From the NCBI RefSeq assembly GCF_015350805.1, contig NZ_JADKSG010000001.1:1970513-2034512 (forward strand): 64,000 bases of DNA, given 5' to 3'. The notes under the pieces were generated by a model. It did no database searches, was not told the origin of the DNA, and was given only the letters and a program-made list of their open reading frames with translations. The position numbers and the translations under genes were made by a program. The number at the start of each line of letters is the position of its first letter. Positions within the stretch are counted from its first letter, which is position 1. This document shows, in pieces, positions 1 through 64,000 of this stretch. This stretch comes from Herbiconiux sp. VKM Ac-1786. Lineage in GTDB: Bacteria > Actinomycetota > Actinomycetes > Actinomycetales > Microbacteriaceae.

Positions 1-317
1 AGTTCTGCAAGGCGTACAACGCGGCGACCGAGTCGCAGCGCGGCAACGTCATCCCCGTCGAGATCACGGTCTACGAAGACCGCTCGTTCACCTTCATCCT
101 GAAGACCCCGCCGGCGGCGGAGCTCATCAAGAAGGCGGCCGGAGTCGCCAAGGGCTCCTCCACCCCGCACACCGTCAAGGTCGCCAAGCTCACCCGTGAG
201 CAGGTGCGTCAGATCGCCGAGCAGAAGCAGGCCGACCTGAACGCGAACGACGTCGCAGCGGCAGAGAAGATCATCGCCGGCACTGCCCGTTCCATGGGCA
301 TCACGGTCGAAGCGTAA
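1..317 (+). CDS. rplK: 50S ribosomal protein L11 (C-terminal part)
   Basis: The reading frame is open from base 3 to a TAA at 315-317 and gives about 104 residues of L11. The visible part includes the end of the N-terminal domain and the C-terminal 23S-rRNA-binding domain, with the conserved stretches [16 protein letters not shown] and the terminal [13 protein letters not shown]11 binds the GTPase-associated region of 23S rRNA and contacts the L10-L12 stalk base. The 5' part lies outside the window. rplA follows after 13 bases, the normal rplK-rplA arrangement. Only the truncation by the window edge is unusual. Confidence 0.97.
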
Positions 318-330
318 GGGCGGCAGGAAC

Positions 331-1020
331 ATGGCACAGAAGTCAAAGGCCTACCGGGCCGCGGCCGAGAAGATCGAGGCCGGCAAGTACTACACCCCCA
401 GCGAGGCCGTGAACCTGGCCCGCGAGACGGGTTCGTCGAAGTTCGACAGCACCGTCGAGGTCGCGCTCAAGCTCGGCGTCGACCCCCGCAAGGCGGACCA
501 GATGGTGCGCGGCACCGTCATCCTCCCGCACGGCACCGGCAAGACCGCCCGCGTCATCGTGTTCGCGACGGGTCCGGCCGCTGAGGCCGCGATCGCCGCG
601 GGCGCCGACGAGGTCGGTGGCGACGAGCTGATCGAGAAGGTGGCCGGCGGCTACACCTCGTTCGACTCCGCCGTCGCGACCCCGGAGCTCATGGGCAAGG
701 TCGGCCGTCTCGGAAAGGTGCTCGGCCCCCGCGGCCTCATGCCCAACCCGAAGACCGGCACCGTGACGCCCGACGTCGCGAAGGCCGTCAACGAGATCAA
801 GGGCGGAAAGATCGAGTTCCGCGTCGACAAGCACGCCAACGTGCACTTCGTCGTCGGCAAGGCCGCGTTCACCCCCGAGCAGCTCGACGAGAACATCGCC
901 GCGGCGCTCGAAGAGGTCGTTCGTCTGAAGCCGAGCTCCTCGAAGGGCCGCTACATCCAGAAGGGCGCCGTCTCGACGACCTTCGGCCCGGGCATCCCGC
1001 TCGACGTCAACGCGATCTAG
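331..1020 (+). CDS. rplA: 50S ribosomal protein L1
   Basis: The 229-residue product has the usual length for bacterial L1. Diagnostic segments are the central [20 protein letters not shown] and the following [18 protein letters not shown]1 binds helices 76-78 of 23S rRNA, forms the mobile stalk that handles E-site tRNA, and in many bacteria represses its own operon by binding the mRNA. The ATG follows GGCAGGAAC, a workable ribosome-binding site. It is co-transcribed with rplK and closed by a strong terminator about 20 bases downstream. rplJ-rplL are not adjacent here but 9.5 kb away. Confidence 0.98.
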
Positions 1021-1041
1021 GTCGCGTCTGCAGCACCCTGG

Positions 1042-1071
1042 AAGGGCCCGCCTCACGGCGGGCCCTTTCTG
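1042..1071 (+). terminator. Rho-independent terminator of rplK-rplA
   Basis: A perfect 11-bp stem (AAGGGCCCGCC / GGCGGGCCCTT) with a TCAC loop is followed by TCT. It lies 21 bases after the rplA stop codon. Confidence 0.9.
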
Positions 1072-1079
1072 CGTCTTGG

Positions 1080-1097
1080 GTAGCAATTACTCATAAC
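1080..1097 (+). promoter_or_regulatory. 18-bp motif upstream of CWB2 gene 1
   Basis: The sequence GTAGCAATTACTCATAAC ends 61 bases before the start codon. A 16/18 match (GTAGCAACTGCTCATAAC at 3144-3161) precedes the other stand-alone CWB2 gene at nearly the same distance. A weak -10 candidate (CAAGAT, about 1118-1123) lies roughly 20 bases downstream, so the motif would sit over the -35 region as an activator site or an alternative -35 element. The binding factor is unknown. Confidence 0.55.
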
Positions 1098-1158
1098 CCC
1101 TCCTTGTCGTCTGGCTTCAAGATCGCAATGACCCGTTTCTGCGATCTCGAAGGACCTC

Positions 1159-2460
1159 ATGTCTGCTCTTCCCGTGCCTGCGCGCCCCGCCGTTCTCGGC
1201 GCCCTGTCCGCTGCCGTCGTCCTCGGTCTGCTCGTGTCCGGGGTGCCGGGTAGTGCGTCGGCCGTCGAACCGGTCGAGCCGCCGGAGGTGAACTGTCCCG
1301 CATCGGTGGGTGCGGTCGACTATCCGCTCGCCAGTCCGCGCATCGCCGAGTCGTCCGTCGCGGTCGAAATCATCGCCGGGGCGCTCCCGAAGGGGCTCCG
1401 GCTCGATCCGGGACCCGAGGGTTGGTTCGTCACCGGCAAGCCCGAGGTAGCCGGCGTCAGCACGGTCGCCCTCCAGGGCGTCGTCATGAAGCCCGACGGA
1501 ACGAAGACAACGGGCGAAGCGATCTGCACGATCGAGGTGCGGTCGGCACCGAAGGTCACGCGCATAGCCGGTGCGGACCGGTTCGCCCAGTCCGTGGCGG
1601 TCGCCGAAGGGTTCTTCGAGAGCGCCGAGACGGTCTTCGTCGCGAGCGGCGAGAAGTTCCCCGACGCGCTGAGCGCCACCGCGATCGCCGCGGCGAACAA
1701 GGCGCCCCTGCTGCTCACGACCGCCGCGTCGATGCCGGCCGAGGTGCTCGCCGAGATCGTGAAGCTGGCGCCCAAGAACGTCGTAGTGGTCGGTGGATCC
1801 CTCGCGATCAGCGACGCGGTGGTGGCGCAGATCGACGCCGCTTCGACCGCCACGATCACCCGCGTGGGCGGTGCCGACCGCTTCGAGGTCTCGCGCAACC
1901 TCATCACCCACCCGGTCTTCGGGCTCAAGTCGTCCAAGCGCATCCACCTGGCGACCGGCACGAACTTCCCCGACGCACTCACCGCCTCTCCGCCGGCGGC
2001 CGTGGCGGGTGCGCCGGTGCTCCTCGTCAACGGATCGGCGACGTCGCTCTCCGCCGCCGAGTCGGCCGTCGTCACTGGACTGGGTGCGAAGGAGGCCGTC
2101 ATCTCCGGCGGCCCGCTCTCGATCAGCACCGCGCTCGAGAAGAGCGTCGCGACGACGCTGACCGTGACCCGCTTCGCCGGCTCCGACCGCTACGACACCG
2201 GCATCCAGACCAACGCGGGTTCCTTCCATGAGGCCCGCACGATGTTCCTGGCCAGCGGCTCGGCCTTCCCCGACGCTCTCAGCGGCGGCGTCGTGGCCGG
2301 CATCGGCGGCAGCCCCCTCTACGTGACCCAGAGCTGCGTCTCCACGCCGCTCTACTTCGAGATCGGCCGACTCGCCCCCGAGAACGTCGTCATCCTCGGC
2401 GGCGTGAACGCCCTCGGCGCCGACCTCGACACCCTCAAGCCCTGCTCCCTCGACGGCTGA
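1159..2460 (+). CDS. Secreted protein with Ig-like domain and three CWB2 repeats
   Basis: The 433-residue product starts with a Sec signal peptide (hydrophobic core about residues 9-28, cleavage probably after ASA). Residues about 40-130 resemble an He_PIG-type Ig fold, with the signature ALPKGLRLDPGP followed by VTGKPEVAG. Three CWB2 repeats follow (about 132-230, 231-330, 331-433), each opening with R-(I/V/F)-(A/G)-G-(A/S)-DR and containing FPDAL. CWB2 modules are thought to attach proteins non-covalently to cell-wall polymers. There is no catalytic domain, so it may be a structural or adhesive wall protein. AAGGA precedes the ATG. The gene stands alone behind the motif at 1080-1097. Confidence 0.85.
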   Translation: MSALPVPARPAVLGALSAAVVLGLLVSGVPGSASAVEPVEPPEVNCPASVGAVDYPLASPRIAESSVAVEIIAGALPKGLRLDPGPEGWFVTGKPEVAGVSTVALQGVVMKPDGTKTTGEAICTIEVRSAPKVTRIAGADRFAQSVAVAEGFFESAETVFVASGEKFPDALSATAIAAANKAPLLLTTAASMPAEVLAEIVKLAPKNVVVVGGSLAISDAVVAQIDAASTATITRVGGADRFEVSRNLITHPVFGLKSSKRIHLATGTNFPDALTASPPAAVAGAPVLLVNGSATSLSAAESAVVTGLGAKEAVISGGPLSISTALEKSVATTLTVTRFAGSDRYDTGIQTNAGSFHEARTMFLASGSAFPDALSGGVVAGIGGSPLYVTQSCVSTPLYFEIGRLAPENVVILGGVNALGADLDTLKPCSLDG

Positions 2461-2575
2461 CCCTCGACGTTCCGGCCCCCTCCGGCGCCACCGTTCTGAC
2501 CTGGAACGGATGGGCCGGTCGGGACTGGTTTGCGGGCGGGGTCGTGTTGCGAGGGGCGGGATGGGGCGGCGCGGG

Positions 2576-2581
2576 TACGTT
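2576..2581 (+). promoter_or_regulatory. -10 element giving a leaderless GNAT transcript
   Basis: TACGTT ends six bases before the ATG at 2588, the distance expected if transcription begins at the A of the start codon. A G-run between the two could instead act as a ribosome-binding site. Confidence 0.4.
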
Positions 2582-2587
2582 GGGGGG

Positions 2588-3124
2588 ATGGCGACCAGGG
2601 TTCGGCGGGCGCGTCCGGAGGACGTGGGGATCGTCGCTGCCGTGGCCGCCGAGACGTTCGAGCTGGCGTGTCCGCCGTCGACGTCGGCGGAGGCCATCAG
2701 TGCGTTCGTCGGAGAGAACCTTTCCGAGGCTCGGTTCGCCGGGTATCTCGCGAGCGGGAGCCACACGATCCTGCTCGGCGACATCGACAATCAGATCGCC
2801 GGGTACACGATGCTCGTGGCGGGGGAGCCAGCCGATCCGGACGTCGCCGCCGCGGTGGTGCGGCGACCGACCGTCGAGATCAGCAAATGCTACGTGCGGG
2901 CCAAGTTCCACGGGCAAGGTGTCTCGCGGGCGCTGATGGAGGCGTCGATCGAGGAGGCCCGCGCGGCGGGGGCGGCCGGGGTGTGGCTGGGGGTCAATCA
3001 GCAGAACTCGCGGGCGATCCGCTTCTACGAGAAGAGCGGGTTCGCGAAGGTGGGCGTGAAGCGCTTCCTGGTAGGCGACGAGCTGCACGACGACTTCGTG
3101 CTCGAGCACCCACTCGACGCCTGA
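2588..3124 (+). CDS. GNAT-family N-acetyltransferase, PaiA-like
   Basis: This is a 178-residue acetyl-CoA-dependent N-acetyltransferase. The acetyl-CoA pyrophosphate loop is FHGQGVSRALMEASIEEA, and the C-terminal part VWLGVNQQNSRAIRFYEKSG followed by FLVGDELHDDF resembles PaiA-type polyamine acetyltransferases. The frame stays open upstream to 2510, but the ATG at 2588 is preferred because conserved sequence begins there and TACGTT or the G-rich run lies just before it. The substrate is not determined; a polyamine or other small amine is the best guess. It lies between the two CWB2 genes with no sign of co-transcription with either. Confidence 0.82.
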   Translation: MATRVRRARPEDVGIVAAVAAETFELACPPSTSAEAISAFVGENLSEARFAGYLASGSHTILLGDIDNQIAGYTMLVAGEPADPDVAAAVVRRPTVEISKCYVRAKFHGQGVSRALMEASIEEARAAGAAGVWLGVNQQNSRAIRFYEKSGFAKVGVKRFLVGDELHDDFVLEHPLDA

Positions 3125-3143
3125 CCCGGGGGCCTGCCGGTGA

Positions 3144-3161
3144 GTAGCAACTGCTCATAAC
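3144..3161 (+). promoter_or_regulatory. 18-bp motif upstream of CWB2 gene 2
   Basis: GTAGCAACTGCTCATAAC ends 56 bases before the ATG of the second CWB2 gene and matches the 1080-1097 copy at 16 of 18 positions. A -10-like TAAGGCT begins 20 bases after it, the same spacing as at the first gene. The motif was not seen upstream of the operon-borne CWB2 enzymes at 39-51 kb. Confidence 0.55.
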
Positions 3162-3217
3162 GCGTCCGGGCGGGTCGGGGTAAGGCTAGGGGGATCCTGA
3201 TCTGAGACGAGCCCCCC

Positions 3218-4225
3218 ATGCGCCGATACATCACCGCTGTTCTCGCGCTGCTCGCCGTGCTCGGGGCAGTGGTGATGCCGGTTCGCGCCGAGGCGGGCGA
3301 GGGGGCGGGCGCGCTGCCGCGGCCGGAGCGGGTGAGTGGGGTGGATCGGTACGCGGGGGCTGTGGCCGCGTCGGTCGCGATGGGGTGGCGGCACGTCGAG
3401 ACGGTGTATGTCGCCAGCGGCGAGAACTTTCCGGATGCGCTGAGTGCGGCGTCGGTGGCCGGCATCGCCGGGGCGCCGCTGCTGCTGACCGCGCGGGAGG
3501 CGCTGCCCGAGGTCGTGCGGCGGGAGATCGTGCGGCTGACTCCCGCGACGGTGGTCGTGGTGGGTGGGGAGCTGGCCGTGTCCGAGGCGGTGGCGCTCGA
3601 GCTGTCGCGGGCCGCGACCGGAGCGACGGTGACGCGCATCGCGGGGGCGGATCGGTACGAGGTGTCGCGGAGGCTGGTGTCCGACGCCAGCGTCGGGGCG
3701 GTGGGGTCGCCGTGGCTGATCGCGGCGACCGGGCGGCAGTTCCCCGACGCGCTGAGCTCGGCCCCGGTGGCCGCGCAGCTTTCGTCGCCGGTGGTGCTGG
3801 TCGACGGGCTCGAGGCCGAACCGACGGCCGCCGAGACGGCGCTGCTCACCGAGATGGCGACGACGAGCGTGCTGCTCGCGGGCGGCACGGCGTCGATCTC
3901 CGCTCCGCTCGAGACGGCGCTGAAGCGCACGGTGCTGACCCAGCGGTTCGACGGGGTCGATCGCTTCGCCACGTCGGTGGCGCTGAACGCGACGTTCACC
4001 GAGGCGAAGATCGCCTACCTGGCGAGCGGCCGGTCGTTCCCCGACGCGCTGAGCGGCGGGCCCCTCGCCGCCCGCTTCGACGCTCCGCTCTACCTCGTGC
4101 GGCAGGACTGCGTCCCGCAGGTGGTGCTCGACGACCTCACCCGGCTGGCCCCCGAGAAGATCGTCCTACTCGGCGGCTCGCTCGTGCTGACCGGTGGCGT
4201 CGAGGCGCTCACGCCGTGCCCCTAG
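3218..4225 (+). CDS. Secreted protein made of three CWB2 repeats
   Basis: The 335-residue product has a signal peptide (about residues 1-24, core AVLALLAVLGAVV, cleavage near VRA/EAG). Three CWB2 repeats fill the rest, starting at VSGVDRYAG, RIAGADRYEVS and FDGVDRFATS, each with an FPDALS core. It lacks the Ig-like domain of the 1159-2460 protein and is therefore almost pure wall-binding module. The role is unknown; adhesion, wall coating or occupancy of secondary wall polymer sites are possible. The shared upstream motif implies co-regulation with the first CWB2 gene. Confidence 0.85.
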   Translation: MRRYITAVLALLAVLGAVVMPVRAEAGEGAGALPRPERVSGVDRYAGAVAASVAMGWRHVETVYVASGENFPDALSAASVAGIAGAPLLLTAREALPEVVRREIVRLTPATVVVVGGELAVSEAVALELSRAATGATVTRIAGADRYEVSRRLVSDASVGAVGSPWLIAATGRQFPDALSSAPVAAQLSSPVVLVDGLEAEPTAAETALLTEMATTSVLLAGGTASISAPLETALKRTVLTQRFDGVDRFATSVALNATFTEAKIAYLASGRSFPDALSGGPLAARFDAPLYLVRQDCVPQVVLDDLTRLAPEKIVLLGGSLVLTGGVEALTPCP

Positions 4226-4269
4226 CCCGAAGCCCGAGCCACAGCCCGCCCGCGAAGCGACGGCGCCGA

Positions 4270-5295
4270 TCAGAAGGGCAGCGACGCGACCTGCAGCACG
4301 AGCTTGCCCCGGGTGTGGCCGCCCTCGAGCGCGCGGTGGGCCGCGCCGGCCTCCGAGAGCGGGAAGACGCGGTCCACGTGCACGTGGACGTCGCCCGAGT
4401 CGATCAGCCGGGCGATGACGGCGAGCGTCGCCGCGTCGGGCGCGACCTTGAAGGTGGTGGCGCGCATCCCGGCCGCCGCGGCCTCGGCCTCGAAGGTCGG
4501 CCAGCTGCCCGTGGGCACGTTCACGATCAGGCCGCCCGGGCGCAGGGTCGACAACGACCGGGTGCCGGTCGAGTCGTGCAGGTTGCCGACCAGGTCGATC
4601 ACCACGTCCTGGTTCGAGACGCGGTCCTCGAAGGGTCCGGCGGCGTAGTCGAGCACCGTCGCCGCTCCGAGCTCACGGAGGAAGCCCTGGTTGGCCGCCG
4701 ATCCGGTGGCCGTCACCCGGGCGCCGAAGTACGAGGCGAACTGCACCGCGAAGTGACCGACACCGCCCGCGCCGGCGTGGATGAGCATCCGCTGCCCCTC
4801 GTGCGCCTTCGCCAGCTCGACCACGAGACCCCAGGCGGTGAGCGCGGCGAGCGGCACCGCGGCCGCCTCGACCAGCGAGAGCGACTTGGGCTTGCGCGCC
4901 ACCTGCAGCGTCGGCGCGGCGACGTACTCGGCGTACGATCCGGCCCCGCGCGGCACCGACATCATGCCGTAGACCTCGTCGCCGACGTTCAGCGGGTGCC
5001 CGGCGAACGGCGTCTCGACGACGACGCCCGCGAAGTCGTAGCCGAGGATGCACGGCAGGGACGGGATGGCGTAGGCCACCCCGTTCCCCGCCCGCGTCTT
5101 CGCGTCGAGCGGGTTGATACCGGCGGCGGCGACCTTGACGAGCACCTCGGAGTTCACGCGGACAGGCGAGTCCACGGTGCCGACGTGCAGCTGGGTCGCG
5201 TCGCCGAACGAGTCCAGCAGCACCGCCCGCATGGTCTTCGGGTGGGTGAGGGTGGGACTCGAGACGCCCGGCGATCCACTCCACTGCTCGATCAT
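4270..5295 (-). CDS. NADP-dependent zinc-independent MDR oxidoreductase (quinone oxidoreductase-like)
   Basis: The 341-residue product belongs to the medium-chain dehydrogenase/reductase family. It has a GroES-like N-terminal domain (INPLDAKTRAGNG, LGYDFAGVV, VGDEVYG) and a Rossmann fold with the nucleotide loop HAGAGGVGHFAVQFA. No catalytic or structural zinc ligands are visible, which places it with quinone or enone reductases. The ATG at 5295 has GGAAGGG six bases upstream; a second ATG (MRAVLLD, 21 codons in) is less well placed. It stands alone, divergent from the DUF998 gene. The substrate is not predictable. Confidence 0.85.
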   Translation of the reverse strand: MIEQWSGSPGVSSPTLTHPKTMRAVLLDSFGDATQLHVGTVDSPVRVNSEVLVKVAAAGINPLDAKTRAGNGVAYAIPSLPCILGYDFAGVVVETPFAGHPLNVGDEVYGMMSVPRGAGSYAEYVAAPTLQVARKPKSLSLVEAAAVPLAALTAWGLVVELAKAHEGQRMLIHAGAGGVGHFAVQFASYFGARVTATGSAANQGFLRELGAATVLDYAAGPFEDRVSNQDVVIDLVGNLHDSTGTRSLSTLRPGGLIVNVPTGSWPTFEAEAAAAGMRATTFKVAPDAATLAVIARLIDSGDVHVHVDRVFPLSEAGAAHRALEGGHTRGKLVLQVASLPF

Positions 5296-5536
5296 CCACT
5301 GCCCTTCCGTCGTGTTCCGTGGTGCATGGGGAGAGCTCGGGCCACCCGCCTCGCTGCGTCGCCGATTCGGCTGCTCCCACGCTAGGGTCCGAATGATTCG
5401 CCGGTGTTTCCGGAACGTCACCGAGGTGCAAACTCGGCGGCTCCGGGTTAACATTCGGTGAAGCCGGCCGGCGCTGCACGCGGGGTCGACCGGCCGCCGC
5501 AGACGACGATGCCGCCGCAGAGAAGAGACCCACCCG

Positions 5537-6238
5537 ATGACCCGAGCCCGAGCGGCGGCCCTCACCCTCGCCGCCGCGCTCGCCGCCGTGGGCCTCATCC
5601 TGATCTGGGCCGCCCGGCTCTCGGCCGACCGCTTCCTCTACGTCAGCGAGCTCGGAGCCGACGGCGAGCCGACGGCCGTGGTGTTCCGCTGGGCGATGAC
5701 CGCGGTGGCCGTCGGGGCGGCGATCACCGCGCTGGCGATGCCCGCGGGCGCGCTCACGCCCCGCGGCCGCGTGCTGCGCGCCGTCCCGCCCGCCCTGGTG
5801 CTGCTCGTCGCGGCGGCGGCGTTCGGCCTCGCCTCCCAGGTCACCTGCACACGCTACTGCCCGCTCCCGGTGGGCCCGGGCTTCACCTGGCAGGACCTCG
5901 TGCACACCTCGGCCGCGGTCGTCGGCTTCGCCGGGGCCTCCTGGGTCATGCTGCAGGTGGCGTCGGATGCTCGGCTGAAGCGCCTCGCCCGGTTCTCCCT
6001 CGTGGCGGCCCTCGCCGTCGCGCTCATCGCCGCGACCGGGGGCATCCTGTCGCTGCTGCAGTTCGGCACCGAGGTCGGAGGCCTGCTCGAGCTCGTGGCG
6101 ACCACCGTCGCCCTCGCCTGGCTGGTCGGGCTGTCGCTCTTCCTCGCGATCGAGACGGTGTCACCGCCGCCGAGAGCGACCGAGCGCGACGCGGAGCGCC
6201 GGTACGAGCGCGTCGAGGTTCCTCCCGCGGTCTACTGA
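5537..6238 (+). CDS. DUF998 family integral membrane protein
   Basis: The 233-residue product has about six hydrophobic segments (near residues 5-27, 50-70, 82-103, 121-143, 150-174, 180-206). The pattern of an external acidic loop after helix 1 (DRFLYVSELGADGEPTA) and a TWQDLVHTSAAVVGFAG helix is typical of DUF998. No biochemical function is established for the family. The C-terminal tail is charged and cytoplasmic. AGAGAAGAG lies upstream of the ATG. The 3' end overlaps the convergent hydrolase gene by 7 bases. The 241-base region before it, shared with the divergent oxidoreductase, holds a GCTAGGGT -10-like element near 5393 but no clear operator. Confidence 0.78.
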   Translation: MTRARAAALTLAAALAAVGLILIWAARLSADRFLYVSELGADGEPTAVVFRWAMTAVAVGAAITALAMPAGALTPRGRVLRAVPPALVLLVAAAAFGLASQVTCTRYCPLPVGPGFTWQDLVHTSAAVVGFAGASWVMLQVASDARLKRLARFSLVAALAVALIAATGGILSLLQFGTEVGGLLELVATTVALAWLVGLSLFLAIETVSPPPRATERDAERRYERVEVPPAVY

Positions 6239-7017
6239 CCGCCCCACCCCAACCACGCCGCGACGCCCGCCCGGGTCGCCCGCACGTACGCCCCGTACCC
6301 GTCGTCCCGCGCCGGCAGCGGGATGCTCACGGCGCCGTCGAGCTCGTCCATCCACAGCTCGGCCACCGACACCGGGTGCGCCGGGTCGCGCGGCGCCCAC
6401 GCGATCGCCGTCGGCACCCCGATCGACGCCAGACTCTCCGAGGCGGAGAACGCCACCGACCGCGGGATCTCGATCAGCCGCCGAGCCCGCGTCGCGGCAC
6501 CGGGCGACCGGAACTGCTCCAGCAGCCCCTCGGCCCCGAGCGGTGACTCCTCGAGGGCCTGCCGGTAGAGGTCGGTGCCCCGGAACGCGCGCTCGCCCTC
6601 GACCGCCCCGAGCCGGGTCAGCAGCGACCCGATCACGGGGAACGGCAGCAGGTTCCGCGGCAGCGGCACGTCGGTGAAGGCCGGCCGCACGAACACGAGC
6701 CGGGTGATGGCCAGCGCACCGGGCGCCGGTGCCGAGGCCGCCGCGGCCAGCGCGAGCCGCAGCGCGATCCCCGCGCCCATCGAGATGCCGATCACCGTCA
6801 GCGGGGCGTCGCCCACCGATGCCCGCACCCGCGACGCGAGATCCGACGCGAGTGCGTCGAGCGAGAACGACGACGCCGGCCCCGACACCCGCTGGTCGTC
6901 TCCGTGCCCCCGCACGTCGGGCGCCAGCACGGTCTCGGTGGGCGGGATGATCGGCGAGAACAGCGACAGCGGCTGCGCGGGCGACCCGCCGAGGCCGTGC
7001 AGGAGCAGCGTCGTCAC
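6232..7017 (-). CDS. Alpha/beta-fold hydrolase
   Basis: The 261-residue product starts at a GTG (7017) whose bases overlap the upstream stop codon as GTGA. The fold is shown by the oxyanion strand LLLHGLGGSPAQPLSL, the nucleophile elbow GISMGAG (Ser), a strand before PTAIAWAPRDPAHPV (acid region), and a region near its end where a catalytic His would be expected. No clear H-(G/P) motif is visible after the acid, so the catalytic His is uncertain. The substrate is unknown. It is translationally coupled to the YqaJ-like nuclease and converges on DUF998. Confidence 0.75.
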   Translation of the reverse strand: MTTLLLHGLGGSPAQPLSLFSPIIPPTETVLAPDVRGHGDDQRVSGPASSFSLDALASDLASRVRASVGDAPLTVIGISMGAGIALRLALAAAASAPAPGALAITRLVFVRPAFTDVPLPRNLLPFPVIGSLLTRLGAVEGERAFRGTDLYRQALEESPLGAEGLLEQFRSPGAATRARRLIEIPRSVAFSASESLASIGVPTAIAWAPRDPAHPVSVAELWMDELDGAVSIPLPARDDGYGAYVRATRAGVAAWLGWGGQ

Positions 7018-7661
7018 ACGCGGCCCCGCTCCCCGCGCATCCACGCCAGCAGCTCGTCGGCGCGGCGCACGAGCAGCTCGATCTGCGACTCGTCGCGGTC
7101 GACCCACTGGCACCGCGGGTCGGACGCCAGCGGCACGAAGTCGACGTGCTGCTCCCACACCACCAGCGTGCGCTCGGCGCCGAGCACGTACTGCTGCCAC
7201 CACACCTGCCGCAGGTACGAGCGGGGGATGCGCGTCCACGGCTTCGACGTCGTCTTGATCTCGGCCAGCTCGAGCGACCCCTCGGGCGTCACCCGGATGC
7301 CGTCGGGCGTGGCGAGGTGCCGGCGCTCCCGGGCGGCGTGGAAGAGGGCGACGCTCGGCTCGATCAGGTGCTCCTGCAGCACCCAGGCGGCGATCTCGGG
7401 CTCGCGGGCGCGGCCGTGGTCGGTGAAGGCGTTGCCGCCGAAGCCCGAGCCGTTGAACTTCTCCCAGGCGACCGCGCGCACGGCGGCGTCGCTGGCGAGC
7501 CGTGCGGCATCCGTCGCCGTGACCCCGCGGCTGCGGGCGCGCAGCCAGGCCACCCGGTCGGTCGAGGCCGCCACCACCCGCGCGAGGTGCGGCGGCGGGG
7601 CCGGCGCGGGCACCGCGACCTCGTGCTCCTCCCAGGGGAAGGAGAGCAGGGTGTCGGTCAC
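7014..7661 (-). CDS. YqaJ-type recombinase/exonuclease family protein
   Basis: The 215-residue product carries the YqaJ (lambda-exonuclease-like, PD-(D/E)XK) signature: SRGVTATDAARLA, a GRAREPEIAAWV segment, ATPDGI (metal-binding Asp), LAEIKTT (Glu-x-Lys) and YLRQVWWQQYVLGAE. Such nucleases resect DNA ends in phage recombination, but this one is chromosomal and coupled to a hydrolase gene, so a host repair role is possible. The GTG at 7661 is chosen because a GAGAAT hexamer lies six bases before it (leaderless arrangement). The frame is also open upstream to 7739. No phage genes adjoin it. Confidence 0.75.
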   Translation of the reverse strand: MTDTLLSFPWEEHEVAVPAPAPPPHLARVVAASTDRVAWLRARSRGVTATDAARLASDAAVRAVAWEKFNGSGFGGNAFTDHGRAREPEIAAWVLQEHLIEPSVALFHAARERRHLATPDGIRVTPEGSLELAEIKTTSKPWTRIPRSYLRQVWWQQYVLGAERTLVVWEQHVDFVPLASDPRCQWVDRDESQIELLVRRADELLAWMRGERGRV

Positions 7662-7789
7662 CCCTCCATTCTCACCCGAGCCACCGTCATCGAGGTCAGC
7701 CGGGCGGCACGGCGAGCGGATGCGCGCCCGCACGACCACGAGCGCAGACCCCGACCGGCCGCGACTTTCTCAGACCACGCAATGCCGGC

Positions 7790-7807
7790 TCATAGACTCC
7801 TCATAGC
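7790..7807 (+). promoter_or_regulatory. PhoP-box-like direct repeat
   Basis: TCATAGA-CTCC-TCATAGC is a pair of 7-bp direct repeats with an 11-bp period. The mycobacterial PhoP box is TCACAGC-N4-TCACAGC, so spacing is identical and 11 of 14 repeat bases match. It covers the -35 region of the phoP-like gene, suggesting autoregulation. Confidence 0.65.
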
Positions 7808-7815
7808 CCACTGCC

Positions 7816-7821
7816 AATACT
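7816..7821 (+). promoter_or_regulatory. -10 element of the phoP-like gene (leaderless)
   Basis: AATACT lies six bases before the GTG at 7828, so transcription should begin at or next to the start codon. A GGAG at 7822-7825 is too close to the start to be a comfortable ribosome-binding site. Confidence 0.45.
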
Positions 7822-7827
7822 GGAGAT

Positions 7828-8598
7828 GTGACTATCGACGGCTCCCTCCTCAGTGGCGACTCCCGCAGCAACCCCGCCAAGCAGCCCCGCCTGCGCCGGG
7901 CCGACGGCTCGCCCGTGCGCGCCCTCGTCGTCGACGACGAGAACACCCTCACCGACCTGCTCTCGATGGCGCTGCGCTATGAGGGCTGGGAGGTCAAGAC
8001 GGCGAGCGAGGGGCGCCAGGCCATCACGATCGCCCGCGAGTTCCGCCCCGACGTGATCGTGCTCGACGTGATGCTGCCCGACATCGACGGGCTGCAGGTG
8101 CTGAACCGCATCCGCGGCGACGGCCACGAGACCCCCGTGCTCTTCCTCACGGCGAAGGATGCGCTCGACGACCGCATCGCCGGGCTCACCGCCGGCGGCG
8201 ACGACTACGTCACCAAGCCGTTCAGCCTCGAGGAGCTGGTGGCGCGCCTGCGCGGGCTCATCCGCCGCTCGACCCTCGTCGTGGCCGACGCCGACGACCC
8301 GATCGTCACCGTCGGAGACCTCGAGCTGAACGAGGACAGCCACGAGGTCTTCCGCGACGGCGAGCCGATCGAGCTCACCGCGACCGAGTTCGAGCTGCTG
8401 CGCTACCTGATGCGCAACCCGCGGCGCGTGCTGAGCAAGGCCCAGATCCTCGACCGGGTCTGGAGCTACGACTTCGGCGGCAAGTCGAGCGTGGTCGAGA
8501 TCTACATCTCCTACCTGCGCAAGAAGGTCGACGCCGGCCGCACGCCGATGATCCACACGGTGCGCGGAGCCGGCTACATGCTGAAGCCCGCGCTGTGA
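7828..8598 (+). CDS. phoP: OmpR-family response regulator, PhoP-like
   Basis: The 256-residue regulator has a receiver domain (phospho-acceptor Asp80 in VIVLDVMLPD, switch Lys in DDYVTKPFSLEELVARLR) and a winged-helix DNA-binding domain (TEFELLRYLM, ILDRVWSYDFGG, VVEIYISYLRKKVD, HTVRGAGYML). The KPFSLEE, VWSYDFGG and SYLRKKVD stretches are those of mycobacterial and other actinobacterial PhoP. It would activate or repress genes for phosphate, envelope or acid stress; the stimulus is unknown here. It shares a GTGA overlap with the kinase gene. The GTG start sits six bases after a -10 hexamer, behind the repeat at 7790-7807. Confidence 0.88.
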   Translation: MTIDGSLLSGDSRSNPAKQPRLRRADGSPVRALVVDDENTLTDLLSMALRYEGWEVKTASEGRQAITIAREFRPDVIVLDVMLPDIDGLQVLNRIRGDGHETPVLFLTAKDALDDRIAGLTAGGDDYVTKPFSLEELVARLRGLIRRSTLVVADADDPIVTVGDLELNEDSHEVFRDGEPIELTATEFELLRYLMRNPRRVLSKAQILDRVWSYDFGGKSSVVEIYISYLRKKVDAGRTPMIHTVRGAGYMLKPAL

Positions 8599-10055
8599 CG
8601 CTGCGGCGCACGCTGATCGCCAGCGTGCTCGGCCTGATCGCCCTCGCCGGCGTGATCATCGGCGTCGTGAGCACGGTGGCGCTGAACGGCTACCTCGTGA
8701 ACCAGCTCGACTCGCAGCTGCGCGAGGCGTCGAACCGCACCCTCTCGACCCTGCAGGGCGAGGGGCAGGGCGGTCCTCCGCAGGCGGGCTTCGGCCTCGG
8801 GCAGGCCTCCGGCACGGTGGCGGCCGTCGTGGCCGAGGGCGGATCGGCCGGTCTCGTGCTGAGCGAGGACGGCACCGCCGACTACCTCACCGAGTCGCAG
8901 CTCGCCGCCCTCTCTGGTGTCACCGCGGGCCCCGAGCCGGTGACGGTCGACATCGGCGACCTCGGCGGCTACCGCATCGAGGTGCAGTCGGTCGCGACCA
9001 CCACGGGCGCCCCGGCCCTCGTGGTGACGGGCCTGCCGCTCCGGGACGTCGAGGGCACGCTGCAGCAGCAGATCGTCGTGATCGTGATCGTCACCGCCGG
9101 CGCCATGGCGCTGGCGGCCGTGGCGGCGTTCCTGATCATCCGTCTCGCCCTGCGGCCCCTCGACCGCGTCACCGCCACCGCCACCCGGGTGGCCGAGCTG
9201 CCCCTGGACCGCGGTGACGTCGCCCTCGCCGAGCGGGTGCCGGCGGCCGACACCGACCCGCGCTCCGAGGTGGGCCGGGTGGGCCTCGCCTTCAACCGGA
9301 TGCTCGAGCACGTCGCCTCGGCCCTGACCTCCCGGCAGCAGAGCGAGAACAAGGTGCGGCAGTTCGTGGCCGACGCCAGCCACGAGCTGCGCACACCGCT
9401 GGCGAGCATCCGGGGCTATGCCGAGCTCACCCGGCGCACCGCCCCGGAGCTGCCGGGCGACGTGGCGCACTCGCTCGGCCGCATCGAGTCGGAGGCCACG
9501 CGCATGACCACCCTGGTCGAGGACCTGCTGCTGCTCGCCCGGCTCGACGCCAAGCCCGAGCTCGCGACGACCGAGGTCGACCTCTCGCTCGTGCTCGTCG
9601 ACGCGGTGAGCGACGCCCACGTGGCGGGCCGCGACCATATCTGGGACCTCGAGCTGCCCGAGGAGCCGGTGACCGTCTCGGGCGACCCCGAGCGGCTGCA
9701 CCAGGTCGTCGCCAACCTGCTGGCCAACGCCAGGGTGCACACCCCGCCCGGCACGCGGGTGACGGTCTCGGTCGACGGCTCGGCGGGTGCTCCGGATGCT
9801 CCGGTCGCCCTCGTGCGGATCGCCGACGACGGCCCCGGTATCGCGCCCGAGCTGCTGCCGACGCTGTTCGAGCGCTTCGTGCGCGGCGACGTCTCGCGCT
9901 CGCGGCACCAGGGCAGCACCGGCCTCGGCCTCGCGATCGTGAAGGCGGTGGTCGACGCCCACGGCGGTGCCGTCTCGGTGGAGAGCGAGCCGGGGGCGAC
10001 GGTGTTCACGGTGGCGCTGCCGCTGGTCTCGATCGCGACGAGCCGGGAGCTGTGA
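8595..10055 (+). CDS. Sensor histidine kinase, PhoR-like
   Basis: This 486-residue membrane kinase is the partner of the upstream response regulator. It has a transmembrane helix (about 7-30), an extracellular sensor loop of about 120 residues, a second helix (about 157-182), HAMP, HisKA with His263 in DASHELRTPLASIRGYAELT, and HATPase_c with the N-box NLLANARVHTPPG, DDGPGIAPEL and STGLGLAIVKAVV. It would autophosphorylate on His263 and transfer to Asp80 of the regulator. The GTG start overlaps the regulator's stop (GTGA), so translation is coupled and no separate ribosome-binding site is needed. Confidence 0.9.
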   Translation: MTLRRTLIASVLGLIALAGVIIGVVSTVALNGYLVNQLDSQLREASNRTLSTLQGEGQGGPPQAGFGLGQASGTVAAVVAEGGSAGLVLSEDGTADYLTESQLAALSGVTAGPEPVTVDIGDLGGYRIEVQSVATTTGAPALVVTGLPLRDVEGTLQQQIVVIVIVTAGAMALAAVAAFLIIRLALRPLDRVTATATRVAELPLDRGDVALAERVPAADTDPRSEVGRVGLAFNRMLEHVASALTSRQQSENKVRQFVADASHELRTPLASIRGYAELTRRTAPELPGDVAHSLGRIESEATRMTTLVEDLLLLARLDAKPELATTEVDLSLVLVDAVSDAHVAGRDHIWDLELPEEPVTVSGDPERLHQVVANLLANARVHTPPGTRVTVSVDGSAGAPDAPVALVRIADDGPGIAPELLPTLFERFVRGDVSRSRHQGSTGLGLAIVKAVVDAHGGAVSVESEPGATVFTVALPLVSIATSREL

Positions 10056-10059
10056 GGGG

Positions 10060-10065
10060 TACGGT
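10060..10065 (+). promoter_or_regulatory. -10 element for the small acidic protein (leaderless)
   Basis: TACGGT lies exactly six bases before the ATG at 10072. The same TACGGT-N6-ATG arrangement occurs on the minus strand at 32606-32594. Confidence 0.45.
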
Positions 10066-10071
10066 GAGACC

Positions 10072-10290
10072 ATGACCGATCAGCAGAACGAGCCCATCAT
10101 GGCCGGCGCCGACGACGCCGCGCTCACCGAGAAGGTCGAGGGCGTGCTCGCCCAGGTCAAGGCCGATTCCCCCGACGCCTCCTCGGCCGAGATCGCCGAG
10201 CTGCTGCGCGAGCGGCTCGACCAGGCCGGCCTCGAGGTCGACGACGACGAGATCGGGCGCCTGGCCGCCTGGGAGGCCGGCGAGAGCTGA
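10072..10290 (+). CDS. Small acidic protein of unknown function
   Basis: The 72-residue product is strongly acidic (many Glu/Asp, few basic residues) and probably mostly helical, with QVKADSPDASSAEIAELLRER and LEVDDDEIGRLAAWEAGES. I do not recognise the family. There is no signal peptide, transmembrane segment or Cys. It begins 16 bases after the kinase stop and has its own -10-like TACGGT directly before the ATG, so it may be expressed separately from the two-component operon. The rplJ promoter starts immediately after it. Start choice is supported by the ATG and codon bias. Confidence 0.6.
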   Translation: MTDQQNEPIMAGADDAALTEKVEGVLAQVKADSPDASSAEIAELLRERLDQAGLEVDDDEIGRLAAWEAGES

Positions 10291-10291
10291 T

Positions 10292-10320
10292 TTGCAACCG
10301 GCGGCCGGGTGCCTTAGGCT
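10292..10320 (+). promoter_or_regulatory. Promoter of the rplJ-rplL operon
   Basis: A -35 TTGCAA (10292-10297) and a -10 TAGGCT (10315-10320) are separated by 17 bases. Transcription would begin near 10327, just before the L10 leader. Confidence 0.65.
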
Positions 10321-10326
10321 TCACGA

Positions 10327-10554
10327 GGCCAAAGACCGCCGGTCGTCGGTGTGCGCTGCTGAGAAGCAGAGTTCACCGGCCGAAGATTCGTGAGAGCGAA
10401 GACCTGCGCAGGTGTACGAAGTAAGTCTCCAGCGTTCTGCTGTGTTCTCGCTCCGGCCTCCTGCGCCGGAGCTTTTCTTTTTCTTCTCCCAGAGCTCCTC
10501 TCCAGGTGCACCCGGTGGTCGTCCCGGCCGACACCATCGATTACTAGGAGCGCC
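10327..10554 (+). ncRNA. L10 leader (ribosomal protein autoregulatory leader RNA)
   Basis: This 228-base untranslated region precedes rplJ. It contains the purine-rich conserved block GAGGCCAAAGACCGCCGGTC and paired segments such as CCTGCGCAGG, features of the L10 leader to which the L10-L12 complex binds. A full intrinsic terminator lies inside it (10450-10485), so free L10-L12 would shut off the operon by termination. Assignment is by position and visible blocks; a covariance-model search was not possible. Confidence 0.7.
10450..10485 (+). terminator. Attenuator terminator inside the L10 leader
   Basis: The stem GCTCCGGC / GCCGGAGC with a 7-base loop is followed by TTTTCTTTTTCTT, the most U-rich tail in the window. 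It lies about 70 bases before rplJ. Confidence 0.85.
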
Positions 10555-11070
10555 ATGGCGAACAAGGAAGCCTCGGTTGCCGAGCTCACGGAACTCTTCC
10601 AGAGCTCGACCGCCGTTCTGCTGACCGAGTATCGCGGTCTCACGGTCGCGCAGCTGAAGCAGCTGCGCGGAAGCATCCGTGAGCACGCGTCATACGCCGT
10701 GGTAAAGAACACGCTGACCAAGATCGCGGCGAACAACGCCGGCATCTCGTCGTTCGACGACGAACTCGCCGGTCCGTCCGCGATCGCCTTCGTCCACGGT
10801 GACCCCGTGGCCGTCGCCAAGTCGCTGCGTGACTTTGCCAAGGCAAACCCTCTTCTGGTCGTGAAGGGCGGGTACTTCGACGGTAACCCCCTGACCGCCG
10901 ACGAGGTCACCAAGCTCGCCGACCTCGAGTCCCGTGAAGTCCTGCTGGCGAAGCTCGCCGGTGCCTTCAAGGCCTCGCTGTTCGGTGCCGCCTATCTCTT
11001 CAACGCCCCGCTGTCGAAGGCCGTTCGCACGGTCGATGCGCTGCGTGAGAAGCAGGAGTCCGCGTCCTGA
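10555..11070 (+). CDS. rplJ: 50S ribosomal protein L10
   Basis: The 171-residue protein has the L10 signature [14 protein letters not shown]-like (here [19 protein letters not shown]) and [14 protein letters not shown]10 anchors L7/L12 dimers to the 23S rRNA GTPase centre and, with L12, represses its own operon through the upstream leader. The ATG at 10555 follows CTAGGAGCGCC, a good ribosome-binding site; the open frame further upstream is leader sequence. The C-terminal helix that binds L12 dimers ends at REKQESAS. Confidence 0.97.
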
Positions 11071-11121
11071 GCTCCGGCTCCGGCACGCGGTTGAACTAAC
11101 TACCACAACAAGGAGAACAAC

Positions 11122-11508
11122 ATGGCAAAGCTTTCCACCGAGGAACTGCTCGAGGCTTTCAAGGAGCTCACGCTCATCGAGCTGAGCGAGTTCGTCAAGG
11201 CGTTCGAGGAGACCTTCGAGGTCACCGCGGCTGCCCCCGTCGCCGTCGCCGGCCCCGCCGCTGCCGGTGGCGCCCCCGCCGAAGAGGCTGAGGAGCAGAC
11301 CGAGTTCGACGTCATCCTCGAGGCTGCCGGCGAGAAGAAGATCCAGGTCATCAAGGAGGTGCGCGCCCTCACCAGCCTCGGCCTCGGTGAGGCGAAGGCA
11401 CTCGTCGACGGTGCTCCCAAGGCCGTCATCGAGGGCGCCAACAAGGAGACCGCCGAGAAGGCCAAGGCCCAGCTCGAAGAGGCCGGCGCCACCGTCACCC
11501 TCAAGTAG
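11122..11508 (+). CDS. rplL: 50S ribosomal protein L7/L12
   Basis: The 128-residue protein has the standard L12 layout: an N-terminal dimerisation helix ([20 protein letters not shown]), an Ala/Pro/Gly hinge ([18 protein letters not shown]) and a C-terminal factor-binding domain ([32 protein letters not shown]). L12 recruits elongation factors and stimulates their GTPase. AAGGAGAACAAC precedes the ATG. It follows rplJ by 51 bases and ends before a strong terminator. Confidence 0.98.
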
Positions 11509-11525
11509 TCTTCTCTGCTTCGAAG

Positions 11526-11563
11526 CGGATGCCCGGGCCTCACGGCTCGGGCATCCGTCGTTT
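11526..11563 (+). terminator. Terminator of rplJ-rplL
   Basis: A 14-bp stem (CGGATGCCCGGGCC / GGCTCGGGCATCCG, one G-U pair) with loop TCAC is followed by TCGTTT. Confidence 0.85.
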
Positions 11564-11591
11564 AACCGGCCGCCCCTGATCGGCGCGGCGG

Positions 11592-12608
11592 TCAGCGCCG
11601 CGGGGGAGCCGTGGACGAGCGGATGACCAGCCGCGCCGGCACGAAGGTGTGCTTGGACGGCGGCGTCCAGCCCGGCTCCTCCAGCTGGCGGATCACCCAG
11701 TCGACCGCCTGCTCGCCCTGCAGGTCGGGCCGCTGCCCGATCGAGGTGAGCCCGAACATCTCGCTCAGCGGGTGGTCGTCGATGCCGATCACCGACAGGT
11801 CCTCGGGCACCGACAGCCCGAGCTCGCGCGCGGCGAGGATGACCCCGATGCCGACCTCGTCGCAGGCCGCGAACACGGCCGTGGGGCGGCGCCGCGGATC
11901 GCCGAGGAGCTGCTTGCCCACCCGGTAGCCGCCCGGGATGTCGAAGGGCGTCGCGACGTGGGAGTCGGAGTCGTAGCGGATGCCCGCCGCCTCCAGCGCC
12001 TCGCGGTAGCCGCGCAGCCGCTTGGAGTGCACGTGGAAGTCCATCTGCTCGTCAATGTCGCCGCCGACGTGCACGATGTCGCGGTGCCCGAGCAGCAGCA
12101 GGTGCTCGGTGGCGAGGCGCGCGGCCTCGATGTCGTCGATGCTGAGGGTGGGGATGCCGACCAGCGGCCCGCCGATGCCGGCGATGGGCTTGCCGAGCGA
12201 GAGCAGCCGCTCGGCCTCGGGAGCGGTGATCTCGAGGGTGACGGCGATCACGGCGTCGACCCGCTTGCGCACGAGGAAGTACTCGAAGACGCGGCTGCGC
12301 TCCTCGACCGTCTTGGTGGTGTTGTAGAGCATGAGGTCGTAGCCGCGGTCGAGCAGCGCCCGCTCGACACCCTCGATGATGCTGCCGAAGAACCACTGGT
12401 TGATCTCGGGGATGATCACCCCGACGTTGTTCGTGCGGCCGGTGACGAGGCTCGAGGCGCTCGAGGAGACGACGTAGCCCAGCGTCGCGGCGGCGGCGGA
12501 GACCCGGGTGCGCGTCTCGGCCGAGACGTAGCCGCGCCCGCTCAGGGCGCGCGACACCGTGGCCTTCGAGACCCCGGCGAGAGTCGCCACGTCTTCGATC
12601 CCCGACAC
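11592..12608 (-). CDS. LacI-family regulator of the adjacent alpha-glucoside-type transporter
   Basis: The 338-residue repressor has a LacI helix-turn-helix (IEDVATLAGVSKATVSRALSG) and hinge at residues 1-60, then a periplasmic-binding-like sugar domain (VGVIIPEINQWFFG, LLLLGHRDIVHVGG, SVIGIDDHPLSEMFGLTSI). It lies divergent from the AglEFG-like operon and is likely its sugar-responsive repressor. The GTG at 12608 has GAGGAGG six bases upstream. LacI-type palindromes occur both in its own promoter (12632-12645) and before the transporter (12715-12726, 12790-12801). The effector is probably a disaccharide, not determined. Confidence 0.88.
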   Translation of the reverse strand: MSGIEDVATLAGVSKATVSRALSGRGYVSAETRTRVSAAAATLGYVVSSSASSLVTGRTNNVGVIIPEINQWFFGSIIEGVERALLDRGYDLMLYNTTKTVEERSRVFEYFLVRKRVDAVIAVTLEITAPEAERLLSLGKPIAGIGGPLVGIPTLSIDDIEAARLATEHLLLLGHRDIVHVGGDIDEQMDFHVHSKRLRGYREALEAAGIRYDSDSHVATPFDIPGGYRVGKQLLGDPRRRPTAVFAACDEVGIGVILAARELGLSVPEDLSVIGIDDHPLSEMFGLTSIGQRPDLQGEQAVDWVIRQLEEPGWTPPSKHTFVPARLVIRSSTAPPRR

Positions 12609-12631
12609 GACGACCTCCTCGTCTTCCCGTG

Positions 12632-12645
12632 TGCAAACGCTTCCA
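12632..12645. promoter_or_regulatory. LacI-type operator in the regulator's own promoter
   Basis: TGCAAACGCTTCCA matches the general LacI-family pattern TGNAANCGNTTNCA at every fixed base. It lies 24-37 bases upstream of the regulator's GTG, consistent with autorepression. Confidence 0.65.
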
Positions 12646-12714
12646 GAATCCTAGCGCCACCTGACAGCGGATGTGGAGCACCAGTTTCGCGATCACCCTC
12701 TCGTCTGCTAGCGT

Positions 12715-12726
12715 GAGAGCGCTCTC
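12715..12726. promoter_or_regulatory. LacI-type operator 1 of the agl-like operon
   Basis: GAGAGCGCTCTC is a perfect 12-bp palindrome with the central CG typical of LacI operators. It lies just after a -10-like TAGCGT (12709-12714), where a repressor would block transcription. Confidence 0.65.
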
Positions 12727-12789
12727 TCCGAACCAATCGTTACCTTCTCGAGACATCGAGGACGCGGCTTGTCATTTGGTGGGAGTTAT

Positions 12790-12801
12790 GGAAAGGTTTC
12801 C
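12790..12801. promoter_or_regulatory. Possible second operator before the agl-like operon
   Basis: GGAAAGGTTTCC has perfect GGAAA/TTTCC arms but a GG rather than CG centre. It lies 58-69 bases upstream of the binding-protein start. Confidence 0.35.
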
Positions 12802-12858
12802 CTACACGCGCCTCCGAAGGCACCACGACGGAGCGCACAAACTCAATGAGGAGGAGAT

Positions 12859-14181
12859 ATGCGGTCACTTTCGCACCGCCGTGTCACAGCACCCATCGCC
12901 ATCGCGGCGGGCCTCGGGCTCGCACTCGTCGGCTGCTCCGGCGGAGCCGGCGGCGGAGCGGCGGGCGGTGAGGCCGGTGAGGCCGACGGCGTCGTCACCG
13001 TCTACGGCACCATCGCCGACACCGAGGCCGAGCTTCTCGAACAGTCCTGGGCGGACTGGGAGAAAGAGAACAACATCGACATCCAGTACGAGTCGTCGAA
13101 GGAGTTCGAGTCCCAGATCGGCATCCGCGCGCAGGGTGGCAACCCGCCCGACCTCGCGATCTTCCCGCAGCCGGGCCTGCTCGCCGACCTCGCGTCGCGC
13201 GGCTTCATCCAGAAGGCCCCCGAGGGCGTCGAGAAGAACGTCGACGAGTACTGGTCGACCGACTGGAAGGCCTACGGCACCGTCGACGACACCTTCTACG
13301 GTGCTCCGCTGATGGCCAGCGTCAAGGGCTTCATCTGGTACTCCCCGAAGCAGTTCGCCGACAACGGCTGGGAGGTCCCGAAGACCTACCAGGAGATGGT
13401 CGACCTGACCGCGAAGATGCAGACCACCCTGGGCTCGGCCCCGTGGTGCGCCGGCTTCGGCTCGGGCGACGCCACCGGCTGGCCGGGCACCGACTGGGTC
13501 GAAGACCTGGTGCTGCGCCAGAGCGGCCCCGACGTCTACGACCAGTGGGTCAAGAACGAGGTCAAGTTCACCGACCCCGCGATCAGCGACGCCTTCACCT
13601 CCGTCGGCGACATCCTGCTCAACCCGAGCTACGTCAACGCCGGTTTCGGTGACGTCAAGTCGATCAACGCGACCGCCTTCGGCGACGTGGCGAACGCCAT
13701 GGCCGACGGCAGCTGCGCGCTGACCCACCAGGCCTCGTTCTTCGACGGCTTCCTCACCGACGCCGGAGCCACGGTCGGCCCCGACGCCGACATCTGGGCG
13801 TTCGTCACCCCCGCGGTGAACGAGGGCGAGACCGCCGTCACCGGTGGTGGCGAGATCGTCGGAGCGTTCTCGAACGACGCCGACACCGTCAAGGTGCAGG
13901 AGTACCTCTCGAGCCCCGAGTGGGCCAACAGCCGCGTGTCGCTGGGTGGCGTCATCTCCGCGAACAAGGGCCTCGAGGCCTCCAACGCGCAGAGCCCCAT
14001 CCTGCAGCAGGCCATCGGCATCCTCCAGGACGAGAAGACCACGTTCCGGTTCGACGCCTCCGACCTGATGCCCGGTGCCGTCGGCGCCGGAACCTTCTGG
14101 AAGGGCATGGTCGACTGGATCAACGGCACGCCGCAGGACGAGGTCCTGACCTCCATCGAGGGCGGCTGGCCGACCGAGTAG
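12859..14181 (+). CDS. Sugar ABC transporter substrate-binding lipoprotein, AglE-like
   Basis: The 440-residue protein is an extracytoplasmic solute-binding protein of the SBP_bac family. The lipobox ALVGC puts the lipidated Cys at residue 26, followed by a Gly/Ala-rich tether. The mature protein starts VVTVYGTIADTEAE and resembles AglE-type alpha-glucoside binding proteins. It would capture oligosaccharide at the membrane surface for the two permeases downstream. AGGAGGAG lies upstream of the ATG. No ATPase gene is in the operon, so a shared MsiK-like ATPase elsewhere in the genome is likely. A hairpin after the gene should favour its high expression. Confidence 0.85.
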   Translation: MRSLSHRRVTAPIAIAAGLGLALVGCSGGAGGGAAGGEAGEADGVVTVYGTIADTEAELLEQSWADWEKENNIDIQYESSKEFESQIGIRAQGGNPPDLAIFPQPGLLADLASRGFIQKAPEGVEKNVDEYWSTDWKAYGTVDDTFYGAPLMASVKGFIWYSPKQFADNGWEVPKTYQEMVDLTAKMQTTLGSAPWCAGFGSGDATGWPGTDWVEDLVLRQSGPDVYDQWVKNEVKFTDPAISDAFTSVGDILLNPSYVNAGFGDVKSINATAFGDVANAMADGSCALTHQASFFDGFLTDAGATVGPDADIWAFVTPAVNEGETAVTGGGEIVGAFSNDADTVKVQEYLSSPEWANSRVSLGGVISANKGLEASNAQSPILQQAIGILQDEKTTFRFDASDLMPGAVGAGTFWKGMVDWINGTPQDEVLTSIEGGWPTE

Positions 14182-14217
14182 GTCGACCCGTCCATCCATA
14201 GACAGAACGGTCGCGAT

Positions 14218-14248
14218 GAGGCCGCCCGAACCCTCGGGCGGCCTCCTT
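14218..14248 (+). terminator. Hairpin between binding-protein and permease genes
   Basis: A perfect 12-bp stem (GAGGCCGCCCGA / TCGGGCGGCCTC) with a 4-base loop is followed by CTT. It probably terminates part of the transcripts or protects the upstream mRNA. Confidence 0.7.
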
Positions 14249-14329
14249 GCACCCTGGTGCTACGGTGTCCTCACGGCGCCGAGGGCGCCGGGCCGTTCCT
14301 GAGTTCAGAGTCGCACTCGAAAGGTTTTC

Positions 14330-15460
14330 ATGTCCGATTTCCTTCTCTGGGTGGGGAAGCTGCCCGCGCTGGCGCAGATCCCCATCGTCCTCATCGCGTT
14401 CGGCATCGTCGTCGCGCTGATCCTGTTCTTCGTGGAGATCGCTCCACGAACCGGGCGCAAGTACACGATCATCCGTCTCGCGGTGTGTGTGATCGCCCCG
14501 TTCCTCGCCCTCGTGCTCGTGGGCTCGGTCTGGTGGGCGGCCCTCATCGCCGCGGCTCTCGGCCTGCTGTTCTTCTGGATCGACAAGCGCTCCTCGCAGG
14601 GCGCCGGCTATCTCTTCCAGCTCTTCGGCTTCCTGGCCCCCGCGATCATCCTGCTGGTGATCGGGCTCATCTACCCGACGGTCAAGACCGCCATCGACTC
14701 GCTGTTCTCGAGCCGCGGCAACTTCGTCGGGCTCGACAACTTCGCCTGGGTGCTCACGAACCCGCAGAACCTGCGCGTCATCCTGAACACCATCATCTGG
14801 GTGCTGGTCGTGCCGATCGCGTCGACCATCTTCGGTCTCGCCTACGCCGTCTTCATCGACAAGAGCCGCGGTGAGAAGTTCTTCAAGATCCTGGTCTTCA
14901 TGCCGATGGCGATCTCGTTCGTCGGCGCGTCGATCATCTGGCGCTTCGTCTACACCTACCGTCCCGACGACCAGAGCCAGATCGGCCTGCTGAACCAGGT
15001 CGTCGTGTGGCTCGGCGGTCAGCCGGTGCAGTGGCTGCAGGAGTCCCCCTGGAACACCTTCTTCCTGATCGTCGTGCTCATCTGGATCCAGACGGGCTTC
15101 GCGATGGTCATCCTCTCGGCGGCGATCAAGGGCGTTCCCGCCGAGCAGCTGGAGGCGGCGGAGCTCGACGGCACCAACGCGTGGCAGCGCTTCACCAATG
15201 TGACGGTGCCGGGCATCCGCTCGTCGCTGATCGTGGTGCTCACCACCATCTCGATCGCCTCGCTCAAGGTGTTCGACATCGTGCGCACCATGACGGCGGG
15301 CGCGAACGAGACCAGCGTGCTGGCGAACGAGATGTACACGCAGTTCAAGAACTTCGAGTACGGGCGGTCGGCGGCCTTCGCCGTCATCCTCTTCATCCTG
15401 GTGATGCCGATCGTCATCTACAACGCCAGGCAGATCAAGAAGCAGAGGGAGATCCGATGA
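14330..15460 (+). CDS. Sugar ABC transporter permease, AglF-like
   Basis: This 376-residue permease has two or three additional N-terminal hydrophobic segments (residues about 15-40, 50-85) before the usual six-helix core, as in AglF-type alpha-glucoside permeases. The coupling EAA loop is EQLEAAELDGTNAWQRFTNV. It would form the heteromeric channel with the next gene product. GAAAGG precedes the ATG. The stop overlaps the start of the second permease as ATGA. Confidence 0.85.
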   Translation: MSDFLLWVGKLPALAQIPIVLIAFGIVVALILFFVEIAPRTGRKYTIIRLAVCVIAPFLALVLVGSVWWAALIAAALGLLFFWIDKRSSQGAGYLFQLFGFLAPAIILLVIGLIYPTVKTAIDSLFSSRGNFVGLDNFAWVLTNPQNLRVILNTIIWVLVVPIASTIFGLAYAVFIDKSRGEKFFKILVFMPMAISFVGASIIWRFVYTYRPDDQSQIGLLNQVVVWLGGQPVQWLQESPWNTFFLIVVLIWIQTGFAMVILSAAIKGVPAEQLEAAELDGTNAWQRFTNVTVPGIRSSLIVVLTTISIASLKVFDIVRTMTAGANETSVLANEMYTQFKNFEYGRSAAFAVILFILVMPIVIYNARQIKKQREIR

Positions 15461-16440
15461 GCGCCGTGCAGCCGATCGACCTGCCGGTCGACAAGTCGAC
15501 GAAGAAGCAGCTGAGGTCGGGCGAACGCGCGATCGAGCGCGACGAGACGGTGACCAAGCGTACCAAGCGCCGGCTCACCAGTCGCGGCGCGACGGTCGCC
15601 GCCCTGATCATCGCGGTGATCTGGACGATCCCGACCTTCGGTCTGCTGATCTCGTCGTTCCGCGAGCGGAACGCCATCCAGACCTCGGGCTGGTGGACGA
15701 TCTTCGAGAACTGGGGCTTCACCCTCGACAACTACGTCGAGGTGCTGGGCTCGGGCAACTCCTCGGTCACCATCGCCTCGTCGTTCGTCAACTCGATCGC
15801 GATCACCATCCCGGCGACGCTGATCCCGCTGGTGATCGCGGCCCTGGCCGCCTACGCCTTCGCGTGGATCGACTTCAAGGGCAAGGACTGGCTGTTCATC
15901 GGCGTCTTCGCGCTGCAGATCGTGCCGATCCAGATGGCGCTCGTGCCGCTGCTCAGCCTGTTCTCGCGCGGTGTGGCCGTCGGTGACGACTGGATCTTCT
16001 CGGGCATCCCCTCGAACGGCACCTTCTCGCAGGTCTGGATCGCGCACACGATCTTCGCCCTGCCGCTGGCGATCTTCCTGCTGCACAACTTCGTGTCGGA
16101 GATCCCGCGTGAGGTCATCGAGGCGGCTCGCGTCGACGGCGCCGGTCACGGGCAGATCTTCTTCCGGATCATCCTGCCGCTGACCATGCCGGCGCTGGCG
16201 TCGTTCGCGATCTTCCAGTTCCTCTGGGTCTGGAACGACCTGCTGGTGGCGCTCATCTTCGCCGACGGCGGGGTGGCTCCGATCACGAAGCTGCTGGCCG
16301 AGATCACGGGCTCGCGCGGTCAGGACTGGTACCTGCTCACCGCGGGGGCGTTCGTGGCCATCATCGTGCCGCTGATCGTGTTCTTCGCCCTGCAGCGGTT
16401 CTTCGTGCGAGGGCTCCTGGCGGGTTCCACCAAGGGCTGA
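15457..16440 (+). CDS. Sugar ABC transporter permease, AglG-like
   Basis: The 327-residue permease has a basic cytoplasmic N-terminus (about 45 residues rich in Lys/Arg/Thr) and six transmembrane helices. The EAA coupling loop is PREVIEAARVDGAGHGQIFF, and the end VRGLLAGSTKG is the typical C-terminus of the MalG/AglG group. The ATG overlaps the upstream stop (ATGA), ensuring equal synthesis with the AglF-like subunit. The operon ends with a hairpin at 16456-16496. Which ATPase energises it is not visible in the window. Confidence 0.87.
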   Translation: MSAVQPIDLPVDKSTKKQLRSGERAIERDETVTKRTKRRLTSRGATVAALIIAVIWTIPTFGLLISSFRERNAIQTSGWWTIFENWGFTLDNYVEVLGSGNSSVTIASSFVNSIAITIPATLIPLVIAALAAYAFAWIDFKGKDWLFIGVFALQIVPIQMALVPLLSLFSRGVAVGDDWIFSGIPSNGTFSQVWIAHTIFALPLAIFLLHNFVSEIPREVIEAARVDGAGHGQIFFRIILPLTMPALASFAIFQFLWVWNDLLVALIFADGGVAPITKLLAEITGSRGQDWYLLTAGAFVAIIVPLIVFFALQRFFVRGLLAGSTKG

Positions 16441-16455
16441 CGCGCTCGCGCACGC

Positions 16456-16496
16456 ATCGCGGTCACCGACGCTCTCACGGGCTCGGTGGCCGCGAT
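16456..16496 (+). terminator. Terminator-like hairpin after the agl-like operon
   Basis: The arms ATCGCGGTCACCGA and TCGGTGGCCGCGAT pair over 14 positions (one G-U) with a 13-base loop. There is no U-tract, so it may act mainly as an mRNA-stabilising stem. Confidence 0.6.
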
Positions 16497-16563
16497 TCGT
16501 GCGTGAGGCGGCGTTCGGGTTTCGCCCTGGGAGGACGGTGACGGTGGCGTCGGTGGTGCGGCG

Positions 16564-16569
16564 TACTGT
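16564..16569 (+). promoter_or_regulatory. -10 element for the ABC exporter (leaderless)
   Basis: TACTGT lies seven bases before the ATG at 16577, and no purine-rich ribosome-binding site precedes that ATG. This predicts a leaderless mRNA. Confidence 0.45.
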
Positions 16570-16576
16570 CGTCACT

Positions 16577-18499
16577 ATGAGTGGAATGGGCGGCGGTGGC
16601 CGCATGAGCGCCGTCGCGGCCGCCGGCGGGCGCACCCGCGTGGGCGGCGGCGGGGGCGGCGGGGGCGGTGGCCGCGTCTCCAGCGGCGACCGCGACGCGC
16701 AGCGCGCGGCGAACGCCGAGGCGCCGAAGATCCCGAACCTGCTGCGGCGCATCGGCGAGCTGTTCCGGCCCTACCGTCCGGCGCTCGCCGTCACCGCGGT
16801 GCTCGTGCTGATCGGGGCGGCCCTGACCGTGCTGCCTCCGCTGCTGACGCAGCAGGCCTTCGACCTCGGCCTCTTCCCGGCCGGCGGGCCGAACATCCCG
16901 ATCCTGTTCGAGCTGGTCGGCGCGATGGTGCTGATCTGGATCGTGTCTGCCGCCCTCGGCGTGTGGCAGACGTACCTCACGGCCCGGGTCGGCAACAGCG
17001 TGATGGGCGATCTGCGCATCCGGCTGTTCACCCATCTGCAGCGCATGGAGCTCGCGTTCTTCACCCGCACCAAGACGGGCATCATCCAGTCGCGGCTGCA
17101 GAACGACGTGGGCGGCGTGGCCAACGTGCTCACCAACACGGTCTCGAGCGTGCTGGGCAACACGGTCACGGTGATCGCCGCGCTCGTGGCGATGCTGTTG
17201 CTGAGCTGGCAGCTCACGGTGGTCGCGGTCGTCCTGATGCCGCTGCTCGTGCTCGTGCAGCGCCGGGTCGGCCAGGTGCGGGCGCGCATCGCGGGCAAGA
17301 CGCAGGAGTCGCTGTCCGACATGACGGCCATCACCCAGGAGACGCTGAGCGTCTCGGGCATCCTGCTGGCCAAGAGCTTCAACCGTCAGGGCGCCGAGAT
17401 CGAGCGCTACTCCGACGAGAACCAGAACCAGATCGCGCTGCAGGTGCGCCAGCAGATGAGCGGGCAGTGGTTCTTCGCCATCGTCAGCATCGTGCTCTCG
17501 GTGGTGCCGGCGGTCGTCTACCTCGCGTCGGGCTACCTCATCCAGGGCGGGGTCGACGTCACCGCGGGCACGATCGTCGCGTTCACGACCGTGCAGGCGC
17601 GGTTGACCTGGCCGCTCCTCGGCCTGATGCGCGTGGGGCTCGACCTGCAGACCTCGGGCGCGCTGTTCGCCCGCATCTTCGAGTACCTCGACCTGAAGCC
17701 CACGATCGCCGATGCGCCGGATGCGGTGGACCTGCCGCGCGGGTCGGGTGCCGAGCGCGCGGGGCGGGTCGAGTTCGACCACGTGAGCTTCGTCTACCCC
17801 GACGGGGAGGTCGAGCATCCGACCCTCGACGACGTCTCGTTCGCGATCGAGCCGGGCCAGTTCGCCGCGTTCGTCGGGCCCTCGGGCGCCGGCAAGACCA
17901 CGGTGTCCTACCTCGTGCCGCGGTTCTACGAGGCCACCTCGGGGGCCGTGAAGGTCGACGGGCACGACGTGCGCGAGCTGCGGCAGGAGTCGCTGATCGA
18001 CCGGCTCGGCATCGTCAGCCAGGAGACCTACCTCTTCCACGCCACGATCGCCGAGAACCTGCGCTACGCGAAGCCCGACGCGACCGACGAGCAGCTGGCG
18101 ACGGCGGCGCGGGCGGCCAACATCCACGACCGCATCATGAGCTTCCCCGAGGGCTACGAGACGCTCGTGGGGGAGCGCGGCTACCGACTCTCGGGCGGCG
18201 AGAAGCAGCGCATCGCGATCGCGCGGGTGCTGCTGAAAGACCCGGCCGTGCTGATCCTCGACGAGGCGACGAGCGCGCTCGACTCCATCTCCGAGCGGGT
18301 GGTCCAGGATGCGCTCGACACCGCCGCGCGCGGCCGCACCACGATCGCCATCGCGCACCGGCTGTCGACGATCGTGAACGCCGACGTCATCTTCGTGGTC
18401 GACGCCGGCCGCATCGTCGAGTCGGGAACGCACGAGCAGCTGCTGGCGCGCGGCGGCTCGTACGCGGCGCTGTACGCGCAGCAGCTCACCACGGCCTGA
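16577..18499 (+). CDS. ABC exporter, fused transmembrane and ATPase domains
   Basis: The 640-residue half-transporter starts with a Gly-rich cytoplasmic tail containing a run of ten glycines. An ABC_membrane domain with six helices follows (about 60-355), then an ATPase with Walker A GPSGAGKTT (Lys440), Q-loop VSQETYLF, signature LSGGEKQR and Walker B VLILDEATSAL, and the H-loop His in IAHRLST. It is of the MdlB/LmrA type and would export a lipid, peptide or drug as a homodimer. The ATG at 16577 is chosen from the TACTGT seven bases before it; the frame is open further upstream. Its 3' end is partly duplicated downstream (18479-18613). Confidence 0.87.
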   Translation: MSGMGGGGRMSAVAAAGGRTRVGGGGGGGGGGRVSSGDRDAQRAANAEAPKIPNLLRRIGELFRPYRPALAVTAVLVLIGAALTVLPPLLTQQAFDLGLFPAGGPNIPILFELVGAMVLIWIVSAALGVWQTYLTARVGNSVMGDLRIRLFTHLQRMELAFFTRTKTGIIQSRLQNDVGGVANVLTNTVSSVLGNTVTVIAALVAMLLLSWQLTVVAVVLMPLLVLVQRRVGQVRARIAGKTQESLSDMTAITQETLSVSGILLAKSFNRQGAEIERYSDENQNQIALQVRQQMSGQWFFAIVSIVLSVVPAVVYLASGYLIQGGVDVTAGTIVAFTTVQARLTWPLLGLMRVGLDLQTSGALFARIFEYLDLKPTIADAPDAVDLPRGSGAERAGRVEFDHVSFVYPDGEVEHPTLDDVSFAIEPGQFAAFVGPSGAGKTTVSYLVPRFYEATSGAVKVDGHDVRELRQESLIDRLGIVSQETYLFHATIAENLRYAKPDATDEQLATAARAANIHDRIMSFPEGYETLVGERGYRLSGGEKQRIAIARVLLKDPAVLILDEATSALDSISERVVQDALDTAARGRTTIAIAHRLSTIVNADVIFVVDAGRIVESGTHEQLLARGGSYAALYAQQLTTA

Positions 18500-18613
18500 G
18501 CCGTCGTCGCGCGCGTCGTGCAGCTGCTCACGACGGCCTGAGCCGTCGTCGGCGCGCGCCGCGCCGCCCCGCCGGTCGCGCCCGCGCACCGGCCCGGTAC
18601 GGCCTGAGCCGGA
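18479..18613 (+). repeat. Tandem duplication of the exporter's 3' end with stop codons in small hairpins
   Basis: A segment of about 37 bases at the gene's end (18479-18515) recurs at 18521-18558 with few changes. Its core ACGGCCTGAGCC appears a third time at 18599. The cores are spaced 42 and 66 bases, both multiples of three, so each repeat keeps the same frame and the same TGA. In copies 1 and 2 the TGA lies in the CTGA loop of an ACGGC/GCCGT stem. Confidence 0.7.
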
Positions 18614-18671
18614 TCTCCTCTCGGCACCCTCCGCGGTGAGGATGCGATCCGTCGCGTCGGCGTGATCGGAA

Positions 18672-18685
18672 TATTAGCGTTCACA
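18672..18685. promoter_or_regulatory. Imperfect LacI-type site upstream of the ytf-like operon
   Basis: TATTAGCGTTCACA has the AnCGnT core of LacI operators and one good half site (TCACA). The other half is degenerate compared with the 18751-18764 and 26320-26343 sites. Confidence 0.35.
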
Positions 18686-18749
18686 TTAGGGCCTGCGGCG
18701 CGGGAACACCAGCACGATTCCGGTTATCGATTCGTTACCGAATTGCCAA

Positions 18750-18779
18750 TTGTGAAGGCTCACATTTTGTGACTACCAT
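18750..18779 (+). promoter_or_regulatory. Candidate promoter of the ytf-like operon
   Basis: TTGTGA (18750-18755) and TACCAT (18774-18779) are separated by 18 bases. The operator at 18751-18764 covers the -35 and spacer. Confidence 0.4.
18751..18764. promoter_or_regulatory. AraR/LacI-type operator of the ytf-like operon
   Basis: TGTGAAGGCTCACA has the same TGTGA-N4-TCACA arms as the perfect palindrome in front of araBDA. The 4-base centre argues against CRP/GlxR, which need six. Confidence 0.6.
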
Positions 18780-18862
18780 GACGCACCGGCCCCGACGTGG
18801 CGGCCGACCCGGCACCATCACGCAGCACGACGCGGCCGGGACGATGAACAGAGAGGTTCACC

Positions 18863-19852
18863 ATGAAGAAGAAGTTCCTCGGTCTCGCCGCGGCCGGAGC
18901 GATGCTCCTGACGCTCGCGGGCTGTGCCGGCGGCGGCACCAGCGCCGGCAGCTCCGAAGGCCCCAAGCCCGTCGACCAGCTCGTCGTCGGCTTCTCGCAG
19001 GTCGGCTCCGAGAGCGGTTGGCGCACCGCCAACACGACCGACATCCAGGCCGCCTTCAAGGACGCCGGCATCGAGCTGAAGTTCTCGGACGCGCAGCAGA
19101 AGCAGGAGAACCAGATCAAGGCGATCCGCTCCTACATCCAGCAGGGCGTCGACGTGATCGCGTTCTCGCCCGTCGTCGAGACCGGCTGGGACGCGGTGCT
19201 GAACGAGGCGAAGGCCGCGAACATCCCGGTCGTGCTCACCGACCGCGCCGTCGACTCGGCCGACGACTCGCTCTACGAGAGCTTCCTCGGCTCCGACTTC
19301 GTGGAGGAGGGCAAGAAGGCCGGTCAGTGGGTGCTCGACGAGTACAAGGACTCGACCGAGCCCGTCAAGATCATCCAGCTCGAGGGCACCACGGGCGCCG
19401 CGCCCGCCATCGACCGGGCCGAAGGCTTCGCCGACGCCATCAAGGGCGACGACAAGTTCGAGGTCGTCGCGAGCCAGACCGGTGACTTCACCCGCGCCGG
19501 CGGCAAGCAGGTCACCGAGGCGCTGCTGAAGTCGAACCCCGACGCGAACCTGATCTACGCGCACAACGACGACATGGCGCTCGGTGCCATCGAGGCGATC
19601 GAGGCGGCCGGCCTGAAGCCGGGCGTCGACATCAAGATCGTCAGCGTCGACGCGGTGAAGGACGGCATGCAGGCCCTCGCCGATGGCAAGATCAACTACA
19701 TCGTCGAGTGCTCGCCGCTGCTCGGCAAGCAGCTCGTCGACATCGTCGAGCAGATCAACGACGGCAAGACGCCCGAGAAGCGCATCATCACCGAGGAGAC
19801 CACCTTCACGAAGGACCAGGCCGCCGAGGCGCTGCCGACCCGTCAGTACTAG
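18863..19852 (+). CDS. ytfQ: Furanose ABC transporter substrate-binding lipoprotein, YtfQ-like
   Basis: The 329-residue lipoprotein (lipobox TLAGC, Cys21) belongs to the ribose-binding-type periplasmic fold. It matches the galactofuranose-binding protein YtfQ at GFSQVGSESGWR, QQKQENQIKAIRS, GDFTRAGGK and YAHNDDM. YtfQ binds furanose forms of galactose and arabinose. Next to araBDA, L-arabinofuranose is the likely ligand here. GAGAGG lies upstream of the ATG. The 5' region carries LacI-type sites shared with the ara operon. A 15-bp hairpin separates it from the ATPase gene. Confidence 0.9.
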   Translation: MKKKFLGLAAAGAMLLTLAGCAGGGTSAGSSEGPKPVDQLVVGFSQVGSESGWRTANTTDIQAAFKDAGIELKFSDAQQKQENQIKAIRSYIQQGVDVIAFSPVVETGWDAVLNEAKAANIPVVLTDRAVDSADDSLYESFLGSDFVEEGKKAGQWVLDEYKDSTEPVKIIQLEGTTGAAPAIDRAEGFADAIKGDDKFEVVASQTGDFTRAGGKQVTEALLKSNPDANLIYAHNDDMALGAIEAIEAAGLKPGVDIKIVSVDAVKDGMQALADGKINYIVECSPLLGKQLVDIVEQINDGKTPEKRIITEETTFTKDQAAEALPTRQY

Positions 19853-19893
19853 GTCGGCACCAGCACCACCAGCACCACCTGCACCACCTGAGA

Positions 19894-19936
19894 GCGGTGA
19901 CGGATGCGCGGCCCCACACCCCGCATCCGTCACCGC
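19894..19936 (+). terminator. 15-bp hairpin between ytfQ-like and ytfR-like genes
   Basis: GCGGTGACGGATGCG and CGCATCCGTCACCGC pair perfectly around a 13-base loop. There is no U-tract; it is likely an attenuator or 3' stabiliser of the abundant binding-protein mRNA. Confidence 0.65.
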
Positions 19937-19995
19937 CTCACCACGAACCCGCACCCGCACACCGCACCCGCACTCCCTCGAAGAAGAGAGAACTC

Positions 19996-21651
19996 ATGAC
20001 CGAACCAGTCGTGGAGATGAGCGCCATCTCCATCTCCTTCCCGGGGGTGAAGGCGCTCGACGACGTCAGCTTCCGCATGTTCCCGGGCGAGGTGCACTCG
20101 CTGATGGGCGAGAACGGCGCCGGCAAGTCGACGCTGATCAAGGCGCTGACCGGCGTCTACCAGATCGACAGCGGCACGATCGTCGTCGACGGCCAGCCCG
20201 TGTCCTTCACCGGTCCGGCCGCCGCCCAGGCCGCCGGCATCGCGACGGTCTACCAGGAGGTCAACCTCCTGCCGAACCTCTCGGTCGCCGAGAACATCCT
20301 GCTCGGCCGCGAGCCCCGCCGCTTCGGCTCGATCGACGGCCGCGCCATGCGCCGTCGCGCCGCCGAGCTGCTCGACGGCCTGAACCTCGACATCGACCCG
20401 GGCTCGCTGCTCGGCTCGCACTCGCTCGCCATCCAGCAGCTCGTCGCCATCGCCCGCGCGATCAACGTCGACGCGAAGGTGCTGATCCTCGACGAGCCGA
20501 CCTCGAGCCTCGACGCCGACGAGGTGGCCGAGCTCTTCCGGGTGATCCGCTCGCTCCGCGACTCCGGCGTCGCCATCCTCTTCGTCTCGCACTTCCTCGA
20601 CCAGATCTACGAGATCACCGACCGGCTCACCGTGCTCCGCAACGGCCGCCTCGTGGGGGAGTACCTCACCGAGGAGCTCCTGCGCATCGACCTCGTGCAG
20701 AAGATGATCGGCAAGGAGCTGACCGTCCTCGACGAGATCGGCCGCAAGGCCCACTCCGCCGACGGCGACGGTGCCGCGGCCGACCGTCCCGCCGAGTACG
20801 CCCGGGCCGAGGGCCTGGGCCGCAAAGGCGCGATCGAGCCGTTCGACCTCGTGATCGGCGAGGGCGAGGTGATCGGCCTGGCCGGTCTGCTGGGCTCCGG
20901 CCGCACCGAGCTGGCGCGCATCCTGGGCGGCATCGACCGCGCCGACTCGGGCACCCTGACCGTAGGCGGCGCCGGCTCGAAGCTGCGCACCCCGCGCCAG
21001 GCCATCTCCCGCCGCATCGCGTACTCCTCCGAAGACCGCCGCGGCGAGGGCATCATCGACGAGCTCACCGTGCGCGACAACATCGTGCTGGCCCTCCAGG
21101 CCGACCGCGGCTGGTTCCGCCCCATCCCCAAGAAGCGCCAGGAGGAGCTCGCCCAGAGCTACATCCAGGCCCTGAACATCCGGCCCGCGAACCCCGACGC
21201 GCTCGTGCGCAACCTCTCCGGCGGCAACCAGCAGAAGGTGCTGCTCGCCCGCTGGCTCGCCATCGCACCCCGCCTGCTCATCCTCGACGAGCCAACGCGC
21301 GGCATCGACATCGGTGCCAAGGCCGAGATCCAGAAGCTCGTCTACACGCTCGCCGAGAACGGCATGAGCGTCGTGTTCATCTCGGCCGAGCTCGAGGAGG
21401 TGCTGCGCCTGGCGCACCGCGTCGTGGTGCTCCGCGACCGCCGCCTCGTCGCCGACATCGAGAACGACGGCCTCACGGTCGACGCGCTGCTCGCGCTCAT
21501 CGCCGACGGGTCGGTGGCCGAGGAGGGCGGGGTTCCGGATGCCCCGGCCGCCGTCTCCGGCTCGGGCGCCGCCCGCGCATCCGTCGCCGACACCCGCCCC
21601 GACGCCGACACCGACCCCGCCCCCCTCGAGACCTCGGGAGACCGACGATGA
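19996..21651 (+). CDS. ytfR: Sugar ABC transporter ATP-binding protein, two ATPase domains, YtfR-like
   Basis: The 551-residue protein has two tandem ABC ATPase domains, as in RbsA, AraG and YtfR. Domain 1 has Walker A GENGAGKST (about 38-46) and Walker B LILDEPTSSL with a weak signature (LAIQQLVAIA). Domain 2 has a degenerate P-loop (GLLGSGRTE) but a canonical signature (LSGGNQQK) and Walker B LLILDEPTRG, the normal asymmetry of this family. AAGAAGAGAGA precedes the ATG. The C-terminal tail beyond about residue 500 is a low-complexity Ala/Asp/Pro stretch. The stop overlaps the ytfT-like start (ATGA). Confidence 0.92.
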   Translation: MTEPVVEMSAISISFPGVKALDDVSFRMFPGEVHSLMGENGAGKSTLIKALTGVYQIDSGTIVVDGQPVSFTGPAAAQAAGIATVYQEVNLLPNLSVAENILLGREPRRFGSIDGRAMRRRAAELLDGLNLDIDPGSLLGSHSLAIQQLVAIARAINVDAKVLILDEPTSSLDADEVAELFRVIRSLRDSGVAILFVSHFLDQIYEITDRLTVLRNGRLVGEYLTEELLRIDLVQKMIGKELTVLDEIGRKAHSADGDGAAADRPAEYARAEGLGRKGAIEPFDLVIGEGEVIGLAGLLGSGRTELARILGGIDRADSGTLTVGGAGSKLRTPRQAISRRIAYSSEDRRGEGIIDELTVRDNIVLALQADRGWFRPIPKKRQEELAQSYIQALNIRPANPDALVRNLSGGNQQKVLLARWLAIAPRLLILDEPTRGIDIGAKAEIQKLVYTLAENGMSVVFISAELEEVLRLAHRVVVLRDRRLVADIENDGLTVDALLALIADGSVAEEGGVPDAPAAVSGSGAARASVADTRPDADTDPAPLETSGDRR

Positions 21652-22700
21652 ACGCCCTGCTCCTCCGCACCGTCTCGAGCCGGCTGTTCTGGCCGATCGT
21701 GATGCTGCTCGTCCTCGTGCTGATCAACGTGATCGCCTTCCCCGACTTCCTCACGGTGACGGTGAAGGACGGGCACCTGTTCGGCTCGATCATCGACATC
21801 CTGCGGAACGGGGCGCCGACGCTGATCATCGCGGTCGGCATGACGCTCGTGATCGCGACCCGCGGCATCGACCTCTCGGTCGGCGCGGTGGCGGCGATCT
21901 CGGGGGCCGTGGCCTGCTCGATCCTGCTCGGCTCCTCCGACCCGGGCAACCCCGGCACGGTGGCCGTCGCCGTGATCGTCGCGCTCGTCATCTCGCTCGT
22001 GCTCGGCGTCTGGAACGGGTTCCTCGTCTCGGTCATCGGCATCCAGCCGATCATCGCGACGCTCATCCTGATGACCGCCGGCCGCGGGGTGGCGATGCTG
22101 ATCACCGAGGGCCAGATCCTCACCGTGAACAGCGCGCCGTTCAAGGAGCTCGGCTCGGGCTTCTGGCTGGGCATCCCGGTCGCCGTCGTGATCGGCGCCG
22201 TGATCTTCGCGGTCGCCGCGCTGCTCACCCGGCGCACGGCGCTGGGCATGCTGATCGAGTCGGTCGGCATCAACCCCGAGGCCAGCCGCCAGGCGGGTGT
22301 GCGGGCACGGGTGCTGCTGTTCACCGTCTACGCCTTCTGCGCCCTGTCGGCCGGCATCGCCGGGCTCATCCTGACGGCCAACCAGACGGCCGCCGACGCG
22401 AACAACACGGGCCTGTTCATCGAGCTCGACGCCATCCTCGCGGTGGTCATCGGCGGCACCTCGCTCGCCGGCGGCCGCTACTCCCTGGCGGGCACGCTCG
22501 TCGGCGCGCTGGTCATCCAGACCCTCGTCACCACGGTGTACACCGTCGGCATCCCGCCGATCGTGACCATGGTGTTCAAGGCGGCCGTCGTCACGGCCGT
22601 GTGCCTGCTGCAGTCGCCCACCACCAACGCCGCGTTCGCCCAGCTGCGCCAGCGGCTCGCCGCCCGCACCGCCCGAGTCAAGGAAGCAGCCGCATCATGA
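21648..22700 (+). CDS. ytfT: Furanose ABC transporter permease, YtfT-like
   Basis: The 350-residue BPD_transp_2 permease has about nine to ten hydrophobic helices. Family markers are GMTLVIATRGIDLSVGAVAA near residue 62 and GIQPIIATLILMTAGRG. It pairs with the YjfF-like subunit to form the channel. The start overlaps the ATPase stop as ATGA, and its stop overlaps the next start the same way, so the four subunits are tightly coupled. Confidence 0.9.
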   Translation: MNALLLRTVSSRLFWPIVMLLVLVLINVIAFPDFLTVTVKDGHLFGSIIDILRNGAPTLIIAVGMTLVIATRGIDLSVGAVAAISGAVACSILLGSSDPGNPGTVAVAVIVALVISLVLGVWNGFLVSVIGIQPIIATLILMTAGRGVAMLITEGQILTVNSAPFKELGSGFWLGIPVAVVIGAVIFAVAALLTRRTALGMLIESVGINPEASRQAGVRARVLLFTVYAFCALSAGIAGLILTANQTAADANNTGLFIELDAILAVVIGGTSLAGGRYSLAGTLVGALVIQTLVTTVYTVGIPPIVTMVFKAAVVTAVCLLQSPTTNAAFAQLRQRLAARTARVKEAAAS

Positions 22701-23743
22701 CCGCCACCATCGACCGCCCCCGCACCGGGGCGCCCCTGCCGACCAAGCCCGGCCGCCCGCCGCGGCGCCCGGTCGACCGCCTGCGCGACGTGCTCACCAG
22801 CCCGAAGTCGGGCCCGGTGCTCGTCACCGCGGTGCTCTTCGTCGCCGTCTTCATCGTCGGCGGCGTGCGCTACAACGGCTTCTTCTCGGGCCAGGTGCTG
22901 CTGAACCTGTTCGTCGACAACTCCTACCTGATCGTGCTCGCGGTGGGCATGACCTTCGTCATCCTGACCGGCGGCATCGACCTCTCGGTCGGAGCGGTCG
23001 TGGCCCTGTCGACGATGATCGCGGCCAGTCTGCTGCAGACCGGGTGGTCGCCGGGGATCGTCATCCCGCTCATCCTGGTGCTGACCAGTGTGCTGGGCCT
23101 GCTGGTGGGCCTCATGATCCACGTGTTCAAGGTGCAGCCGTTCATCGCGACGCTCGCCGCGATGTTCCTCGCCCGCGGCCTCTGCTACGTGATCTCGAAG
23201 GACTCGATCTCGATCACCGAGCCCACCTTCGTGGCGCTCGCCGTGACGCGCATCCCGCTCGGCGGCGGCCTCAGCATCACCCCCAGCGTCGTGATCGCGC
23301 TCGCCGTGGTGATCGTCGCGGTCTGGGTGCTCGGCTTCACCCGCTTCGGCCGCACCGTGTACGCCATCGGCGGCAGCGAGCAGTCGGGCATGCTGATGGG
23401 CCTGCCGGTGGCGCGCACCAAGGTGATCGTCTACGTCGTGAGCGGCTTCTGCTCGGGCCTCGCGGGCGTGCTGTTCTCGTTCTACACGCTCTCGGGCTAC
23501 CCGCTGACCGCGGTCGGCACCGAGCTCGACGCCATCGCCGCGGTGGTCATCGGCGGCACCCTGCTGACCGGCGGCTACGGCTTCGTGCTCGGCTCGGTGC
23601 TCGGTGTGCTCGTGCTCGGCGTGATCCAGACGATCATCACCTTCGAGGGCACGCTGTCCTCCTGGTGGACCAAGATCTTCATCGGCGCGCTGCTGCTCGT
23701 CTTCATCATTCTGCAGAAGGTGCTGACAGCTCGCAGGAGGTGA
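22697..23743 (+). CDS. yjfF: Furanose ABC transporter permease, YjfF-like
   Basis: The 348-residue permease is the second channel subunit. It has a Pro/Arg-rich cytoplasmic N-terminus (about 40 residues) and conserved segments GMTFVILTGGIDLSVGAVVA, KVQPFIATLAAMFLARGLCY and TRFGRTVYAIGGSEQS. YjfF is the usual partner of YtfT. The ATG overlaps the ytfT-like stop (ATGA). A LacI gene follows after 62 bases with its own -10-like element. Confidence 0.9.
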   Translation: MTATIDRPRTGAPLPTKPGRPPRRPVDRLRDVLTSPKSGPVLVTAVLFVAVFIVGGVRYNGFFSGQVLLNLFVDNSYLIVLAVGMTFVILTGGIDLSVGAVVALSTMIAASLLQTGWSPGIVIPLILVLTSVLGLLVGLMIHVFKVQPFIATLAAMFLARGLCYVISKDSISITEPTFVALAVTRIPLGGGLSITPSVVIALAVVIVAVWVLGFTRFGRTVYAIGGSEQSGMLMGLPVARTKVIVYVVSGFCSGLAGVLFSFYTLSGYPLTAVGTELDAIAAVVIGGTLLTGGYGFVLGSVLGVLVLGVIQTIITFEGTLSSWWTKIFIGALLLVFIILQKVLTARRR

Positions 23744-23757
23744 GGGTGCGGGGCCGA

Positions 23758-23763
23758 CATAAT
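23758..23763 (+). promoter_or_regulatory. -10 element of LacI gene 1
   Basis: CATAAT lies 42 bases before the GTG at 23806. A ribosome-binding site (GAGGATC) is present, so this promoter would give a leadered mRNA. Confidence 0.4.
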
Positions 23764-23805
23764 ACGTAGACGCGCGCGCATCCGCGGTGCCGATGAGGAT
23801 CGACT

Positions 23806-24927
23806 GTGACTGAAGACGAGAGGGCGCGGGCCGCCACGATCTTCGATGTGGCGCGCCTCGCCGGGGTCTCGCACCAGACGGTGTCGCGGGTGCTGAACGA
23901 CATGCCGAACGTGCGGCCGGCCACGCGGCAGCGGGTCGAGAACGCGATCAAGCAGCTGCGCTACGTGCCGTCGCCGGCGGCCCGTGCCATGGTCACCCGG
24001 CGCTCGCGCACCATCGGCCTGATCACCACCGGTTCGGCCGACTACGGGCCCTCGTCGACGGCGCTGCACTTCAACGAGACGGCTCGGGATGCGCGCTACG
24101 CCGTCATCACCGCGGGTCTGCTCGAGGCCGACGCCGTGCACGTGCGCAGCGCGGCCGAGCTGCTGGTGCGGCAGAACGTCGAGGCGATCGTGCTGATCGT
24201 GCAGCAGCGCGCGGCCGTGGAGGGCATCGCCGGGGTCGACCTCGGGGTGCCCGTGGTGGCCGTCGCGTCGGAGGACCGCGGGGTGCCGCACCGGGTGCAG
24301 CTCGACCAGTACGCAGGGTCGCGGGCCGCCGTCGACCACCTGGCGGAGCTGGGGCACCGCGACATCCGGCACATCGCGGGCCCGGTCGACTCGATGGACG
24401 CCGCGGAGCGCCTGCGCGGCTGGTTCGGCGGGCTCGCGGCGCACGGGCTCGTCAGCCGGGAACCGATGGTGGGGGACTGGACGCCGGCGAGCGGGTACGC
24501 GCACGGGGTGCGGCTCGCGGCCGAGGGGGCAGCGACCGCCGTGGTGGTGGCGAACGACCAGATGGCGCTGGGGCTGATCCGGGCGTACACCGAGGCTGGG
24601 CTGTCGGTGCCGGGCGACCTGAGCGTGGTGGGGTTCGACGACATCCCCGAGGCGGAGTACCTGTCGCCGCCGCTGACGACGGTGCGGCAGGACTTCACGG
24701 TGCTCGGGCGGGCGGCGATGGAGACGGTGCTCGAGGTGCTCGGGGAGCGGCCGGCGGAGGCCGGCGCGGTCGCGGCGGTCTCGGGGGTGTCGCTCGTGCG
24801 GCGCGGCAGCACGGCGGCGCCGCGCGCCCCGGGCGTGGCGGGCGCGGCGGGCGCGCCCGCCGCGCCCTCGGCGGCCGCCGCCTCGGCGGCGCGGCCGCCC
24901 GCGCCCTCCCGCGCCCGCACCCCCTAG
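23806..24927 (+). CDS. LacI-family regulator 1 (arabinose/furanose locus)
   Basis: The 373-residue repressor has the helix-turn-helix ATIFDVARLAGVSHQTVSRV, a hinge with AARAMVTRRSRTIGLI, and a sugar-binding domain (LAELGHRDIRHIAGPVDSMD, VVANDQMALGLIRA, VVGFDDIPEAEYLSPPLTTV). Its recognition helix SHQTVSRVLN is identical to that of LacI regulator 2, so both may read the TGTGA-N4-TCACA sites. The C-terminal 40 residues are a low-complexity Ala/Pro tail. The GTG follows GAGGATCGACT. It is the last gene downstream of the transporter and probably its regulator. Confidence 0.87.
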   Translation: MTEDERARAATIFDVARLAGVSHQTVSRVLNDMPNVRPATRQRVENAIKQLRYVPSPAARAMVTRRSRTIGLITTGSADYGPSSTALHFNETARDARYAVITAGLLEADAVHVRSAAELLVRQNVEAIVLIVQQRAAVEGIAGVDLGVPVVAVASEDRGVPHRVQLDQYAGSRAAVDHLAELGHRDIRHIAGPVDSMDAAERLRGWFGGLAAHGLVSREPMVGDWTPASGYAHGVRLAAEGAATAVVVANDQMALGLIRAYTEAGLSVPGDLSVVGFDDIPEAEYLSPPLTTVRQDFTVLGRAAMETVLEVLGERPAEAGAVAAVSGVSLVRRGSTAAPRAPGVAGAAGAPAAPSAAAASAARPPAPSRARTP

Positions 24928-24991
24928 CCCGCCCCACCCCTCCACCCTCGCGCGCACCCCTGCCTCGCCCCTCCACCCTCACGCGCGGATG

Positions 24992-25050
24992 GCGAGTGGT
25001 CACTTTCGGCGCCGACACGCCGGGGGGAGGCGACAGAAGTGACCACTCGC
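24992..25050. repeat. 14-bp inverted repeat between the two LacI genes
   Basis: GCGAGTGGTCACTT (24992-25005) and AAGTGACCACTCGC (25037-25050) are perfect inverted arms around a 31-base spacer. Each arm holds a near-palindrome AGTG-GT-CACT. There is no U-tract and no transposase. It could be a terminator for LacI 1, a pair of operators, or an interspersed hairpin element. Confidence 0.75.
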
Positions 25051-25095
25051 GAGGGGGTGGGAGCGGGCGAGGCGGGGCGCGCGTCGGGTGGGAGG

Positions 25096-25101
25096 CATAA
25101 T
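25096..25101 (+). promoter_or_regulatory. -10 element of LacI gene 2 (leaderless)
   Basis: CATAAT lies six bases before the ATG at 25108. The same hexamer is the -10 candidate for LacI gene 1. Confidence 0.45.
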
Positions 25102-25107
25102 CGGGGG

Positions 25108-26181
25108 ATGGTGAGCGGGGGCGTCGGGGCGGGGCGGGCTGCCGGCGCGGCCGGCGGCGGTGGCTCCGGCGCGGGCGTCGGGGCGGGGGAGGGGGCCGCG
25201 CGGGTGCGGGCCGCGAGCGTGTTCGACGTGGCCAAGGCCGCGGGGGTGTCGCATCAGACGGTGTCTCGGGTGCTGAACGATCATCCGAGCCTCCGGCCCG
25301 TCACGCGCCAGAAGGTGCTCGACGCCATGCGCGAGCTCGACTACCGGCCGAACCTCGCCGCCCGGGCGCTGGTGACGAGCAGGTCGCGGATCATCGGCAT
25401 CCTCTCGACGTCGAGCGGCGAGTACGGCCCCGCGTCGAGCATCGCCGCCGTCGAGGCCGCCGCGCGGGCGCGCGGGTACAGCGTGAGCATCGCCAACGCC
25501 GACGGCGTCGATCAGCGCTCGATCGACGAGGCGCTCGAGCACCTCGTCGACCTGTCGGCCGAGGGGATCGTCGTGATCGCGCCGCAGCTGCAGGTGCTGT
25601 CGGCGCTGTCGGCGCGGTCGTTCCGGATCCCGTTCGTGACGCTGCAGACGCTGCGGCAGGTCGACGGCGCCGAGCTCGCCCTCGACCAGGTCACGGGAGC
25701 GCGGCTCGCCACGGCGCATCTCGCCGAGCTGGGGCACCGCCGGATCGGCCACCTTGCGGGCGCCGTCGACTGGATCGACGCCGTCTCGCGCCGCGCCGGC
25801 TTCGCGGCCGAGCTCGAGACCCGCGGGATCGCCGTGGGCCCGGTGGCCGCGGGGGACTGGAGCGCGCCCTCGGGGTACCGGGCGGGGCAGGAGCTGATCG
25901 CCGCGGGCGTCACCGCGGTGTTCTCGGCCAACGACCAGATGGCGCTGGGGCTGCTGCACGCGGCGCACGACGCGGGGCTCGCCGTGCCGCGCGACCTGAG
26001 CGTGGTGGGCTTCGACGACACCCCGGAGGCCGCGCACTACCTCCCGCCGCTGACGACCGTGCGTCAGGACTTCGCCGAGGCCGGCCGCCGCGCCCTCGCC
26101 CGGCTGCTCGACGAGGACGGCACGAGCCCCTCGGCCGAGCCGGCGCTCGTCGTGCGGGCGTCGACGGCGCCTCCGTTGTGA
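25108..26181 (+). CDS. LacI-family regulator 2 (probable AraR-type)
   Basis: The 357-residue protein begins with a Gly/Ala-rich stretch of about 30 residues, then the helix-turn-helix SVFDVAKAAGVSHQTVSRV. The sugar-binding domain has STSSGEYGPASSI, LAELGHRRIGHLAGAVDWID, FSANDQMALGLLHA and VVGFDDTPEAAHYLPPLTTV. It is a paralogue of regulator 1 along its whole length. It lies directly upstream of araBDA in the same direction, with a perfect 24-bp palindrome between, so it is a good candidate for the arabinose-responsive repressor. The start at 25108 is chosen from the CATAAT six bases before it; the frame is open back to 25039. Confidence 0.85.
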   Translation: MVSGGVGAGRAAGAAGGGGSGAGVGAGEGAARVRAASVFDVAKAAGVSHQTVSRVLNDHPSLRPVTRQKVLDAMRELDYRPNLAARALVTSRSRIIGILSTSSGEYGPASSIAAVEAAARARGYSVSIANADGVDQRSIDEALEHLVDLSAEGIVVIAPQLQVLSALSARSFRIPFVTLQTLRQVDGAELALDQVTGARLATAHLAELGHRRIGHLAGAVDWIDAVSRRAGFAAELETRGIAVGPVAAGDWSAPSGYRAGQELIAAGVTAVFSANDQMALGLLHAAHDAGLAVPRDLSVVGFDDTPEAAHYLPPLTTVRQDFAEAGRRALARLLDEDGTSPSAEPALVVRASTAPPL

Positions 26182-26200
26182 GGCCGCGGCGGCCTCGCCG

Positions 26201-26283
26201 CCGCGGTGAAGGATTGACCCGGGAGAGCCTCGCCGCCGCAGGAGTGGTGGGTCGGTGGCCGCGGTGGCGGATTGACCCTGGGA
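26201..26283 (+). repeat. Direct repeat upstream of araBDA
   Basis: Two units with the core CCGCGGTGNNGGATTGACCC begin at 26201 and 26259 (58 bases apart). Each contains TTGACC, which resembles a -35 element, but the spacing to TACACT at 26302 is too long (24 bases) for a standard promoter. Confidence 0.55.
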
Positions 26284-26286
26284 ACG

Positions 26287-26300
26287 GGCATCCGGATGCC
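26287..26300. promoter_or_regulatory. 14-bp palindrome before the araBDA -10
   Basis: GGCATCCGGATGCC is a perfect palindrome immediately upstream of the candidate -10 TACACT (26302-26307). It may be a regulator site distinct from the operator at 26320-26343. Confidence 0.4.
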
Positions 26301-26301
26301 G

Positions 26302-26307
26302 TACACT
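26302..26307 (+). promoter_or_regulatory. Candidate -10 of araBDA
   Basis: TACACT would start transcription near 26314, just before the 24-bp operator, leaving a leader of about 67 bases. Confidence 0.4.
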
Positions 26308-26319
26308 CGCTACGGCGGC

Positions 26320-26343
26320 CCTCATGTGATCGATCACATGAGG
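26320..26343. promoter_or_regulatory. Perfect 24-bp operator of araBDA
   Basis: CCTCATGTGATC is followed directly by its reverse complement GATCACATGAGG. The central TGTGATCGATCACA has the CG centre of LacI-family operators and resembles actinobacterial AraR sites. It lies just downstream of the candidate transcription start, a repressing position, and shares arms with 18751-18764. Confidence 0.75.
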
Positions 26344-26380
26344 CGCCACGACACCACCTCATCTCGACGAAGGAGCCCCG

Positions 26381-28012
26381 ATGACGAGCGACAGCGACCC
26401 GGCCGACGCGATCCGCAGCGGCCGTGCCACCCTCGGAATCGAGCTCGGCTCGACCCGCATCAAGGCCTGCCTGATCGGCGACGACCCCACCGAGGTGCTC
26501 GCCGTCGGCAGCCACGCCTGGGAGAACGAGTTCGTCGACCGCGTCTGGACCTACTCCCTCGAGAGCGTCTGGAGCGGTCTGCAGGCGGCCTTCGCCGACC
26601 TCGTCGCCGACGCCGAGCGCCGCCACGGCGTGCGCCCCGACACCTTCGGCGCCATCGGCGTCTCGGCCATGATGCACGGCTACCTCGCCTTCGACGCCGC
26701 CGGTGAGCTGCTCGTGCCGTTCCGCACCTGGCGCAACACCAGCACGGGCCCGGCCGCGGCGGAGCTCAGCGAGCTGCTCGGCGTGAACATCCCGCTGCGC
26801 TGGTCGATCGCCCACCTGCACCAGGCCGTGCTCGACCAGGAGCCGCACGTGCCGCAGCTCGCCTCCGTCACGACCCTCGCGGGCTACGTGCACTGGAAGC
26901 TGACCGGCCGCAACGTCCTCGGCGTCGGCGACGCCTCGGGCATGTTCCCGATCGACTCGACCACCAACGACTACGACGCCGAGCTGGTGGCGCGCTACGA
27001 CGCGCTCGCCGCCCCGACCGCCCTGCCGAAGACGCTCGCCGAGCTGCTGCCCGAGGTGCTGCCGGCCGGTCGCGCGGCCGGCACGCTGACGCCCGAGGGG
27101 GCGGCGCTGCTCGATCCGAGCGGGGGGCTCCGTCCGGGCGCAGTGCTCTGCCCGCCCGAAGGCGACGCGGGAACGGGCATGGTCGCCACGAACTCGGTGG
27201 CGCCGCGCACGGGCAACGTGAGCGCCGGGACGAGCATCTTCGCGATGGTCGTGCTCGAGCATCCGCTGGCCTCGGTGCACCACGAGCTCGACCTGGTGAC
27301 CACGCCCGCGGGCGACCCCGTCGCGATGGTGCACTGCAACAACGGCGCGAGCGAGCTGGCCGCGTGGGTGGGGCTGTTCGGGCGGTTCGCCGAGGCAGCA
27401 AATCCTGGGGCCGCCGTCGACACCGACGCCGTGTTCGACGTCCTGTTCCGCGAGGCGCTCGCCGGCGCCCCCGACGCCGGCGGCCTGCTCGCCTACAACC
27501 ACCTCGCCGGCGAGCCCATCGCCGGCCTGGCCGAGGGCCGCCCGCTCGTCGTGCGCACCCCCGACAGCGACTTCAGCCTCGCCAACTTCATGCGCGCCCA
27601 GCTCTACGGCGTGTTCGGCACCCTCGCCCTCGGTATGCGGGTGCTCGCGGGCGAGGGCGTCGAGCTCGACCGGATGTTCGCCCACGGCGGCATGTTCCGC
27701 ACCAGCGGTGTGGCGCAGCGCTTCCTCGCCGGCGCGCTGGCGGCCCCGGTGTCGGTGGCCGAATCCGCCTCGGAGGGCGGCGCCTGGGGCATCGCGGTGC
27801 TCGCCGCCTATGTGCGTGCGGCCGAGCGGGAGGACATCGCGCTCGACGTATTCCTCGACGAGCATGTCTTCGGGGGCGCCGTCTTCGAGACCTCGGAGCC
27901 CGACGTCGCCGACGTCGAGGGCTTCTCCGCCTACCTCGACCGCTACAGCGCCGGCCTCGCCGTCGAGCGCGCGGCGGTCGACGCCCTGACCCTGGAAGGA
28001 CCCACCCGATGA
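26381..28012 (+). CDS. araB: L-ribulokinase, FGGY family
   Basis: The 543-residue kinase has the FGGY N-terminal phosphate loop [14 protein letters not shown], the substrate strand [23 protein letters not shown], the ATP-domain [14 protein letters not shown] and [15 protein letters not shown]. With araD and araA directly downstream, it should phosphorylate L-ribulose to L-ribulose-5-phosphate. Length and sequence fit the actinobacterial ribulokinase branch rather than E. coli AraB. AAGGAG lies eight bases before the ATG. The stop overlaps the araD start (ATGA). Expression is probably controlled by the palindrome at 26320-26343. Confidence 0.9.
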
Positions 28013-28719
28013 CCGATATCACCCCCGAGGTGCAGGAGGCGATCGACCGCGTGCGGAACGACGTCGCCGCCCTGCACGCCGAGCTCGTGCGCTACGGCCT
28101 CGTGGTCTGGACGGGCGGCAACGTCTCGGGCCGCGTGCCCGGCGCCGACCTCTTCGTGATCAAGCCGAGCGGCGTGCTGTACGACGAGCTGACGCCGGCG
28201 AACATGATCCTCTGCACGCTCGACGGCGAGGTCGTGGCAGGCTCGCCCGGCTCCGACCGCTCGCCCTCGAGCGACACCGCGGCGCACGCCTACGTGTACC
28301 GCAACATGCCCGACGTGGGCGGCGTGGTGCATACCCACTCGCCCTACGCCGTGGCCTGGGCCGCCTACGGCGAGCCCATCCCGTGCGTCACCACCGCGAT
28401 GGCCGACGAGTTCGGCGGCGAGATCCCGATCGGGCCGTTCGCCATCATCGGCGACGACTCCATCGGCCGCGGCATCGTCGAGACGCTGAGCGGTCACCGC
28501 TCCCGCGCCGTGCTGATGAAGAACCACGGCCCGTTCACCATCGGCAAGGATGCGCGCGACGCCGTCAAGGCGGCCGTCATGGTCGAGGACGTCGCCCGCT
28601 CGGTGCTGTTCTCGCGCCAGCTCGGCACGCCGAACCCCATCCCGCAGCCGGCCATCGACTCCCTCTTCAACCGCTACCAGAACGTCTACGGACAAGACCC
28701 GACGGGATCACTCAATTGA
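28009..28719 (+). CDS. araD: L-ribulose-5-phosphate 4-epimerase
   Basis: The 236-residue protein is a class II aldolase/epimerase. It has the phosphate loop [20 protein letters not shown], a zinc-binding His pair in [13 protein letters not shown], and a third His in [11 protein letters not shown]. It converts L-ribulose-5-phosphate to D-xylulose-5-phosphate, feeding the pentose phosphate pathway. Its ATG overlaps the araB stop, and its TGA overlaps the TTG start of araA (TTGA). Confidence 0.93.
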
Positions 28720-30239
28720 CCAAACTCAGCACCTCCCTCGACTCCTACGAGATCTGGTTCTTCACCGGCAGCCAGAACCTCTACGGCGAGGAGACGCTCC
28801 GCCAGGTGGCCGAGCAGTCACAGCAGATCGTGGCCACCCTCGACGGCGCCGACGCCATCCCGGTGAAGATCGTCTGGAAGCCCGTGCTGAAGGACTCCGA
28901 GTCCATCCGCCGCGCGGCCCTCGACGCCAACGCCGATGACAAGGTGATCGGCCTCGTCGCGTGGATGCACACCTTCAGCCCCGCCAAGATGTGGATCGCC
29001 GGGCTGGACGCGCTGCAGAAGCCCCTGCTGCACCTGCACACCCAGGCGAACGTCGAGCTGCCCTACGCCGAGATCGACTTCGACTTCATGAACCTGAACC
29101 AGGCCGCGCACGGCGACCGGGAGTTCGGCTACATCCAGACCCGCCTGGGCGTCGCACGCAAGACCGTGGTCGGTCACGCGACGAACCGCCGCGTGCAGGA
29201 CGAGATCGGCCAGTGGGCGCGCGCCGCCGCCGGCTGGCAGGCCGTCAAGACGCTGAAGCTCGCGCGCTTCGGCGACAACATGCGCTTCGTCGCGGTCACC
29301 GAGGGCGACAAGACCGAGGCCGAGCTGCGCTTCGGCGTTCAGGTCAACACCTGGGGCGTCAACGAGCTCGCCGACGCGGTGGCGCTGGCAGAGGCGGACA
29401 CCTCAGCCGTCGACGCGCTCGTCGCCGAGTACGAGGAGCTCTACGACGTCGTGCCCGAGCTGCGTGCGGGCGGGGACCGTCACCAGTCGCTGCGAGACGG
29501 TGCCGCGATCGAGCTCGGCCTGCGCTCGTTCCTCGAGGAGGGCGGCTTCGGCGCGTTCACCACGAGCTTCGAAGACCTCGGCTCGCTGAAGCAGCTGCCC
29601 GGCCTCGCCGTGCAGCGCCTGATGGCCGAGGGCTACGGCTTCGGCGCCGAGGGCGACTGGAAGACCGCCATCCTGGTGCGCGCCGCCAACGTGATGGGTG
29701 CGGGCCTGCCCGGCGGTGCCAGCCTGATGGAGGACTACACCTACGACCTCGTCGACGGTGCCGAGACCATCCTCGGCGCGCACATGCTCGAGGTCAGCCC
29801 GTCGCTGACGACCTCGAAGCCCACGCTCGAGATCCACCCGCTCGGCATCGGCGGCAAGGACGACCCGGTGCGCCTGGTCTTCACCGCCGACCCCGGCCCG
29901 GCCGTCGTGGTCGCGCTCAGCGACATGCGCGACCGCTTCCGCCTCGTGGCGAACGTGGTCGAGGTCGTGCCGCCGCGCGCCCCGCTGCCGAACCTGCCCG
30001 TCGGCCGTGCCGTCTGGCGCCCCGAGCCCTCGTTCGCCGTCTCGGCGGCGGCCTGGCTCACCGCGGGTGCCGCGCACCACACGGTGATGTCGACCGCGGT
30101 CGGGGTCGAGGTCTTCCAGGACTTCGCAACCATCGCCAAGACCGAGCTCCTGCGCATCGACGCCGAGACCACCCTCCGCGGCTTCCAGAACGAGGTCCGC
30201 TGGAACCAGGCCTACTACCGCCTGGCCCAGGGCCTCTAG
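28716..30239 (+). CDS. araA: L-arabinose isomerase
   Basis: The 507-residue isomerase starts at a TTG that overlaps the araD stop (TTGA); no strong ribosome-binding site is present, so translation probably depends on coupling. The N-terminus [32 protein letters not shown], the metal-site region [20 protein letters not shown] and the C-terminal AAHHTVMS are typical. It converts L-arabinose to L-ribulose with a divalent metal. It closes the araBDA operon, followed by a very strong bidirectional terminator. Confidence 0.95.
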
Positions 30240-30249
30240 CCCCTCACCC

Positions 30250-30299
30250 GGTAGCGCGAACGGCCCTTCGGCACCGTCCGGAGGGCCGTTCGCGCTACC
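30250..30299. terminator. Bidirectional terminator between araA and the kinase gene
   Basis: Perfect 18-bp arms (GGTAGCGCGAACGGCCCT / AGGGCCGTTCGCGCTACC) surround a short loop. The right arm contains the TAG stop codon of the convergent histidine kinase (30295-30297). Confidence 0.85.
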
Positions 30300-31929
30300 C
30301 GGCCGGCAGGGTCAGCACGAAGCGGGCCCCGGGGGCGCGCGGTGGGGCGCAGGTGAGGTCGCCCGCGTGAGCGCGGGCGATGGCCCGGGCGATGGGGAGA
30401 CCGAGGCCCGAGCCGCCGCCGGCCGCGTCGCGGGAGGCGTCGAGGCGCACCAGGCGGTCGAAGATGCGCTCGCGATCCAGGGCCGGCACGCCCGGGCCCT
30501 CGTCGGCGACCTCGAGGCGGGCGGTGCGGCCCTCGGCCGAGAGGGTGATGGTCACGGGGCCGCGGCCGCCGGTCATCCGGCTGGCGTTGTCGACGAGGTT
30601 CGCGACCACCTGGCCGAGCCGCTCGGGGTCGCCCTCGGCGCGCACCTCCTCGGGCGCCTCCACCCGCAGCTCGAGAGCCGGGTGACGGATGCGCTGCCGC
30701 TCGGCCTCGGCCGTGACGACCTCGCGCAGGCCGACCGGCCGCAGCGCGAGCGTGAGGCCCTCGTCGAGCCGGGCCATCAGCAGCATGTCGTCGATCAGGC
30801 GTCCGGCGCGCGCGGCCTCGCGCACGACGTGCATCGCCAGGCGCTCCTGCTCGGGTGGGGCGACGGATGCGCGCACGAGCGTGTCCGCCGCGGCGCGCAT
30901 CCCGGCCACCGGGGTGCGCAGCTCGTGCGCGGCGTCGCTGACGAAGGCGCGCACTCGGCGCTCCGCCTCGACCGCGACGAGCTCGGACCGCTGGGACGCG
31001 GCCTCGGCCTCCCGCGCGGTCTGCTCGGCGTCGCGCGCCACGAGCTCGGCGTCGCGGGCGGCGCGTTCGGCGCCCTCGACGCCGTCGAGCATCTCGTCGA
31101 AGGCGCGGGCGGTGCGGCCGATCTCGGTGCGCGGGCTGGTGGGGTGCAGGCGCCGGCCGCGGTCGCCGCCGCCGATGTCCCGGGCGAGGGCGGTCATCGT
31201 CTCGAGCGGTCGGAGCGAGCGGCGCACGACGAGCACGAGGGCTCCGGCCGCCACCACGAGGAACGCGGCCGAGGCGGCCAGCATGATCCAGCGCAACTGC
31301 GCGAGGGTCTCGTCGACGGTCGCGGTGTCGGCCGTGAGGGTGAGGGTGCTGCCGTCGGAGAGCTCGGAGCGGAGGGTGAGCAGGCGGGCATCCGAGGTGT
31401 CGATGCTCGACGAGGTGACGGTCGCGCCGGTCGTGGGGGTGTCGGCGGCGCTGCCGGGGGTGGTCGTGTCGGTGGTGCCGGGCGCGTCGGTGTCGGCGGT
31501 GCCGGGCGTGGTCGTGCCGGGGGTGCCGGGGGTGGGCGCCGAGGCGGACGGCGCGGGGCCGGGCAGCGGGGGCAGGGCGGCGGGATCGGGGCCGCGGCGG
31601 AGCTCGTCGGGGGTGGGGCCCGCGACGACCGCGCCGCCGTCGGGCGACTCGATCAGCACCGAGACGCCCTGGGCCGAGAGCCGGTCGGCGAGCTCGTCGT
31701 TGGAGACCGTGCCGATCAGGGCGGCGGCCGCGGCGGCGCGGTCGGCGAGCCGCTCCTCGATCTGGGCGCGGAGGCGCTCGCCGAGCACGAGCTGCACGGT
31801 CAGGCCGAGACCGACGAGCAGCACCGCGAGCAGCCCGAGCACGGCGAGCACCGTGCGGGTTCGCAGCGATCCGGTGCGCAGGCCGCCGGCCGCGCCGGGA
31901 GCCGAGGGAGTGGTGGCGACGCGGGTCAC
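30295..31929 (-). CDS. Sensor histidine kinase with Pro/Thr-rich extracellular region
   Basis: The 544-residue kinase has a transmembrane helix (about 26-48), an extracellular region of about 165 residues, a second helix (about 214-237), HAMP, an Ala/Glu/Arg-rich helix likely to be a coiled coil (about 278-325), HisKA with His335 in SDAAHELRTPVAG, and HATPase_c (NLVDNASRMTGG, DEGPGVPALDRE, GGSGLGLPIARAIA). The extracellular part contains a low-complexity stretch of repeated TPGT/TTTPG units near residues 130-170. The GTG start overlaps the regulator stop (GTGA). The signal is unknown. Its stop codon lies inside the shared terminator. Confidence 0.88.
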   Translation of the reverse strand: MTRVATTPSAPGAAGGLRTGSLRTRTVLAVLGLLAVLLVGLGLTVQLVLGERLRAQIEERLADRAAAAAALIGTVSNDELADRLSAQGVSVLIESPDGGAVVAGPTPDELRRGPDPAALPPLPGPAPSASAPTPGTPGTTTPGTADTDAPGTTDTTTPGSAADTPTTGATVTSSSIDTSDARLLTLRSELSDGSTLTLTADTATVDETLAQLRWIMLAASAAFLVVAAGALVLVVRRSLRPLETMTALARDIGGGDRGRRLHPTSPRTEIGRTARAFDEMLDGVEGAERAARDAELVARDAEQTAREAEAASQRSELVAVEAERRVRAFVSDAAHELRTPVAGMRAAADTLVRASVAPPEQERLAMHVVREAARAGRLIDDMLLMARLDEGLTLALRPVGLREVVTAEAERQRIRHPALELRVEAPEEVRAEGDPERLGQVVANLVDNASRMTGGRGPVTITLSAEGRTARLEVADEGPGVPALDRERIFDRLVRLDASRDAAGGGSGLGLPIARAIARAHAGDLTCAPPRAPGARFVLTLPAG

Positions 31930-32594
31930 GCGCTCAGCCGGTAGCCGATGCCGCGCACCGTGTGGATGAGGCGGGGGCCGTTCGCCTCCATCTTGCGCCG
32001 CAGCGAGCTGAGGTGCACCTCGACCACGTTCGGGTCGACGTCGTCGTAGCCCCAGACCTGGGTCAGGATCTGCCCCTTCGACAGCGTGCGCCCCCGGCTC
32101 TCGGCGAGGAAGCTGAGCAGCCGGAACTCGGTGGCGGTCAGCTCGAGCGCCGCGTCGGCCCGTCGGGAGCGGGCGCCGTCGACGTCGATCACGAGGTCGG
32201 CCACCTCGATCACCGCGGGGATGCGCCCCCGCCGCCTCAGCACGGCCGTCACCCGGGCGATCAGCTCGGCCATCGCGAACGGCTTCACGAGGTAGTCGTC
32301 GATGCCCTCCGAGAAGCCGCGCAGGCGGTCGTCGACGGCGTCGCGGGCGGTGAGCATGAGCACGCCGCAGTCGGTCGTGGTGCGCGCGGTGGCGGCGAGC
32401 TGGATGCCGCTTCGGCCCGGGAGCATCCAGTCGAGCACGACCAGGTCGGGCATGAACGACGCCAGCTCGCCGGCGAAGGCGCGGCCGTCGGGGAGGGCTC
32501 CGACGGTGAAGCCCTCGGCGGTGAGCGCCGTGGCGACGGCCTCGCGGATGGTCTCGTCGTCCTCGACCAGCAGGATGCGCGCAGGGGTGGTCAT
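31926..32594 (-). CDS. OmpR-family response regulator
   Basis: The 222-residue regulator has a receiver domain (Asp55 in VVLDWMLPGRSG, Lys in DDYLVKPFAMAELIARV) and a winged helix (TEFRLLSFLAESRG, ILTQVWGYDDVDPNVVEVH, LRRKMEANG, HTVRGIGYRLSA). It pairs with the kinase whose gene it overlaps. The ATG is preceded by TACGGT at exactly six bases, predicting a leaderless mRNA. Two pairs of 11-bp-period direct repeats in the divergent region are its likely binding sites, controlling both itself and the Pro-rich protein gene. Confidence 0.9.
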   Translation of the reverse strand: MTTPARILLVEDDETIREAVATALTAEGFTVGALPDGRAFAGELASFMPDLVVLDWMLPGRSGIQLAATARTTTDCGVLMLTARDAVDDRLRGFSEGIDDYLVKPFAMAELIARVTAVLRRRGRIPAVIEVADLVIDVDGARSRRADAALELTATEFRLLSFLAESRGRTLSKGQILTQVWGYDDVDPNVVEVHLSSLRRKMEANGPRLIHTVRGIGYRLSA

Positions 32595-32600
32595 GGTGCG

Positions 32601-32606
32601 ACCGTA
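32601..32606 (-). promoter_or_regulatory. -10 element of the response regulator gene (leaderless)
   Basis: TACGGT on the minus strand ends six bases before the ATG at 32594. No -35-like hexamer is visible 17 bases upstream, consistent with activator dependence. Confidence 0.45.
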
Positions 32607-32616
32607 GGCAGCGCGG

Positions 32617-32634
32617 CTATCGGCTCCCTATCGA
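32617..32634. promoter_or_regulatory. Response-regulator box A
   Basis: CTATCGG-CTCC-CTATCGA is a direct repeat with an 11-bp period, the usual spacing for OmpR-family dimers. It lies about 23-40 bases upstream of the regulator's predicted transcription start. Confidence 0.55.
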
Positions 32635-32636
32635 CC

Positions 32637-32654
32637 GGCTGAGAGCGGGCTGAG
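32637..32654. promoter_or_regulatory. Response-regulator box B
   Basis: GGCTGAG-AGCG-GGCTGAG is a perfect 7-bp direct repeat, also with an 11-bp period. It directly adjoins box A, and a weak third unit (AGTCGAG, 32659-32665) continues the phase. Confidence 0.6.
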
Positions 32655-32749
32655 CTTAAGTCGAGCTTCAGATTCGCTTCCGAGAGTGGGGGATGCCGGG
32701 CCGAAGTCGCCCGGACGGCGCCCCGGCGCCGACACCGAACGGAGACCCC

Positions 32750-33232
32750 ATGTCCGACCTGAACAGCTACTTCGACGACGCGACCAAGCCCATCCCGATG
32801 GAGCCGCAGCCGCCCCGCCGTCCCTCGCTCGCCCGCCGCATCGCCATCGGAGCCGCGTGCGGCGTGGTCGGCCTCGGGCTCATCGGCACGACGGCGGCCT
32901 TCGCCGCCTCGGGCGGATCGAGCCCCGTGCCGACCGTGGTCGCCTCGGCCTCGGCGACCCCGTCGCCTGCGGCCCCCTCGACCGACGCGGCCACGCCCCC
33001 GACTGACGCCCCCACGCCTCCGGCCGCTCCCGACGGCGCGACGCCTCCCGCTCCGGCGGACGGCGCCACCCCGCCGGCCCCGGGCGGCGACTGCGCCCCG
33101 GGCGCGGCCGGCGGCCCGCTCGCCGGCGGCCCCGCGGGCACCCCGCCCACGCTGCCCACCCCGCCCACCGACGGCAGCGCCCCCGCCGCCCCGACGCCCC
33201 CGACCGACACCCCCCAGGTGGAAGGCTCGTAA
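32750..33232 (+). CDS. Membrane-anchored Pro/Ala-rich protein
   Basis: The 160-residue product has a short cytoplasmic N-terminus (MSDLNSYFDDATKPIPMEP), one transmembrane helix (about residues 32-55) and a long extracellular low-complexity tail of Pro, Ala, Thr and Gly with units such as ATPPTDAPTPP and DGATPPAP. No family is recognised. It is divergent from a two-component system, with the regulator's probable boxes between, so it is the likeliest direct target. GGAGACCCC precedes the ATG. It might be a wall-spanning envelope stress protein; function is not established. Confidence 0.65.
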   Translation: MSDLNSYFDDATKPIPMEPQPPRRPSLARRIAIGAACGVVGLGLIGTTAAFAASGGSSPVPTVVASASATPSPAAPSTDAATPPTDAPTPPAAPDGATPPAPADGATPPAPGGDCAPGAAGGPLAGGPAGTPPTLPTPPTDGSAPAAPTPPTDTPQVEGS

Positions 33233-33237
33233 CCCAC

Positions 33238-34269
33238 TCAGCGCGAAGCGACTGTGCTGCCCCGCATCACGATCTTCGGGGCGACGTACTCGGTGCCGCC
33301 CTCCAGCGGCCCGCCGTCGATCGCCTCGAAGATGCGCTGGGCGGCACGGCGCCCGAGCTCCTGCAGCGTGCAGTCGATGCTGGTGAGCTCGGGCCGGGAG
33401 TTCACGGCCAGCACCTCCCAGTTGTCGTAGCCGATCACCGAGACGTCCTCGGGCACCGAGCGACCGTAGTCGCGGAGGGTCTCGAGGACGCCTCGGGCGA
33501 TCTGGTCGGAGCCGCAGACGAAGCCGTCGATGTCGGGGTGCCGGTCGAGCAGCACGGCCGCCGCGTCGCGCCCCCACCCCTCGGTCCAGCTGCCGAACAT
33601 CGGCTCGGCGACCGGGGGGACTCCGGCCGCGGCCAGGCCCTCGCGAAAGCCGGCGGCGCGGTCGATCGCCGCGGCGTAGCCGATGTCACCGGTGATGTGC
33701 GCGATGCGCCGCCGCCCGAACGAGAGCACGTGCTCCACGGAGAGCCGCCCGCCGACCACGTTGTCGGGGGTGAGCGACCGGTCGGTCGGGTCGTCCGACG
33801 GAGCGTAGGCGTAGACCACGGGCACCGGCAGGTCGTGCCCGAGGGAGGGCCGCGGGTCGGTCGAGCGCCCCACGACGATGATCCCGTCGACCCGTCGGTT
33901 CAGCAACGCCTTCAGGTGGTAGTTCTCGCGGATGCGGTCACCGCGCGCGTCGCAGAGGAACACGCTGATCTGGCCCGAGCCGAACGCATCCTCTGCCCCC
34001 ATCAGGATGGGCAGCACGAAGCGGCCCTCGAGGTCGCTCGTGAGCAGCCCCACGGTGCCCGTGCGCCCCGCGATCAGGCTCTGCGCGAGGGCGTTGGGGG
34101 TGAACCCGATCTCGGTGGCAGCCGCCATCACCCGCTGCCGGGTGCTCTCGGCGACCTCGGCGCGGCCGTTCACGGCCTTGGACGCCGTGGCGATCGACAC
34201 GCCCGCGAGGCGCGCGACGTCGTTCAGCGTCGCAGCCCGGCGCTGGCCGGATCGCGCAGTGTTGGCCAT
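33238..34269 (-). CDS. LacI-family regulator of the arabinan/glycoprotein operon
   Basis: The 343-residue repressor has the helix-turn-helix ATLNDVARLAGVSIATASKAVN, a hinge with ALAQSLIAGRTGTVGLL, and a sugar domain (LSFGRRRIAHITGDIGYAAA, FVCGSDQIARGVLETL, SVIGYDNWEVLAVNSRPELTSI). It lies divergent from the importer and enzyme operon at 34431-51588. CTTTCGAAAG-type palindromes occur in its own leader and over the operon's transcription start. The ATG at 34269 begins MANTARSG. Its ligand may be an arabino-oligosaccharide or arabinobiose, by context. Confidence 0.87.
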   Translation of the reverse strand: MANTARSGQRRAATLNDVARLAGVSIATASKAVNGRAEVAESTRQRVMAAATEIGFTPNALAQSLIAGRTGTVGLLTSDLEGRFVLPILMGAEDAFGSGQISVFLCDARGDRIRENYHLKALLNRRVDGIIVVGRSTDPRPSLGHDLPVPVVYAYAPSDDPTDRSLTPDNVVGGRLSVEHVLSFGRRRIAHITGDIGYAAAIDRAAGFREGLAAAGVPPVAEPMFGSWTEGWGRDAAAVLLDRHPDIDGFVCGSDQIARGVLETLRDYGRSVPEDVSVIGYDNWEVLAVNSRPELTSIDCTLQELGRRAAQRIFEAIDGGPLEGGTEYVAPKIVMRGSTVASR

Positions 34270-34278
34270 GATTCTCAA

Positions 34279-34288
34279 CTTTCGAAAG
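34279..34288. promoter_or_regulatory. LacI operator at the regulator's own promoter
   Basis: CTTTCGAAAG is a perfect 10-bp palindrome with a central CG, 10 bases upstream of the regulator ATG. Confidence 0.6.
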
Positions 34289-34307
34289 CGTTGTCCCACA
34301 CTAGCTC

Positions 34308-34336
34308 TTGACACAACCCGGATGCTTCGATTTACT
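34308..34336 (+). promoter_or_regulatory. Sigma-A promoter of the arabinan/glycoprotein operon
   Basis: TTGACA (34308-34313) and TTTACT (34331-34336) are separated by exactly 17 bases. This is the closest match to a consensus promoter in the window. Confidence 0.7.
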
Positions 34337-34367
34337 TCTCGAAAGGCCTTTCGAAAACTTTCAGAAA
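34336..34367. promoter_or_regulatory. Array of LacI operators over the transcription start
   Basis: TTCTCGAAAG (34336-34345), CTTTCGAAAA (34348-34357) and a weaker CTTTCAGAAA (34358-34367) lie in tandem. The first two are centred 12 bases apart and create the palindrome CGAAAGGCCTTTCG. They cover the predicted start near 34343. Confidence 0.6.
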
Positions 34368-34430
34368 TGCCCCTGCACACAGCATCGCCGGGCATCCCGG
34401 CTCAATGACGAGCACACGAGGAGAACACAC

Positions 34431-35726
34431 ATGGCACGCATCAAGGGCCGTCTGGGCCGTATCGCGGCGGTGACGGTCGCCGGCGCACTGGCGGTGACCC
34501 TGGCCGCCTGCTCGAGCGGCGGCGGCGGCGGTGCCGCGGCACCCGCCGACATCCCGGCCACCGGCACCGACGACGGCAGCACCCTGACCCTCTGGACCAG
34601 GGCGCCGCTGGAGAAGCAGGCGAAGCTGCTCGTCGAGGCCTACAACGCCTCGCACGAGAACCAGGTCGACCTCACGGTCGTGCCGAACGACGACTACGTC
34701 GCCAAGGTCGGTGCCGCGGCCGGCGCGAACGGTCTCCCCGACCTGTTCGCGGCCGACATCGTCTACGCCCCGAACTGGGCCTCGCAGGGTCTGTGGAAGG
34801 ACATCACCACCCAGATCGACGGCCTCGAGTACAAGGATGACCTGAACAAGGGCCACCTCGCCGCCGGAACCGTCGACGACAAGGAGTACGTCGTCCCGTT
34901 CGTGCTCGACCTGTCGATGCTGTTCTGGAACAAGGAGCTGTTCAAGGAGGCCGGCCTCGACCCCGAGAAGGCCCCCGCGAACCTCGAGGAGTTCGCCGAC
35001 GCGGCGAAGAAGATCCAGGCCCTGAACAAGCCGGGCACCTACGGCACGGCCACCGGCCTGAACTGCGGCGGCTGCCTCGTGTTCACCTGGTTCCCGAGTG
35101 TCTGGGCCGACGGTGACCAGGTGCTGAGCGACGACGGGCTGGAGTCGCTGCTGAACAGCGACACCGCCAAGAAGGTCTACGACACCTGGAAGGACCTCTA
35201 CGACTCCGGAGCGGTGCTGCCCTCCTCGACCGACGAGGCCGGCCCCACCTGGACCGCGGGCTTCACCGAGGGCAAGGTCGGCCTGCAGTTCTACCCGGCC
35301 ACGCTGCTCAGCTCCACCCCGTTCGACGCGGGCGTGTCGGGCATCCCCGGCCCCGAGGGCGGCCAGTCGACCTTCGTCGGCGGTGACGGCATCGGCATCT
35401 CGAAGGACTCCGAGAAGTCGGCGCAGGCCTGGAACTTCCTCTCCTGGCTGACCTCCGAGGACGCCCAGGTCGGCGTGCTGGCGAAGAACGGCGACGCCGT
35501 CGCCCGCGGTGACCTGGCCTCGAACCAGTACTCCGAGGCCGACCCCCGCCTGGTCACCATCAACGAGGTCGCGGCCGAGGGCCAGACCCCGCTGGCGCTG
35601 AACTTCCAGCAGGCCTTCAACGCCCCGTCGAGCCCCTGGCTCACCCTGGTGCGGAACGCCGTGCTCGACGGCGGAGGCTCGGTTGACGCCGACAACGACG
35701 AGATCACCGCGGTGCTCTCGCAGTAG
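34431..35726 (+). CDS. Sugar ABC transporter substrate-binding lipoprotein
   Basis: The 431-residue solute-binding protein has a lipobox TLAAC (Cys27) and a Gly/Ala-rich tether. The fold of SBP_bac_1/MalE type is shown by LTLWTRAPLEKQAKLLVEAY, the hinge region VPFVLDLSMLFWNKELFKEAG, and the C-terminal FNAPSSPWLTLVRNAV. It feeds the two permeases that follow. By gene context it binds arabino-oligosaccharides. CGAGGAGAAC precedes the ATG at 34431. The promoter is strong and covered by LacI-type sites. A hairpin follows the gene. Confidence 0.88.
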   Translation: MARIKGRLGRIAAVTVAGALAVTLAACSSGGGGGAAAPADIPATGTDDGSTLTLWTRAPLEKQAKLLVEAYNASHENQVDLTVVPNDDYVAKVGAAAGANGLPDLFAADIVYAPNWASQGLWKDITTQIDGLEYKDDLNKGHLAAGTVDDKEYVVPFVLDLSMLFWNKELFKEAGLDPEKAPANLEEFADAAKKIQALNKPGTYGTATGLNCGGCLVFTWFPSVWADGDQVLSDDGLESLLNSDTAKKVYDTWKDLYDSGAVLPSSTDEAGPTWTAGFTEGKVGLQFYPATLLSSTPFDAGVSGIPGPEGGQSTFVGGDGIGISKDSEKSAQAWNFLSWLTSEDAQVGVLAKNGDAVARGDLASNQYSEADPRLVTINEVAAEGQTPLALNFQQAFNAPSSPWLTLVRNAVLDGGGSVDADNDEITAVLSQ

Positions 35727-35740
35727 TCGATCCCACCACC

Positions 35741-35772
35741 GGCGGCCCGCCCACCCCACGGGGCGGGCCGCC
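35741..35772 (+). terminator. Hairpin between binding-protein and permease genes
   Basis: GGCGGCCCGCCC and GGGCGGGCCGCC pair perfectly over 12 bases with an 8-base loop and no U-tract. It occupies the same position as in the agl-like and ytf-like operons. Confidence 0.65.
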
Positions 35773-35832
35773 CCACACCCGGTCGCGGGCCCCGAAGCCC
35801 CGGCCTGACACCGAAATACCGAAAGGCGCTCC

Positions 35833-36750
35833 ATGTCGAGCAATGCCATCAAGACCCGCACCGCCCCGGTGCGCCGGCGCAGCGCGCAGCAGCGCGCCGA
35901 GGGCTGGCGGGGCTGGCTGTTCGCCGCCCCGACGGCGGTCATCGTCGTCGTGCTGTTCGTCGTGCCGCTGCTGCTGGTGTTCCAGATGTCGGCCAGCGAC
36001 TGGCCGCTGCTCGGCGGCAACAAGGGCCTGAACGTGCCCGAGAACTTCACCGACGCCGTCGCCAACCGCTTCTTCTGGAACGCCGTCGGCTTCACGCTCC
36101 TCTATACGGTGATCACCACGGTCATCCTGCTGGGGCTCGCCCTCGGCCTCGCCCTGCTGGTGCAGGAGTCGACGCGGTGGAAGGGGTTCCTGCGCACGGC
36201 GATCCTCATCCCCAGTGCGCTCGGCCTCGCATCCGCCTCGCTGCTGTTCTACGTGCTCTACTCGCCGATCGCCGGCCCGTTCGCGGGGCTGATGAACGAC
36301 CTCGGCTTCACCTTCCTCGGCACGCCCGAGGGGGCGCTCTGGTCGACGGTGTTCCTGATCGTCTGGCGCTACGCCGGCTTCTACATGCTGCTGATGCTGG
36401 TGGGCCTGCAGGCGATCCCCGACGAGGTCTACGAGGCCGCGCGCATCGACGGCGCGAGCCGCTGGCAGACCTTCCGCTCGGTGACCGTGCCGCTTTTGAA
36501 GCCCACCATCGCGATGACGATGGTGCTCTGCATCACCGGCTCGCTGCTGGCGTTCGAGCAGTTCTACATCCTCACCAAGGGCGGGCCCGACAACAGCACC
36601 ATCACCGTGGTGCAGCTGATCTACTCCGTCGCCTTCCAGGGCCCCAACAACCTCGGTGTCGCCGCCGCCCTCTCGGTGATCGTGCTGGCGGCGCTCGTGG
36701 TCATCAACATCGCGCAGATCCGCGTGTTCAACGACAAGGAGCCGAAATGA
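35833..36750 (+). CDS. Sugar ABC transporter permease (MalF/UgpA type)
   Basis: The 305-residue permease has six transmembrane helices with a basic N-terminus. The EAA loop is IPDEVYEAARIDGASRWQTF, and GPDNSTITVVQLIYSVAFQG is typical of carbohydrate permease subunit 1. GAAAGGCGC precedes the ATG. It overlaps the next permease gene by ATGA. No ATPase gene is in the operon, as usual for this family in actinobacteria, where a common MsiK-like ATPase serves several importers. Confidence 0.88.
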   Translation: MSSNAIKTRTAPVRRRSAQQRAEGWRGWLFAAPTAVIVVVLFVVPLLLVFQMSASDWPLLGGNKGLNVPENFTDAVANRFFWNAVGFTLLYTVITTVILLGLALGLALLVQESTRWKGFLRTAILIPSALGLASASLLFYVLYSPIAGPFAGLMNDLGFTFLGTPEGALWSTVFLIVWRYAGFYMLLMLVGLQAIPDEVYEAARIDGASRWQTFRSVTVPLLKPTIAMTMVLCITGSLLAFEQFYILTKGGPDNSTITVVQLIYSVAFQGPNNLGVAAALSVIVLAALVVINIAQIRVFNDKEPK

Positions 36751-37679
36751 GCGTCCAGTCGCTTCCGACCAGCAACACGACCAGCAGCAGCACCACCGGC
36801 CCCGCCACGGCCGGTGAGCCCGCCCCGCTGCCCCCGAAGCGCCGACGTCAGGGCAGCCGCATCGGCGGCATCGCCCTGCGCACGCCGTTCTGGGTGCTCT
36901 CCGGCGGCCTCGCGATCGTCTTCCTCTACCCGCTGATCTGGGCCGGGGTGTCGTCGTTCGCGCCGCTCGCCGGCACCAACCAGACCGACGGCTGGGGCAT
37001 CGGCAACTACATCACCCTGGCGAACTACCAGGCCGGCATCTGGACCTACATCGGCAACTCGCTGTTCGTCTCGCTGCTGACCGTGGTGCTGACGCTCGTG
37101 ACGTCGCTGCTCGGCGGCTACGCCTTCGCCCGCTTCCGCTTCCCGGGCAAGAACGCGCTGTTCCTCGCGACCCTCGCCATCCTGATGGTGCCGTACGCGT
37201 CGCTGCTCATCCCGCTCTACGTGCTGCTGAACATGATCGGCCTGTCGAACTCCCTCGTCGGCGTCTCGCTCGTGCTGACCATGCTGCAGCTGCCGTTCTC
37301 GACCTTTCTCATGCGGGTCTCGTTCGAGGCGGTGCCGAAAGAGCTCGACGAGGCCGCGATGGTCGACGGATGCTCGCGCTTCAGTGCTCTCTGGAGGGTG
37401 CTCATCCCCGCAGTGAAGCCGGGCATGATCACCGTCGGTCTGTTCGCCTTCCTGGCGGCGTGGAACGACTTCCTCGCCCCGCTGATCCTCATCAACGACT
37501 CCGACAAGATGACGCTGCCGCTCGCGATCTCCAACCTCCGCGGGCAGGTGCAGGGCGTCGTCGACTACGGCGCCACCGAGGCGGGAGTCGTCGTGCTCGC
37601 CCTGCCGTGCGTCGTGCTGTTCCTCGTTCTCCAACGTCACTACGTGCGCGGCTTCCTGTCCGGCGCCTTCAAAGGATGA
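36747..37679 (+). CDS. Sugar ABC transporter permease (MalG/UgpE type)
   Basis: The 310-residue permease starts with a Ser/Thr-rich and basic cytoplasmic tail (about 45 residues), followed by six helices. The EAA loop is PKELDEAAMVDGCSRFSALW and the C-terminus VRGFLSGAFKG is typical. The start overlaps the first permease stop (ATGA), and its own stop overlaps a possible ATG of the GH127 gene, so importer and intracellular hydrolase are co-translated. Confidence 0.88.
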   Translation: MSVQSLPTSNTTSSSTTGPATAGEPAPLPPKRRRQGSRIGGIALRTPFWVLSGGLAIVFLYPLIWAGVSSFAPLAGTNQTDGWGIGNYITLANYQAGIWTYIGNSLFVSLLTVVLTLVTSLLGGYAFARFRFPGKNALFLATLAILMVPYASLLIPLYVLLNMIGLSNSLVGVSLVLTMLQLPFSTFLMRVSFEAVPKELDEAAMVDGCSRFSALWRVLIPAVKPGMITVGLFAFLAAWNDFLAPLILINDSDKMTLPLAISNLRGQVQGVVDYGATEAGVVVLALPCVVLFLVLQRHYVRGFLSGAFKG

Positions 37680-37681
37680 TC

Positions 37682-39646
37682 ATGACCCTCATCGACCCCG
37701 CGGGCCGCACCATCGCCCGCTCAGACCGTCGCGCCGTCGTGGCGCCCGTGGTGCCGGCCTCCTCGGCCCTCGTGCCTCTCGGCGTGGGAGAGGTGCGCCT
37801 GACGGGCGGCTTCTGGGCCGCGCGTCAGGACGTGAACGCGGCCAACACCCTGCCCCACATCGAGCACTGGCTCGAGCGGGAGGGCTGGCTCGCCAACTTC
37901 GACCTCGCCGCCGCCGGCACCCTGCCCGAGGGGCGCCGGGGCCGCGAGTTCAGCGACTCGGAGGTCTACAAGTACCTGGAGGCCCTCGCCTGGGAGATCG
38001 GCCGCCGCCCCGACGCCGCGCTCGAGACCCGCTTCCGGGCGGTCGTCGACCGCATCGCCGCGGCCCAGGAGGCCGACGGCTACCTGAACACGCGCTTCGG
38101 CCGCCCCGGTCAGGAGCCGCGCTGGTCACAGCTCGAGTGGGGCCACGAGCTCTACTGCGCCGGGCACCTGTTCCAGGCCGCAGTGGCCCGGGCGCGCACC
38201 GCGCCGGGCGCCGACGACGGCCTGCTGGGCATCGCGACGCGGGTCGCCGATCTCGTCTGCGACGTGTTCGGGGAGCAGGGCATCCGCTCGGTCTGCGGCC
38301 ACGCCGAGGTCGAGACCGCCCTGGTCGAGCTCGGCCGCGTCACGGGGGAGCCCCGCTACACCGAGCAGGCCCGCCTGTTCGTGGAGCGCCGCGGGCACCA
38401 GGTGCTGAAGGACATCGAGTACGGCCGCTCCTACTTCCAGGACGACATCCCCGTGCGGGAGGCCGACGTGATGCGCGGCCACGCCGTGCGGGCGAACTAC
38501 CTCGCGAGCGGCGCCGCCGATGTGGCGAGCGAGCTCGGCGACGACGAGCTGCAGCAGGCGCTCCGGCGCCAGTGGCTGAACACCATCGCCCGCCGCACCT
38601 ACGTCACCGGCGGCCAGGGCTCGCACCACCAGGACGAGGGCTTCGGCGAGGACTTCGAGCTGCCCAGCGACCGGGCCTACTCCGAGACCTGCGCGGGCAT
38701 CGCCTCGATCCAGTTCAGCTGGCGGATGCTCCTGGCGGAGCCCGATCCCGCGTACGCCGACCTGATCGAGCGGACGCTCTACAACGTGCTCGCCACGTCG
38801 CCGTCGGAGGACGGCCGGGCGTTCTACTACGCCAACACCCTGCAGCAGCGGGTGCCCGGGGCGGTGGCGGACGTCGAGGAGGCGTCGCTGCGCGCATCCG
38901 CCTCTCTGCGCGCGCCCTGGTTCGAGGTGTCGTGCTGCCCACCGAACATCGCCCGCACGCTGGCGAGCCTCGACAGCTACGTGGCGACCCGGGACGCGCA
39001 CGGCGTGCAGCTGCACCAGTACGCGCCGGCGGTCATCCGCACCCGGCTCGAGGACGGCGAGGAGATCGCGCTGACCGTGCAGACGGAGTACCCGGCCACC
39101 GGGCGCGTCACCGTGACGATCGACGCCGACGCGTCGCGCACCTGGACCCTCTCGCTGCGCGTGCCGGCCTGGGCCGAGGGCGCCGAGCTCTCCATCGACC
39201 CGGCCGACGGCACCACCGATCGCGAGCAGCGCACCGTGCCGCCCGGCACCGCCGAGGTCACGCGGGCCTTCCGGGCCGGCGACACGATCACGCTCCAGCT
39301 GCCGATGGCGCCGCGCTTCGTGCACCCCGATCCGCGGATCGACGGCGTGCGGGGATCGGTCGCGGTCGCCCGCGGCCCCGAGGTGCTCGCGCTCGAGTCG
39401 GTCGACCTGCCCGCCGGGATCGACGACGTGGCCGACGTGGCGCTCGACGCCTCGATCGCGCCGGTCGTGCGCGACGGCGAGGTGCTCGTCACGCTGCGGC
39501 CCCGCCGCGTGCCCGAGGCGCCGTTCCCGTACACGCCCGCCCCCGGCGCCGAGCTCGGCGACCCGGTCGCGGTGCGGCTGGTGCCCTACCACGACTGGGC
39601 CGAGCGCGGCCCCTCCACGATGCGCATCTGGCTGCCGACCACGTAG
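37682..39646 (+). CDS. GH127 beta-L-arabinofuranosidase (cytoplasmic)
   Basis: The 654-residue enzyme lacks a signal peptide. It has an (alpha/alpha)6 barrel followed by beta domains, as in HypBA1 of Bifidobacterium. Catalytic markers are Glu319 (DEGFGEDFELP), Glu335 and Cys337 (YSETCAG), and Cys418-Cys419 (EVSCCPPN), which fit the zinc site and Cys nucleophile known in GH127. It would release L-arabinose from beta-L-arabinofuranosyl-arabinose inside the cell. AAAGG lies six bases before the ATG at 37682; an in-frame ATG at 37676 overlaps the permease stop and cannot be excluded. The released arabinose would feed araBDA. Confidence 0.88.
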   Translation: MTLIDPAGRTIARSDRRAVVAPVVPASSALVPLGVGEVRLTGGFWAARQDVNAANTLPHIEHWLEREGWLANFDLAAAGTLPEGRRGREFSDSEVYKYLEALAWEIGRRPDAALETRFRAVVDRIAAAQEADGYLNTRFGRPGQEPRWSQLEWGHELYCAGHLFQAAVARARTAPGADDGLLGIATRVADLVCDVFGEQGIRSVCGHAEVETALVELGRVTGEPRYTEQARLFVERRGHQVLKDIEYGRSYFQDDIPVREADVMRGHAVRANYLASGAADVASELGDDELQQALRRQWLNTIARRTYVTGGQGSHHQDEGFGEDFELPSDRAYSETCAGIASIQFSWRMLLAEPDPAYADLIERTLYNVLATSPSEDGRAFYYANTLQQRVPGAVADVEEASLRASASLRAPWFEVSCCPPNIARTLASLDSYVATRDAHGVQLHQYAPAVIRTRLEDGEEIALTVQTEYPATGRVTVTIDADASRTWTLSLRVPAWAEGAELSIDPADGTTDREQRTVPPGTAEVTRAFRAGDTITLQLPMAPRFVHPDPRIDGVRGSVAVARGPEVLALESVDLPAGIDDVADVALDASIAPVVRDGEVLVTLRPRRVPEAPFPYTPAPGAELGDPVAVRLVPYHDWAERGPSTMRIWLPTT

Positions 39647-39657
39647 CCGACGACCCC

Positions 39658-39687
39658 GCCGGGCGCGGTTCCGACACCGCGCCCGGC
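39658..39687 (+). terminator. Hairpin between GH127 and the secreted glycosidase
   Basis: GCCGGGCGCGGT and ACCGCGCCCGGC pair perfectly over 12 bases with a 6-base loop. There is no U-tract. It is followed by a 9-base tandem repeat (GAGCACCAC) at 39691-39715. Confidence 0.6.
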
Positions 39688-39743
39688 CCTGCAGCACCAC
39701 GAGCACCACGAGCACCATCTGATCACTCGACGATGAGGAGACC

Positions 39744-42700
39744 ATGACCATGTCCAGACCCCGCCCCCGGTCGGCATCCGCCGCCCGCACGACCGTCGCC
39801 GGGCTGGTGACGGCCGCGGTCATCACCGGCGCCCTGGCCTCGCCCGCCGCCGCCGCGCCGAACGCCGATCTCGGCTATCCGGTGTTCACCGGCTCGGCGA
39901 ACCCGGTGCCGGACACCGGCGTCGCCTACGACTCCCGCAACGAGCTCGGCGCCATCTTCGACGCCGACGTCGCGGCCGGTGCGGGCAGCTCGCCCGACTC
40001 CGATTTCTGGTTCGACCGGATGCTCGTGCGCACCGGCACCGACGGCAGCTTCGGTGACGAGAACCAGTGGATGTTCTCCCGCGGCAAGTCCGTGTTCATG
40101 AAGACCCACGACCCCTCGGTGCTCGGCTTCGGTGGCGACGTCGCCTACTGGGAGTCGATCGACGGACGCGGCGCCTACACGATCACGGTCACGGTCGACG
40201 GCCAGCCGCTCACCCTCACCGAGGCGACCGACCAGCGCAAGCAGACCCCGAGCTACTGGCGGAGCGTGTTCACCACCTCCGACGCCGAGCTCACCGTGGT
40301 CGAGACGAAGTACATCACCGACGGTAACGTCGCCGTGACCGGCGTCGAGCTGCGCTCGAGCGGGGGCGCCAAGAGCGTCACGCTGGGTGCCTCCTCGCCG
40401 TACACCACCGTCACTGAGGGCGACGAGCTGACCGGAGTGGTGAAGGCGCTGAACGACGTCACCACCGTCTACCCGCGATTCTCGGGCGACGGCATGACGG
40501 TCGCCGACGGCGCCCTCACCGGTGCGGTCGAGGTGCCGGCCGGCGGCAGCGCCACCACGAAGGTGCAGCTCGGCTTCGTCACCCCCGAGACCGAGACCTC
40601 GCGCACCGAGTACGACGCGTACCGGGCCGCCGACGCGGCCTCGGCCTACACGACCCACGTCACGGCCTACAACGCGTGGTGGGCCGACAACGTGCCCTAC
40701 CTCGACACCCCCGAGGACAACATCGACAAGACGCTCTACTACCGCTGGTGGCTGATGCGGTTCAACTTCCTCGACGCCGACGCACCCGGCAACACGTTCC
40801 AGTTCCCCACCGCGGTCGAAGGCTCGCTGGGCTACAACAACGCCATCGTGCTCACCTCGGGCATGTTCATCGACGACTTGAAGTACTTCCGCGACCCGGC
40901 CTACGCCTACGGCACCTGGGTCTCGGCCGGCGAGGCTGCGAAGAGCTACAAGTTCGTCGACAACCCCGGCGACCCCGCCAACTGGAGCAACAGCTACACC
41001 CAGTACATCTCCGACGCGGCCTGGCGCTCCTACCAGCTGCACGGCGGGCCGACGCCCATCGCCGAGAGCCTCGGCACCTACGCCGCCAACGACGTCGAGG
41101 GGCTGATCGACGCCTACGACACCGACGACAGCGGGCTGATCGACTACAACTGGGCCGCGATGACGGGCAACGACGCCGACGCGGTGTCGTTCGACGAGCG
41201 CCCGGGCGCCTCGATGGACCGCACCGAGAACGCCTACCTCTACGCCAACGCGCTCGCCGCGGCCTCGGCCTTCGACGCCGCCGGCGACACCGCGAAGGCG
41301 GAGGAGATGCGCCAGTTCGCCGCCGACATCAAGTCCAAGGTGCTCGAGCTGCTCTGGGACGACGACGCGAACCTGTTCAAGCACCGCTTCACGAGCGACG
41401 GCCAGCTGGCGAAGTGGAAGGAGACGAACAACTTCTACCCGTTCTCGGTGGGACTCGTGCCCAAGAAGGGCGACGCCGATCACGCCGACGACTACGAGGA
41501 CGCCCTGCGCCTGTTCGCCGACGACGGTCAGTACCCGATCTTCCCGTTCTTCACCGCGAACCAGGCCGACAAGGCCGAGGCCGCGGCGGAGGGCTTCCCC
41601 GGCAGCAACAACTTCTCGGTCATCAACTCGACCGTGCTGTTCCGGCTGTTCTCCTCGGTGCTCCGCGACTACGACACCGACGCGATCACCCCGGAGTCGT
41701 ACAAGAAGCTGCTCTACTGGAACGCCTGGGCGCACTACCAGAACGGCGGCGACAACCGTCTGCCCGACCAGAACGAGTTCTGGGCCGGCGGCTCGGCCGA
41801 CCCCGCGAAGATCGACTACCGCTCGTGGATCCACCACACCATCCTGGGTGCGACGAACTTCACGATGATCGAGGACACGATGGGGCTGCGCTCCCGGGAC
41901 GACGCCAAGATCGAGCTCGACCCGATCGACATCGGCTGGGACCACTTCACCGCGAACAACATCCGGTTCCGCGACCACGACCTCACCATCACCTGGGACG
42001 CCCCCGGCGGTGAGCGCCACTACGGCGACGACGTGCCAGAGGGCTACTCCGTCTTCCTCGACGGGAAGCTCGCCTTCACGGTCGACTCGCTCTCGCACGT
42101 GGTCTACGACCCGGCCACCGGTGACGTGACCGTCGATGACGGCACGGCCGTGCTGAGCTCGGTCGCCTCGTCGGTCAAGCAGGCCAACGAGGTCGCGTAC
42201 ACCGCGGACGACCGGGTGACCGACATCTTCGCCAAGGCCGGCAAGGAGATCGACGCGGCCAGCGCCTCGTCCGAGAACCTCGCCGCAGGCGCCGACGTGA
42301 CGGCCTCGTTCGAGGCGGACGGCCGCCCGGCCGCCGCCGCGGTGAACGGCACGACGATCAACGAGCCCTTCTGGGGCACGGCCGGGTCGCCGAACGCGAG
42401 TGACACGCTGACCGTCGACCTCGGTGCGGCGAAGACCGTCGACGACGTGCGGCTGTACTTCTACCAGAGCTCCAGCACCGCCACGGTGCAGGGCTACTCC
42501 GAACCGCAGAACTACCTCGTCGAGTACGACGACGGCGGCACCTGGAAGCCGGTCGCTTCCCAGGCGCGCACCCCGCAGTACCCGACGGCGAACTACAACC
42601 GGGTGCAGTTCCCGGCGGTCACGACCGACAAGCTCCGCGTCACCGTGGTGCACGCACCGGGGATGAAGACGGGACTGAAGGAGGTCGAGGCCTTCGCCAC

Positions 42701-44870
42701 CGGCATCGCGGCGCCCGCGGCGAGCAACGTCGCCCCGTTCGTCGACGCCTACGTCGACGTGAAGGGCTCCGTGCCCGGTCAGACGAAGCTCGTCGGGACG
42801 GTGAAGGACGACGGCCTCCCGGGCGACGCCCTCACCTCCGGATGGAGCGTCGTGAGCGCACCGGAGGGCGGCGAGGCGATCTTCGCCGACCCGGCCTCGG
42901 CCAGCACCACCGCGAGCTTCACGGTCGAGGGCGAGTACGTGCTGCGGCTCAGCGGCAGCGACGGCGTGCTCTCGGCCGAGAAGGACGTCACCGTGCAGGG
43001 CGGTCTGGCCGCCGGAGGCGTGAACGTGGCTCCCGCCGGAACCCCGACGGCCTCGTACACCTCCCCCTGGACGAACATCGACGCCGTCAAGGACGGGACG
43101 TCGATGTTCACCGGCGGGTCGAACGACATGCTCTGGGGCACCTGGTCGGGCGAGCGCCCGGAGAGCCAGTGGCTGCAGTACGACTGGTCGGAGCCGCAGC
43201 GCATCGACAAGGTCGACCTCTCGTTCTGGCGCGACCAGGACGGTGACGACGTCGGAGACGGTGTCGCCGTGCCGAAGAGCTGGAAGCTCGAGGCGTGGGA
43301 CGGCTCGGCCTGGGTCGAGGTCTCGAACCCGTCCGGCTACGGCCGCGAGGGCGACGCGGTGAACTCGGTCACCTTCGACCAGGTCACCACCACGAAGCTC
43401 CGCGCCACCTTCGCCGCCTCGTCGAACGGCACCACCTACGCCGGAGTCGGCGTGAGCGAGTTCCAGGTGTTCGTCGTGGCGCCCGTCTCGCTCGACCCGG
43501 TCGCGGTGCGCACCTCGGTCGGCACCGTGCCCGAGCTGCCCGCCACGGTCACCGGCGTCTACGCCGACGGCTCGCGGGCCGAGCTCGCGGTCAGCTGGCC
43601 CGCCATCGACCCCGCGAAGGTCGCCGGCGAGGGCAGCTTCACGGTGACCGGTGTGGTCACTGGAGCATCCCTCCCCGCCAGCGCCACGGTGTGGGTGCGG
43701 GCGACGCCTCCCGGTCAGATCACCACCGTCGATGCGGTGGCGGTCTCGACCCCGGCCGGCCGGGCACCCAGCCTGCCGACGACCGTGACCGTGCAGTACA
43801 ACGACGGATCGCGCCAGAGCGGCGTCGCCGTCGAGTGGGCGGCCATCGACCCGGCGCAGTACGCCGCTCCCGGCAGCTTCACGGTGTCGGGCACGGTCGA
43901 CGGCTCGCCGCTCGGCGCCACCGCGACCGTGACCGTGACGGGAACGGGCCCCGGCCCCGACCCGACCGGCCCGTCGGTCGACCGCATCGCGGGCGCCGAC
44001 CGCTACGAGGTGTCGGCGGCGACGTCGGCGGCCGGGTTCCCCTCCGGTTCCTCCACCGTGTATGTCGCGTCGGGTCAGGCGTTCCCGGATGCCCTCTCGG
44101 CAGCCCCGGCGGCGACCATCGCCGGTGCACCGGTGCTGCTCACCCTCGGTGACCGCATCCCGGCACCCGTGCTGGCCGAACTGAAGCGGCTGGACCCGTC
44201 GAAGATCGTCATCGTCGGCGGAACCGACGCGATCGGCACGAAGGTCGAGACCGAGCTCGGCACGATCGGCGACGTCACCCGCATCGGTGGCGCCGACCGG
44301 TTCGCCGCATCGCGGAGCGTCGCCGAGGCGGCCTTCCCCGAGGGCGCCGAGGTGGCGGTGCTCGCCACCGGCCGCACCTTCCCCGACGCCCTGTCGGCGG
44401 GAGCTGCGGTCAAGGGCACCGGCCCGGTCATCCTGATCGACGGCACGGCCTCCTCGCTCGACAGCGCCACCACGGCGCTGCTGACGAAGCTGGGCGTGAA
44501 GACGATCGTGATCGCCGGTGGAACCGATGCGGTCTCGGCCGGTGTCGAGACCGCCGCGGCGAAGCTCGCCACGGCCACCCGCCTCGGCGGCGAGGACCGG
44601 TACGCGTCCTCCCGGGCGATCAACGAGTTCTTCGTCGAGAAGGCCGACCGGGTCGTGCTGGCCACCGGAGCGAACTTCCCCGACGCCCTCTCGGGCTCGG
44701 CGTTCGCCCCCGCGGTGGATGCGCCGCTGTTCACGGTGCAGGGCGACTGCATCCCGGCCGACACGCTGACGCAGATCACCGCGCTCGGCGCGAAGCAGGT
44801 CACCCTGCTCGGCGGCACGACGGTGCTCTCCCCGGCCGTCGAGTCCCTCACCGCCTGCCCGGCCGAGTGA
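39744..44870 (+). CDS. Secreted wall-anchored (alpha/alpha)6-barrel glycosidase, possibly GH121-like
   Basis: The 1708-residue product has a signal peptide (about 1-36, ending AAAA). Residues about 40-790 form a large MGH1/GH63-like (alpha/alpha)6 glycosidase region, with FQFPTAVEGSLGYNNAIV, MDRTENAYLYANALAAAS, LPDQNEFWAGGS and YRSWIHHTILGATNFTMI. Two discoidin-like modules (about 843-990, 1092-1245), an Ig-like region between them, two Big_4-like domains (about 1249-1400) and three CWB2 repeats (1411-1708) follow. Next to GH127, it may be a GH121-type beta-L-arabinobiosidase as in the bifidobacterial HypBA2-HypBA1 pair; exact family is uncertain. GAGGAG precedes the ATG. Its stop overlaps the next start (GTGA). 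Confidence 0.75.
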   Translation: MTMSRPRPRSASAARTTVAGLVTAAVITGALASPAAAAPNADLGYPVFTGSANPVPDTGVAYDSRNELGAIFDADVAAGAGSSPDSDFWFDRMLVRTGTDGSFGDENQWMFSRGKSVFMKTHDPSVLGFGGDVAYWESIDGRGAYTITVTVDGQPLTLTEATDQRKQTPSYWRSVFTTSDAELTVVETKYITDGNVAVTGVELRSSGGAKSVTLGASSPYTTVTEGDELTGVVKALNDVTTVYPRFSGDGMTVADGALTGAVEVPAGGSATTKVQLGFVTPETETSRTEYDAYRAADAASAYTTHVTAYNAWWADNVPYLDTPEDNIDKTLYYRWWLMRFNFLDADAPGNTFQFPTAVEGSLGYNNAIVLTSGMFIDDLKYFRDPAYAYGTWVSAGEAAKSYKFVDNPGDPANWSNSYTQYISDAAWRSYQLHGGPTPIAESLGTYAANDVEGLIDAYDTDDSGLIDYNWAAMTGNDADAVSFDERPGASMDRTENAYLYANALAAASAFDAAGDTAKAEEMRQFAADIKSKVLELLWDDDANLFKHRFTSDGQLAKWKETNNFYPFSVGLVPKKGDADHADDYEDALRLFADDGQYPIFPFFTANQADKAEAAAEGFPGSNNFSVINSTVLFRLFSSVLRDYDTDAITPESYKKLLYWNAWAHYQNGGDNRLPDQNEFWAGGSADPAKIDYRSWIHHTILGATNFTMIEDTMGLRSRDDAKIELDPIDIGWDHFTANNIRFRDHDLTITWDAPGGERHYGDDVPEGYSVFLDGKLAFTVDSLSHVVYDPATGDVTVDDGTAVLSSVASSVKQANEVAYTADDRVTDIFAKAGKEIDAASASSENLAAGADVTASFEADGRPAAAAVNGTTINEPFWGTAGSPNASDTLTVDLGAAKTVDDVRLYFYQSSSTATVQGYSEPQNYLVEYDDGGTWKPVASQARTPQYPTANYNRVQFPAVTTDKLRVTVVHAPGMKTGLKEVEAFATGIAAPAASNVAPFVDAYVDVKGSVPGQTKLVGTVKDDGLPGDALTSGWSVVSAPEGGEAIFADPASASTTASFTVEGEYVLRLSGSDGVLSAEKDVTVQGGLAAGGVNVAPAGTPTASYTSPWTNIDAVKDGTSMFTGGSNDMLWGTWSGERPESQWLQYDWSEPQRIDKVDLSFWRDQDGDDVGDGVAVPKSWKLEAWDGSAWVEVSNPSGYGREGDAVNSVTFDQVTTTKLRATFAASSNGTTYAGVGVSEFQVFVVAPVSLDPVAVRTSVGTVPELPATVTGVYADGSRAELAVSWPAIDPAKVAGEGSFTVTGVVTGASLPASATVWVRATPPGQITTVDAVAVSTPAGRAPSLPTTVTVQYNDGSRQSGVAVEWAAIDPAQYAAPGSFTVSGTVDGSPLGATATVTVTGTGPGPDPTGPSVDRIAGADRYEVSAATSAAGFPSGSSTVYVASGQAFPDALSAAPAATIAGAPVLLTLGDRIPAPVLAELKRLDPSKIVIVGGTDAIGTKVETELGTIGDVTRIGGADRFAASRSVAEAAFPEGAEVAVLATGRTFPDALSAGAAVKGTGPVILIDGTASSLDSATTALLTKLGVKTIVIAGGTDAVSAGVETAAAKLATATRLGGEDRYASSRAINEFFVEKADRVVLATGANFPDALSGSAFAPAVDAPLFTVQGDCIPADTLTQITALGAKQVTLLGGTTVLSPAVESLTACPAE
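44004..44221 (+). repeat. CWB2-coding segment nearly identical to 47693-47910
   Basis: Over 218 bases this segment differs from 47693-47910 at about seven positions, and 165 of the last 167 are identical, including silent sites. The flanking CWB2 sequence is clearly less similar. This suggests gene conversion or recent duplication. Confidence 0.8.
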
Positions 44871-47800
44871 CCCGGCCCGCGAGCATGACGACCACGCAGA
44901 TCCGGCCCGCCGCCCGCACCTCGGTGCGGCGGGCCGCAGCCCTCCTGACCGTGGGCGCCGTGCTCGCGGGCTCCGCCGTCCTGGCCGGCGCGGCGACCGC
45001 CGCGCGGGCCGAGACGGTCAACCCGATCCTCTCCGACGGCTCGTACTACTCCGCCGACCCGGCCACCCTGGTCGACGGTGACACGCTCTACGTCTTCGCT
45101 GGCCGCGACGAGGCGGGCCCGACCCAGAACGACTTCGTGATGAACGAGTGGCAGACGTTCTCGACGACCGACGTCGACTCCGGTGTGTGGCAGCACACCC
45201 CCGACGTGATGCGACCGGAGGAGGCCTTCGCCTGGGCGACGCCCGGCCGGGCCTACGCCGGCCAGGCCGTCACAGGCGCCGACGGACGGTACTACTGGTA
45301 CGTGCCGGTGGCCCAGCGCGACCCCGGCAGCGCCGACGCCTTCGCCATCGGCGTCGCCGTCGCCGACAGCCCCGCGGGACCGTGGAGCGACGCCCTCGGC
45401 GCCCCGCTGATCTCGCAGAAGATCCTGGGCAACGACATCCAGAACATCGACCCGACGATCCTCACCGACGACGACGGGCGGGTGTACCTCTACTGGGGCA
45501 CCTTCGGCCAGATGCGCGCGGTCGAGCTCGACCCCGGGATGACCTCGCTGATCGGCGAGCCGATCACGGTCACCGGCACCGACGGCTTCTTCGAGGCGCC
45601 CTGGATCTTCAAGCGCGGCGAGACCTACTACCTCGCCTACGCGGCGAACGACGTGGGCCCGAACTGCACCGAGGCCGTGTACCACGCGTGCATCTCCTAT
45701 GCCACGAGCCCCGGGCCGATGGGTCCGTGGAGCTACGCCGGCCGGGTGCTCGCCCCGGTCTCCTCGACCACCAGCCATCCGGCGATCACCGAGTTCGACG
45801 GCCGGTGGTACATCGTCTACCACACGGCCGACGCCGTGGGCGGAAACCACTTCCGCCGCTCGGTCGCCATCGACGAGCTGAACTGGGACGACTCGGTCAG
45901 CCCCGCCCGCATCGAGGAGGTCGTGCAGACCCCTGTGAAGCAGATCGACCGCACCCCGCGGGCGAACATCGCGCCGTGGGCCACGGCCTCCGCGTCGAAC
46001 CAGCCCGTGCCCGCGCAGTACTGGATCCGGGCCCTGAACGACGAGCTCGTGCGCCCCAACCCGCTGCCGCCGGACATGTGGGGCAACTACTCCGGCGACC
46101 GTCCCGAATCGGAGTGGCTGCAGTACGACTGGGCCGAGCCCCGCCGCATCGACTCGAGCACCGTCGACTTCTGGCGCGACTCCGAGCCGGGCTCCGGCGA
46201 CGGGGTCTCGAACCCGGCCTCCTGGCTGCTGCAGTACCGCGACGCCTCCGGCGACTGGATCGACGTCGCCGACCCGAGCGGCTACGGCACCTCGACCGAC
46301 GAGCCGCAGAGCGTGAGCTTCGCCCCGGTCACCACCACGGGCATCCGGCTCGCCCTGCAGGCGTCACCGGGCGACGGCACCTTCTCGGGCCTCGCCGTCG
46401 AGGAGTGGGAGGTGGGGGCCGCGCAGCCCACCGGCTACCGGCCGGTCTCGGTCACGACCGCCGCCGGCGCGCTGCCCGAGCTGCCCGCGACCGTGACGCT
46501 CGACCGGGCCGACGGCAGCACGTCGACGACGCCCGTGCTCTGGGACGACATCGACCCCGTGGACGTCTCACGCCCCGGCACCTTCTCGGTGCAGGGCTTC
46601 GCCGAGGGCTACGCCGCCGGGGAGGTGACCGCCGCGATCACGGTCACGGGCGACACCGTGCCCGGTGAGGACACCATCGCACCCGAGGTCGTGCTCGCTC
46701 CGACGAGCGCGGTTCCGGCGTCGGGCTGGTTCCGCACGGCGACCACCGTGCGCGCCTCGGCCACCGACGACCGCGACCTCCGCCTGCGTGTCGAGGTGCG
46801 GGTCGACGGCGGCGCCTGGACGGCCACCGACAACACGCGCATCGTCGACGTGCCCGTCTCCGACGACGGCGACACCCTGGTCGAGGCGAGGGCGACGGAT
46901 GCGGCGGGCAACGTCTCGGCCGAGACCGCGCTCACCGTGCGGCTCGACCGCGCGGCGCCGGTGGTCACGCCGGCGGTCGAGCTGTCCGCCCGCCGGGTCT
47001 CGCTCAGCGCGAGCGACGCCGGATCGGGGGTGGCCTCGCTCGAGGTCTCCCTCGGCGACCGCGCCTCGTGGGCGCCGTACACCGAGCCCGTGGTGGCCGA
47101 CGCCGCCCGCACCGAGGTGCACTACCGGGCGACGGATGCCGCGGGCAACGTCTCGGCGACGCAGTCGGTGACCATCCCGGCCGCCGACAGCACCCCGCTC
47201 GAGGGCGACATCGCCGGCCTCGCCACCGCCACCGCCTCGTACTCGTCACCGTGGACCCAGGTCTCCTGGGTCAACGACGGCGACGCCTCGGCCGAGGCGC
47301 CGGGCTGGGGCACCTGGCCCGAGGTGGGGGAGCAGTGGGTGCAGCTGGAGTGGCCGCGGCTGGTCGACGTCGATCGTGCCGACGTGAGCTTCTTCACCGA
47401 CCAGGACGAGTCGGCGGGCGCCGGGGTGATCGTGCCGCGCAGCTGGCGGGTGCAGTACTTCGACATCGCCGCGAACGACTGGCGCGACGTCGAGGCGGCG
47501 GGGGAGTACGGCCGGGATCGGGTCGCCCCCAACAGCATCGCGTTCGATCGCGTGAGCACCGACCGGCTGCGCGTCGTGATGCAGGCGTGGGGCGCGGAGC
47601 CGACGCAGGGGTCGTCCGGCCTCCGCGAGGTGCAGGTGTTCGCCGCGGCGCCGGTGTCGACGGCGGTCGACCGGATCGCGGGCGACGATCGGTACGAGGT
47701 GTCGGCGGCGACGTCGGCGGCCGGGTTCCCGTCCGGGGCTTCGACCGTGTATGTCGCGTCGGGTCAGGCGTTCCCGGATGCCCTCTCGGCAGCCCCGGCG

Positions 47801-48562
47801 GCGACCATCGCCGGTGCGCCCGTGCTGCTCACCCTCGGTGACCGCATCCCGGCACCCGTGCTGGCCGAACTGAAGCGGCTGGACCCGTCGAAGATCGTCA
47901 TCGTCGGCGGCACGAACGCCGTCGGTGCAGCGGTCGAGAAGGAGCTCGAGGGGTTGGCCGATGTCACCCGCGTCGGTGGTGCCGACCGGTTCGCCGTGTC
48001 GCTGAGCATCGCCGAGACGGCGTTCCCCGACGGGGCAGACCGTGTCGTGCTCGCCACGGGCCGCACCTTCCCCGACGCGCTCTCCGCGGGCGCAGCGGTC
48101 GACGGGAAGGCCCCGGTCATCCTGATCGACGGCGCCGCGACGTCCCTCGACAGCGCCACCAAGGCGCTGCTCGCGAAGCTGGGCGCGAAGGACGTGGTGA
48201 TCGTCGGCGGCACCGACGCGATCACCGCAGCCCTCGCGGAGGACGTGGCGAAGGTCGCCGCGGTCACCCGCCTGGCCGGTGAGGACCGGTTCGCGTCATC
48301 CAGGGCGATCAACGAGTTCTTCTTCGAGAAGGCCGACCGGGTCGTGCTGGCCACGGGAGCGAACTTCCCCGACGCCCTCTCGGGCTCGGCGTTCGCCCCG
48401 GCCGTGGATGCGCCGCTGTTCACGGTGCAGACCGACTGCATCCCGGCCGAGACCCTGACGCAGATCACCGCGCTCGGCGCCACGCAGGTCACCCTGCTCG
48501 GCGGCACGACGGTGCTCTCCCCGGCCGTCGAGTCGCTGACCGCCTGCCCGGCCGGCCGATGA
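44867..48562 (+). CDS. Secreted wall-anchored GH43 glycosidase
   Basis: The 1231-residue product has a signal peptide (to about residue 48). A five-bladed propeller GH43 domain (about 50-365) follows, with likely catalytic Asp64 (YSADPATLV), Asp195 (NIDPTILTDDDG) and Glu243 (FEAPWIFKRGETYYLAY). Then come a discoidin-like module (364-520), a Big_4-like domain (523-598), tandem OmpL47/Ig-like repeats with ATDAAGNVSA (600-775), another discoidin-like module (784-930) and three CWB2 repeats (934-1231). GH43 enzymes are usually alpha-L-arabinofuranosidases, arabinanases, xylosidases or exo-galactanases. The GTG overlaps the upstream TGA; an ATG six codons in is an alternative. Confidence 0.85.
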   Translation: MTRPASMTTTQIRPAARTSVRRAAALLTVGAVLAGSAVLAGAATAARAETVNPILSDGSYYSADPATLVDGDTLYVFAGRDEAGPTQNDFVMNEWQTFSTTDVDSGVWQHTPDVMRPEEAFAWATPGRAYAGQAVTGADGRYYWYVPVAQRDPGSADAFAIGVAVADSPAGPWSDALGAPLISQKILGNDIQNIDPTILTDDDGRVYLYWGTFGQMRAVELDPGMTSLIGEPITVTGTDGFFEAPWIFKRGETYYLAYAANDVGPNCTEAVYHACISYATSPGPMGPWSYAGRVLAPVSSTTSHPAITEFDGRWYIVYHTADAVGGNHFRRSVAIDELNWDDSVSPARIEEVVQTPVKQIDRTPRANIAPWATASASNQPVPAQYWIRALNDELVRPNPLPPDMWGNYSGDRPESEWLQYDWAEPRRIDSSTVDFWRDSEPGSGDGVSNPASWLLQYRDASGDWIDVADPSGYGTSTDEPQSVSFAPVTTTGIRLALQASPGDGTFSGLAVEEWEVGAAQPTGYRPVSVTTAAGALPELPATVTLDRADGSTSTTPVLWDDIDPVDVSRPGTFSVQGFAEGYAAGEVTAAITVTGDTVPGEDTIAPEVVLAPTSAVPASGWFRTATTVRASATDDRDLRLRVEVRVDGGAWTATDNTRIVDVPVSDDGDTLVEARATDAAGNVSAETALTVRLDRAAPVVTPAVELSARRVSLSASDAGSGVASLEVSLGDRASWAPYTEPVVADAARTEVHYRATDAAGNVSATQSVTIPAADSTPLEGDIAGLATATASYSSPWTQVSWVNDGDASAEAPGWGTWPEVGEQWVQLEWPRLVDVDRADVSFFTDQDESAGAGVIVPRSWRVQYFDIAANDWRDVEAAGEYGRDRVAPNSIAFDRVSTDRLRVVMQAWGAEPTQGSSGLREVQVFAAAPVSTAVDRIAGDDRYEVSAATSAAGFPSGASTVYVASGQAFPDALSAAPAATIAGAPVLLTLGDRIPAPVLAELKRLDPSKIVIVGGTNAVGAAVEKELEGLADVTRVGGADRFAVSLSIAETAFPDGADRVVLATGRTFPDALSAGAAVDGKAPVILIDGAATSLDSATKALLAKLGAKDVVIVGGTDAITAALAEDVAKVAAVTRLAGEDRFASSRAINEFFFEKADRVVLATGANFPDALSGSAFAPAVDAPLFTVQTDCIPAETLTQITALGATQVTLLGGTTVLSPAVESLTACPAGR
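47693..47910 (+). repeat. CWB2-coding segment nearly identical to 44004-44221
   Basis: This is the second copy of the 218-base pair of segments; the two lie 3689 bases apart in the same orientation. Confidence 0.8.
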
Positions 48563-51500
48563 GGACCCTCGCCGGGCTCGTGCTCGCCGTCGCGCTGGTG
48601 GGCGCGAACACGGTGGGCGCGAGCCCGGCCGAGGCCGGCCCGGTCGAAGCGGCCGCGGCGGCCGCAGTCACGGCGACCGACGAGCTCTGGACGCCGCTGA
48701 CCGAGGTCGGGCCGGGCGATCCGCTCGTCGAGCCCGAGGGGGCGGCGCCGTTCCGCCTCGACGTGGGCGGCCTGTCCGCTCTGCTGCAGGGCAGCCGCGA
48801 CCGACGCGCGGCCGCGGCGCCCACCGAGCTCGAACTGCCCGACCCGAACGGGCGGCTCGTGCGCTTCGCGGTGCAGCCGCTGACGGTGATGGAGCCGGAG
48901 CTGGCGGCCGCGCATCCGGAGATCGTCGCCGTCGCCGGCCGCGGCATCGACGACCCGGGCCTGAGCGTGCGGGCCGACCTCTCGCCGCTCGGCCTGCACG
49001 CCTCGGTGCGCAGCGCCGACGGATCGACCACGGCCTGGTACCTCGACCCCGCGCTGCGCGGCGACGCGTCGACCTCGGTGTCGTACCCGGCGGGCGCCCT
49101 GCGCGACGACCGGTCGTCGCTCGCCGAGCCCGAAGCCCCCCAGGCGGTCGAAGCCCCCCAGGCGGTCGAACCCGACGCGATCGCGCCGGAGACCGACGCC
49201 GCCCCCGGCGCCGACGTCCCGCTCCGCACCGTGCGCGTCGCCTTCGCCAGCGACCCGAGCTTCGCCGCGTTCTACGGCAGCGATGCCGTGCTGGCCGCGA
49301 AGGTCTCGATCCTCACGCGCATCGGCGGGGTGGTCAACGACGACCTCGGCGTGCACCTGACCGTCGCCGACGGCACCGACCGGCTGAACTTCGACACCGT
49401 CGAGAAGGCCGAGGCCGCCGGCTACACCGCCCCGGCCCTCGCCACCTGCGGCCAGGCGAGCCTCGATCAGAACAGCGCCGCGATCGAGCGCCTGCTCGGG
49501 GTCGACGGCTACGACGTCGGCCATCTGCTGCTCGGGGTCGCCGGTGGTGGCCTGGCGGGCTACGCCGAGGTCGGGCTGCCCTTCGTCAAGGGCGGCGGAT
49601 GCACGGGCGACCCGAACCCGGTCGGCGACGGCTTCGCCATCGACTATGTGGCGCACGAGCTCGGCCACCAGTTCGGCGGCAGCCACACCTTCAACGCCTG
49701 CGGCGGCAGCAGCGGCGCGACCGCGGTGGAGCCCGGCTCCGGCTCGACGATCATGGCCTACGCCGGCATCTGCGGCGCGAACGACCTGCAGCCGCACAGC
49801 GACCCCTACTTCTCCCAGGCCAGCATCGCCGAGATCCAGCGCACGCTCGCGCGCCTGCCCGCCACGGCCTCCGGCAACCGCGCGCCGGTCGTCACCGCAC
49901 CGGCCGACCGCGAGCTGCCGCTGCAGACCCCCTTCACCCTCGTCGCCGACGGCTCCGACCCCGACGGCGACCCGGTGGGCTACCTCTGGGAGCAGAACGA
50001 CGTCGGCGACCCCGACCGCGCCCTCTCCGACGGCGCCAAGACGGCCGGGCCGCTCGTGCGCGTCTTCGGCCGCTACGCCGCCGTCGGGTCCGACGCGACC
50101 CGGCAGTACTCCTCGCCGGGCGAGAACCTGCTCGGCGCCGATCCGGGCCGCACGATCCCCGACCTCGAGCAGATCCTCGCGGGCGACACCACCGCCGAGA
50201 CCGGCACCTGCGACCCCGCGCTGACGGGCCTCGCCGCGCTCGAGTGCGCCTCGGAGTCGCTGCCGACCGCGGACTACCTCGACGACGGCGCCCTCGACTT
50301 CCGGGTGACCGCGCGCGATCAGAACCCGGCCGGCGGCGGCGTCTCGCACGACGACGTGCGGCTCACCCTCGCCCGCGACGCCGGCCCGTTCCTCGTGACG
50401 AGCCAGGGCGACGCCACCGAGGTGCTGCGCGGGGGAGCGGCGACCGACGTCACCTGGGCCGTCAACGGCACCGACCGCGCCGGCCTCGCCCCGACCGTGC
50501 GCATCCGGCTGTCGACCGACGGCGGCCGCCGCTTCGACACGGTGCTCGCCGAGGAGACCGCGAACGACGGCAGCGCGACGGTGACGGTGCCGAACATCGC
50601 GAGCACCGCGGTGCGCATCCGCGTCGAGGCCGTCGACAACTACTTCTTCGACCTCTCCGACGCCGACGTGACCATCGCCGCCGTGCCCCGCGTCGACCCC
50701 GCCGTCGACCGCATCGGCGGGTCCGACCGCTTCGCCGTCTCGGCCGCCGTCTCCCGCGAGTCCTTCCCCGACGGTGCCGAGACCGTCTACGTGGCCTCGG
50801 GAGCGGTCTTCCCCGACGCCCTCTCGGCGGCTCCGGCGGCGGCGCGGGCGGGAGCGCCGGTGCTGCTCACCCGTCCCGAGGGGCTGCCGGATGCGGTGGC
50901 CGCCGAGATCGCGCGCCTCGACCCCGCGCGGGTCGTCGTCGTGGGCGGCCCGCTCAGCGTGGGAACGGTCGTCGCCGAGCAGCTCGCCGCCACGGGCGCG
51001 GAGGTGACCCGAATCGGCGGACCCGACCGCTTCGCCGTCTCGCGGAGCGTCGCCGAGGCGGCGTTCCCCGACGGCGCCTCGACCGCCGTGCTGGCCACCG
51101 GCACCGACTTCCCCGACGCCCTGTCGGCCGGAGCCGCCGTCGCCGGGCAGAGCCCCGTGCTGCTCGTCGACGGCCGCGCGGGGTCGCTCGACGCCGCCAC
51201 CCGGGCCGTGCTCGGGCGCCTCGGCGTCACCCGCCTCGTCGTCGTGGGCGGCGAGCTCTCGGTCTCCGCAGCGCTCGCGGCCGACGCGAGCGGCCTCGCG
51301 CCCGTCACCCGGCTCGGCGGCACCGATCGCTACGCCACGTCGATCGCCGTGACCGAGCACTTCTTCGCCGCGGCCGACCGGGTGCTGCTCGCCACCGGAC
51401 GCACCTTCCCCGACGCCCTCTCGGGCTCGCCGCTCGGCCTCCCCGTGCTCGTCGTGCCCCCGGACTGCCTGCCCGGCGCGACCCGCTCCGCGATCGGTGC

Positions 51501-51588
51501 CCTCGGCGCGACCCGCATCACCCTGCTCGGCGGGGAGGCCGGTCTCGGCGCCGGTGTGGAGCGCCTGGACGTCTGCCCCTCACCCTGA
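48559..51588 (+). CDS. Secreted wall-anchored metzincin metalloprotease
   Basis: The 1009-residue product has a signal peptide (about 1-26), a pro-region (about 30-220) and a reprolysin-like M12B-type catalytic domain. The zinc motif is HELGHQFGGSH (His366, His370, His376; Glu367) with a Met-turn at STIMAYAGIC (Met399). A Fibronectin/Ig-like region follows, then three CWB2 repeats (about 712-1009). It begins with an ATG overlapping the GH43 stop (ATGA), so it is the last gene of the operon. A protease in a glycosidase operon suggests a glycoprotein substrate. The linker contains an exact duplicate of EAPQAV. Confidence 0.87.
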   Translation: MRTLAGLVLAVALVGANTVGASPAEAGPVEAAAAAAVTATDELWTPLTEVGPGDPLVEPEGAAPFRLDVGGLSALLQGSRDRRAAAAPTELELPDPNGRLVRFAVQPLTVMEPELAAAHPEIVAVAGRGIDDPGLSVRADLSPLGLHASVRSADGSTTAWYLDPALRGDASTSVSYPAGALRDDRSSLAEPEAPQAVEAPQAVEPDAIAPETDAAPGADVPLRTVRVAFASDPSFAAFYGSDAVLAAKVSILTRIGGVVNDDLGVHLTVADGTDRLNFDTVEKAEAAGYTAPALATCGQASLDQNSAAIERLLGVDGYDVGHLLLGVAGGGLAGYAEVGLPFVKGGGCTGDPNPVGDGFAIDYVAHELGHQFGGSHTFNACGGSSGATAVEPGSGSTIMAYAGICGANDLQPHSDPYFSQASIAEIQRTLARLPATASGNRAPVVTAPADRELPLQTPFTLVADGSDPDGDPVGYLWEQNDVGDPDRALSDGAKTAGPLVRVFGRYAAVGSDATRQYSSPGENLLGADPGRTIPDLEQILAGDTTAETGTCDPALTGLAALECASESLPTADYLDDGALDFRVTARDQNPAGGGVSHDDVRLTLARDAGPFLVTSQGDATEVLRGGAATDVTWAVNGTDRAGLAPTVRIRLSTDGGRRFDTVLAEETANDGSATVTVPNIASTAVRIRVEAVDNYFFDLSDADVTIAAVPRVDPAVDRIGGSDRFAVSAAVSRESFPDGAETVYVASGAVFPDALSAAPAAARAGAPVLLTRPEGLPDAVAAEIARLDPARVVVVGGPLSVGTVVAEQLAATGAEVTRIGGPDRFAVSRSVAEAAFPDGASTAVLATGTDFPDALSAGAAVAGQSPVLLVDGRAGSLDAATRAVLGRLGVTRLVVVGGELSVSAALAADASGLAPVTRLGGTDRYATSIAVTEHFFAAADRVLLATGRTFPDALSGSPLGLPVLVVPPDCLPGATRSAIGALGATRITLLGGEAGLGAGVERLDVCPSP
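49132..49170 (+). repeat. 18-bp perfect tandem repeat in the protease pro-region
   Basis: GAAGCCCCCCAGGCGGTC occurs twice in tandem, followed by GAA, coding EAPQAV-EAPQAV-E. It is in frame and likely to vary in copy number between strains. Confidence 0.9.
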
Positions 51589-51618
51589 CGCTCCCGCCTC
51601 CCGCGCCGTGCCATGGGC

Positions 51619-51624
51619 TACAGT
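51619..51624 (+). promoter_or_regulatory. -10 element of the cysteine-leader/cbs transcript
   Basis: TACAGT lies six bases before the GTG of the leader peptide, so this is another predicted leaderless start. Confidence 0.5.
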
Positions 51625-51630
51625 GGAGGG

Positions 51631-51663
51631 GTGTTCGTGAATCTCCTCTGTTGTCGTCGCTGA
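51631..51663 (+). CDS. Cys-Cys leader peptide (attenuator)
   Basis: The ten-codon frame GTG..TGA encodes MFVNLLCCRR. Two adjacent Cys codons are TGT, an uncommon choice in this G/C-biased genome. The frame lies behind a -10 element placed for a leaderless mRNA and 114 bases upstream of cystathionine beta-synthase. Leaderless polycysteine short frames act as cysteine-responsive attenuators in mycobacteria; this looks like a counterpart. The Arg codons and stop lie in an 8-bp stem (51653-51671). A stalled ribosome at the Cys codons would alter folding of the downstream leader. Confidence 0.7.
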   Translation: MFVNLLCCRR

Positions 51664-51671
51664 GCGACGAC
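51653..51671 (+). promoter_or_regulatory. Hairpin at the leader-peptide stop codon
   Basis: GTCGTCGC and GCGACGAC pair perfectly around TGA, the leader's stop codon. No U-tract follows, so control may act on translation or Rho access rather than by an intrinsic terminator. Confidence 0.6.
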
Positions 51672-51777
51672 CTCCTCCGCAGACCAGGTTCGTCACAGCC
51701 CCGAAGCCGCCGCTCACCAGCGCGCGCCGTGCGAATCTGAGCACGTAGCGGCTGCGAGCCCCATCAAGGACACAGCA

Positions 51778-53145
51778 ATGAAGTACGCGAACAGCGTCAT
51801 CGACCTCGTCGGCAACACCCCGCTCGTGAAGCTCAACAGCGTCACCGAGGGCATCCGGGCCACCGTGCTCGCGAAGGTCGAGTACCTCAACCCCGGCGGC
51901 TCGTCGAAGGACCGCATCGCCACCCGCATCATCGACGCGGCCGAGCGCGACGGCTTGCTGAAGCCGGGCGGCACGATCGTCGAGCCCACCTCGGGCAACA
52001 CCGGCATCGGTCTGGCGCTCGTGGCCCAGCAGCGCGGCTACCGCTGCGTGTTCGTGCTGCCCGACAAGGTCGGCGAGGACAAGCGCAACGTGCTCACCGC
52101 CTACGGCGCCGAGATCGTGGTCACCCCGACGGCCGTCGCGCCGGAAGACCCCGACTCCTACTACTCGGTGTCCGACCGCCTGGCCCGCGAGATCCCCGGC
52201 GCGTTCAAGCCGAACCAGTACTCCAACCAGAACGGTCCGCTCAGCCACTACGAGACCACCGGCCCCGAGATCTGGCGCGACACCGAGGGGCAGATCACCC
52301 ACTTCGTCGCGGGCGTCGGCACCGGCGGCACGATCAGCGGCGTCGGCCGGTACCTCAAGGAGGTCTCCGGGGGAGCCGTGCAGATCATCGGCGCCGACCC
52401 CGAGGGCTCGGTCTACTCCGGCGGCACCGGGCGCCCCTACCTCGTGGAGGGCGTCGGCGAGGACTTCTGGCCCACCGCCTACGACGGCTCGGTCGTCGAC
52501 CGCATCATCGCCGCGAGCGACGCCACCTCCTTCGAGCTGACCCGCCGCCTCGCCCGCGAGGAGGGCCTGCTCGTCGGCGGCTCGAGCGGCCTGGCGGTTG
52601 CGGCGGCCCTCGAGGCGGCCCGCGAGCTGCCCGCCGAGGCGGTCGTCGTGGTGCTGCTCCCCGACGGCGGCCGCGGCTACCTGGGCAAGATCTTCAACGA
52701 GAAGTGGATGCGCAGCTACGGCTTCACGAACTCCCCCGCCGGGTCGACCGTGCGTGACATCGTCAAGGGCAAGAGCGGGGAGCTGCCCGCGCTCGTGCAC
52801 GCGCATCCGGCCGACACCGTGCACGACGTGATCGAGATCATGGCCACCTACGGGGTGTCGCAGCTGCCCGTGCTCTCGGCCGAGCCGCCCGTCGTGATGG
52901 GTGAGGTCGTCGGGTCGCTCGACGAGCAGAGCCTGCTCGACCAGGTCTTCGGCGGTCACGCCAGCATGACCGACACCGTCGCGGGACTCGTCGCCCCCGC
53001 GCTTCCCCTGATCGGTGCGAACGAGCCGGTCTCGGCCGCCCGTCAGGCCCTCACCCAGTCCAGCGCGCTGCTGGTCTCCGACGACGGCAAGCCCGTCTCG
53101 GTGATCACCCGCCAGGACCTGCTCACCTTCCTCGCCGAGGCGTGA
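51778..53145 (+). CDS. cbs: Cystathionine beta-synthase
   Basis: The 455-residue PLP enzyme condenses L-serine with homocysteine to cystathionine in reverse transsulfuration. The catalytic domain has NPGGSSKDR with Lys44 as Schiff base, the TSGNTG phosphate-binding neighbour and the GVGTGGTISG glycine loop. The C-terminus carries a CBS domain pair (about 335-455, VSQLPVLSAEPPVV and SALLVSDDGKPVSVITRQDL), so the protein is CBS rather than plain cysteine synthase. CAAGGACACAGCA precedes the ATG. It forms an operon with metB and is probably controlled by the cysteine leader. Confidence 0.92.
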   Translation: MKYANSVIDLVGNTPLVKLNSVTEGIRATVLAKVEYLNPGGSSKDRIATRIIDAAERDGLLKPGGTIVEPTSGNTGIGLALVAQQRGYRCVFVLPDKVGEDKRNVLTAYGAEIVVTPTAVAPEDPDSYYSVSDRLAREIPGAFKPNQYSNQNGPLSHYETTGPEIWRDTEGQITHFVAGVGTGGTISGVGRYLKEVSGGAVQIIGADPEGSVYSGGTGRPYLVEGVGEDFWPTAYDGSVVDRIIAASDATSFELTRRLAREEGLLVGGSSGLAVAAALEAARELPAEAVVVVLLPDGGRGYLGKIFNEKWMRSYGFTNSPAGSTVRDIVKGKSGELPALVHAHPADTVHDVIEIMATYGVSQLPVLSAEPPVVMGEVVGSLDEQSLLDQVFGGHASMTDTVAGLVAPALPLIGANEPVSAARQALTQSSALLVSDDGKPVSVITRQDLLTFLAEA

Positions 53146-53183
53146 GCCCTCTTCCCCGTCTTCCCCGCAAGTAAGGAGCCATC

Positions 53184-54341
53184 ATGGCCAAGAACACCGA
53201 CGCGTTCGAGACGCGCGCCATCCACGCCGGCCAGGAGTTCGACCCGACCACCGGCGCCATCATCCCTCCCGTCTACATGACCTCCACCTACGTGCAGGAC
53301 GGCATCGGCGGCTTCCGCAACGGCTACGAGTACTCCCGCGGCGGCAACCCCACGCGCACCTCGCTCGAGACGCTGCTCGCCTCGCTCGAGGGCGCCAAGC
53401 ACGGCCTCTCGTTCGCCTCGGGCCTCGCCGCCGAGGACGCGCTGCTGCGCGCCCTGCTCGAGCCGGGCGACCGCATCGTGCTCGGCAACGACGTCTACGG
53501 CGGAACCCACCGTCTGATCGAGCGCATCCACGGCAAGTGGGGCGTCGAGAACGTCGTCGTCGAGATGAGCGACCTCTCCGCCGTGTCGAAGGCCGTCGCC
53601 GGCGGCAGGACGAAGCTGCTCTGGCTCGAGACGCCGTCGAACCCGCTGATGAAGATCAGCGACGTCGCCGAGCTGGCCGAGATCGGTCACGCGGCCGGCG
53701 CCCTCGTGGTGGTCGACAACACCTTCGCCTCGCCCTACCTGCAGCAGCCGCTCACCCTCGGCGCCGACATCGTCGTGCACTCGACCACCAAGTACCTCGG
53801 CGGTCACTCCGACGTGCTCGGCGGCGCCGTGGTGCTGAACGACGACGCGCTCGAGGAGAAGATCCGCTTCCTGCAGTTCGCCTCCGGCGGGGTGAGCGGG
53901 CCGATGGATGCGTGGCTCACCGTTCGCGGCATCAAGACGCTCGCCGTGCGGATGGACCGGCACTCGGCCAATGCGCAGGCCATCGCCGAGCACCTGGTCG
54001 GGCATCCGGCCCTGGAGAGCGTGTACTACCCGGGCCTTCCCGACCACCCCGGCCACGAGCTGGCGAAGCGGCAGATGAAGTCGTTCGGCGGCATGATCTC
54101 GCTGGCGCTGAAGGGCGGACCGAAGGCGGCGCGCAAGTTCGCCGAGTCGACCACCGTGTTCCAGCTGGCCGAGTCGCTCGGCGGCGTGGAGTCGCTGATC
54201 GGCTACCCGTCCGAGATGACGCACGCGTCGGTCAAGGGCACGGCGCTCGAGGTGCCCGAGAACGTCATCCGCCTGTCGGTGGGCATCGAGTCGGTCGACG
54301 ACCTGATCGCCGACCTCGACCGCGCGCTGCCGCGGCGCTGA
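53184..54341 (+). CDS. metB: Cystathionine gamma-synthase/lyase (Cys/Met metabolism PLP enzyme)
   Basis: The 385-residue enzyme has the family signature VVDNTFASPYLQQPL-like and PLP-binding Lys203 in HSTTKYLGGHSDV. YEYSRGGNPTRTSLE and SLGGVESLIGYPSEMTHAS are typical of MetB/CGL. Following cbs, a gamma-lyase role that frees cysteine from cystathionine is as likely as gamma-synthase; sequence alone does not separate the two. AAGTAAGGAGCC precedes the ATG. A CBS-CGL pair would complete transsulfuration from homocysteine to cysteine and fits the Cys-sensing leader. Confidence 0.88.
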   Translation: MAKNTDAFETRAIHAGQEFDPTTGAIIPPVYMTSTYVQDGIGGFRNGYEYSRGGNPTRTSLETLLASLEGAKHGLSFASGLAAEDALLRALLEPGDRIVLGNDVYGGTHRLIERIHGKWGVENVVVEMSDLSAVSKAVAGGRTKLLWLETPSNPLMKISDVAELAEIGHAAGALVVVDNTFASPYLQQPLTLGADIVVHSTTKYLGGHSDVLGGAVVLNDDALEEKIRFLQFASGGVSGPMDAWLTVRGIKTLAVRMDRHSANAQAIAEHLVGHPALESVYYPGLPDHPGHELAKRQMKSFGGMISLALKGGPKAARKFAESTTVFQLAESLGGVESLIGYPSEMTHASVKGTALEVPENVIRLSVGIESVDDLIADLDRALPRR

Positions 54342-54352
54342 GCGGGGCGGGA

Positions 54353-55666
54353 ATGAGCGCGGTCGGGCCGAACTGGGCCGGAAGCTACGAGTACGGGGCT
54401 TCAGCCCTGCTGCACCCCACCTCGCTCGACGAGCTCGTGTCGCTCGTGACGGCGTCGCCGCGGCTGCGGGCGCTCGGCTCGCGCCACTCCTTCAACGACG
54501 TGGCCGACAGCCCGGGCGTGCTCGTCTCGGTCGACGCGCTGTTCGGCGACGACGAGCTCGTGCTCTCGGAGTCGGACCGCACGGTGACCGTCGGCGCGGC
54601 CACCCGTTTCGCGTCGCTCGCGGCGTTCCTCGAGCCGCGCGGCTGGGCGCTGCACAACCTCGGATCGCTGCCGCACATCTCCATCGGCGGCGCCATCGCG
54701 ACCGGCACGCACGGCTCGGGCGTCGGCAACGGAAGCCTGTCCACCGCGGTCGCCGCCCTCGAGTACGTCGACGGCACGGGATCGCTCGTGCGCATCGCGC
54801 GCGGCGACGAGGGCTTCGAGGGCTCGGTCGTGGCGCTGGGGGCGCTCGGCATCGTCACGCGGGTGACGCTCGACATCCAGCCGAGCTATCAGATGCGGCA
54901 GGACATCTTCGTCGACCTCTCGTGGGAGGCCGCGCTCGACGGCTTCGACGAGATCATGGCCGCCGCGTACAGCGTGAGCCTGTTCGGTGACTGGGGCGAT
55001 GCCGGGTTCAAGCAGGCGTGGGTGAAGACCCGGCTCGACGGCGTCGGTTCCGGTGCGGGGTCGCCGTCGGTGTCTTCTCCCGCTTCTGCGCCGTTCGCCT
55101 ACGTCGACTCGTTCTTCGGGGCGCGGCCGGCCGGCTCCAAGGTGATGTCGCCCGCGGGCGATGACCTCGACAACACCACCGTGCAGGGTGGCGTGCCCGG
55201 GCCGTGGTCGGAGCGGCTGCCGCACTTCCGCGCCGACGTCACGCCGAGCGCGGGCGACGAGATCCAGACCGAGTACTTCGTCTCCCGAGCGGATGCGCGA
55301 GCCGCCCTCCTGGCCGTGCGGGCCCTCGGCGACCGCCTCCGCCCCCATCTGCTCGTGACGGAGCTGCGCACGATCGCTGCAGACGCCCTCTGGCTCAGCC
55401 CGGCCTTCGGACGCGACAGCCTCGCCATCCACTTCACCTGGAAGTCGCACCCGGCCGAGGTTCGCGCGCTGCTGCCGACGCTCGAGGCGGCGCTCGCCCC
55501 CTTCGACGTGCGGCCCCACTGGGGCAAATGGTTCGCGCTCGGCGCGGCGCAGCTCGCGCCGAAGTACGACCACCTGGCCGACTTCGCGGCCCTCGCGGAC
55601 TCGCGCGACCCCGCCCACCGCTTCCGCAACCCCTACCTCACCCGCGTCCTGGGCCTCCCGTCCTGA
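54353..55666 (+). CDS. aldO: FAD-linked alditol oxidase, AldO-like
   Basis: The 437-residue flavoprotein closely resembles Streptomyces AldO. It has the FAD_binding_4 domain with the covalent-FAD histidine His45 (LGSRHSFNDVA), SLPHISIGGAIATGTHGSG, GVPGPWSERLPHFR, and the C-terminal RPHWGKWFALGAAQL. AldO oxidises xylitol, sorbitol and related alditols to aldoses, reducing O2 to H2O2. Here it could feed pentose metabolism. It follows metB by 11 bases with a weak ribosome-binding site (GGGGCGGGA), so it is probably in the same transcript although functionally unrelated. A long hairpin terminates it. Confidence 0.88.
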   Translation: MSAVGPNWAGSYEYGASALLHPTSLDELVSLVTASPRLRALGSRHSFNDVADSPGVLVSVDALFGDDELVLSESDRTVTVGAATRFASLAAFLEPRGWALHNLGSLPHISIGGAIATGTHGSGVGNGSLSTAVAALEYVDGTGSLVRIARGDEGFEGSVVALGALGIVTRVTLDIQPSYQMRQDIFVDLSWEAALDGFDEIMAAAYSVSLFGDWGDAGFKQAWVKTRLDGVGSGAGSPSVSSPASAPFAYVDSFFGARPAGSKVMSPAGDDLDNTTVQGGVPGPWSERLPHFRADVTPSAGDEIQTEYFVSRADARAALLAVRALGDRLRPHLLVTELRTIAADALWLSPAFGRDSLAIHFTWKSHPAEVRALLPTLEAALAPFDVRPHWGKWFALGAAQLAPKYDHLADFAALADSRDPAHRFRNPYLTRVLGLPS

Positions 55667-55691
55667 CCCACCCCTCGCCCCTGGCGGGGTA

Positions 55692-55733
55692 GCGCAAAGG
55701 GCCCTTCCCCCCGCGGGGAAGGGCCCTTTGTGC
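55692..55733. terminator. Bidirectional terminator between aldO and the M1 peptidase
   Basis: GCGCAAAGGGCCCTTCCCC and GGGGAAGGGCCCTTTGTGC pair over 19 positions (one G-U) with loop CCGC. It lies between convergent genes. Confidence 0.85.
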
Positions 55734-55766
55734 GACCGCGTCGCGCTCCGGGGCGCGGGAGTGGGG

Positions 55767-57575
55767 TCAGCCCAGGGCGGGCTTGCCCGCGGTGTAGATC
55801 CAGGTGTCGAAGAAGGCCGTGAGGTTCTCGCCCGAGACCTGCTCGGCGTAGGCGACGAACTGCTCGGTCGAGACCGCGGTGCCCGCGTGCTCGGTGGCCC
55901 AGCCCTTCAGGATGGCGAAGAAGTCGGCGTCGCCCACCTCGGTGCGGAGCGCCTGCAGCGTCATGCCGCCGCGGTCGTAGACCGCGCCGTCGAAGATGCC
56001 GGCCGCCCCGGGATCGGCGACGACGGTCTGCCAGAACGGCGAGCTAGCGTCGCGACGGTCGTAGGCCGCCTGGAACGCCTCCTGCGTGCTCGGCCCGCCG
56101 TGCTCGGCCGCCCACAGCCACTCGGCGTAGGTGGCGAAGCCCTCGTTCAGCCAGATGTCCGACCAGCGCTGCATCGACAGGCTGTCGCCGTACCACTGGT
56201 GCGCCAGCTCGTGCACGACCACGCTCGGGTCGGCGTCGGCCGGGAACGCCCACGCCGGGTAGATCGGCCGGGTCTGGTTCTCGAGCGCGTAGGGCAGGTC
56301 GTCTTGCACGGTCTCACCCGACTCGGGGTCGACGTGCTCGCCGATGTACCCGATGGCCAGGCCGCCGGCCTCGGTGAACGGGTAGGCGCCGAAGTACTGC
56401 GAGAGGAACGAGATGACCTCGGGCTCGCTCTCGAAGATCGACTTCGCCACGTCGCCCACCTTGACGCCGGGCGCCCCGTCGACGTCGCGCTGGAACAGCG
56501 TCGGGTCGATCGCGTCGTAGTAGGTGATGCCGTCGGCGCCGGTCTCGCCCGTGACCGTGTAGTCGCCGAGGGTCGCGGTGGCGAGATAGGTGGCCATCGG
56601 CTCCTCCATCTCCCAGTCGAACGTCGTCTGCCCGTTCGCGGTGCTCTGGCCGGCCAGCCGGCCGTTGCCGATCACCTGCAGCCCCTCGGGAACCGTCATT
56701 CGGGTCGAGAAGGTCGCCTTGTCGGAGGGGTGGTCGTTCGACGGGAACCAGGTGGCCGCGACGCGGGGCTGCCCGACGATCACGGCGCCCGTGGGGGTGC
56801 CGAACACGCCGGCCGGGCCGAACGCGTCGGAGACCTCGATGGGCACTCCGCTGTAGGCGACCGTCGTGGTGACGGTCGCGCCCTCGGCGAGGCCGCTCAG
56901 CGGGATGACGGTGAGCTCGGTGCGCGGAGGCGTGGCGTCGCCGCCCTCGTCGCCGTCGACCCGGGGCTGCCCGGTGACGTCGCTGATCTGCGTGGACGCC
57001 AGGCTCCAGTCGGCGGCCTGGCCGTTCACCGTGACGGCCGAGATGGTGATGGAGTCGGTGCCGTCGACCGCCCGGGTGTCGAAGTCGAGGTTGAACGCCG
57101 AGAGGTTCTGGGTGGCCACCGCGGTGACCGTCGCCGTGCCCGAGAGCACGTCGGTGTCGGGGGCGTAGGCGAGGTCGAGGTCGTAGTGCTGCACGTCGTA
57201 GCCGCCGTTGCCGTCGAGCGGGAAGTAGGCGTCGCCGATGCCGGCCGCGCCGGGCTGGTAGTCGACGGGGGAGGGCGTGGCCGTCGGCGTGATGATCGGC
57301 GCCGGGGTGCTCGGCATGGGCGACGGCGTGGAACCGGGAGGGCACGGAGCCGCGGCGCTCGCCGGAGCCGGCGCGAAGCCGCCGGAGGCGACGAGGGCGA
57401 GCACGAGCAGCGGGATCGCCGCGAATGCCGCCGTCTTCGCACGGCCGGCACGGCGCCCGAGCAGCAGCCAGGCGGCTGTTCCCCCGCCGATGGCGAGGAG
57501 CCCCAGGGCCAGCAGCAGCGGCCAGGACTCGAAACCGGTGGCGGCAAGCACACAACTCGTCACGGACGACCTCAT
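55767..57575 (-). CDS. M1-family membrane-associated metallopeptidase
   Basis: The 602-residue product has two N-terminal hydrophobic helices (about 17-41, 49-72) and a Pro/Thr linker, then an M1 aminopeptidase domain outside the membrane. Substrate-anchoring ALENQTRP stands in for GAMEN, and the zinc site is HELAHQWYG (His455, Glu456, His459) with Glu478 in WLNEGFATYAEW. The usual C-terminal helical domain is short. The ATG at 57575 follows the upstream exporter stop with one base between (TGA-G-ATG) and has no ribosome-binding site, so translation is coupled. It probably trims extracellular peptides. Confidence 0.83.
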   Translation of the reverse strand: MRSSVTSCVLAATGFESWPLLLALGLLAIGGGTAAWLLLGRRAGRAKTAAFAAIPLLVLALVASGGFAPAPASAAAPCPPGSTPSPMPSTPAPIITPTATPSPVDYQPGAAGIGDAYFPLDGNGGYDVQHYDLDLAYAPDTDVLSGTATVTAVATQNLSAFNLDFDTRAVDGTDSITISAVTVNGQAADWSLASTQISDVTGQPRVDGDEGGDATPPRTELTVIPLSGLAEGATVTTTVAYSGVPIEVSDAFGPAGVFGTPTGAVIVGQPRVAATWFPSNDHPSDKATFSTRMTVPEGLQVIGNGRLAGQSTANGQTTFDWEMEEPMATYLATATLGDYTVTGETGADGITYYDAIDPTLFQRDVDGAPGVKVGDVAKSIFESEPEVISFLSQYFGAYPFTEAGGLAIGYIGEHVDPESGETVQDDLPYALENQTRPIYPAWAFPADADPSVVVHELAHQWYGDSLSMQRWSDIWLNEGFATYAEWLWAAEHGGPSTQEAFQAAYDRRDASSPFWQTVVADPGAAGIFDGAVYDRGGMTLQALRTEVGDADFFAILKGWATEHAGTAVSTEQFVAYAEQVSGENLTAFFDTWIYTAGKPALG

Positions 57576-57576
57576 C

Positions 57577-58581
57577 TCAGTTCGGTGACGCGACCCTATC
57601 CGACGCCGCATCGCCCGCGCCACCCGACGGGACATCCCGTCTCATACCTTTAACACGAGCCCCCCTGTGCAGGAGAGGACGCTGCCCGAGCAGCACCCCG
57701 GCGAGCACCAGCAGGGTGCCCACCGCCTGCGCCGGCCCGAACGCCTCCCCGGCCAGCAGCGTGCCGAGCAGCACTCCCGTGACCGGGTTGAGCAGCCCGA
57801 TCAGCCCCACCGATCCGGCCGGCAGCCGGCGCAGCCCGGTGAACCAGGCGGCGAAGGCGAGCGCCGTGGCCACGAGCGAGACGTAGCCGAACCCCGCGAG
57901 AGCGGGCCCGTCGAGCCGTGGCGGCGCGCCCTCCAGCAGCAGGGCGAACGGCAGCACCGCGAGCCCTCCCGCGACCAGCTGCCACGAGGTGAGCGAGAGC
58001 ACCCGGATGCCCCCGCCCCACTTCTTCGTCAGCACGAACCCCACCGACGACATCGCCATCGCGCCGAGAGACGCCGCGACCCCGAACCCGAGCTGCCCGC
58101 CCGCGCCGGCCCCGCCGCCGGCGCCGGACCCGACACCGGTGGCCGCCGCGCCACCGGACACCCCGACGGCGGCGCCGCCCAGCATCAGCACCACCCCGCC
58201 GATGCCGACGACGGCCCCGACGAGGCCCGCGGCCCGTGGCCGCTCCCCGAGCAGCGGCCACGCCACGAGCATCAGCACCCCCGCCGAGGACGCCATCAGC
58301 GTCGACGCGGTGCTGGTCGGCAGCAGCTGCGAGGCCGCGTAGATCAGCACGAAGAACGCGCCCACGTTGAGCACGCCGAGCACGGCCGCCTTCCACCACC
58401 AGTCGCCGCGCGGCCGCTCCCGCATGACGGCCAGCAGCACGAGCCCGGCCGGCAGCGCCCGCAGCACCGCGCCCCAGAGCGGCACGTCCTCGGGCAGGAA
58501 CCACCGCGTCACGAAGTAGTTCGATCCCCACGCGATCGGCGCGACGGCCGTCAGCAGCATCCAGCGCCAGTTAGCTTCCAT
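57577..58581 (-). CDS. EamA-family (DMT) exporter
   Basis: The 334-residue product has ten transmembrane helices in two EamA halves (PIAWGSNYFVTRWFLP near the N-terminus, GFVLTKKWGGG at the second half, and LIGLLNPVTGVLLGTLLAGE). A Gly/Ala-rich loop of about 25 residues separates the halves. EamA proteins export amino acids or metabolites. The ATG at 58581 lies seven bases after a TATAGT on the minus strand, predicting a leaderless mRNA. It is divergent from a MarR regulator with shared palindromic operators, so it is likely repressed by MarR. Confidence 0.83.
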   Translation of the reverse strand: MEANWRWMLLTAVAPIAWGSNYFVTRWFLPEDVPLWGAVLRALPAGLVLLAVMRERPRGDWWWKAAVLGVLNVGAFFVLIYAASQLLPTSTASTLMASSAGVLMLVAWPLLGERPRAAGLVGAVVGIGGVVLMLGGAAVGVSGGAAATGVGSGAGGGAGAGGQLGFGVAASLGAMAMSSVGFVLTKKWGGGIRVLSLTSWQLVAGGLAVLPFALLLEGAPPRLDGPALAGFGYVSLVATALAFAAWFTGLRRLPAGSVGLIGLLNPVTGVLLGTLLAGEAFGPAQAVGTLLVLAGVLLGQRPLLHRGARVKGMRRDVPSGGAGDAASDRVASPN

Positions 58582-58587
58582 GGAAGC
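58574..58587. promoter_or_regulatory. MarR operator 2, over the EamA start codon
   Basis: GCTTCCATGGAAGC is a perfect 14-bp palindrome that includes the EamA ATG. It shares AGCTTCC-NN-GGAAGC with the longer palindrome at 58587-58616. Confidence 0.6.
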
Positions 58588-58616
58588 GACTATAGCTTCC
58601 TGGGAAGCTATAGTCG
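58587..58616. promoter_or_regulatory. MarR operator 1 with both divergent -10 elements
   Basis: CGACTATAGCTTCC, TG and GGAAGCTATAGTCG form a near-perfect 30-bp palindrome. Its arms contain TATAGT on each strand (58594-58589 minus, 58609-58614 plus), placed 7 and 6 bases before the EamA and MarR starts. One dimer would shut both leaderless promoters. Confidence 0.75.
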
Positions 58617-58620
58617 AGAC

Positions 58621-59127
58621 ATGGCCAGCCCCGAACCCGCCGCCGACCGAGTCGCCGAGATCCAGGCGGAGTGGCGCCGCGAGCGTCCCGACCTCGACGT
58701 CGCGCCGCAGGGGGTGATCGGGCGCGTCCACCGTCTGGCCGCGCACCTCACCGCCGAGCTGGTCGAGGTCTACGCGCGCTACGGGCTGGGGGAGGGGGAG
58801 TTCGACGTGCTCGCGACCCTCCGGCGCTCGGGCGGCGCCTTCGAGCTGGCCCCGAGCGAGCTCGCCGGGCACACCATGGTCACCACGGGCGCCATGACGA
58901 AGCGCCTCGACCGGCTCGAGGCGGCCGGGTTCGTGGTGCGGCGCGCGGCGGGCGGGGACGGGCGCCGGCGCGTGGTGGCGCTGACCGCGTCCGGCGTGGC
59001 GCTGATCGACGAGGCCTTCGCGGCCCACATGGCGAACGAGGCGCGACTCCTGGCCGGGCTGCCGGCGGCCGACCGGGCCGCGCTGGAGCGCATCCTGTCG
59101 CACTGGCTGCACGAGCTGGGCCTCTAG
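58621..59127 (+). CDS. MarR-family transcriptional regulator
   Basis: The 168-residue regulator has a winged helix core (GEFDVLATLRRSG, LAPSELAGHTMVTTGAMTKRLDRLE, the wing RRAAGGDGRRRVVALT). It is divergent from the EamA exporter and probably represses itself and the exporter through the 30-bp palindrome. The ATG lies six bases after TATAGT with no ribosome-binding site, as expected for a leaderless mRNA. The inducer is likely a substrate of the exporter; not known. Confidence 0.88.
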   Translation: MASPEPAADRVAEIQAEWRRERPDLDVAPQGVIGRVHRLAAHLTAELVEVYARYGLGEGEFDVLATLRRSGGAFELAPSELAGHTMVTTGAMTKRLDRLEAAGFVVRRAAGGDGRRRVVALTASGVALIDEAFAAHMANEARLLAGLPAADRAALERILSHWLHELGL

Positions 59128-59167
59128 GGCGCGACACGCCGAACGTGTTCGATGTCGGTGGCCGAAG

Positions 59168-59290
59168 TTATCCTCAGGCCATCGGATGCGCTGTCTCCAC
59201 AGGCGGGGTCGAAGTGGCGTCTTTTCGCGGCAGAGGCTGTGGAGGAGTAGTCGTGAAAGCTGTGCACAGATGTGGACAGCCTGTGGATAA
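59168..59290. promoter_or_regulatory. DnaA-box cluster upstream of nrdHIEF
   Basis: A perfect DnaA box TGTGGATAA (TTATCCACA) lies at 59282-59290. TGTGGACAG at 59271-59279 matches the actinobacterial YYRTCCACA consensus, and TTATCCTCA (59168-59176) has one mismatch. Weaker candidates are GTCTCCACA (59193-59201), TGTGGAGGA (59239-59247) and TGTGCACAG (59261-59269). No replication genes adjoin, so this is more likely cell-cycle control of nrd than an origin. Confidence 0.6.
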
Positions 59291-59303
59291 TTACACGGGT
59301 GTA

Positions 59304-59319
59304 ACACTTCATCTAGGGG
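59304..59319. promoter_or_regulatory. NrdR box 1
   Basis: ACACTTCATCTAGGGG matches the NrdR consensus ACACTATATATAGTGT at about 10 of 16 positions and starts 32 bases before box 2, the normal three-turn spacing of paired NrdR boxes. Confidence 0.6.
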
Positions 59320-59335
59320 TGCTCGCCTGGCGGAG

Positions 59336-59351
59336 CAACTAGATGTAGTAT
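59336..59351. promoter_or_regulatory. NrdR box 2 overlapping the nrd -10
   Basis: CAACTAGATGTAGTAT matches the NrdR consensus at about 11 of 16 positions and contains ACTA/TAGT arms. It overlaps a -10-like TAGTAT (59346-59351). The nrdR gene itself is not in the window. Confidence 0.65.
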
Positions 59352-59447
59352 TGAAGTCCCGGGTCGGGGAGCGCGTCAGAACGGCGCGAACAGCCCGCAG
59401 AATCACAGATCTTCCCGTTTTCATCGTTCGAGAAAGGTGCAGCACCT

Positions 59448-59687
59448 ATGGCAATCACGGTCTACACGAAGCCCTCCTGTGTCCAGTGCACAGCCACGTA
59501 CCGCGCCCTCGAGAACAAGGGTCTCGAGTTCGAGATCTTCGACCTCTCGGTCGACGAGAAGGCCCTCGAGACCGTCAAGGAGCTCGGCTACCTGCAGGCT
59601 CCGGTCGTCATGACCGACGACGGCGACCACTGGTCGGGCTTCCGCCCCGACAAGATCGCCGAGCTGGCCAGCCGCGCCGCCGTCTAG
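59448..59687 (+). CDS. nrdH: NrdH-redoxin (glutaredoxin-like)
   Basis: The 79-residue protein has the NrdH active site CVQC near the N-terminus ([17 protein letters not shown]) and WSGFRPDKI at its end. It reduces the class Ib ribonucleotide reductase NrdE after each turnover, taking electrons from thioredoxin reductase. GAGAAAGG lies upstream of the ATG. It is the first gene of nrdHIEF and is preceded by DnaA and NrdR sites. Confidence 0.95.
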
Positions 59688-59700
59688 TCCCATCGAGATC

Positions 59701-59746
59701 GGCCAGATCATCCAGACGGGCCAGATCATCGAGACCGGCCAGATCA
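59701..59746 (+). repeat. 18-bp triplicate between nrdH and nrdI
   Basis: GGCCAGATCA begins at 59701, 59719 and 59737, with ATC-(C/G)AGACNG between. The units are in frame with nrdI and could encode GQI(I/S) repeats, but no start codon lies upstream in that frame. Confidence 0.85.
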
Positions 59747-59760
59747 GCGCAGGTCGCCCG

Positions 59761-60149
59761 GTGTCCACCGATCTCATCTACTTCTCGAGCGTCTCGGGCA
59801 ACACCCGCCGGTTCGTCGAGGGGCTGGGGCGTCCCGCCTCCCGCATCCCCCTCTACGCCCGCGAAGAGCGACTGAAGGCCACGGAGCCGTACGTGCTCGT
59901 GCTCCCCACCTACGGAGGTGGGGAGACGGGCGGTGCCGTTCCCAAGCAGGTCATCCAGTTCCTCAACGACGAGGAGAACAGAGGCCTGATCCGCGGCGTC
60001 ATCGCCGCCGGCAACACCAACTTCGGCGAGGCCTACTGCCTTGCGGGCGACATCGTCGCGCGCAAGTGCAAGGTCCCGCTCCTCTATCGATTCGAAGTAT
60101 TCGGAACACCGGATGACCGTGAGGCCGTCCAGATTGGATTGGACAGACT

Positions 60150-60165
<16 letters not shown>
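59761..60165 (+). CDS. nrdI: Flavodoxin-like NrdI protein
   Basis: The 134-residue flavoprotein has the FMN phosphate loop [34 protein letters not shown] and [11 protein letters not shown]. NrdI supplies superoxide-derived oxidant to assemble the dimanganese-tyrosyl radical cofactor of NrdF. The GTG start lies just after the 18-bp triplicate; the ribosome-binding site (GCAGGTCGC) is weak. Its end overlaps nrdE by 16 bases. Confidence 0.93.
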
Positions 60166-63312
<3,147 letters not shown>

Positions 63313-63337
63313 CCCACCCCCCCCGCCCTCGACGATC

Positions 63338-63363
63338 GGGCCCTCCCCTCCGGGGGAGGGCCC
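63338..63363 (+). terminator. Terminator of nrdHIEF
   Basis: GGGCCCTCCCC and GGGGAGGGCCC pair perfectly over 11 bases with loop TCCG and are followed by TT. Confidence 0.8.
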
Positions 63364-63405
63364 TTCGCGTTCGGCGGGGCGGGCCGTCGGCTAGCGTGGG
63401 AGGGT

Positions 63406-64000
63406 ATGGCTGCACCGTCCGAGACCGTCGCGGCGCGGCTGGAGTGGCCCGACTTCGCGCGCGGGGCGAGCATCGTGATGGTGGTGCTGCTGCACCTGTT
63501 CCTGCTGCACTACATCTACTTCTTCTACGGGTTCCCCGGGTCCGACGTCGTCAACGCCGTCGTCGACGCGACCCTGCCGCTGCGCATGCCGCTGTTCTTC
63601 CTCGTCTCGGGCTACCTCGCCTCGCGGGCGATCCGGCGGCCGTGGCGGGCGGTGCTGCGGCCCCGGGTGCTGCTGCTGGTCTACCTCTACCTCGTCTGGG
63701 TCGTCGTCAACGCCGTCTTCGACGTGCTGCGCGAGCGATTCGGGCAGGGCGGCGCGGTCGACGTCCCCCGCTTCCTGCTCGACAACCTGCTCTGGCCCCA
63801 GACCACGCTCTGGTACCTCTACGCCCTGCTGCTGTTCTTCGTGGCCGCCCGTCTGACGCGGCGGGTGCCGCTGCCGGCGCTGCTCGCCTTCGCGATCGTG
63901 CTGTCGGTGCTCGGCACGACCTTCCTCGACGGGCTCCCGCAGCACCTCCTGCGCTCCTTCGTGTTCTACCTCCTCGCCGCCCGGGCGCCGCAGCTGATCG
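63406..64000 (+). CDS. Acyltransferase-3 family membrane protein (N-terminal part)
   Basis: About 198 codons are present before the window ends. The start WPDFARGASIVMVVLLHLFLL carries the Arg and His of the acyltransferase-3 (OafA/YrhL) family, and LPLRMPLFFLVSGYLASRAI is its conserved second helix pair. Several further helices follow. Such enzymes transfer acetyl or other acyl groups to wall or surface glycans. GGGAGGG precedes the ATG at 63406, with a -10-like TAGCGT at 63392-63397. The C-terminal part lies outside the window. Confidence 0.85.
   Translation, partial: MAAPSETVAARLEWPDFARGASIVMVVLLHLFLLHYIYFFYGFPGSDVVNAVVDATLPLRMPLFFLVSGYLASRAIRRPWRAVLRPRVLLLVYLYLVWVVVNAVFDVLRERFGQGGAVDVPRFLLDNLLWPQTTLWYLYALLLFFVAARLTRRVPLPALLAFAIVLSVLGTTFLDGLPQHLLRSFVFYLLAARAPQLI

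Follow-up and report, generated by a model that had tools for sequence, protein, structure and literature searches.

The closest described relative of the locus reported here is the BLLJ_0208–0213 cluster of Bifidobacterium longum JCM 1217, whose published account lists an importer, HypBA1, HypBA2 and HypAA, with a predicted LacI-family regulator, a GH127 enzyme lacking a signal peptide and extracellular GH121 and GH43 enzymes (PMC7263609). A β-arabinobiose-binding protein is described for PDB entry 6LCE (PMC8106489). In Xanthomonas euvesicatoria, the xehypBA2–xehypAA operon likewise pairs GH121 with GH43 and is reported to act on oligosaccharides of plant hydroxyproline-rich glycoproteins (HRGPs); a prolyl-oligopeptidase pseudogene adjoins xehypAA, and the same report expects deglycosylated HRGPs to become accessible to proteases (PMC6085000). 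Direct attack on the protein is known from Pectobacterium atrosepticum, whose secreted zinc peptidase Svx is reported to cleave extensins (PMC13164431, PMC9266454).

We analyzed a 64,000-nucleotide stretch of the genome of Herbiconiux sp. VKM Ac-1786 (the window) and find the same families in the same order as in BLLJ_0208–0213, followed by a gene for a surface protease. We consider it likely that this locus of a plant-associated bacterium is the Herbiconiux version of the hyp system, to which a protease that may cut the protein backbone has been added.

Gene order and regulation

A preliminary description placed a LacI regulator, a sugar importer, a cytoplasmic GH127 and three large CWB2-bearing proteins at 33238–51588, and Pfam searches find all of them there. 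The regulator is encoded on the reverse strand; all other features given below are on the forward strand. The genes mostly overlap, as was also noted at first: the junctions between the two permeases, between GH121 and GH43, and between GH43 and the protease are 4-bp overlaps, as is that between the second permease and GH127 if the latter starts at the ATG at 37676. The two exceptions are a 106-bp gap between the binding-protein gene and the first permease and a 97-bp gap between GH127 and GH121, each of which contains one 12-bp GC hairpin by folding (35741–35772 and 39658–39687). We count the second gap against our preferred reading, as transcription would have to read through it to reach GH121. 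Consensus scans of the sequence for promoters and terminators reported none.

The LacI-family regulator (33238–34269; Pfam LacI and Peripla_BP_3) is BauR-like by position and shares 67–83% identity with its homologues in related Microbacteriaceae clusters. Its start had first been placed at 34395. We move it to the ATG at 34269, the most likely start, because similarity to the homologues begins only around residues 36–53 of the longer reading frame and because that frame would engulf the promoter and operator region (34308–34353). This region holds a promoter-like TTGACA-N17-TTTACT before the importer (34308–34336), read by eye and absent from the output of the consensus scan, and an operator-like palindrome, CGAAAGGCCTTTCG (34340–34353), which occurs once in the window against a mean of 0.00 across 100 shuffles. 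We entered 38 loci into a comparison and dropped one (L185), which gave no divergent LacI/binding-protein region; among the remaining 37, many of them close kin, the palindrome is exact in 17 and has at most one mismatch in 35. One match also occurs in a Kibdelosporangium locus that encodes a homologue of the protease (L060), several kilobases away from the protease gene.

The sugar-handling core

The sugar-binding protein of the importer (34431–35726; SBP_bac_8) has 6LCE as its best PDB match, with an E value of 9.6e-126 and identity at 210 of 400 aligned residues (52.5%); the second-best match reaches only 4.6e-25. Given this type of binding protein, the importer, completed by two BPD_transp_1 permeases (35833–36750 and 36747–37679), is predicted to bind and import β-arabinobiose. 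The HypBA1-like GH127 β-L-arabinofuranosidase (37676–39646) matches PF07944 with an E value of 1.7e-83 and PDB entries 4qjy (5.4e-102) and 3wkw (1.6e-87). Both accessory domains, middle and C-terminal, accompany PF07944, the ETC and SCCPPN motifs of the Cys/Glu zinc site are present, and inspection of the sequence finds no signal peptide, in keeping with a cytoplasmic enzyme. Adjoining the locus, at 26381–30239, are matches to FGGY, Aldolase_II and AraA that we name araB, araD and araA-like genes, for L-arabinose catabolism.

The large (α/α)6 glycosidase (39744–44870; 1708 residues; Pfam MGH1-like_GH, F5/8C, Big_4 and three CWB2) had been likened to HypBA2 as the partner of a HypBA1-like GH127, and a family search bears this out. 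It matches the GH121 structure 6M5A with an E value of 2.5e-236, against 1.3e-15 for the GH142 structure 5mqr, and we reject assignment to GH142. Glu359, Asp477 and Glu678 align with HypBA2 Glu383, Asp515 and Glu713 in a register counted by hand, so that the triad is retained; this triad and the GH127 motifs are the B. longum-type residues kept here, the B. longum sequences being compared through their PDB entries. On the NCBIfam HypBA2 equivalog model NF041578 the protein scores 1376 bits against a cut-off of 3200, over model positions 15–1368 of 1709. Judged by its sequence, the large enzyme is thus a GH121 member and a predicted β-L-arabinobiosidase, yet lies outside the equivalog by NCBI's rule.

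The third carbohydrate-active enzyme (44867–48562; 1231 residues) is a GH43 protein (PF04616, E value 3.8e-37) that also carries F5/8C, Big_4, an OmpL47-type domain found by profile search and three CWB2. It matches PDB entry 3qed (1.2e-51), and Asp64, Asp195 and Glu243, which we take to be the catalytic residues, are present. Its place in the gene order makes it HypAA-like and suggests specificity for α-1,3-linked arabinose.

Since the locus combines a GH121 enzyme, a binding protein 52.5% identical to 6LCE and the gene order of BLLJ_0208–0213, we regard its core, with great confidence, as the already described system that uses hydroxyproline-linked arabinooligosaccharides from plant HRGPs such as extensin, rather than as an arabinan locus. 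Arabinan degradation had been put forward alongside the glycoprotein reading. Among arabinan, arabinogalactan-protein and rhamnogalacturonan-II, several are substrates of GH43 and PF07944 enzymes, and the GH127 protein scores 348 bits on the NCBIfam model for aceric acid hydrolase, below its cut-off of 950; breadth of this kind would suit a locus directed at one of these polymers. Against this, the characterized GH121 enzymes and β-arabinobiose-binding protein are specific, as far as described, to hydroxyproline-linked β-arabinosides and β-Ara2, and none of the cluster genes has a Pfam match to an endo-arabinanase, a galactanase or a pectin enzyme. We therefore disfavor arabinan and rhamnogalacturonan-II as targets, and rate a locus directed at either of these polymers or at arabinogalactan-protein as very unlikely.

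With its core taken as the hyp system, the locus would work by a route modeled on the characterized homologues. The wall-held GH43 would remove the terminal α-1,3-arabinose, converting Ara4-Hyp to Ara3-Hyp; the wall-held GH121 would release β-1,2-arabinobiose, which the ABC importer would carry inside for cleavage by the cytoplasmic GH127; and the adjoining araBDA genes would pass the arabinose to central metabolism. LacI, acting at the single operator, would keep the gene set repressed.

Surface anchoring

The preliminary description singled out the CWB2 anchoring of all three exo-enzymes as without described precedent. Among the clusters searched by BLAST, CWB2 on these enzymes is indeed confined to Herbiconiux; as a special feature of the locus, however, it does not stand, given that the whole genome contains 96 CWB2 repeats, or about 32 proteins on the estimate that each carries three. 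The B. longum enzymes have a C-terminal membrane region in place of these wall anchors, and the protease gene is extra relative to that cluster.

The surface metzincin

The protease (48559–51588; 1009 residues; Reprolysin_4, E value 7.5e-22) comprises a signal peptide, identified by eye, a propeptide-like region, a reprolysin-like catalytic domain, Ig-like domains and three CWB2 repeats. The motifs HELGHQFGGSH (residues 366–376) and STIMAY (396–401), with Met399 as the Met-turn, are those of a metzincin of the M12B (reprolysin) type, and the zinc-binding histidines, the glutamate and the methionine are invariant in all 31 aligned rows, which represent 31 of 48 homologues. The glycine of HExxHxxGxxH is replaced by alanine or serine in some family members. 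An earlier model of 683 residues returned mostly Ig-like folds, and the propeptide and catalytic part were hence modeled separately. This model is closest to the ADAM17 zymogen, profragilysin and snake venom proteases; the matches are weak, as TM scores do not exceed 0.47 by query length or 0.62 by target length, and pLDDT is below 50 for residues 348–388. From motifs and domain order, the protein is an intact zinc metzincin, probably ADAM-like and with a propeptide, and the new part of the locus.

The two highest-ranked folds are of ADAM17 (query TM 0.46–0.47; rmsd 11.2 and 8.9), and the sheddase structures at the top of the ranking include zymogens. Together with the single kind of wall anchor on GH121, GH43 and the protease, this might suggest that the role of the protease is to process or shed the wall-bound GH121 and GH43, or other CWB2 proteins, instead of cutting plant protein. 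A fold match this weak says nothing about substrate, though, and another Herbiconiux genome (G258) has CWB2-anchored GH121 and GH43 yet carries its protease next to a different gene, so we hold a shedding role to be improbable.

Given the Xanthomonas case, the presence of a peptidase gene next to hypAA has a partial precedent (PMC6085000). There, by the same report, the prolyl oligopeptidase gene is a pseudogene, the enzymes lack an anchoring region, GH127 is extracellular and L-arabinose is not usable. Svx, described as a gluzincin (HEXXHX(8,28)E) that also has an acyltransferase-like domain, differs from the CWB2-bearing metzincin found here, whose third histidine, at position 376, argues against a gluzincin.

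Distribution of the protease and of the surface-enzyme block

Many other actinomycete genomes share the combination of importer, GH127 and GH121, to which GH43 is often added, along with a LacI gene and a conserved operator; GH121 occurs in at least 24 of the 396 genomes sampled from the order. In those other clusters we found neither CWB2 nor a homologue of the metzincin, and 12 of the stretches have a GH146-like gene (27–38% identity). The protease, by comparison, was found in at least 1 of 249 genomes of the family, at least 1 of 396 of the order and 2 of 16 Herbiconiux genomes. This genome is included in every one of these counts; the family, class and order sets are overlapping samples in which up to four or two first-look candidates per genome were scored, while every candidate was scored in the genus.

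Neither blastp on open reading frames nor tblastn found a homologue of the protease in 58 GH121 stretches from 48 other genomes, several of which (L031, L187 and L194, for example) stop at contig ends shortly past GH121. A scan of reading frames of at least 250 residues in GH121 stretches for HExxHxxGxxH, a pattern strict enough to miss relatives with alanine or serine for the glycine, matched only an out-of-frame reading frame inside one GH121 gene (L022), and 20 reading frames chosen by eye near the clusters, where 269 unlabeled ones are present, gave no Pfam peptidase; other peptidases may thus be encoded there. No homologue occurs anywhere in two GH121-bearing Herbiconiux genomes, G252 and G253. 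We thus reject the idea that GH121 loci conserve the protease, and its absence from the stretches searched and from G252 and G253 implies that the pathway does not need it.

In a near relative, G251, the DNA match ends at 39663 (94.5%) and restarts at 51613 (96.8%), so that an 11.9-kb block (39664–51612) containing exactly GH121, GH43 and the protease is missing, while the importer and GH127 remain at the same site. G252 has GH121 at this site with neither GH43 nor the protease, which shows that the three do not always travel together. In Herbiconiux nzgw90, the gene for a GH146-like surface protein is followed after about 76 bp by the only close relative of the protease (64%). GH121 is present in four of the 16 Herbiconiux genomes, and the two with the protease belong to these four (chance 0.05). 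The operator was not found at the nzgw90 protease locus, and we reject membership of that protease in the same regulon.

The wider protease family, collected by one scan of genome contigs with two short peptide patterns, extends to Nocardioides, Micromonospora, Kibdelosporangium and others. Searches by tblastn with the window genes and the nzgw90 GH146 found no arabinosidase in the examined flanks, some of them short, of the other 46 homologues. It is accordingly quite possible that a surface protease of general function came to lie behind CWB2-encoding genes as a passenger and has nothing to do with arabinosylated proteins, which would leave the sugar core unchanged. Its rarity and restriction to this lineage would fit, as would its distant relatives without an arabinosidase neighbor, and the common CWB2-coding 3′ ends could have aided recombination. 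What speaks against a passenger is that the protease stands in two distinct settings in two Herbiconiux genomes, each time directly behind a surface arabinoside hydrolase, and that here it overlaps GH43 by 4 bp and, in G251, falls within a single missing block together with these two glycosidase genes, GH121 and GH43.

Proposed role of the protease

We count that overlap, the joint absence in G251, the GH146-like neighbor in nzgw90 and the co-occurrence with GH121 among Herbiconiux genomes in favor of a role for the protease in the locus; the missing operator in nzgw90 and the other 46 homologues for which no arabinosidase was found weigh against our preferred reading, as do the searched GH121 stretches without a homologue and the GH121 site of G252. 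As a lineage-specific addition, the protease would cut the backbone exposed by both glycosidases and so open more substrate, and deglycosylated plant protein such as extensin is a plausible target, if short of a probable one. More tentatively, the three proteins may form a single surface machine, in which two anchored glycosidases strip hydroxyproline arabinosides and a co-produced, anchored ADAM-like protease, specialized in this genus for arabinoside-bearing proteins, severs the backbone. The protease would then be a recruitable module, joined to GH43 and GH121 here and to a GH146-like protein in nzgw90, with the Xanthomonas peptidase as an independent parallel.

We also considered use of hydroxyproline. 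No match to Pro_racemase (hydroxyproline epimerase) occurs in this genome and one of the 16 Herbiconiux genomes has one, on which grounds we reject hydroxyproline use and count the missing match against our preferred reading as well.

If the surface-machine reading is right, the locus would show how plant-associated actinobacteria breach the HRGP barrier by deglycosylation and proteolysis from one locus at their own cell wall, and would provide an enzyme set for complete extensin breakdown. It would also supply a protease that, as the intact equivalent of the Xanthomonas pseudogene adjoining hypAA, can be put to the test. G251, with its importer and GH127 but none of the three surface enzymes at this site, offers a natural comparison between producer and scavenger.

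A hyp locus with surface-anchored enzymes

The window (G000:C1:1970513-2034512, from a Herbiconiux genome of 3.89 Mb) carries at 33238-51588 genes for a LacI regulator, a binding protein (SBP), the permeases PermA and PermB and a GH127 enzyme, followed by those for three CWB2-anchored proteins, a GH121, a GH43 and a metzincin protease; Pfam bore out every gene listed here in the preliminary description. The GH127, the only PF07944 match in its genome, matches 4qjy and HypBA1 (3wkw) and contains the ETC and SCCPPN motifs. Residues 35-835 of the 1708-residue GH121 match the structure of the β-L-arabinobiosidase HypBA2 (6m5a) with an E value of 2.5e-236, as compared with only 1.3e-15 for 5mqr, and an assignment to GH142 was rejected. 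In a register counted by hand, E359, D477 and E678 are the counterparts of E383, D515 and E713, which are reported as essential in HypBA2 (PMC7263609, excerpt). The NCBI HypBA2 model scores the protein at 1376 bits, under the cut-off of 3200; judged by sequence it is a GH121, but one outside the HypBA2 equivalog by NCBI's rule. The binding protein is 52.5% identical (210/400) to 6lce, the β-arabinobiose-binding protein of B. longum (PMC8106489, excerpt); the second-best PDB match has an E value of 4.6e-25.

The proposed likeness to the HypBA1/HypBA2 pair thus holds for both enzymes, and the core of the locus corresponds to the known hyp system for hydroxyproline-linked β-arabinooligosaccharides, a function that is secure by homology. 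The gene order is the same as that of B. longum BLLJ_0208-0213, as given in PMC7263609. A LacI-family regulator, BauR, is predicted to control the bifidobacterial hyp genes too (PMC5928203, excerpt). Genes resembling araB, araD and araA and a sugar ABC importer adjoin the locus. The stretch at 18863-30239, which encodes a sugar-binding protein, an ABC ATPase and permease, two LacI regulators and the araBDA-like products, probably serves L-arabinose import and catabolism. Two CWB2-rich proteins of 433 and 335 residues are encoded near the left end of the window (1159-4225).

A conserved operator-like palindrome

Between LacI and the importer, at 34340-34353, lies an operator-like palindrome, CGAAANNNNTTTCG, that is present in a single copy in the 64 kb and on average 0.00 times in 100 shuffled windows. 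It recurs exactly in 17 of 37 divergent LacI/SBP regions and with at most one mismatch in 35, although many of the 37 are close kin and the L186 site, which differs at one position, forms a poor palindrome; 38 loci were entered, of which L185 gave no such region. A promoter-like TTGACA-N17-TTTACT is visible by eye upstream of the site. Other genomes have extra copies at the 5′ start of a gene or close to it: GH121 in L135, L136 and L151, a GH146-like gene in L188, and in L020 and L022 a large gene, which in L020 encodes DUF5695. Large proteins adjoin GH121 clusters at L020:3487-6777, L022:10526-13972 and L189:2844-7649, with DUF5695 matches in the two that were scanned, L020 and L189, and are candidates for a further arabinoside enzyme. 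No second copy precedes GH121 in the window, so a single operator probably serves the whole gene set. Expression may be tuned by hairpins that lie between SBP and PermA and between GH127 and GH121. At L060:21285-21298, within a protease locus of Kibdelosporangium, the operator pattern is matched several kilobases away from the protease, perhaps by chance.

Distribution and relatives

In overlapping samples that include the genome studied here, GH121 was found in 4 of 16 genomes at genus level, 5 of 249 at family level, 22 of 394 at class level and 24 of 396 at order level. Full-length matches in the class and order fall into two tiers, above ~900 bits and at ~500-565 bits. In many, though not all, of 58 stretches surrounding GH121 in 48 further genomes, this enzyme is accompanied by the importer and GH127, and often also by GH43; no metzincin homologue was seen in the 58. 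Twelve (L133, L141, L142, L143, L145, L147-L151, L188 and L189) contain a GH146-like gene with 27-38% identity to the enzyme of Herbiconiux sp. nzgw90. Among the clusters compared, BLAST with the window CWB2 region found CWB2 only in Herbiconiux, in nzgw90 (G258) and G253, and none on the GH121 of the related genome G252. Two genomes of one genus have, behind GH121-GH43, a gene resembling that of pyrroline-5-carboxylate reductase (L177:17225-18841 and L178:17931-19163); it might relate to glycoprotein proline or reflect chance.

The CBS-domain enzyme adjoining the locus is 99% identical in the related genome G251, where LacI, the importer and GH127 are followed directly by the CBS gene. The DNA match to the window runs up to 39663 and resumes at 51613, so that 39664-51612 comprises exactly the three surface-enzyme genes. 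The G251 layout (L121:3070-9469), with LacI, importer and GH127 kept and GH121, GH43 and protease missing at the site, is scavenger-like. The whole cluster is absent from the same site in G011. In G252, GH121 precedes the same CBS gene with neither GH43 nor protease there; the three surface genes are thus not always a unit.

The metzincin protease

Inspection by eye gives the protease a signal peptide; it further contains a cysteine-free propeptide-like region, a metzincin motif (HELGHQFGGSH, residues 366-376) with a Met-turn, Ig-like domains and three CWB2 repeats. All 31 aligned rows, drawn from 48 sequences, keep the zinc ligands and the Met; the motif Gly is Ala or Ser in some. For a model of residues 30-440 (mean pLDDT 73.7, parts below 50), the structural matches are weak, with TM scores no higher than 0.47 by query length and reaching 0.62 by target length; they include ADAM17 zymogens, profragilysin and snake venom proteases. 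A profile search reached ADAM17 at E ~0.01. A 29-row tree sets the two Herbiconiux proteases off from the others, on a branch 0.77 long with full support. A loop with two cysteines, common to at least 90% of rows, is missing from both of these proteases.

The protease is tied to the locus by its 4-bp overlap with GH43, by the block shared in the comparison with G251 and by a second arabinosidase setting in nzgw90. There, it starts ~76 bp 3′ of an ORF whose product, GH146-like, CWB2-anchored and up to 1607 residues long, matches the β-1,3-L-arabinofuranosidase entry 8k7y (E 1e-148); the characterized GH146 Bll3HypBA1 acts on β-1,3-arabinosides of arabinogalactan-proteins and arabinan (PMC10850190, excerpt). 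In nzgw90 the GH121-GH43 pair occupies a different contig, where the 15 kb examined behind GH43 contain no protease. Both protease-bearing genomes are among the four of 16 in the genus with GH121, a weak tie (chance 0.05). Counting against the link are the absence of the protease elsewhere, the broken unit in G252 and a protease substrate that is only putative.

A published parallel is found in Xanthomonas, where a prolyl-oligopeptidase pseudogene adjoins xehypAA and the enzyme, the authors suggest, may degrade HRGP (PMC6085000, excerpt); in the open literature searched, this paper was the only one found for hypBA1, hypAA and a peptidase together. The gluzincin Svx reportedly cleaves extensin (PMC13164431, excerpt), and an in silico account of Latescibacteria assigns GH127 to extensins and peptidases to wall glycoproteins (PMC4454575, excerpt). 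Our search of the open literature, with subscription papers mostly outside its scope, found no description of a GH121-GH43-protease arrangement; nor did open sources yield a report of GH121 in Microbacteriaceae or of an arabinofuranosidase in Herbiconiux, and the one paper listed for Herbiconiux and glycoside hydrolases was unrelated.

The genome has one protease copy, and homologues occur in 2 of 16 genomes of the genus, 1 of 249 of the family and 1 of 396 of the order, this genome included in each count. Named genomes contain 47 loci, mostly in Nocardioides, Micromonospora and Pseudonocardiaceae; by tblastn with the window genes and the nzgw90 GH146, only the Herbiconiux locus has an arabinosidase in the flanks examined. 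Paired copies within a few kilobases occur in L044, L049, L059, L060, L061, L065 and L069, six records from Pseudonocardiaceae and one titled Rhodococcus rhodnii.
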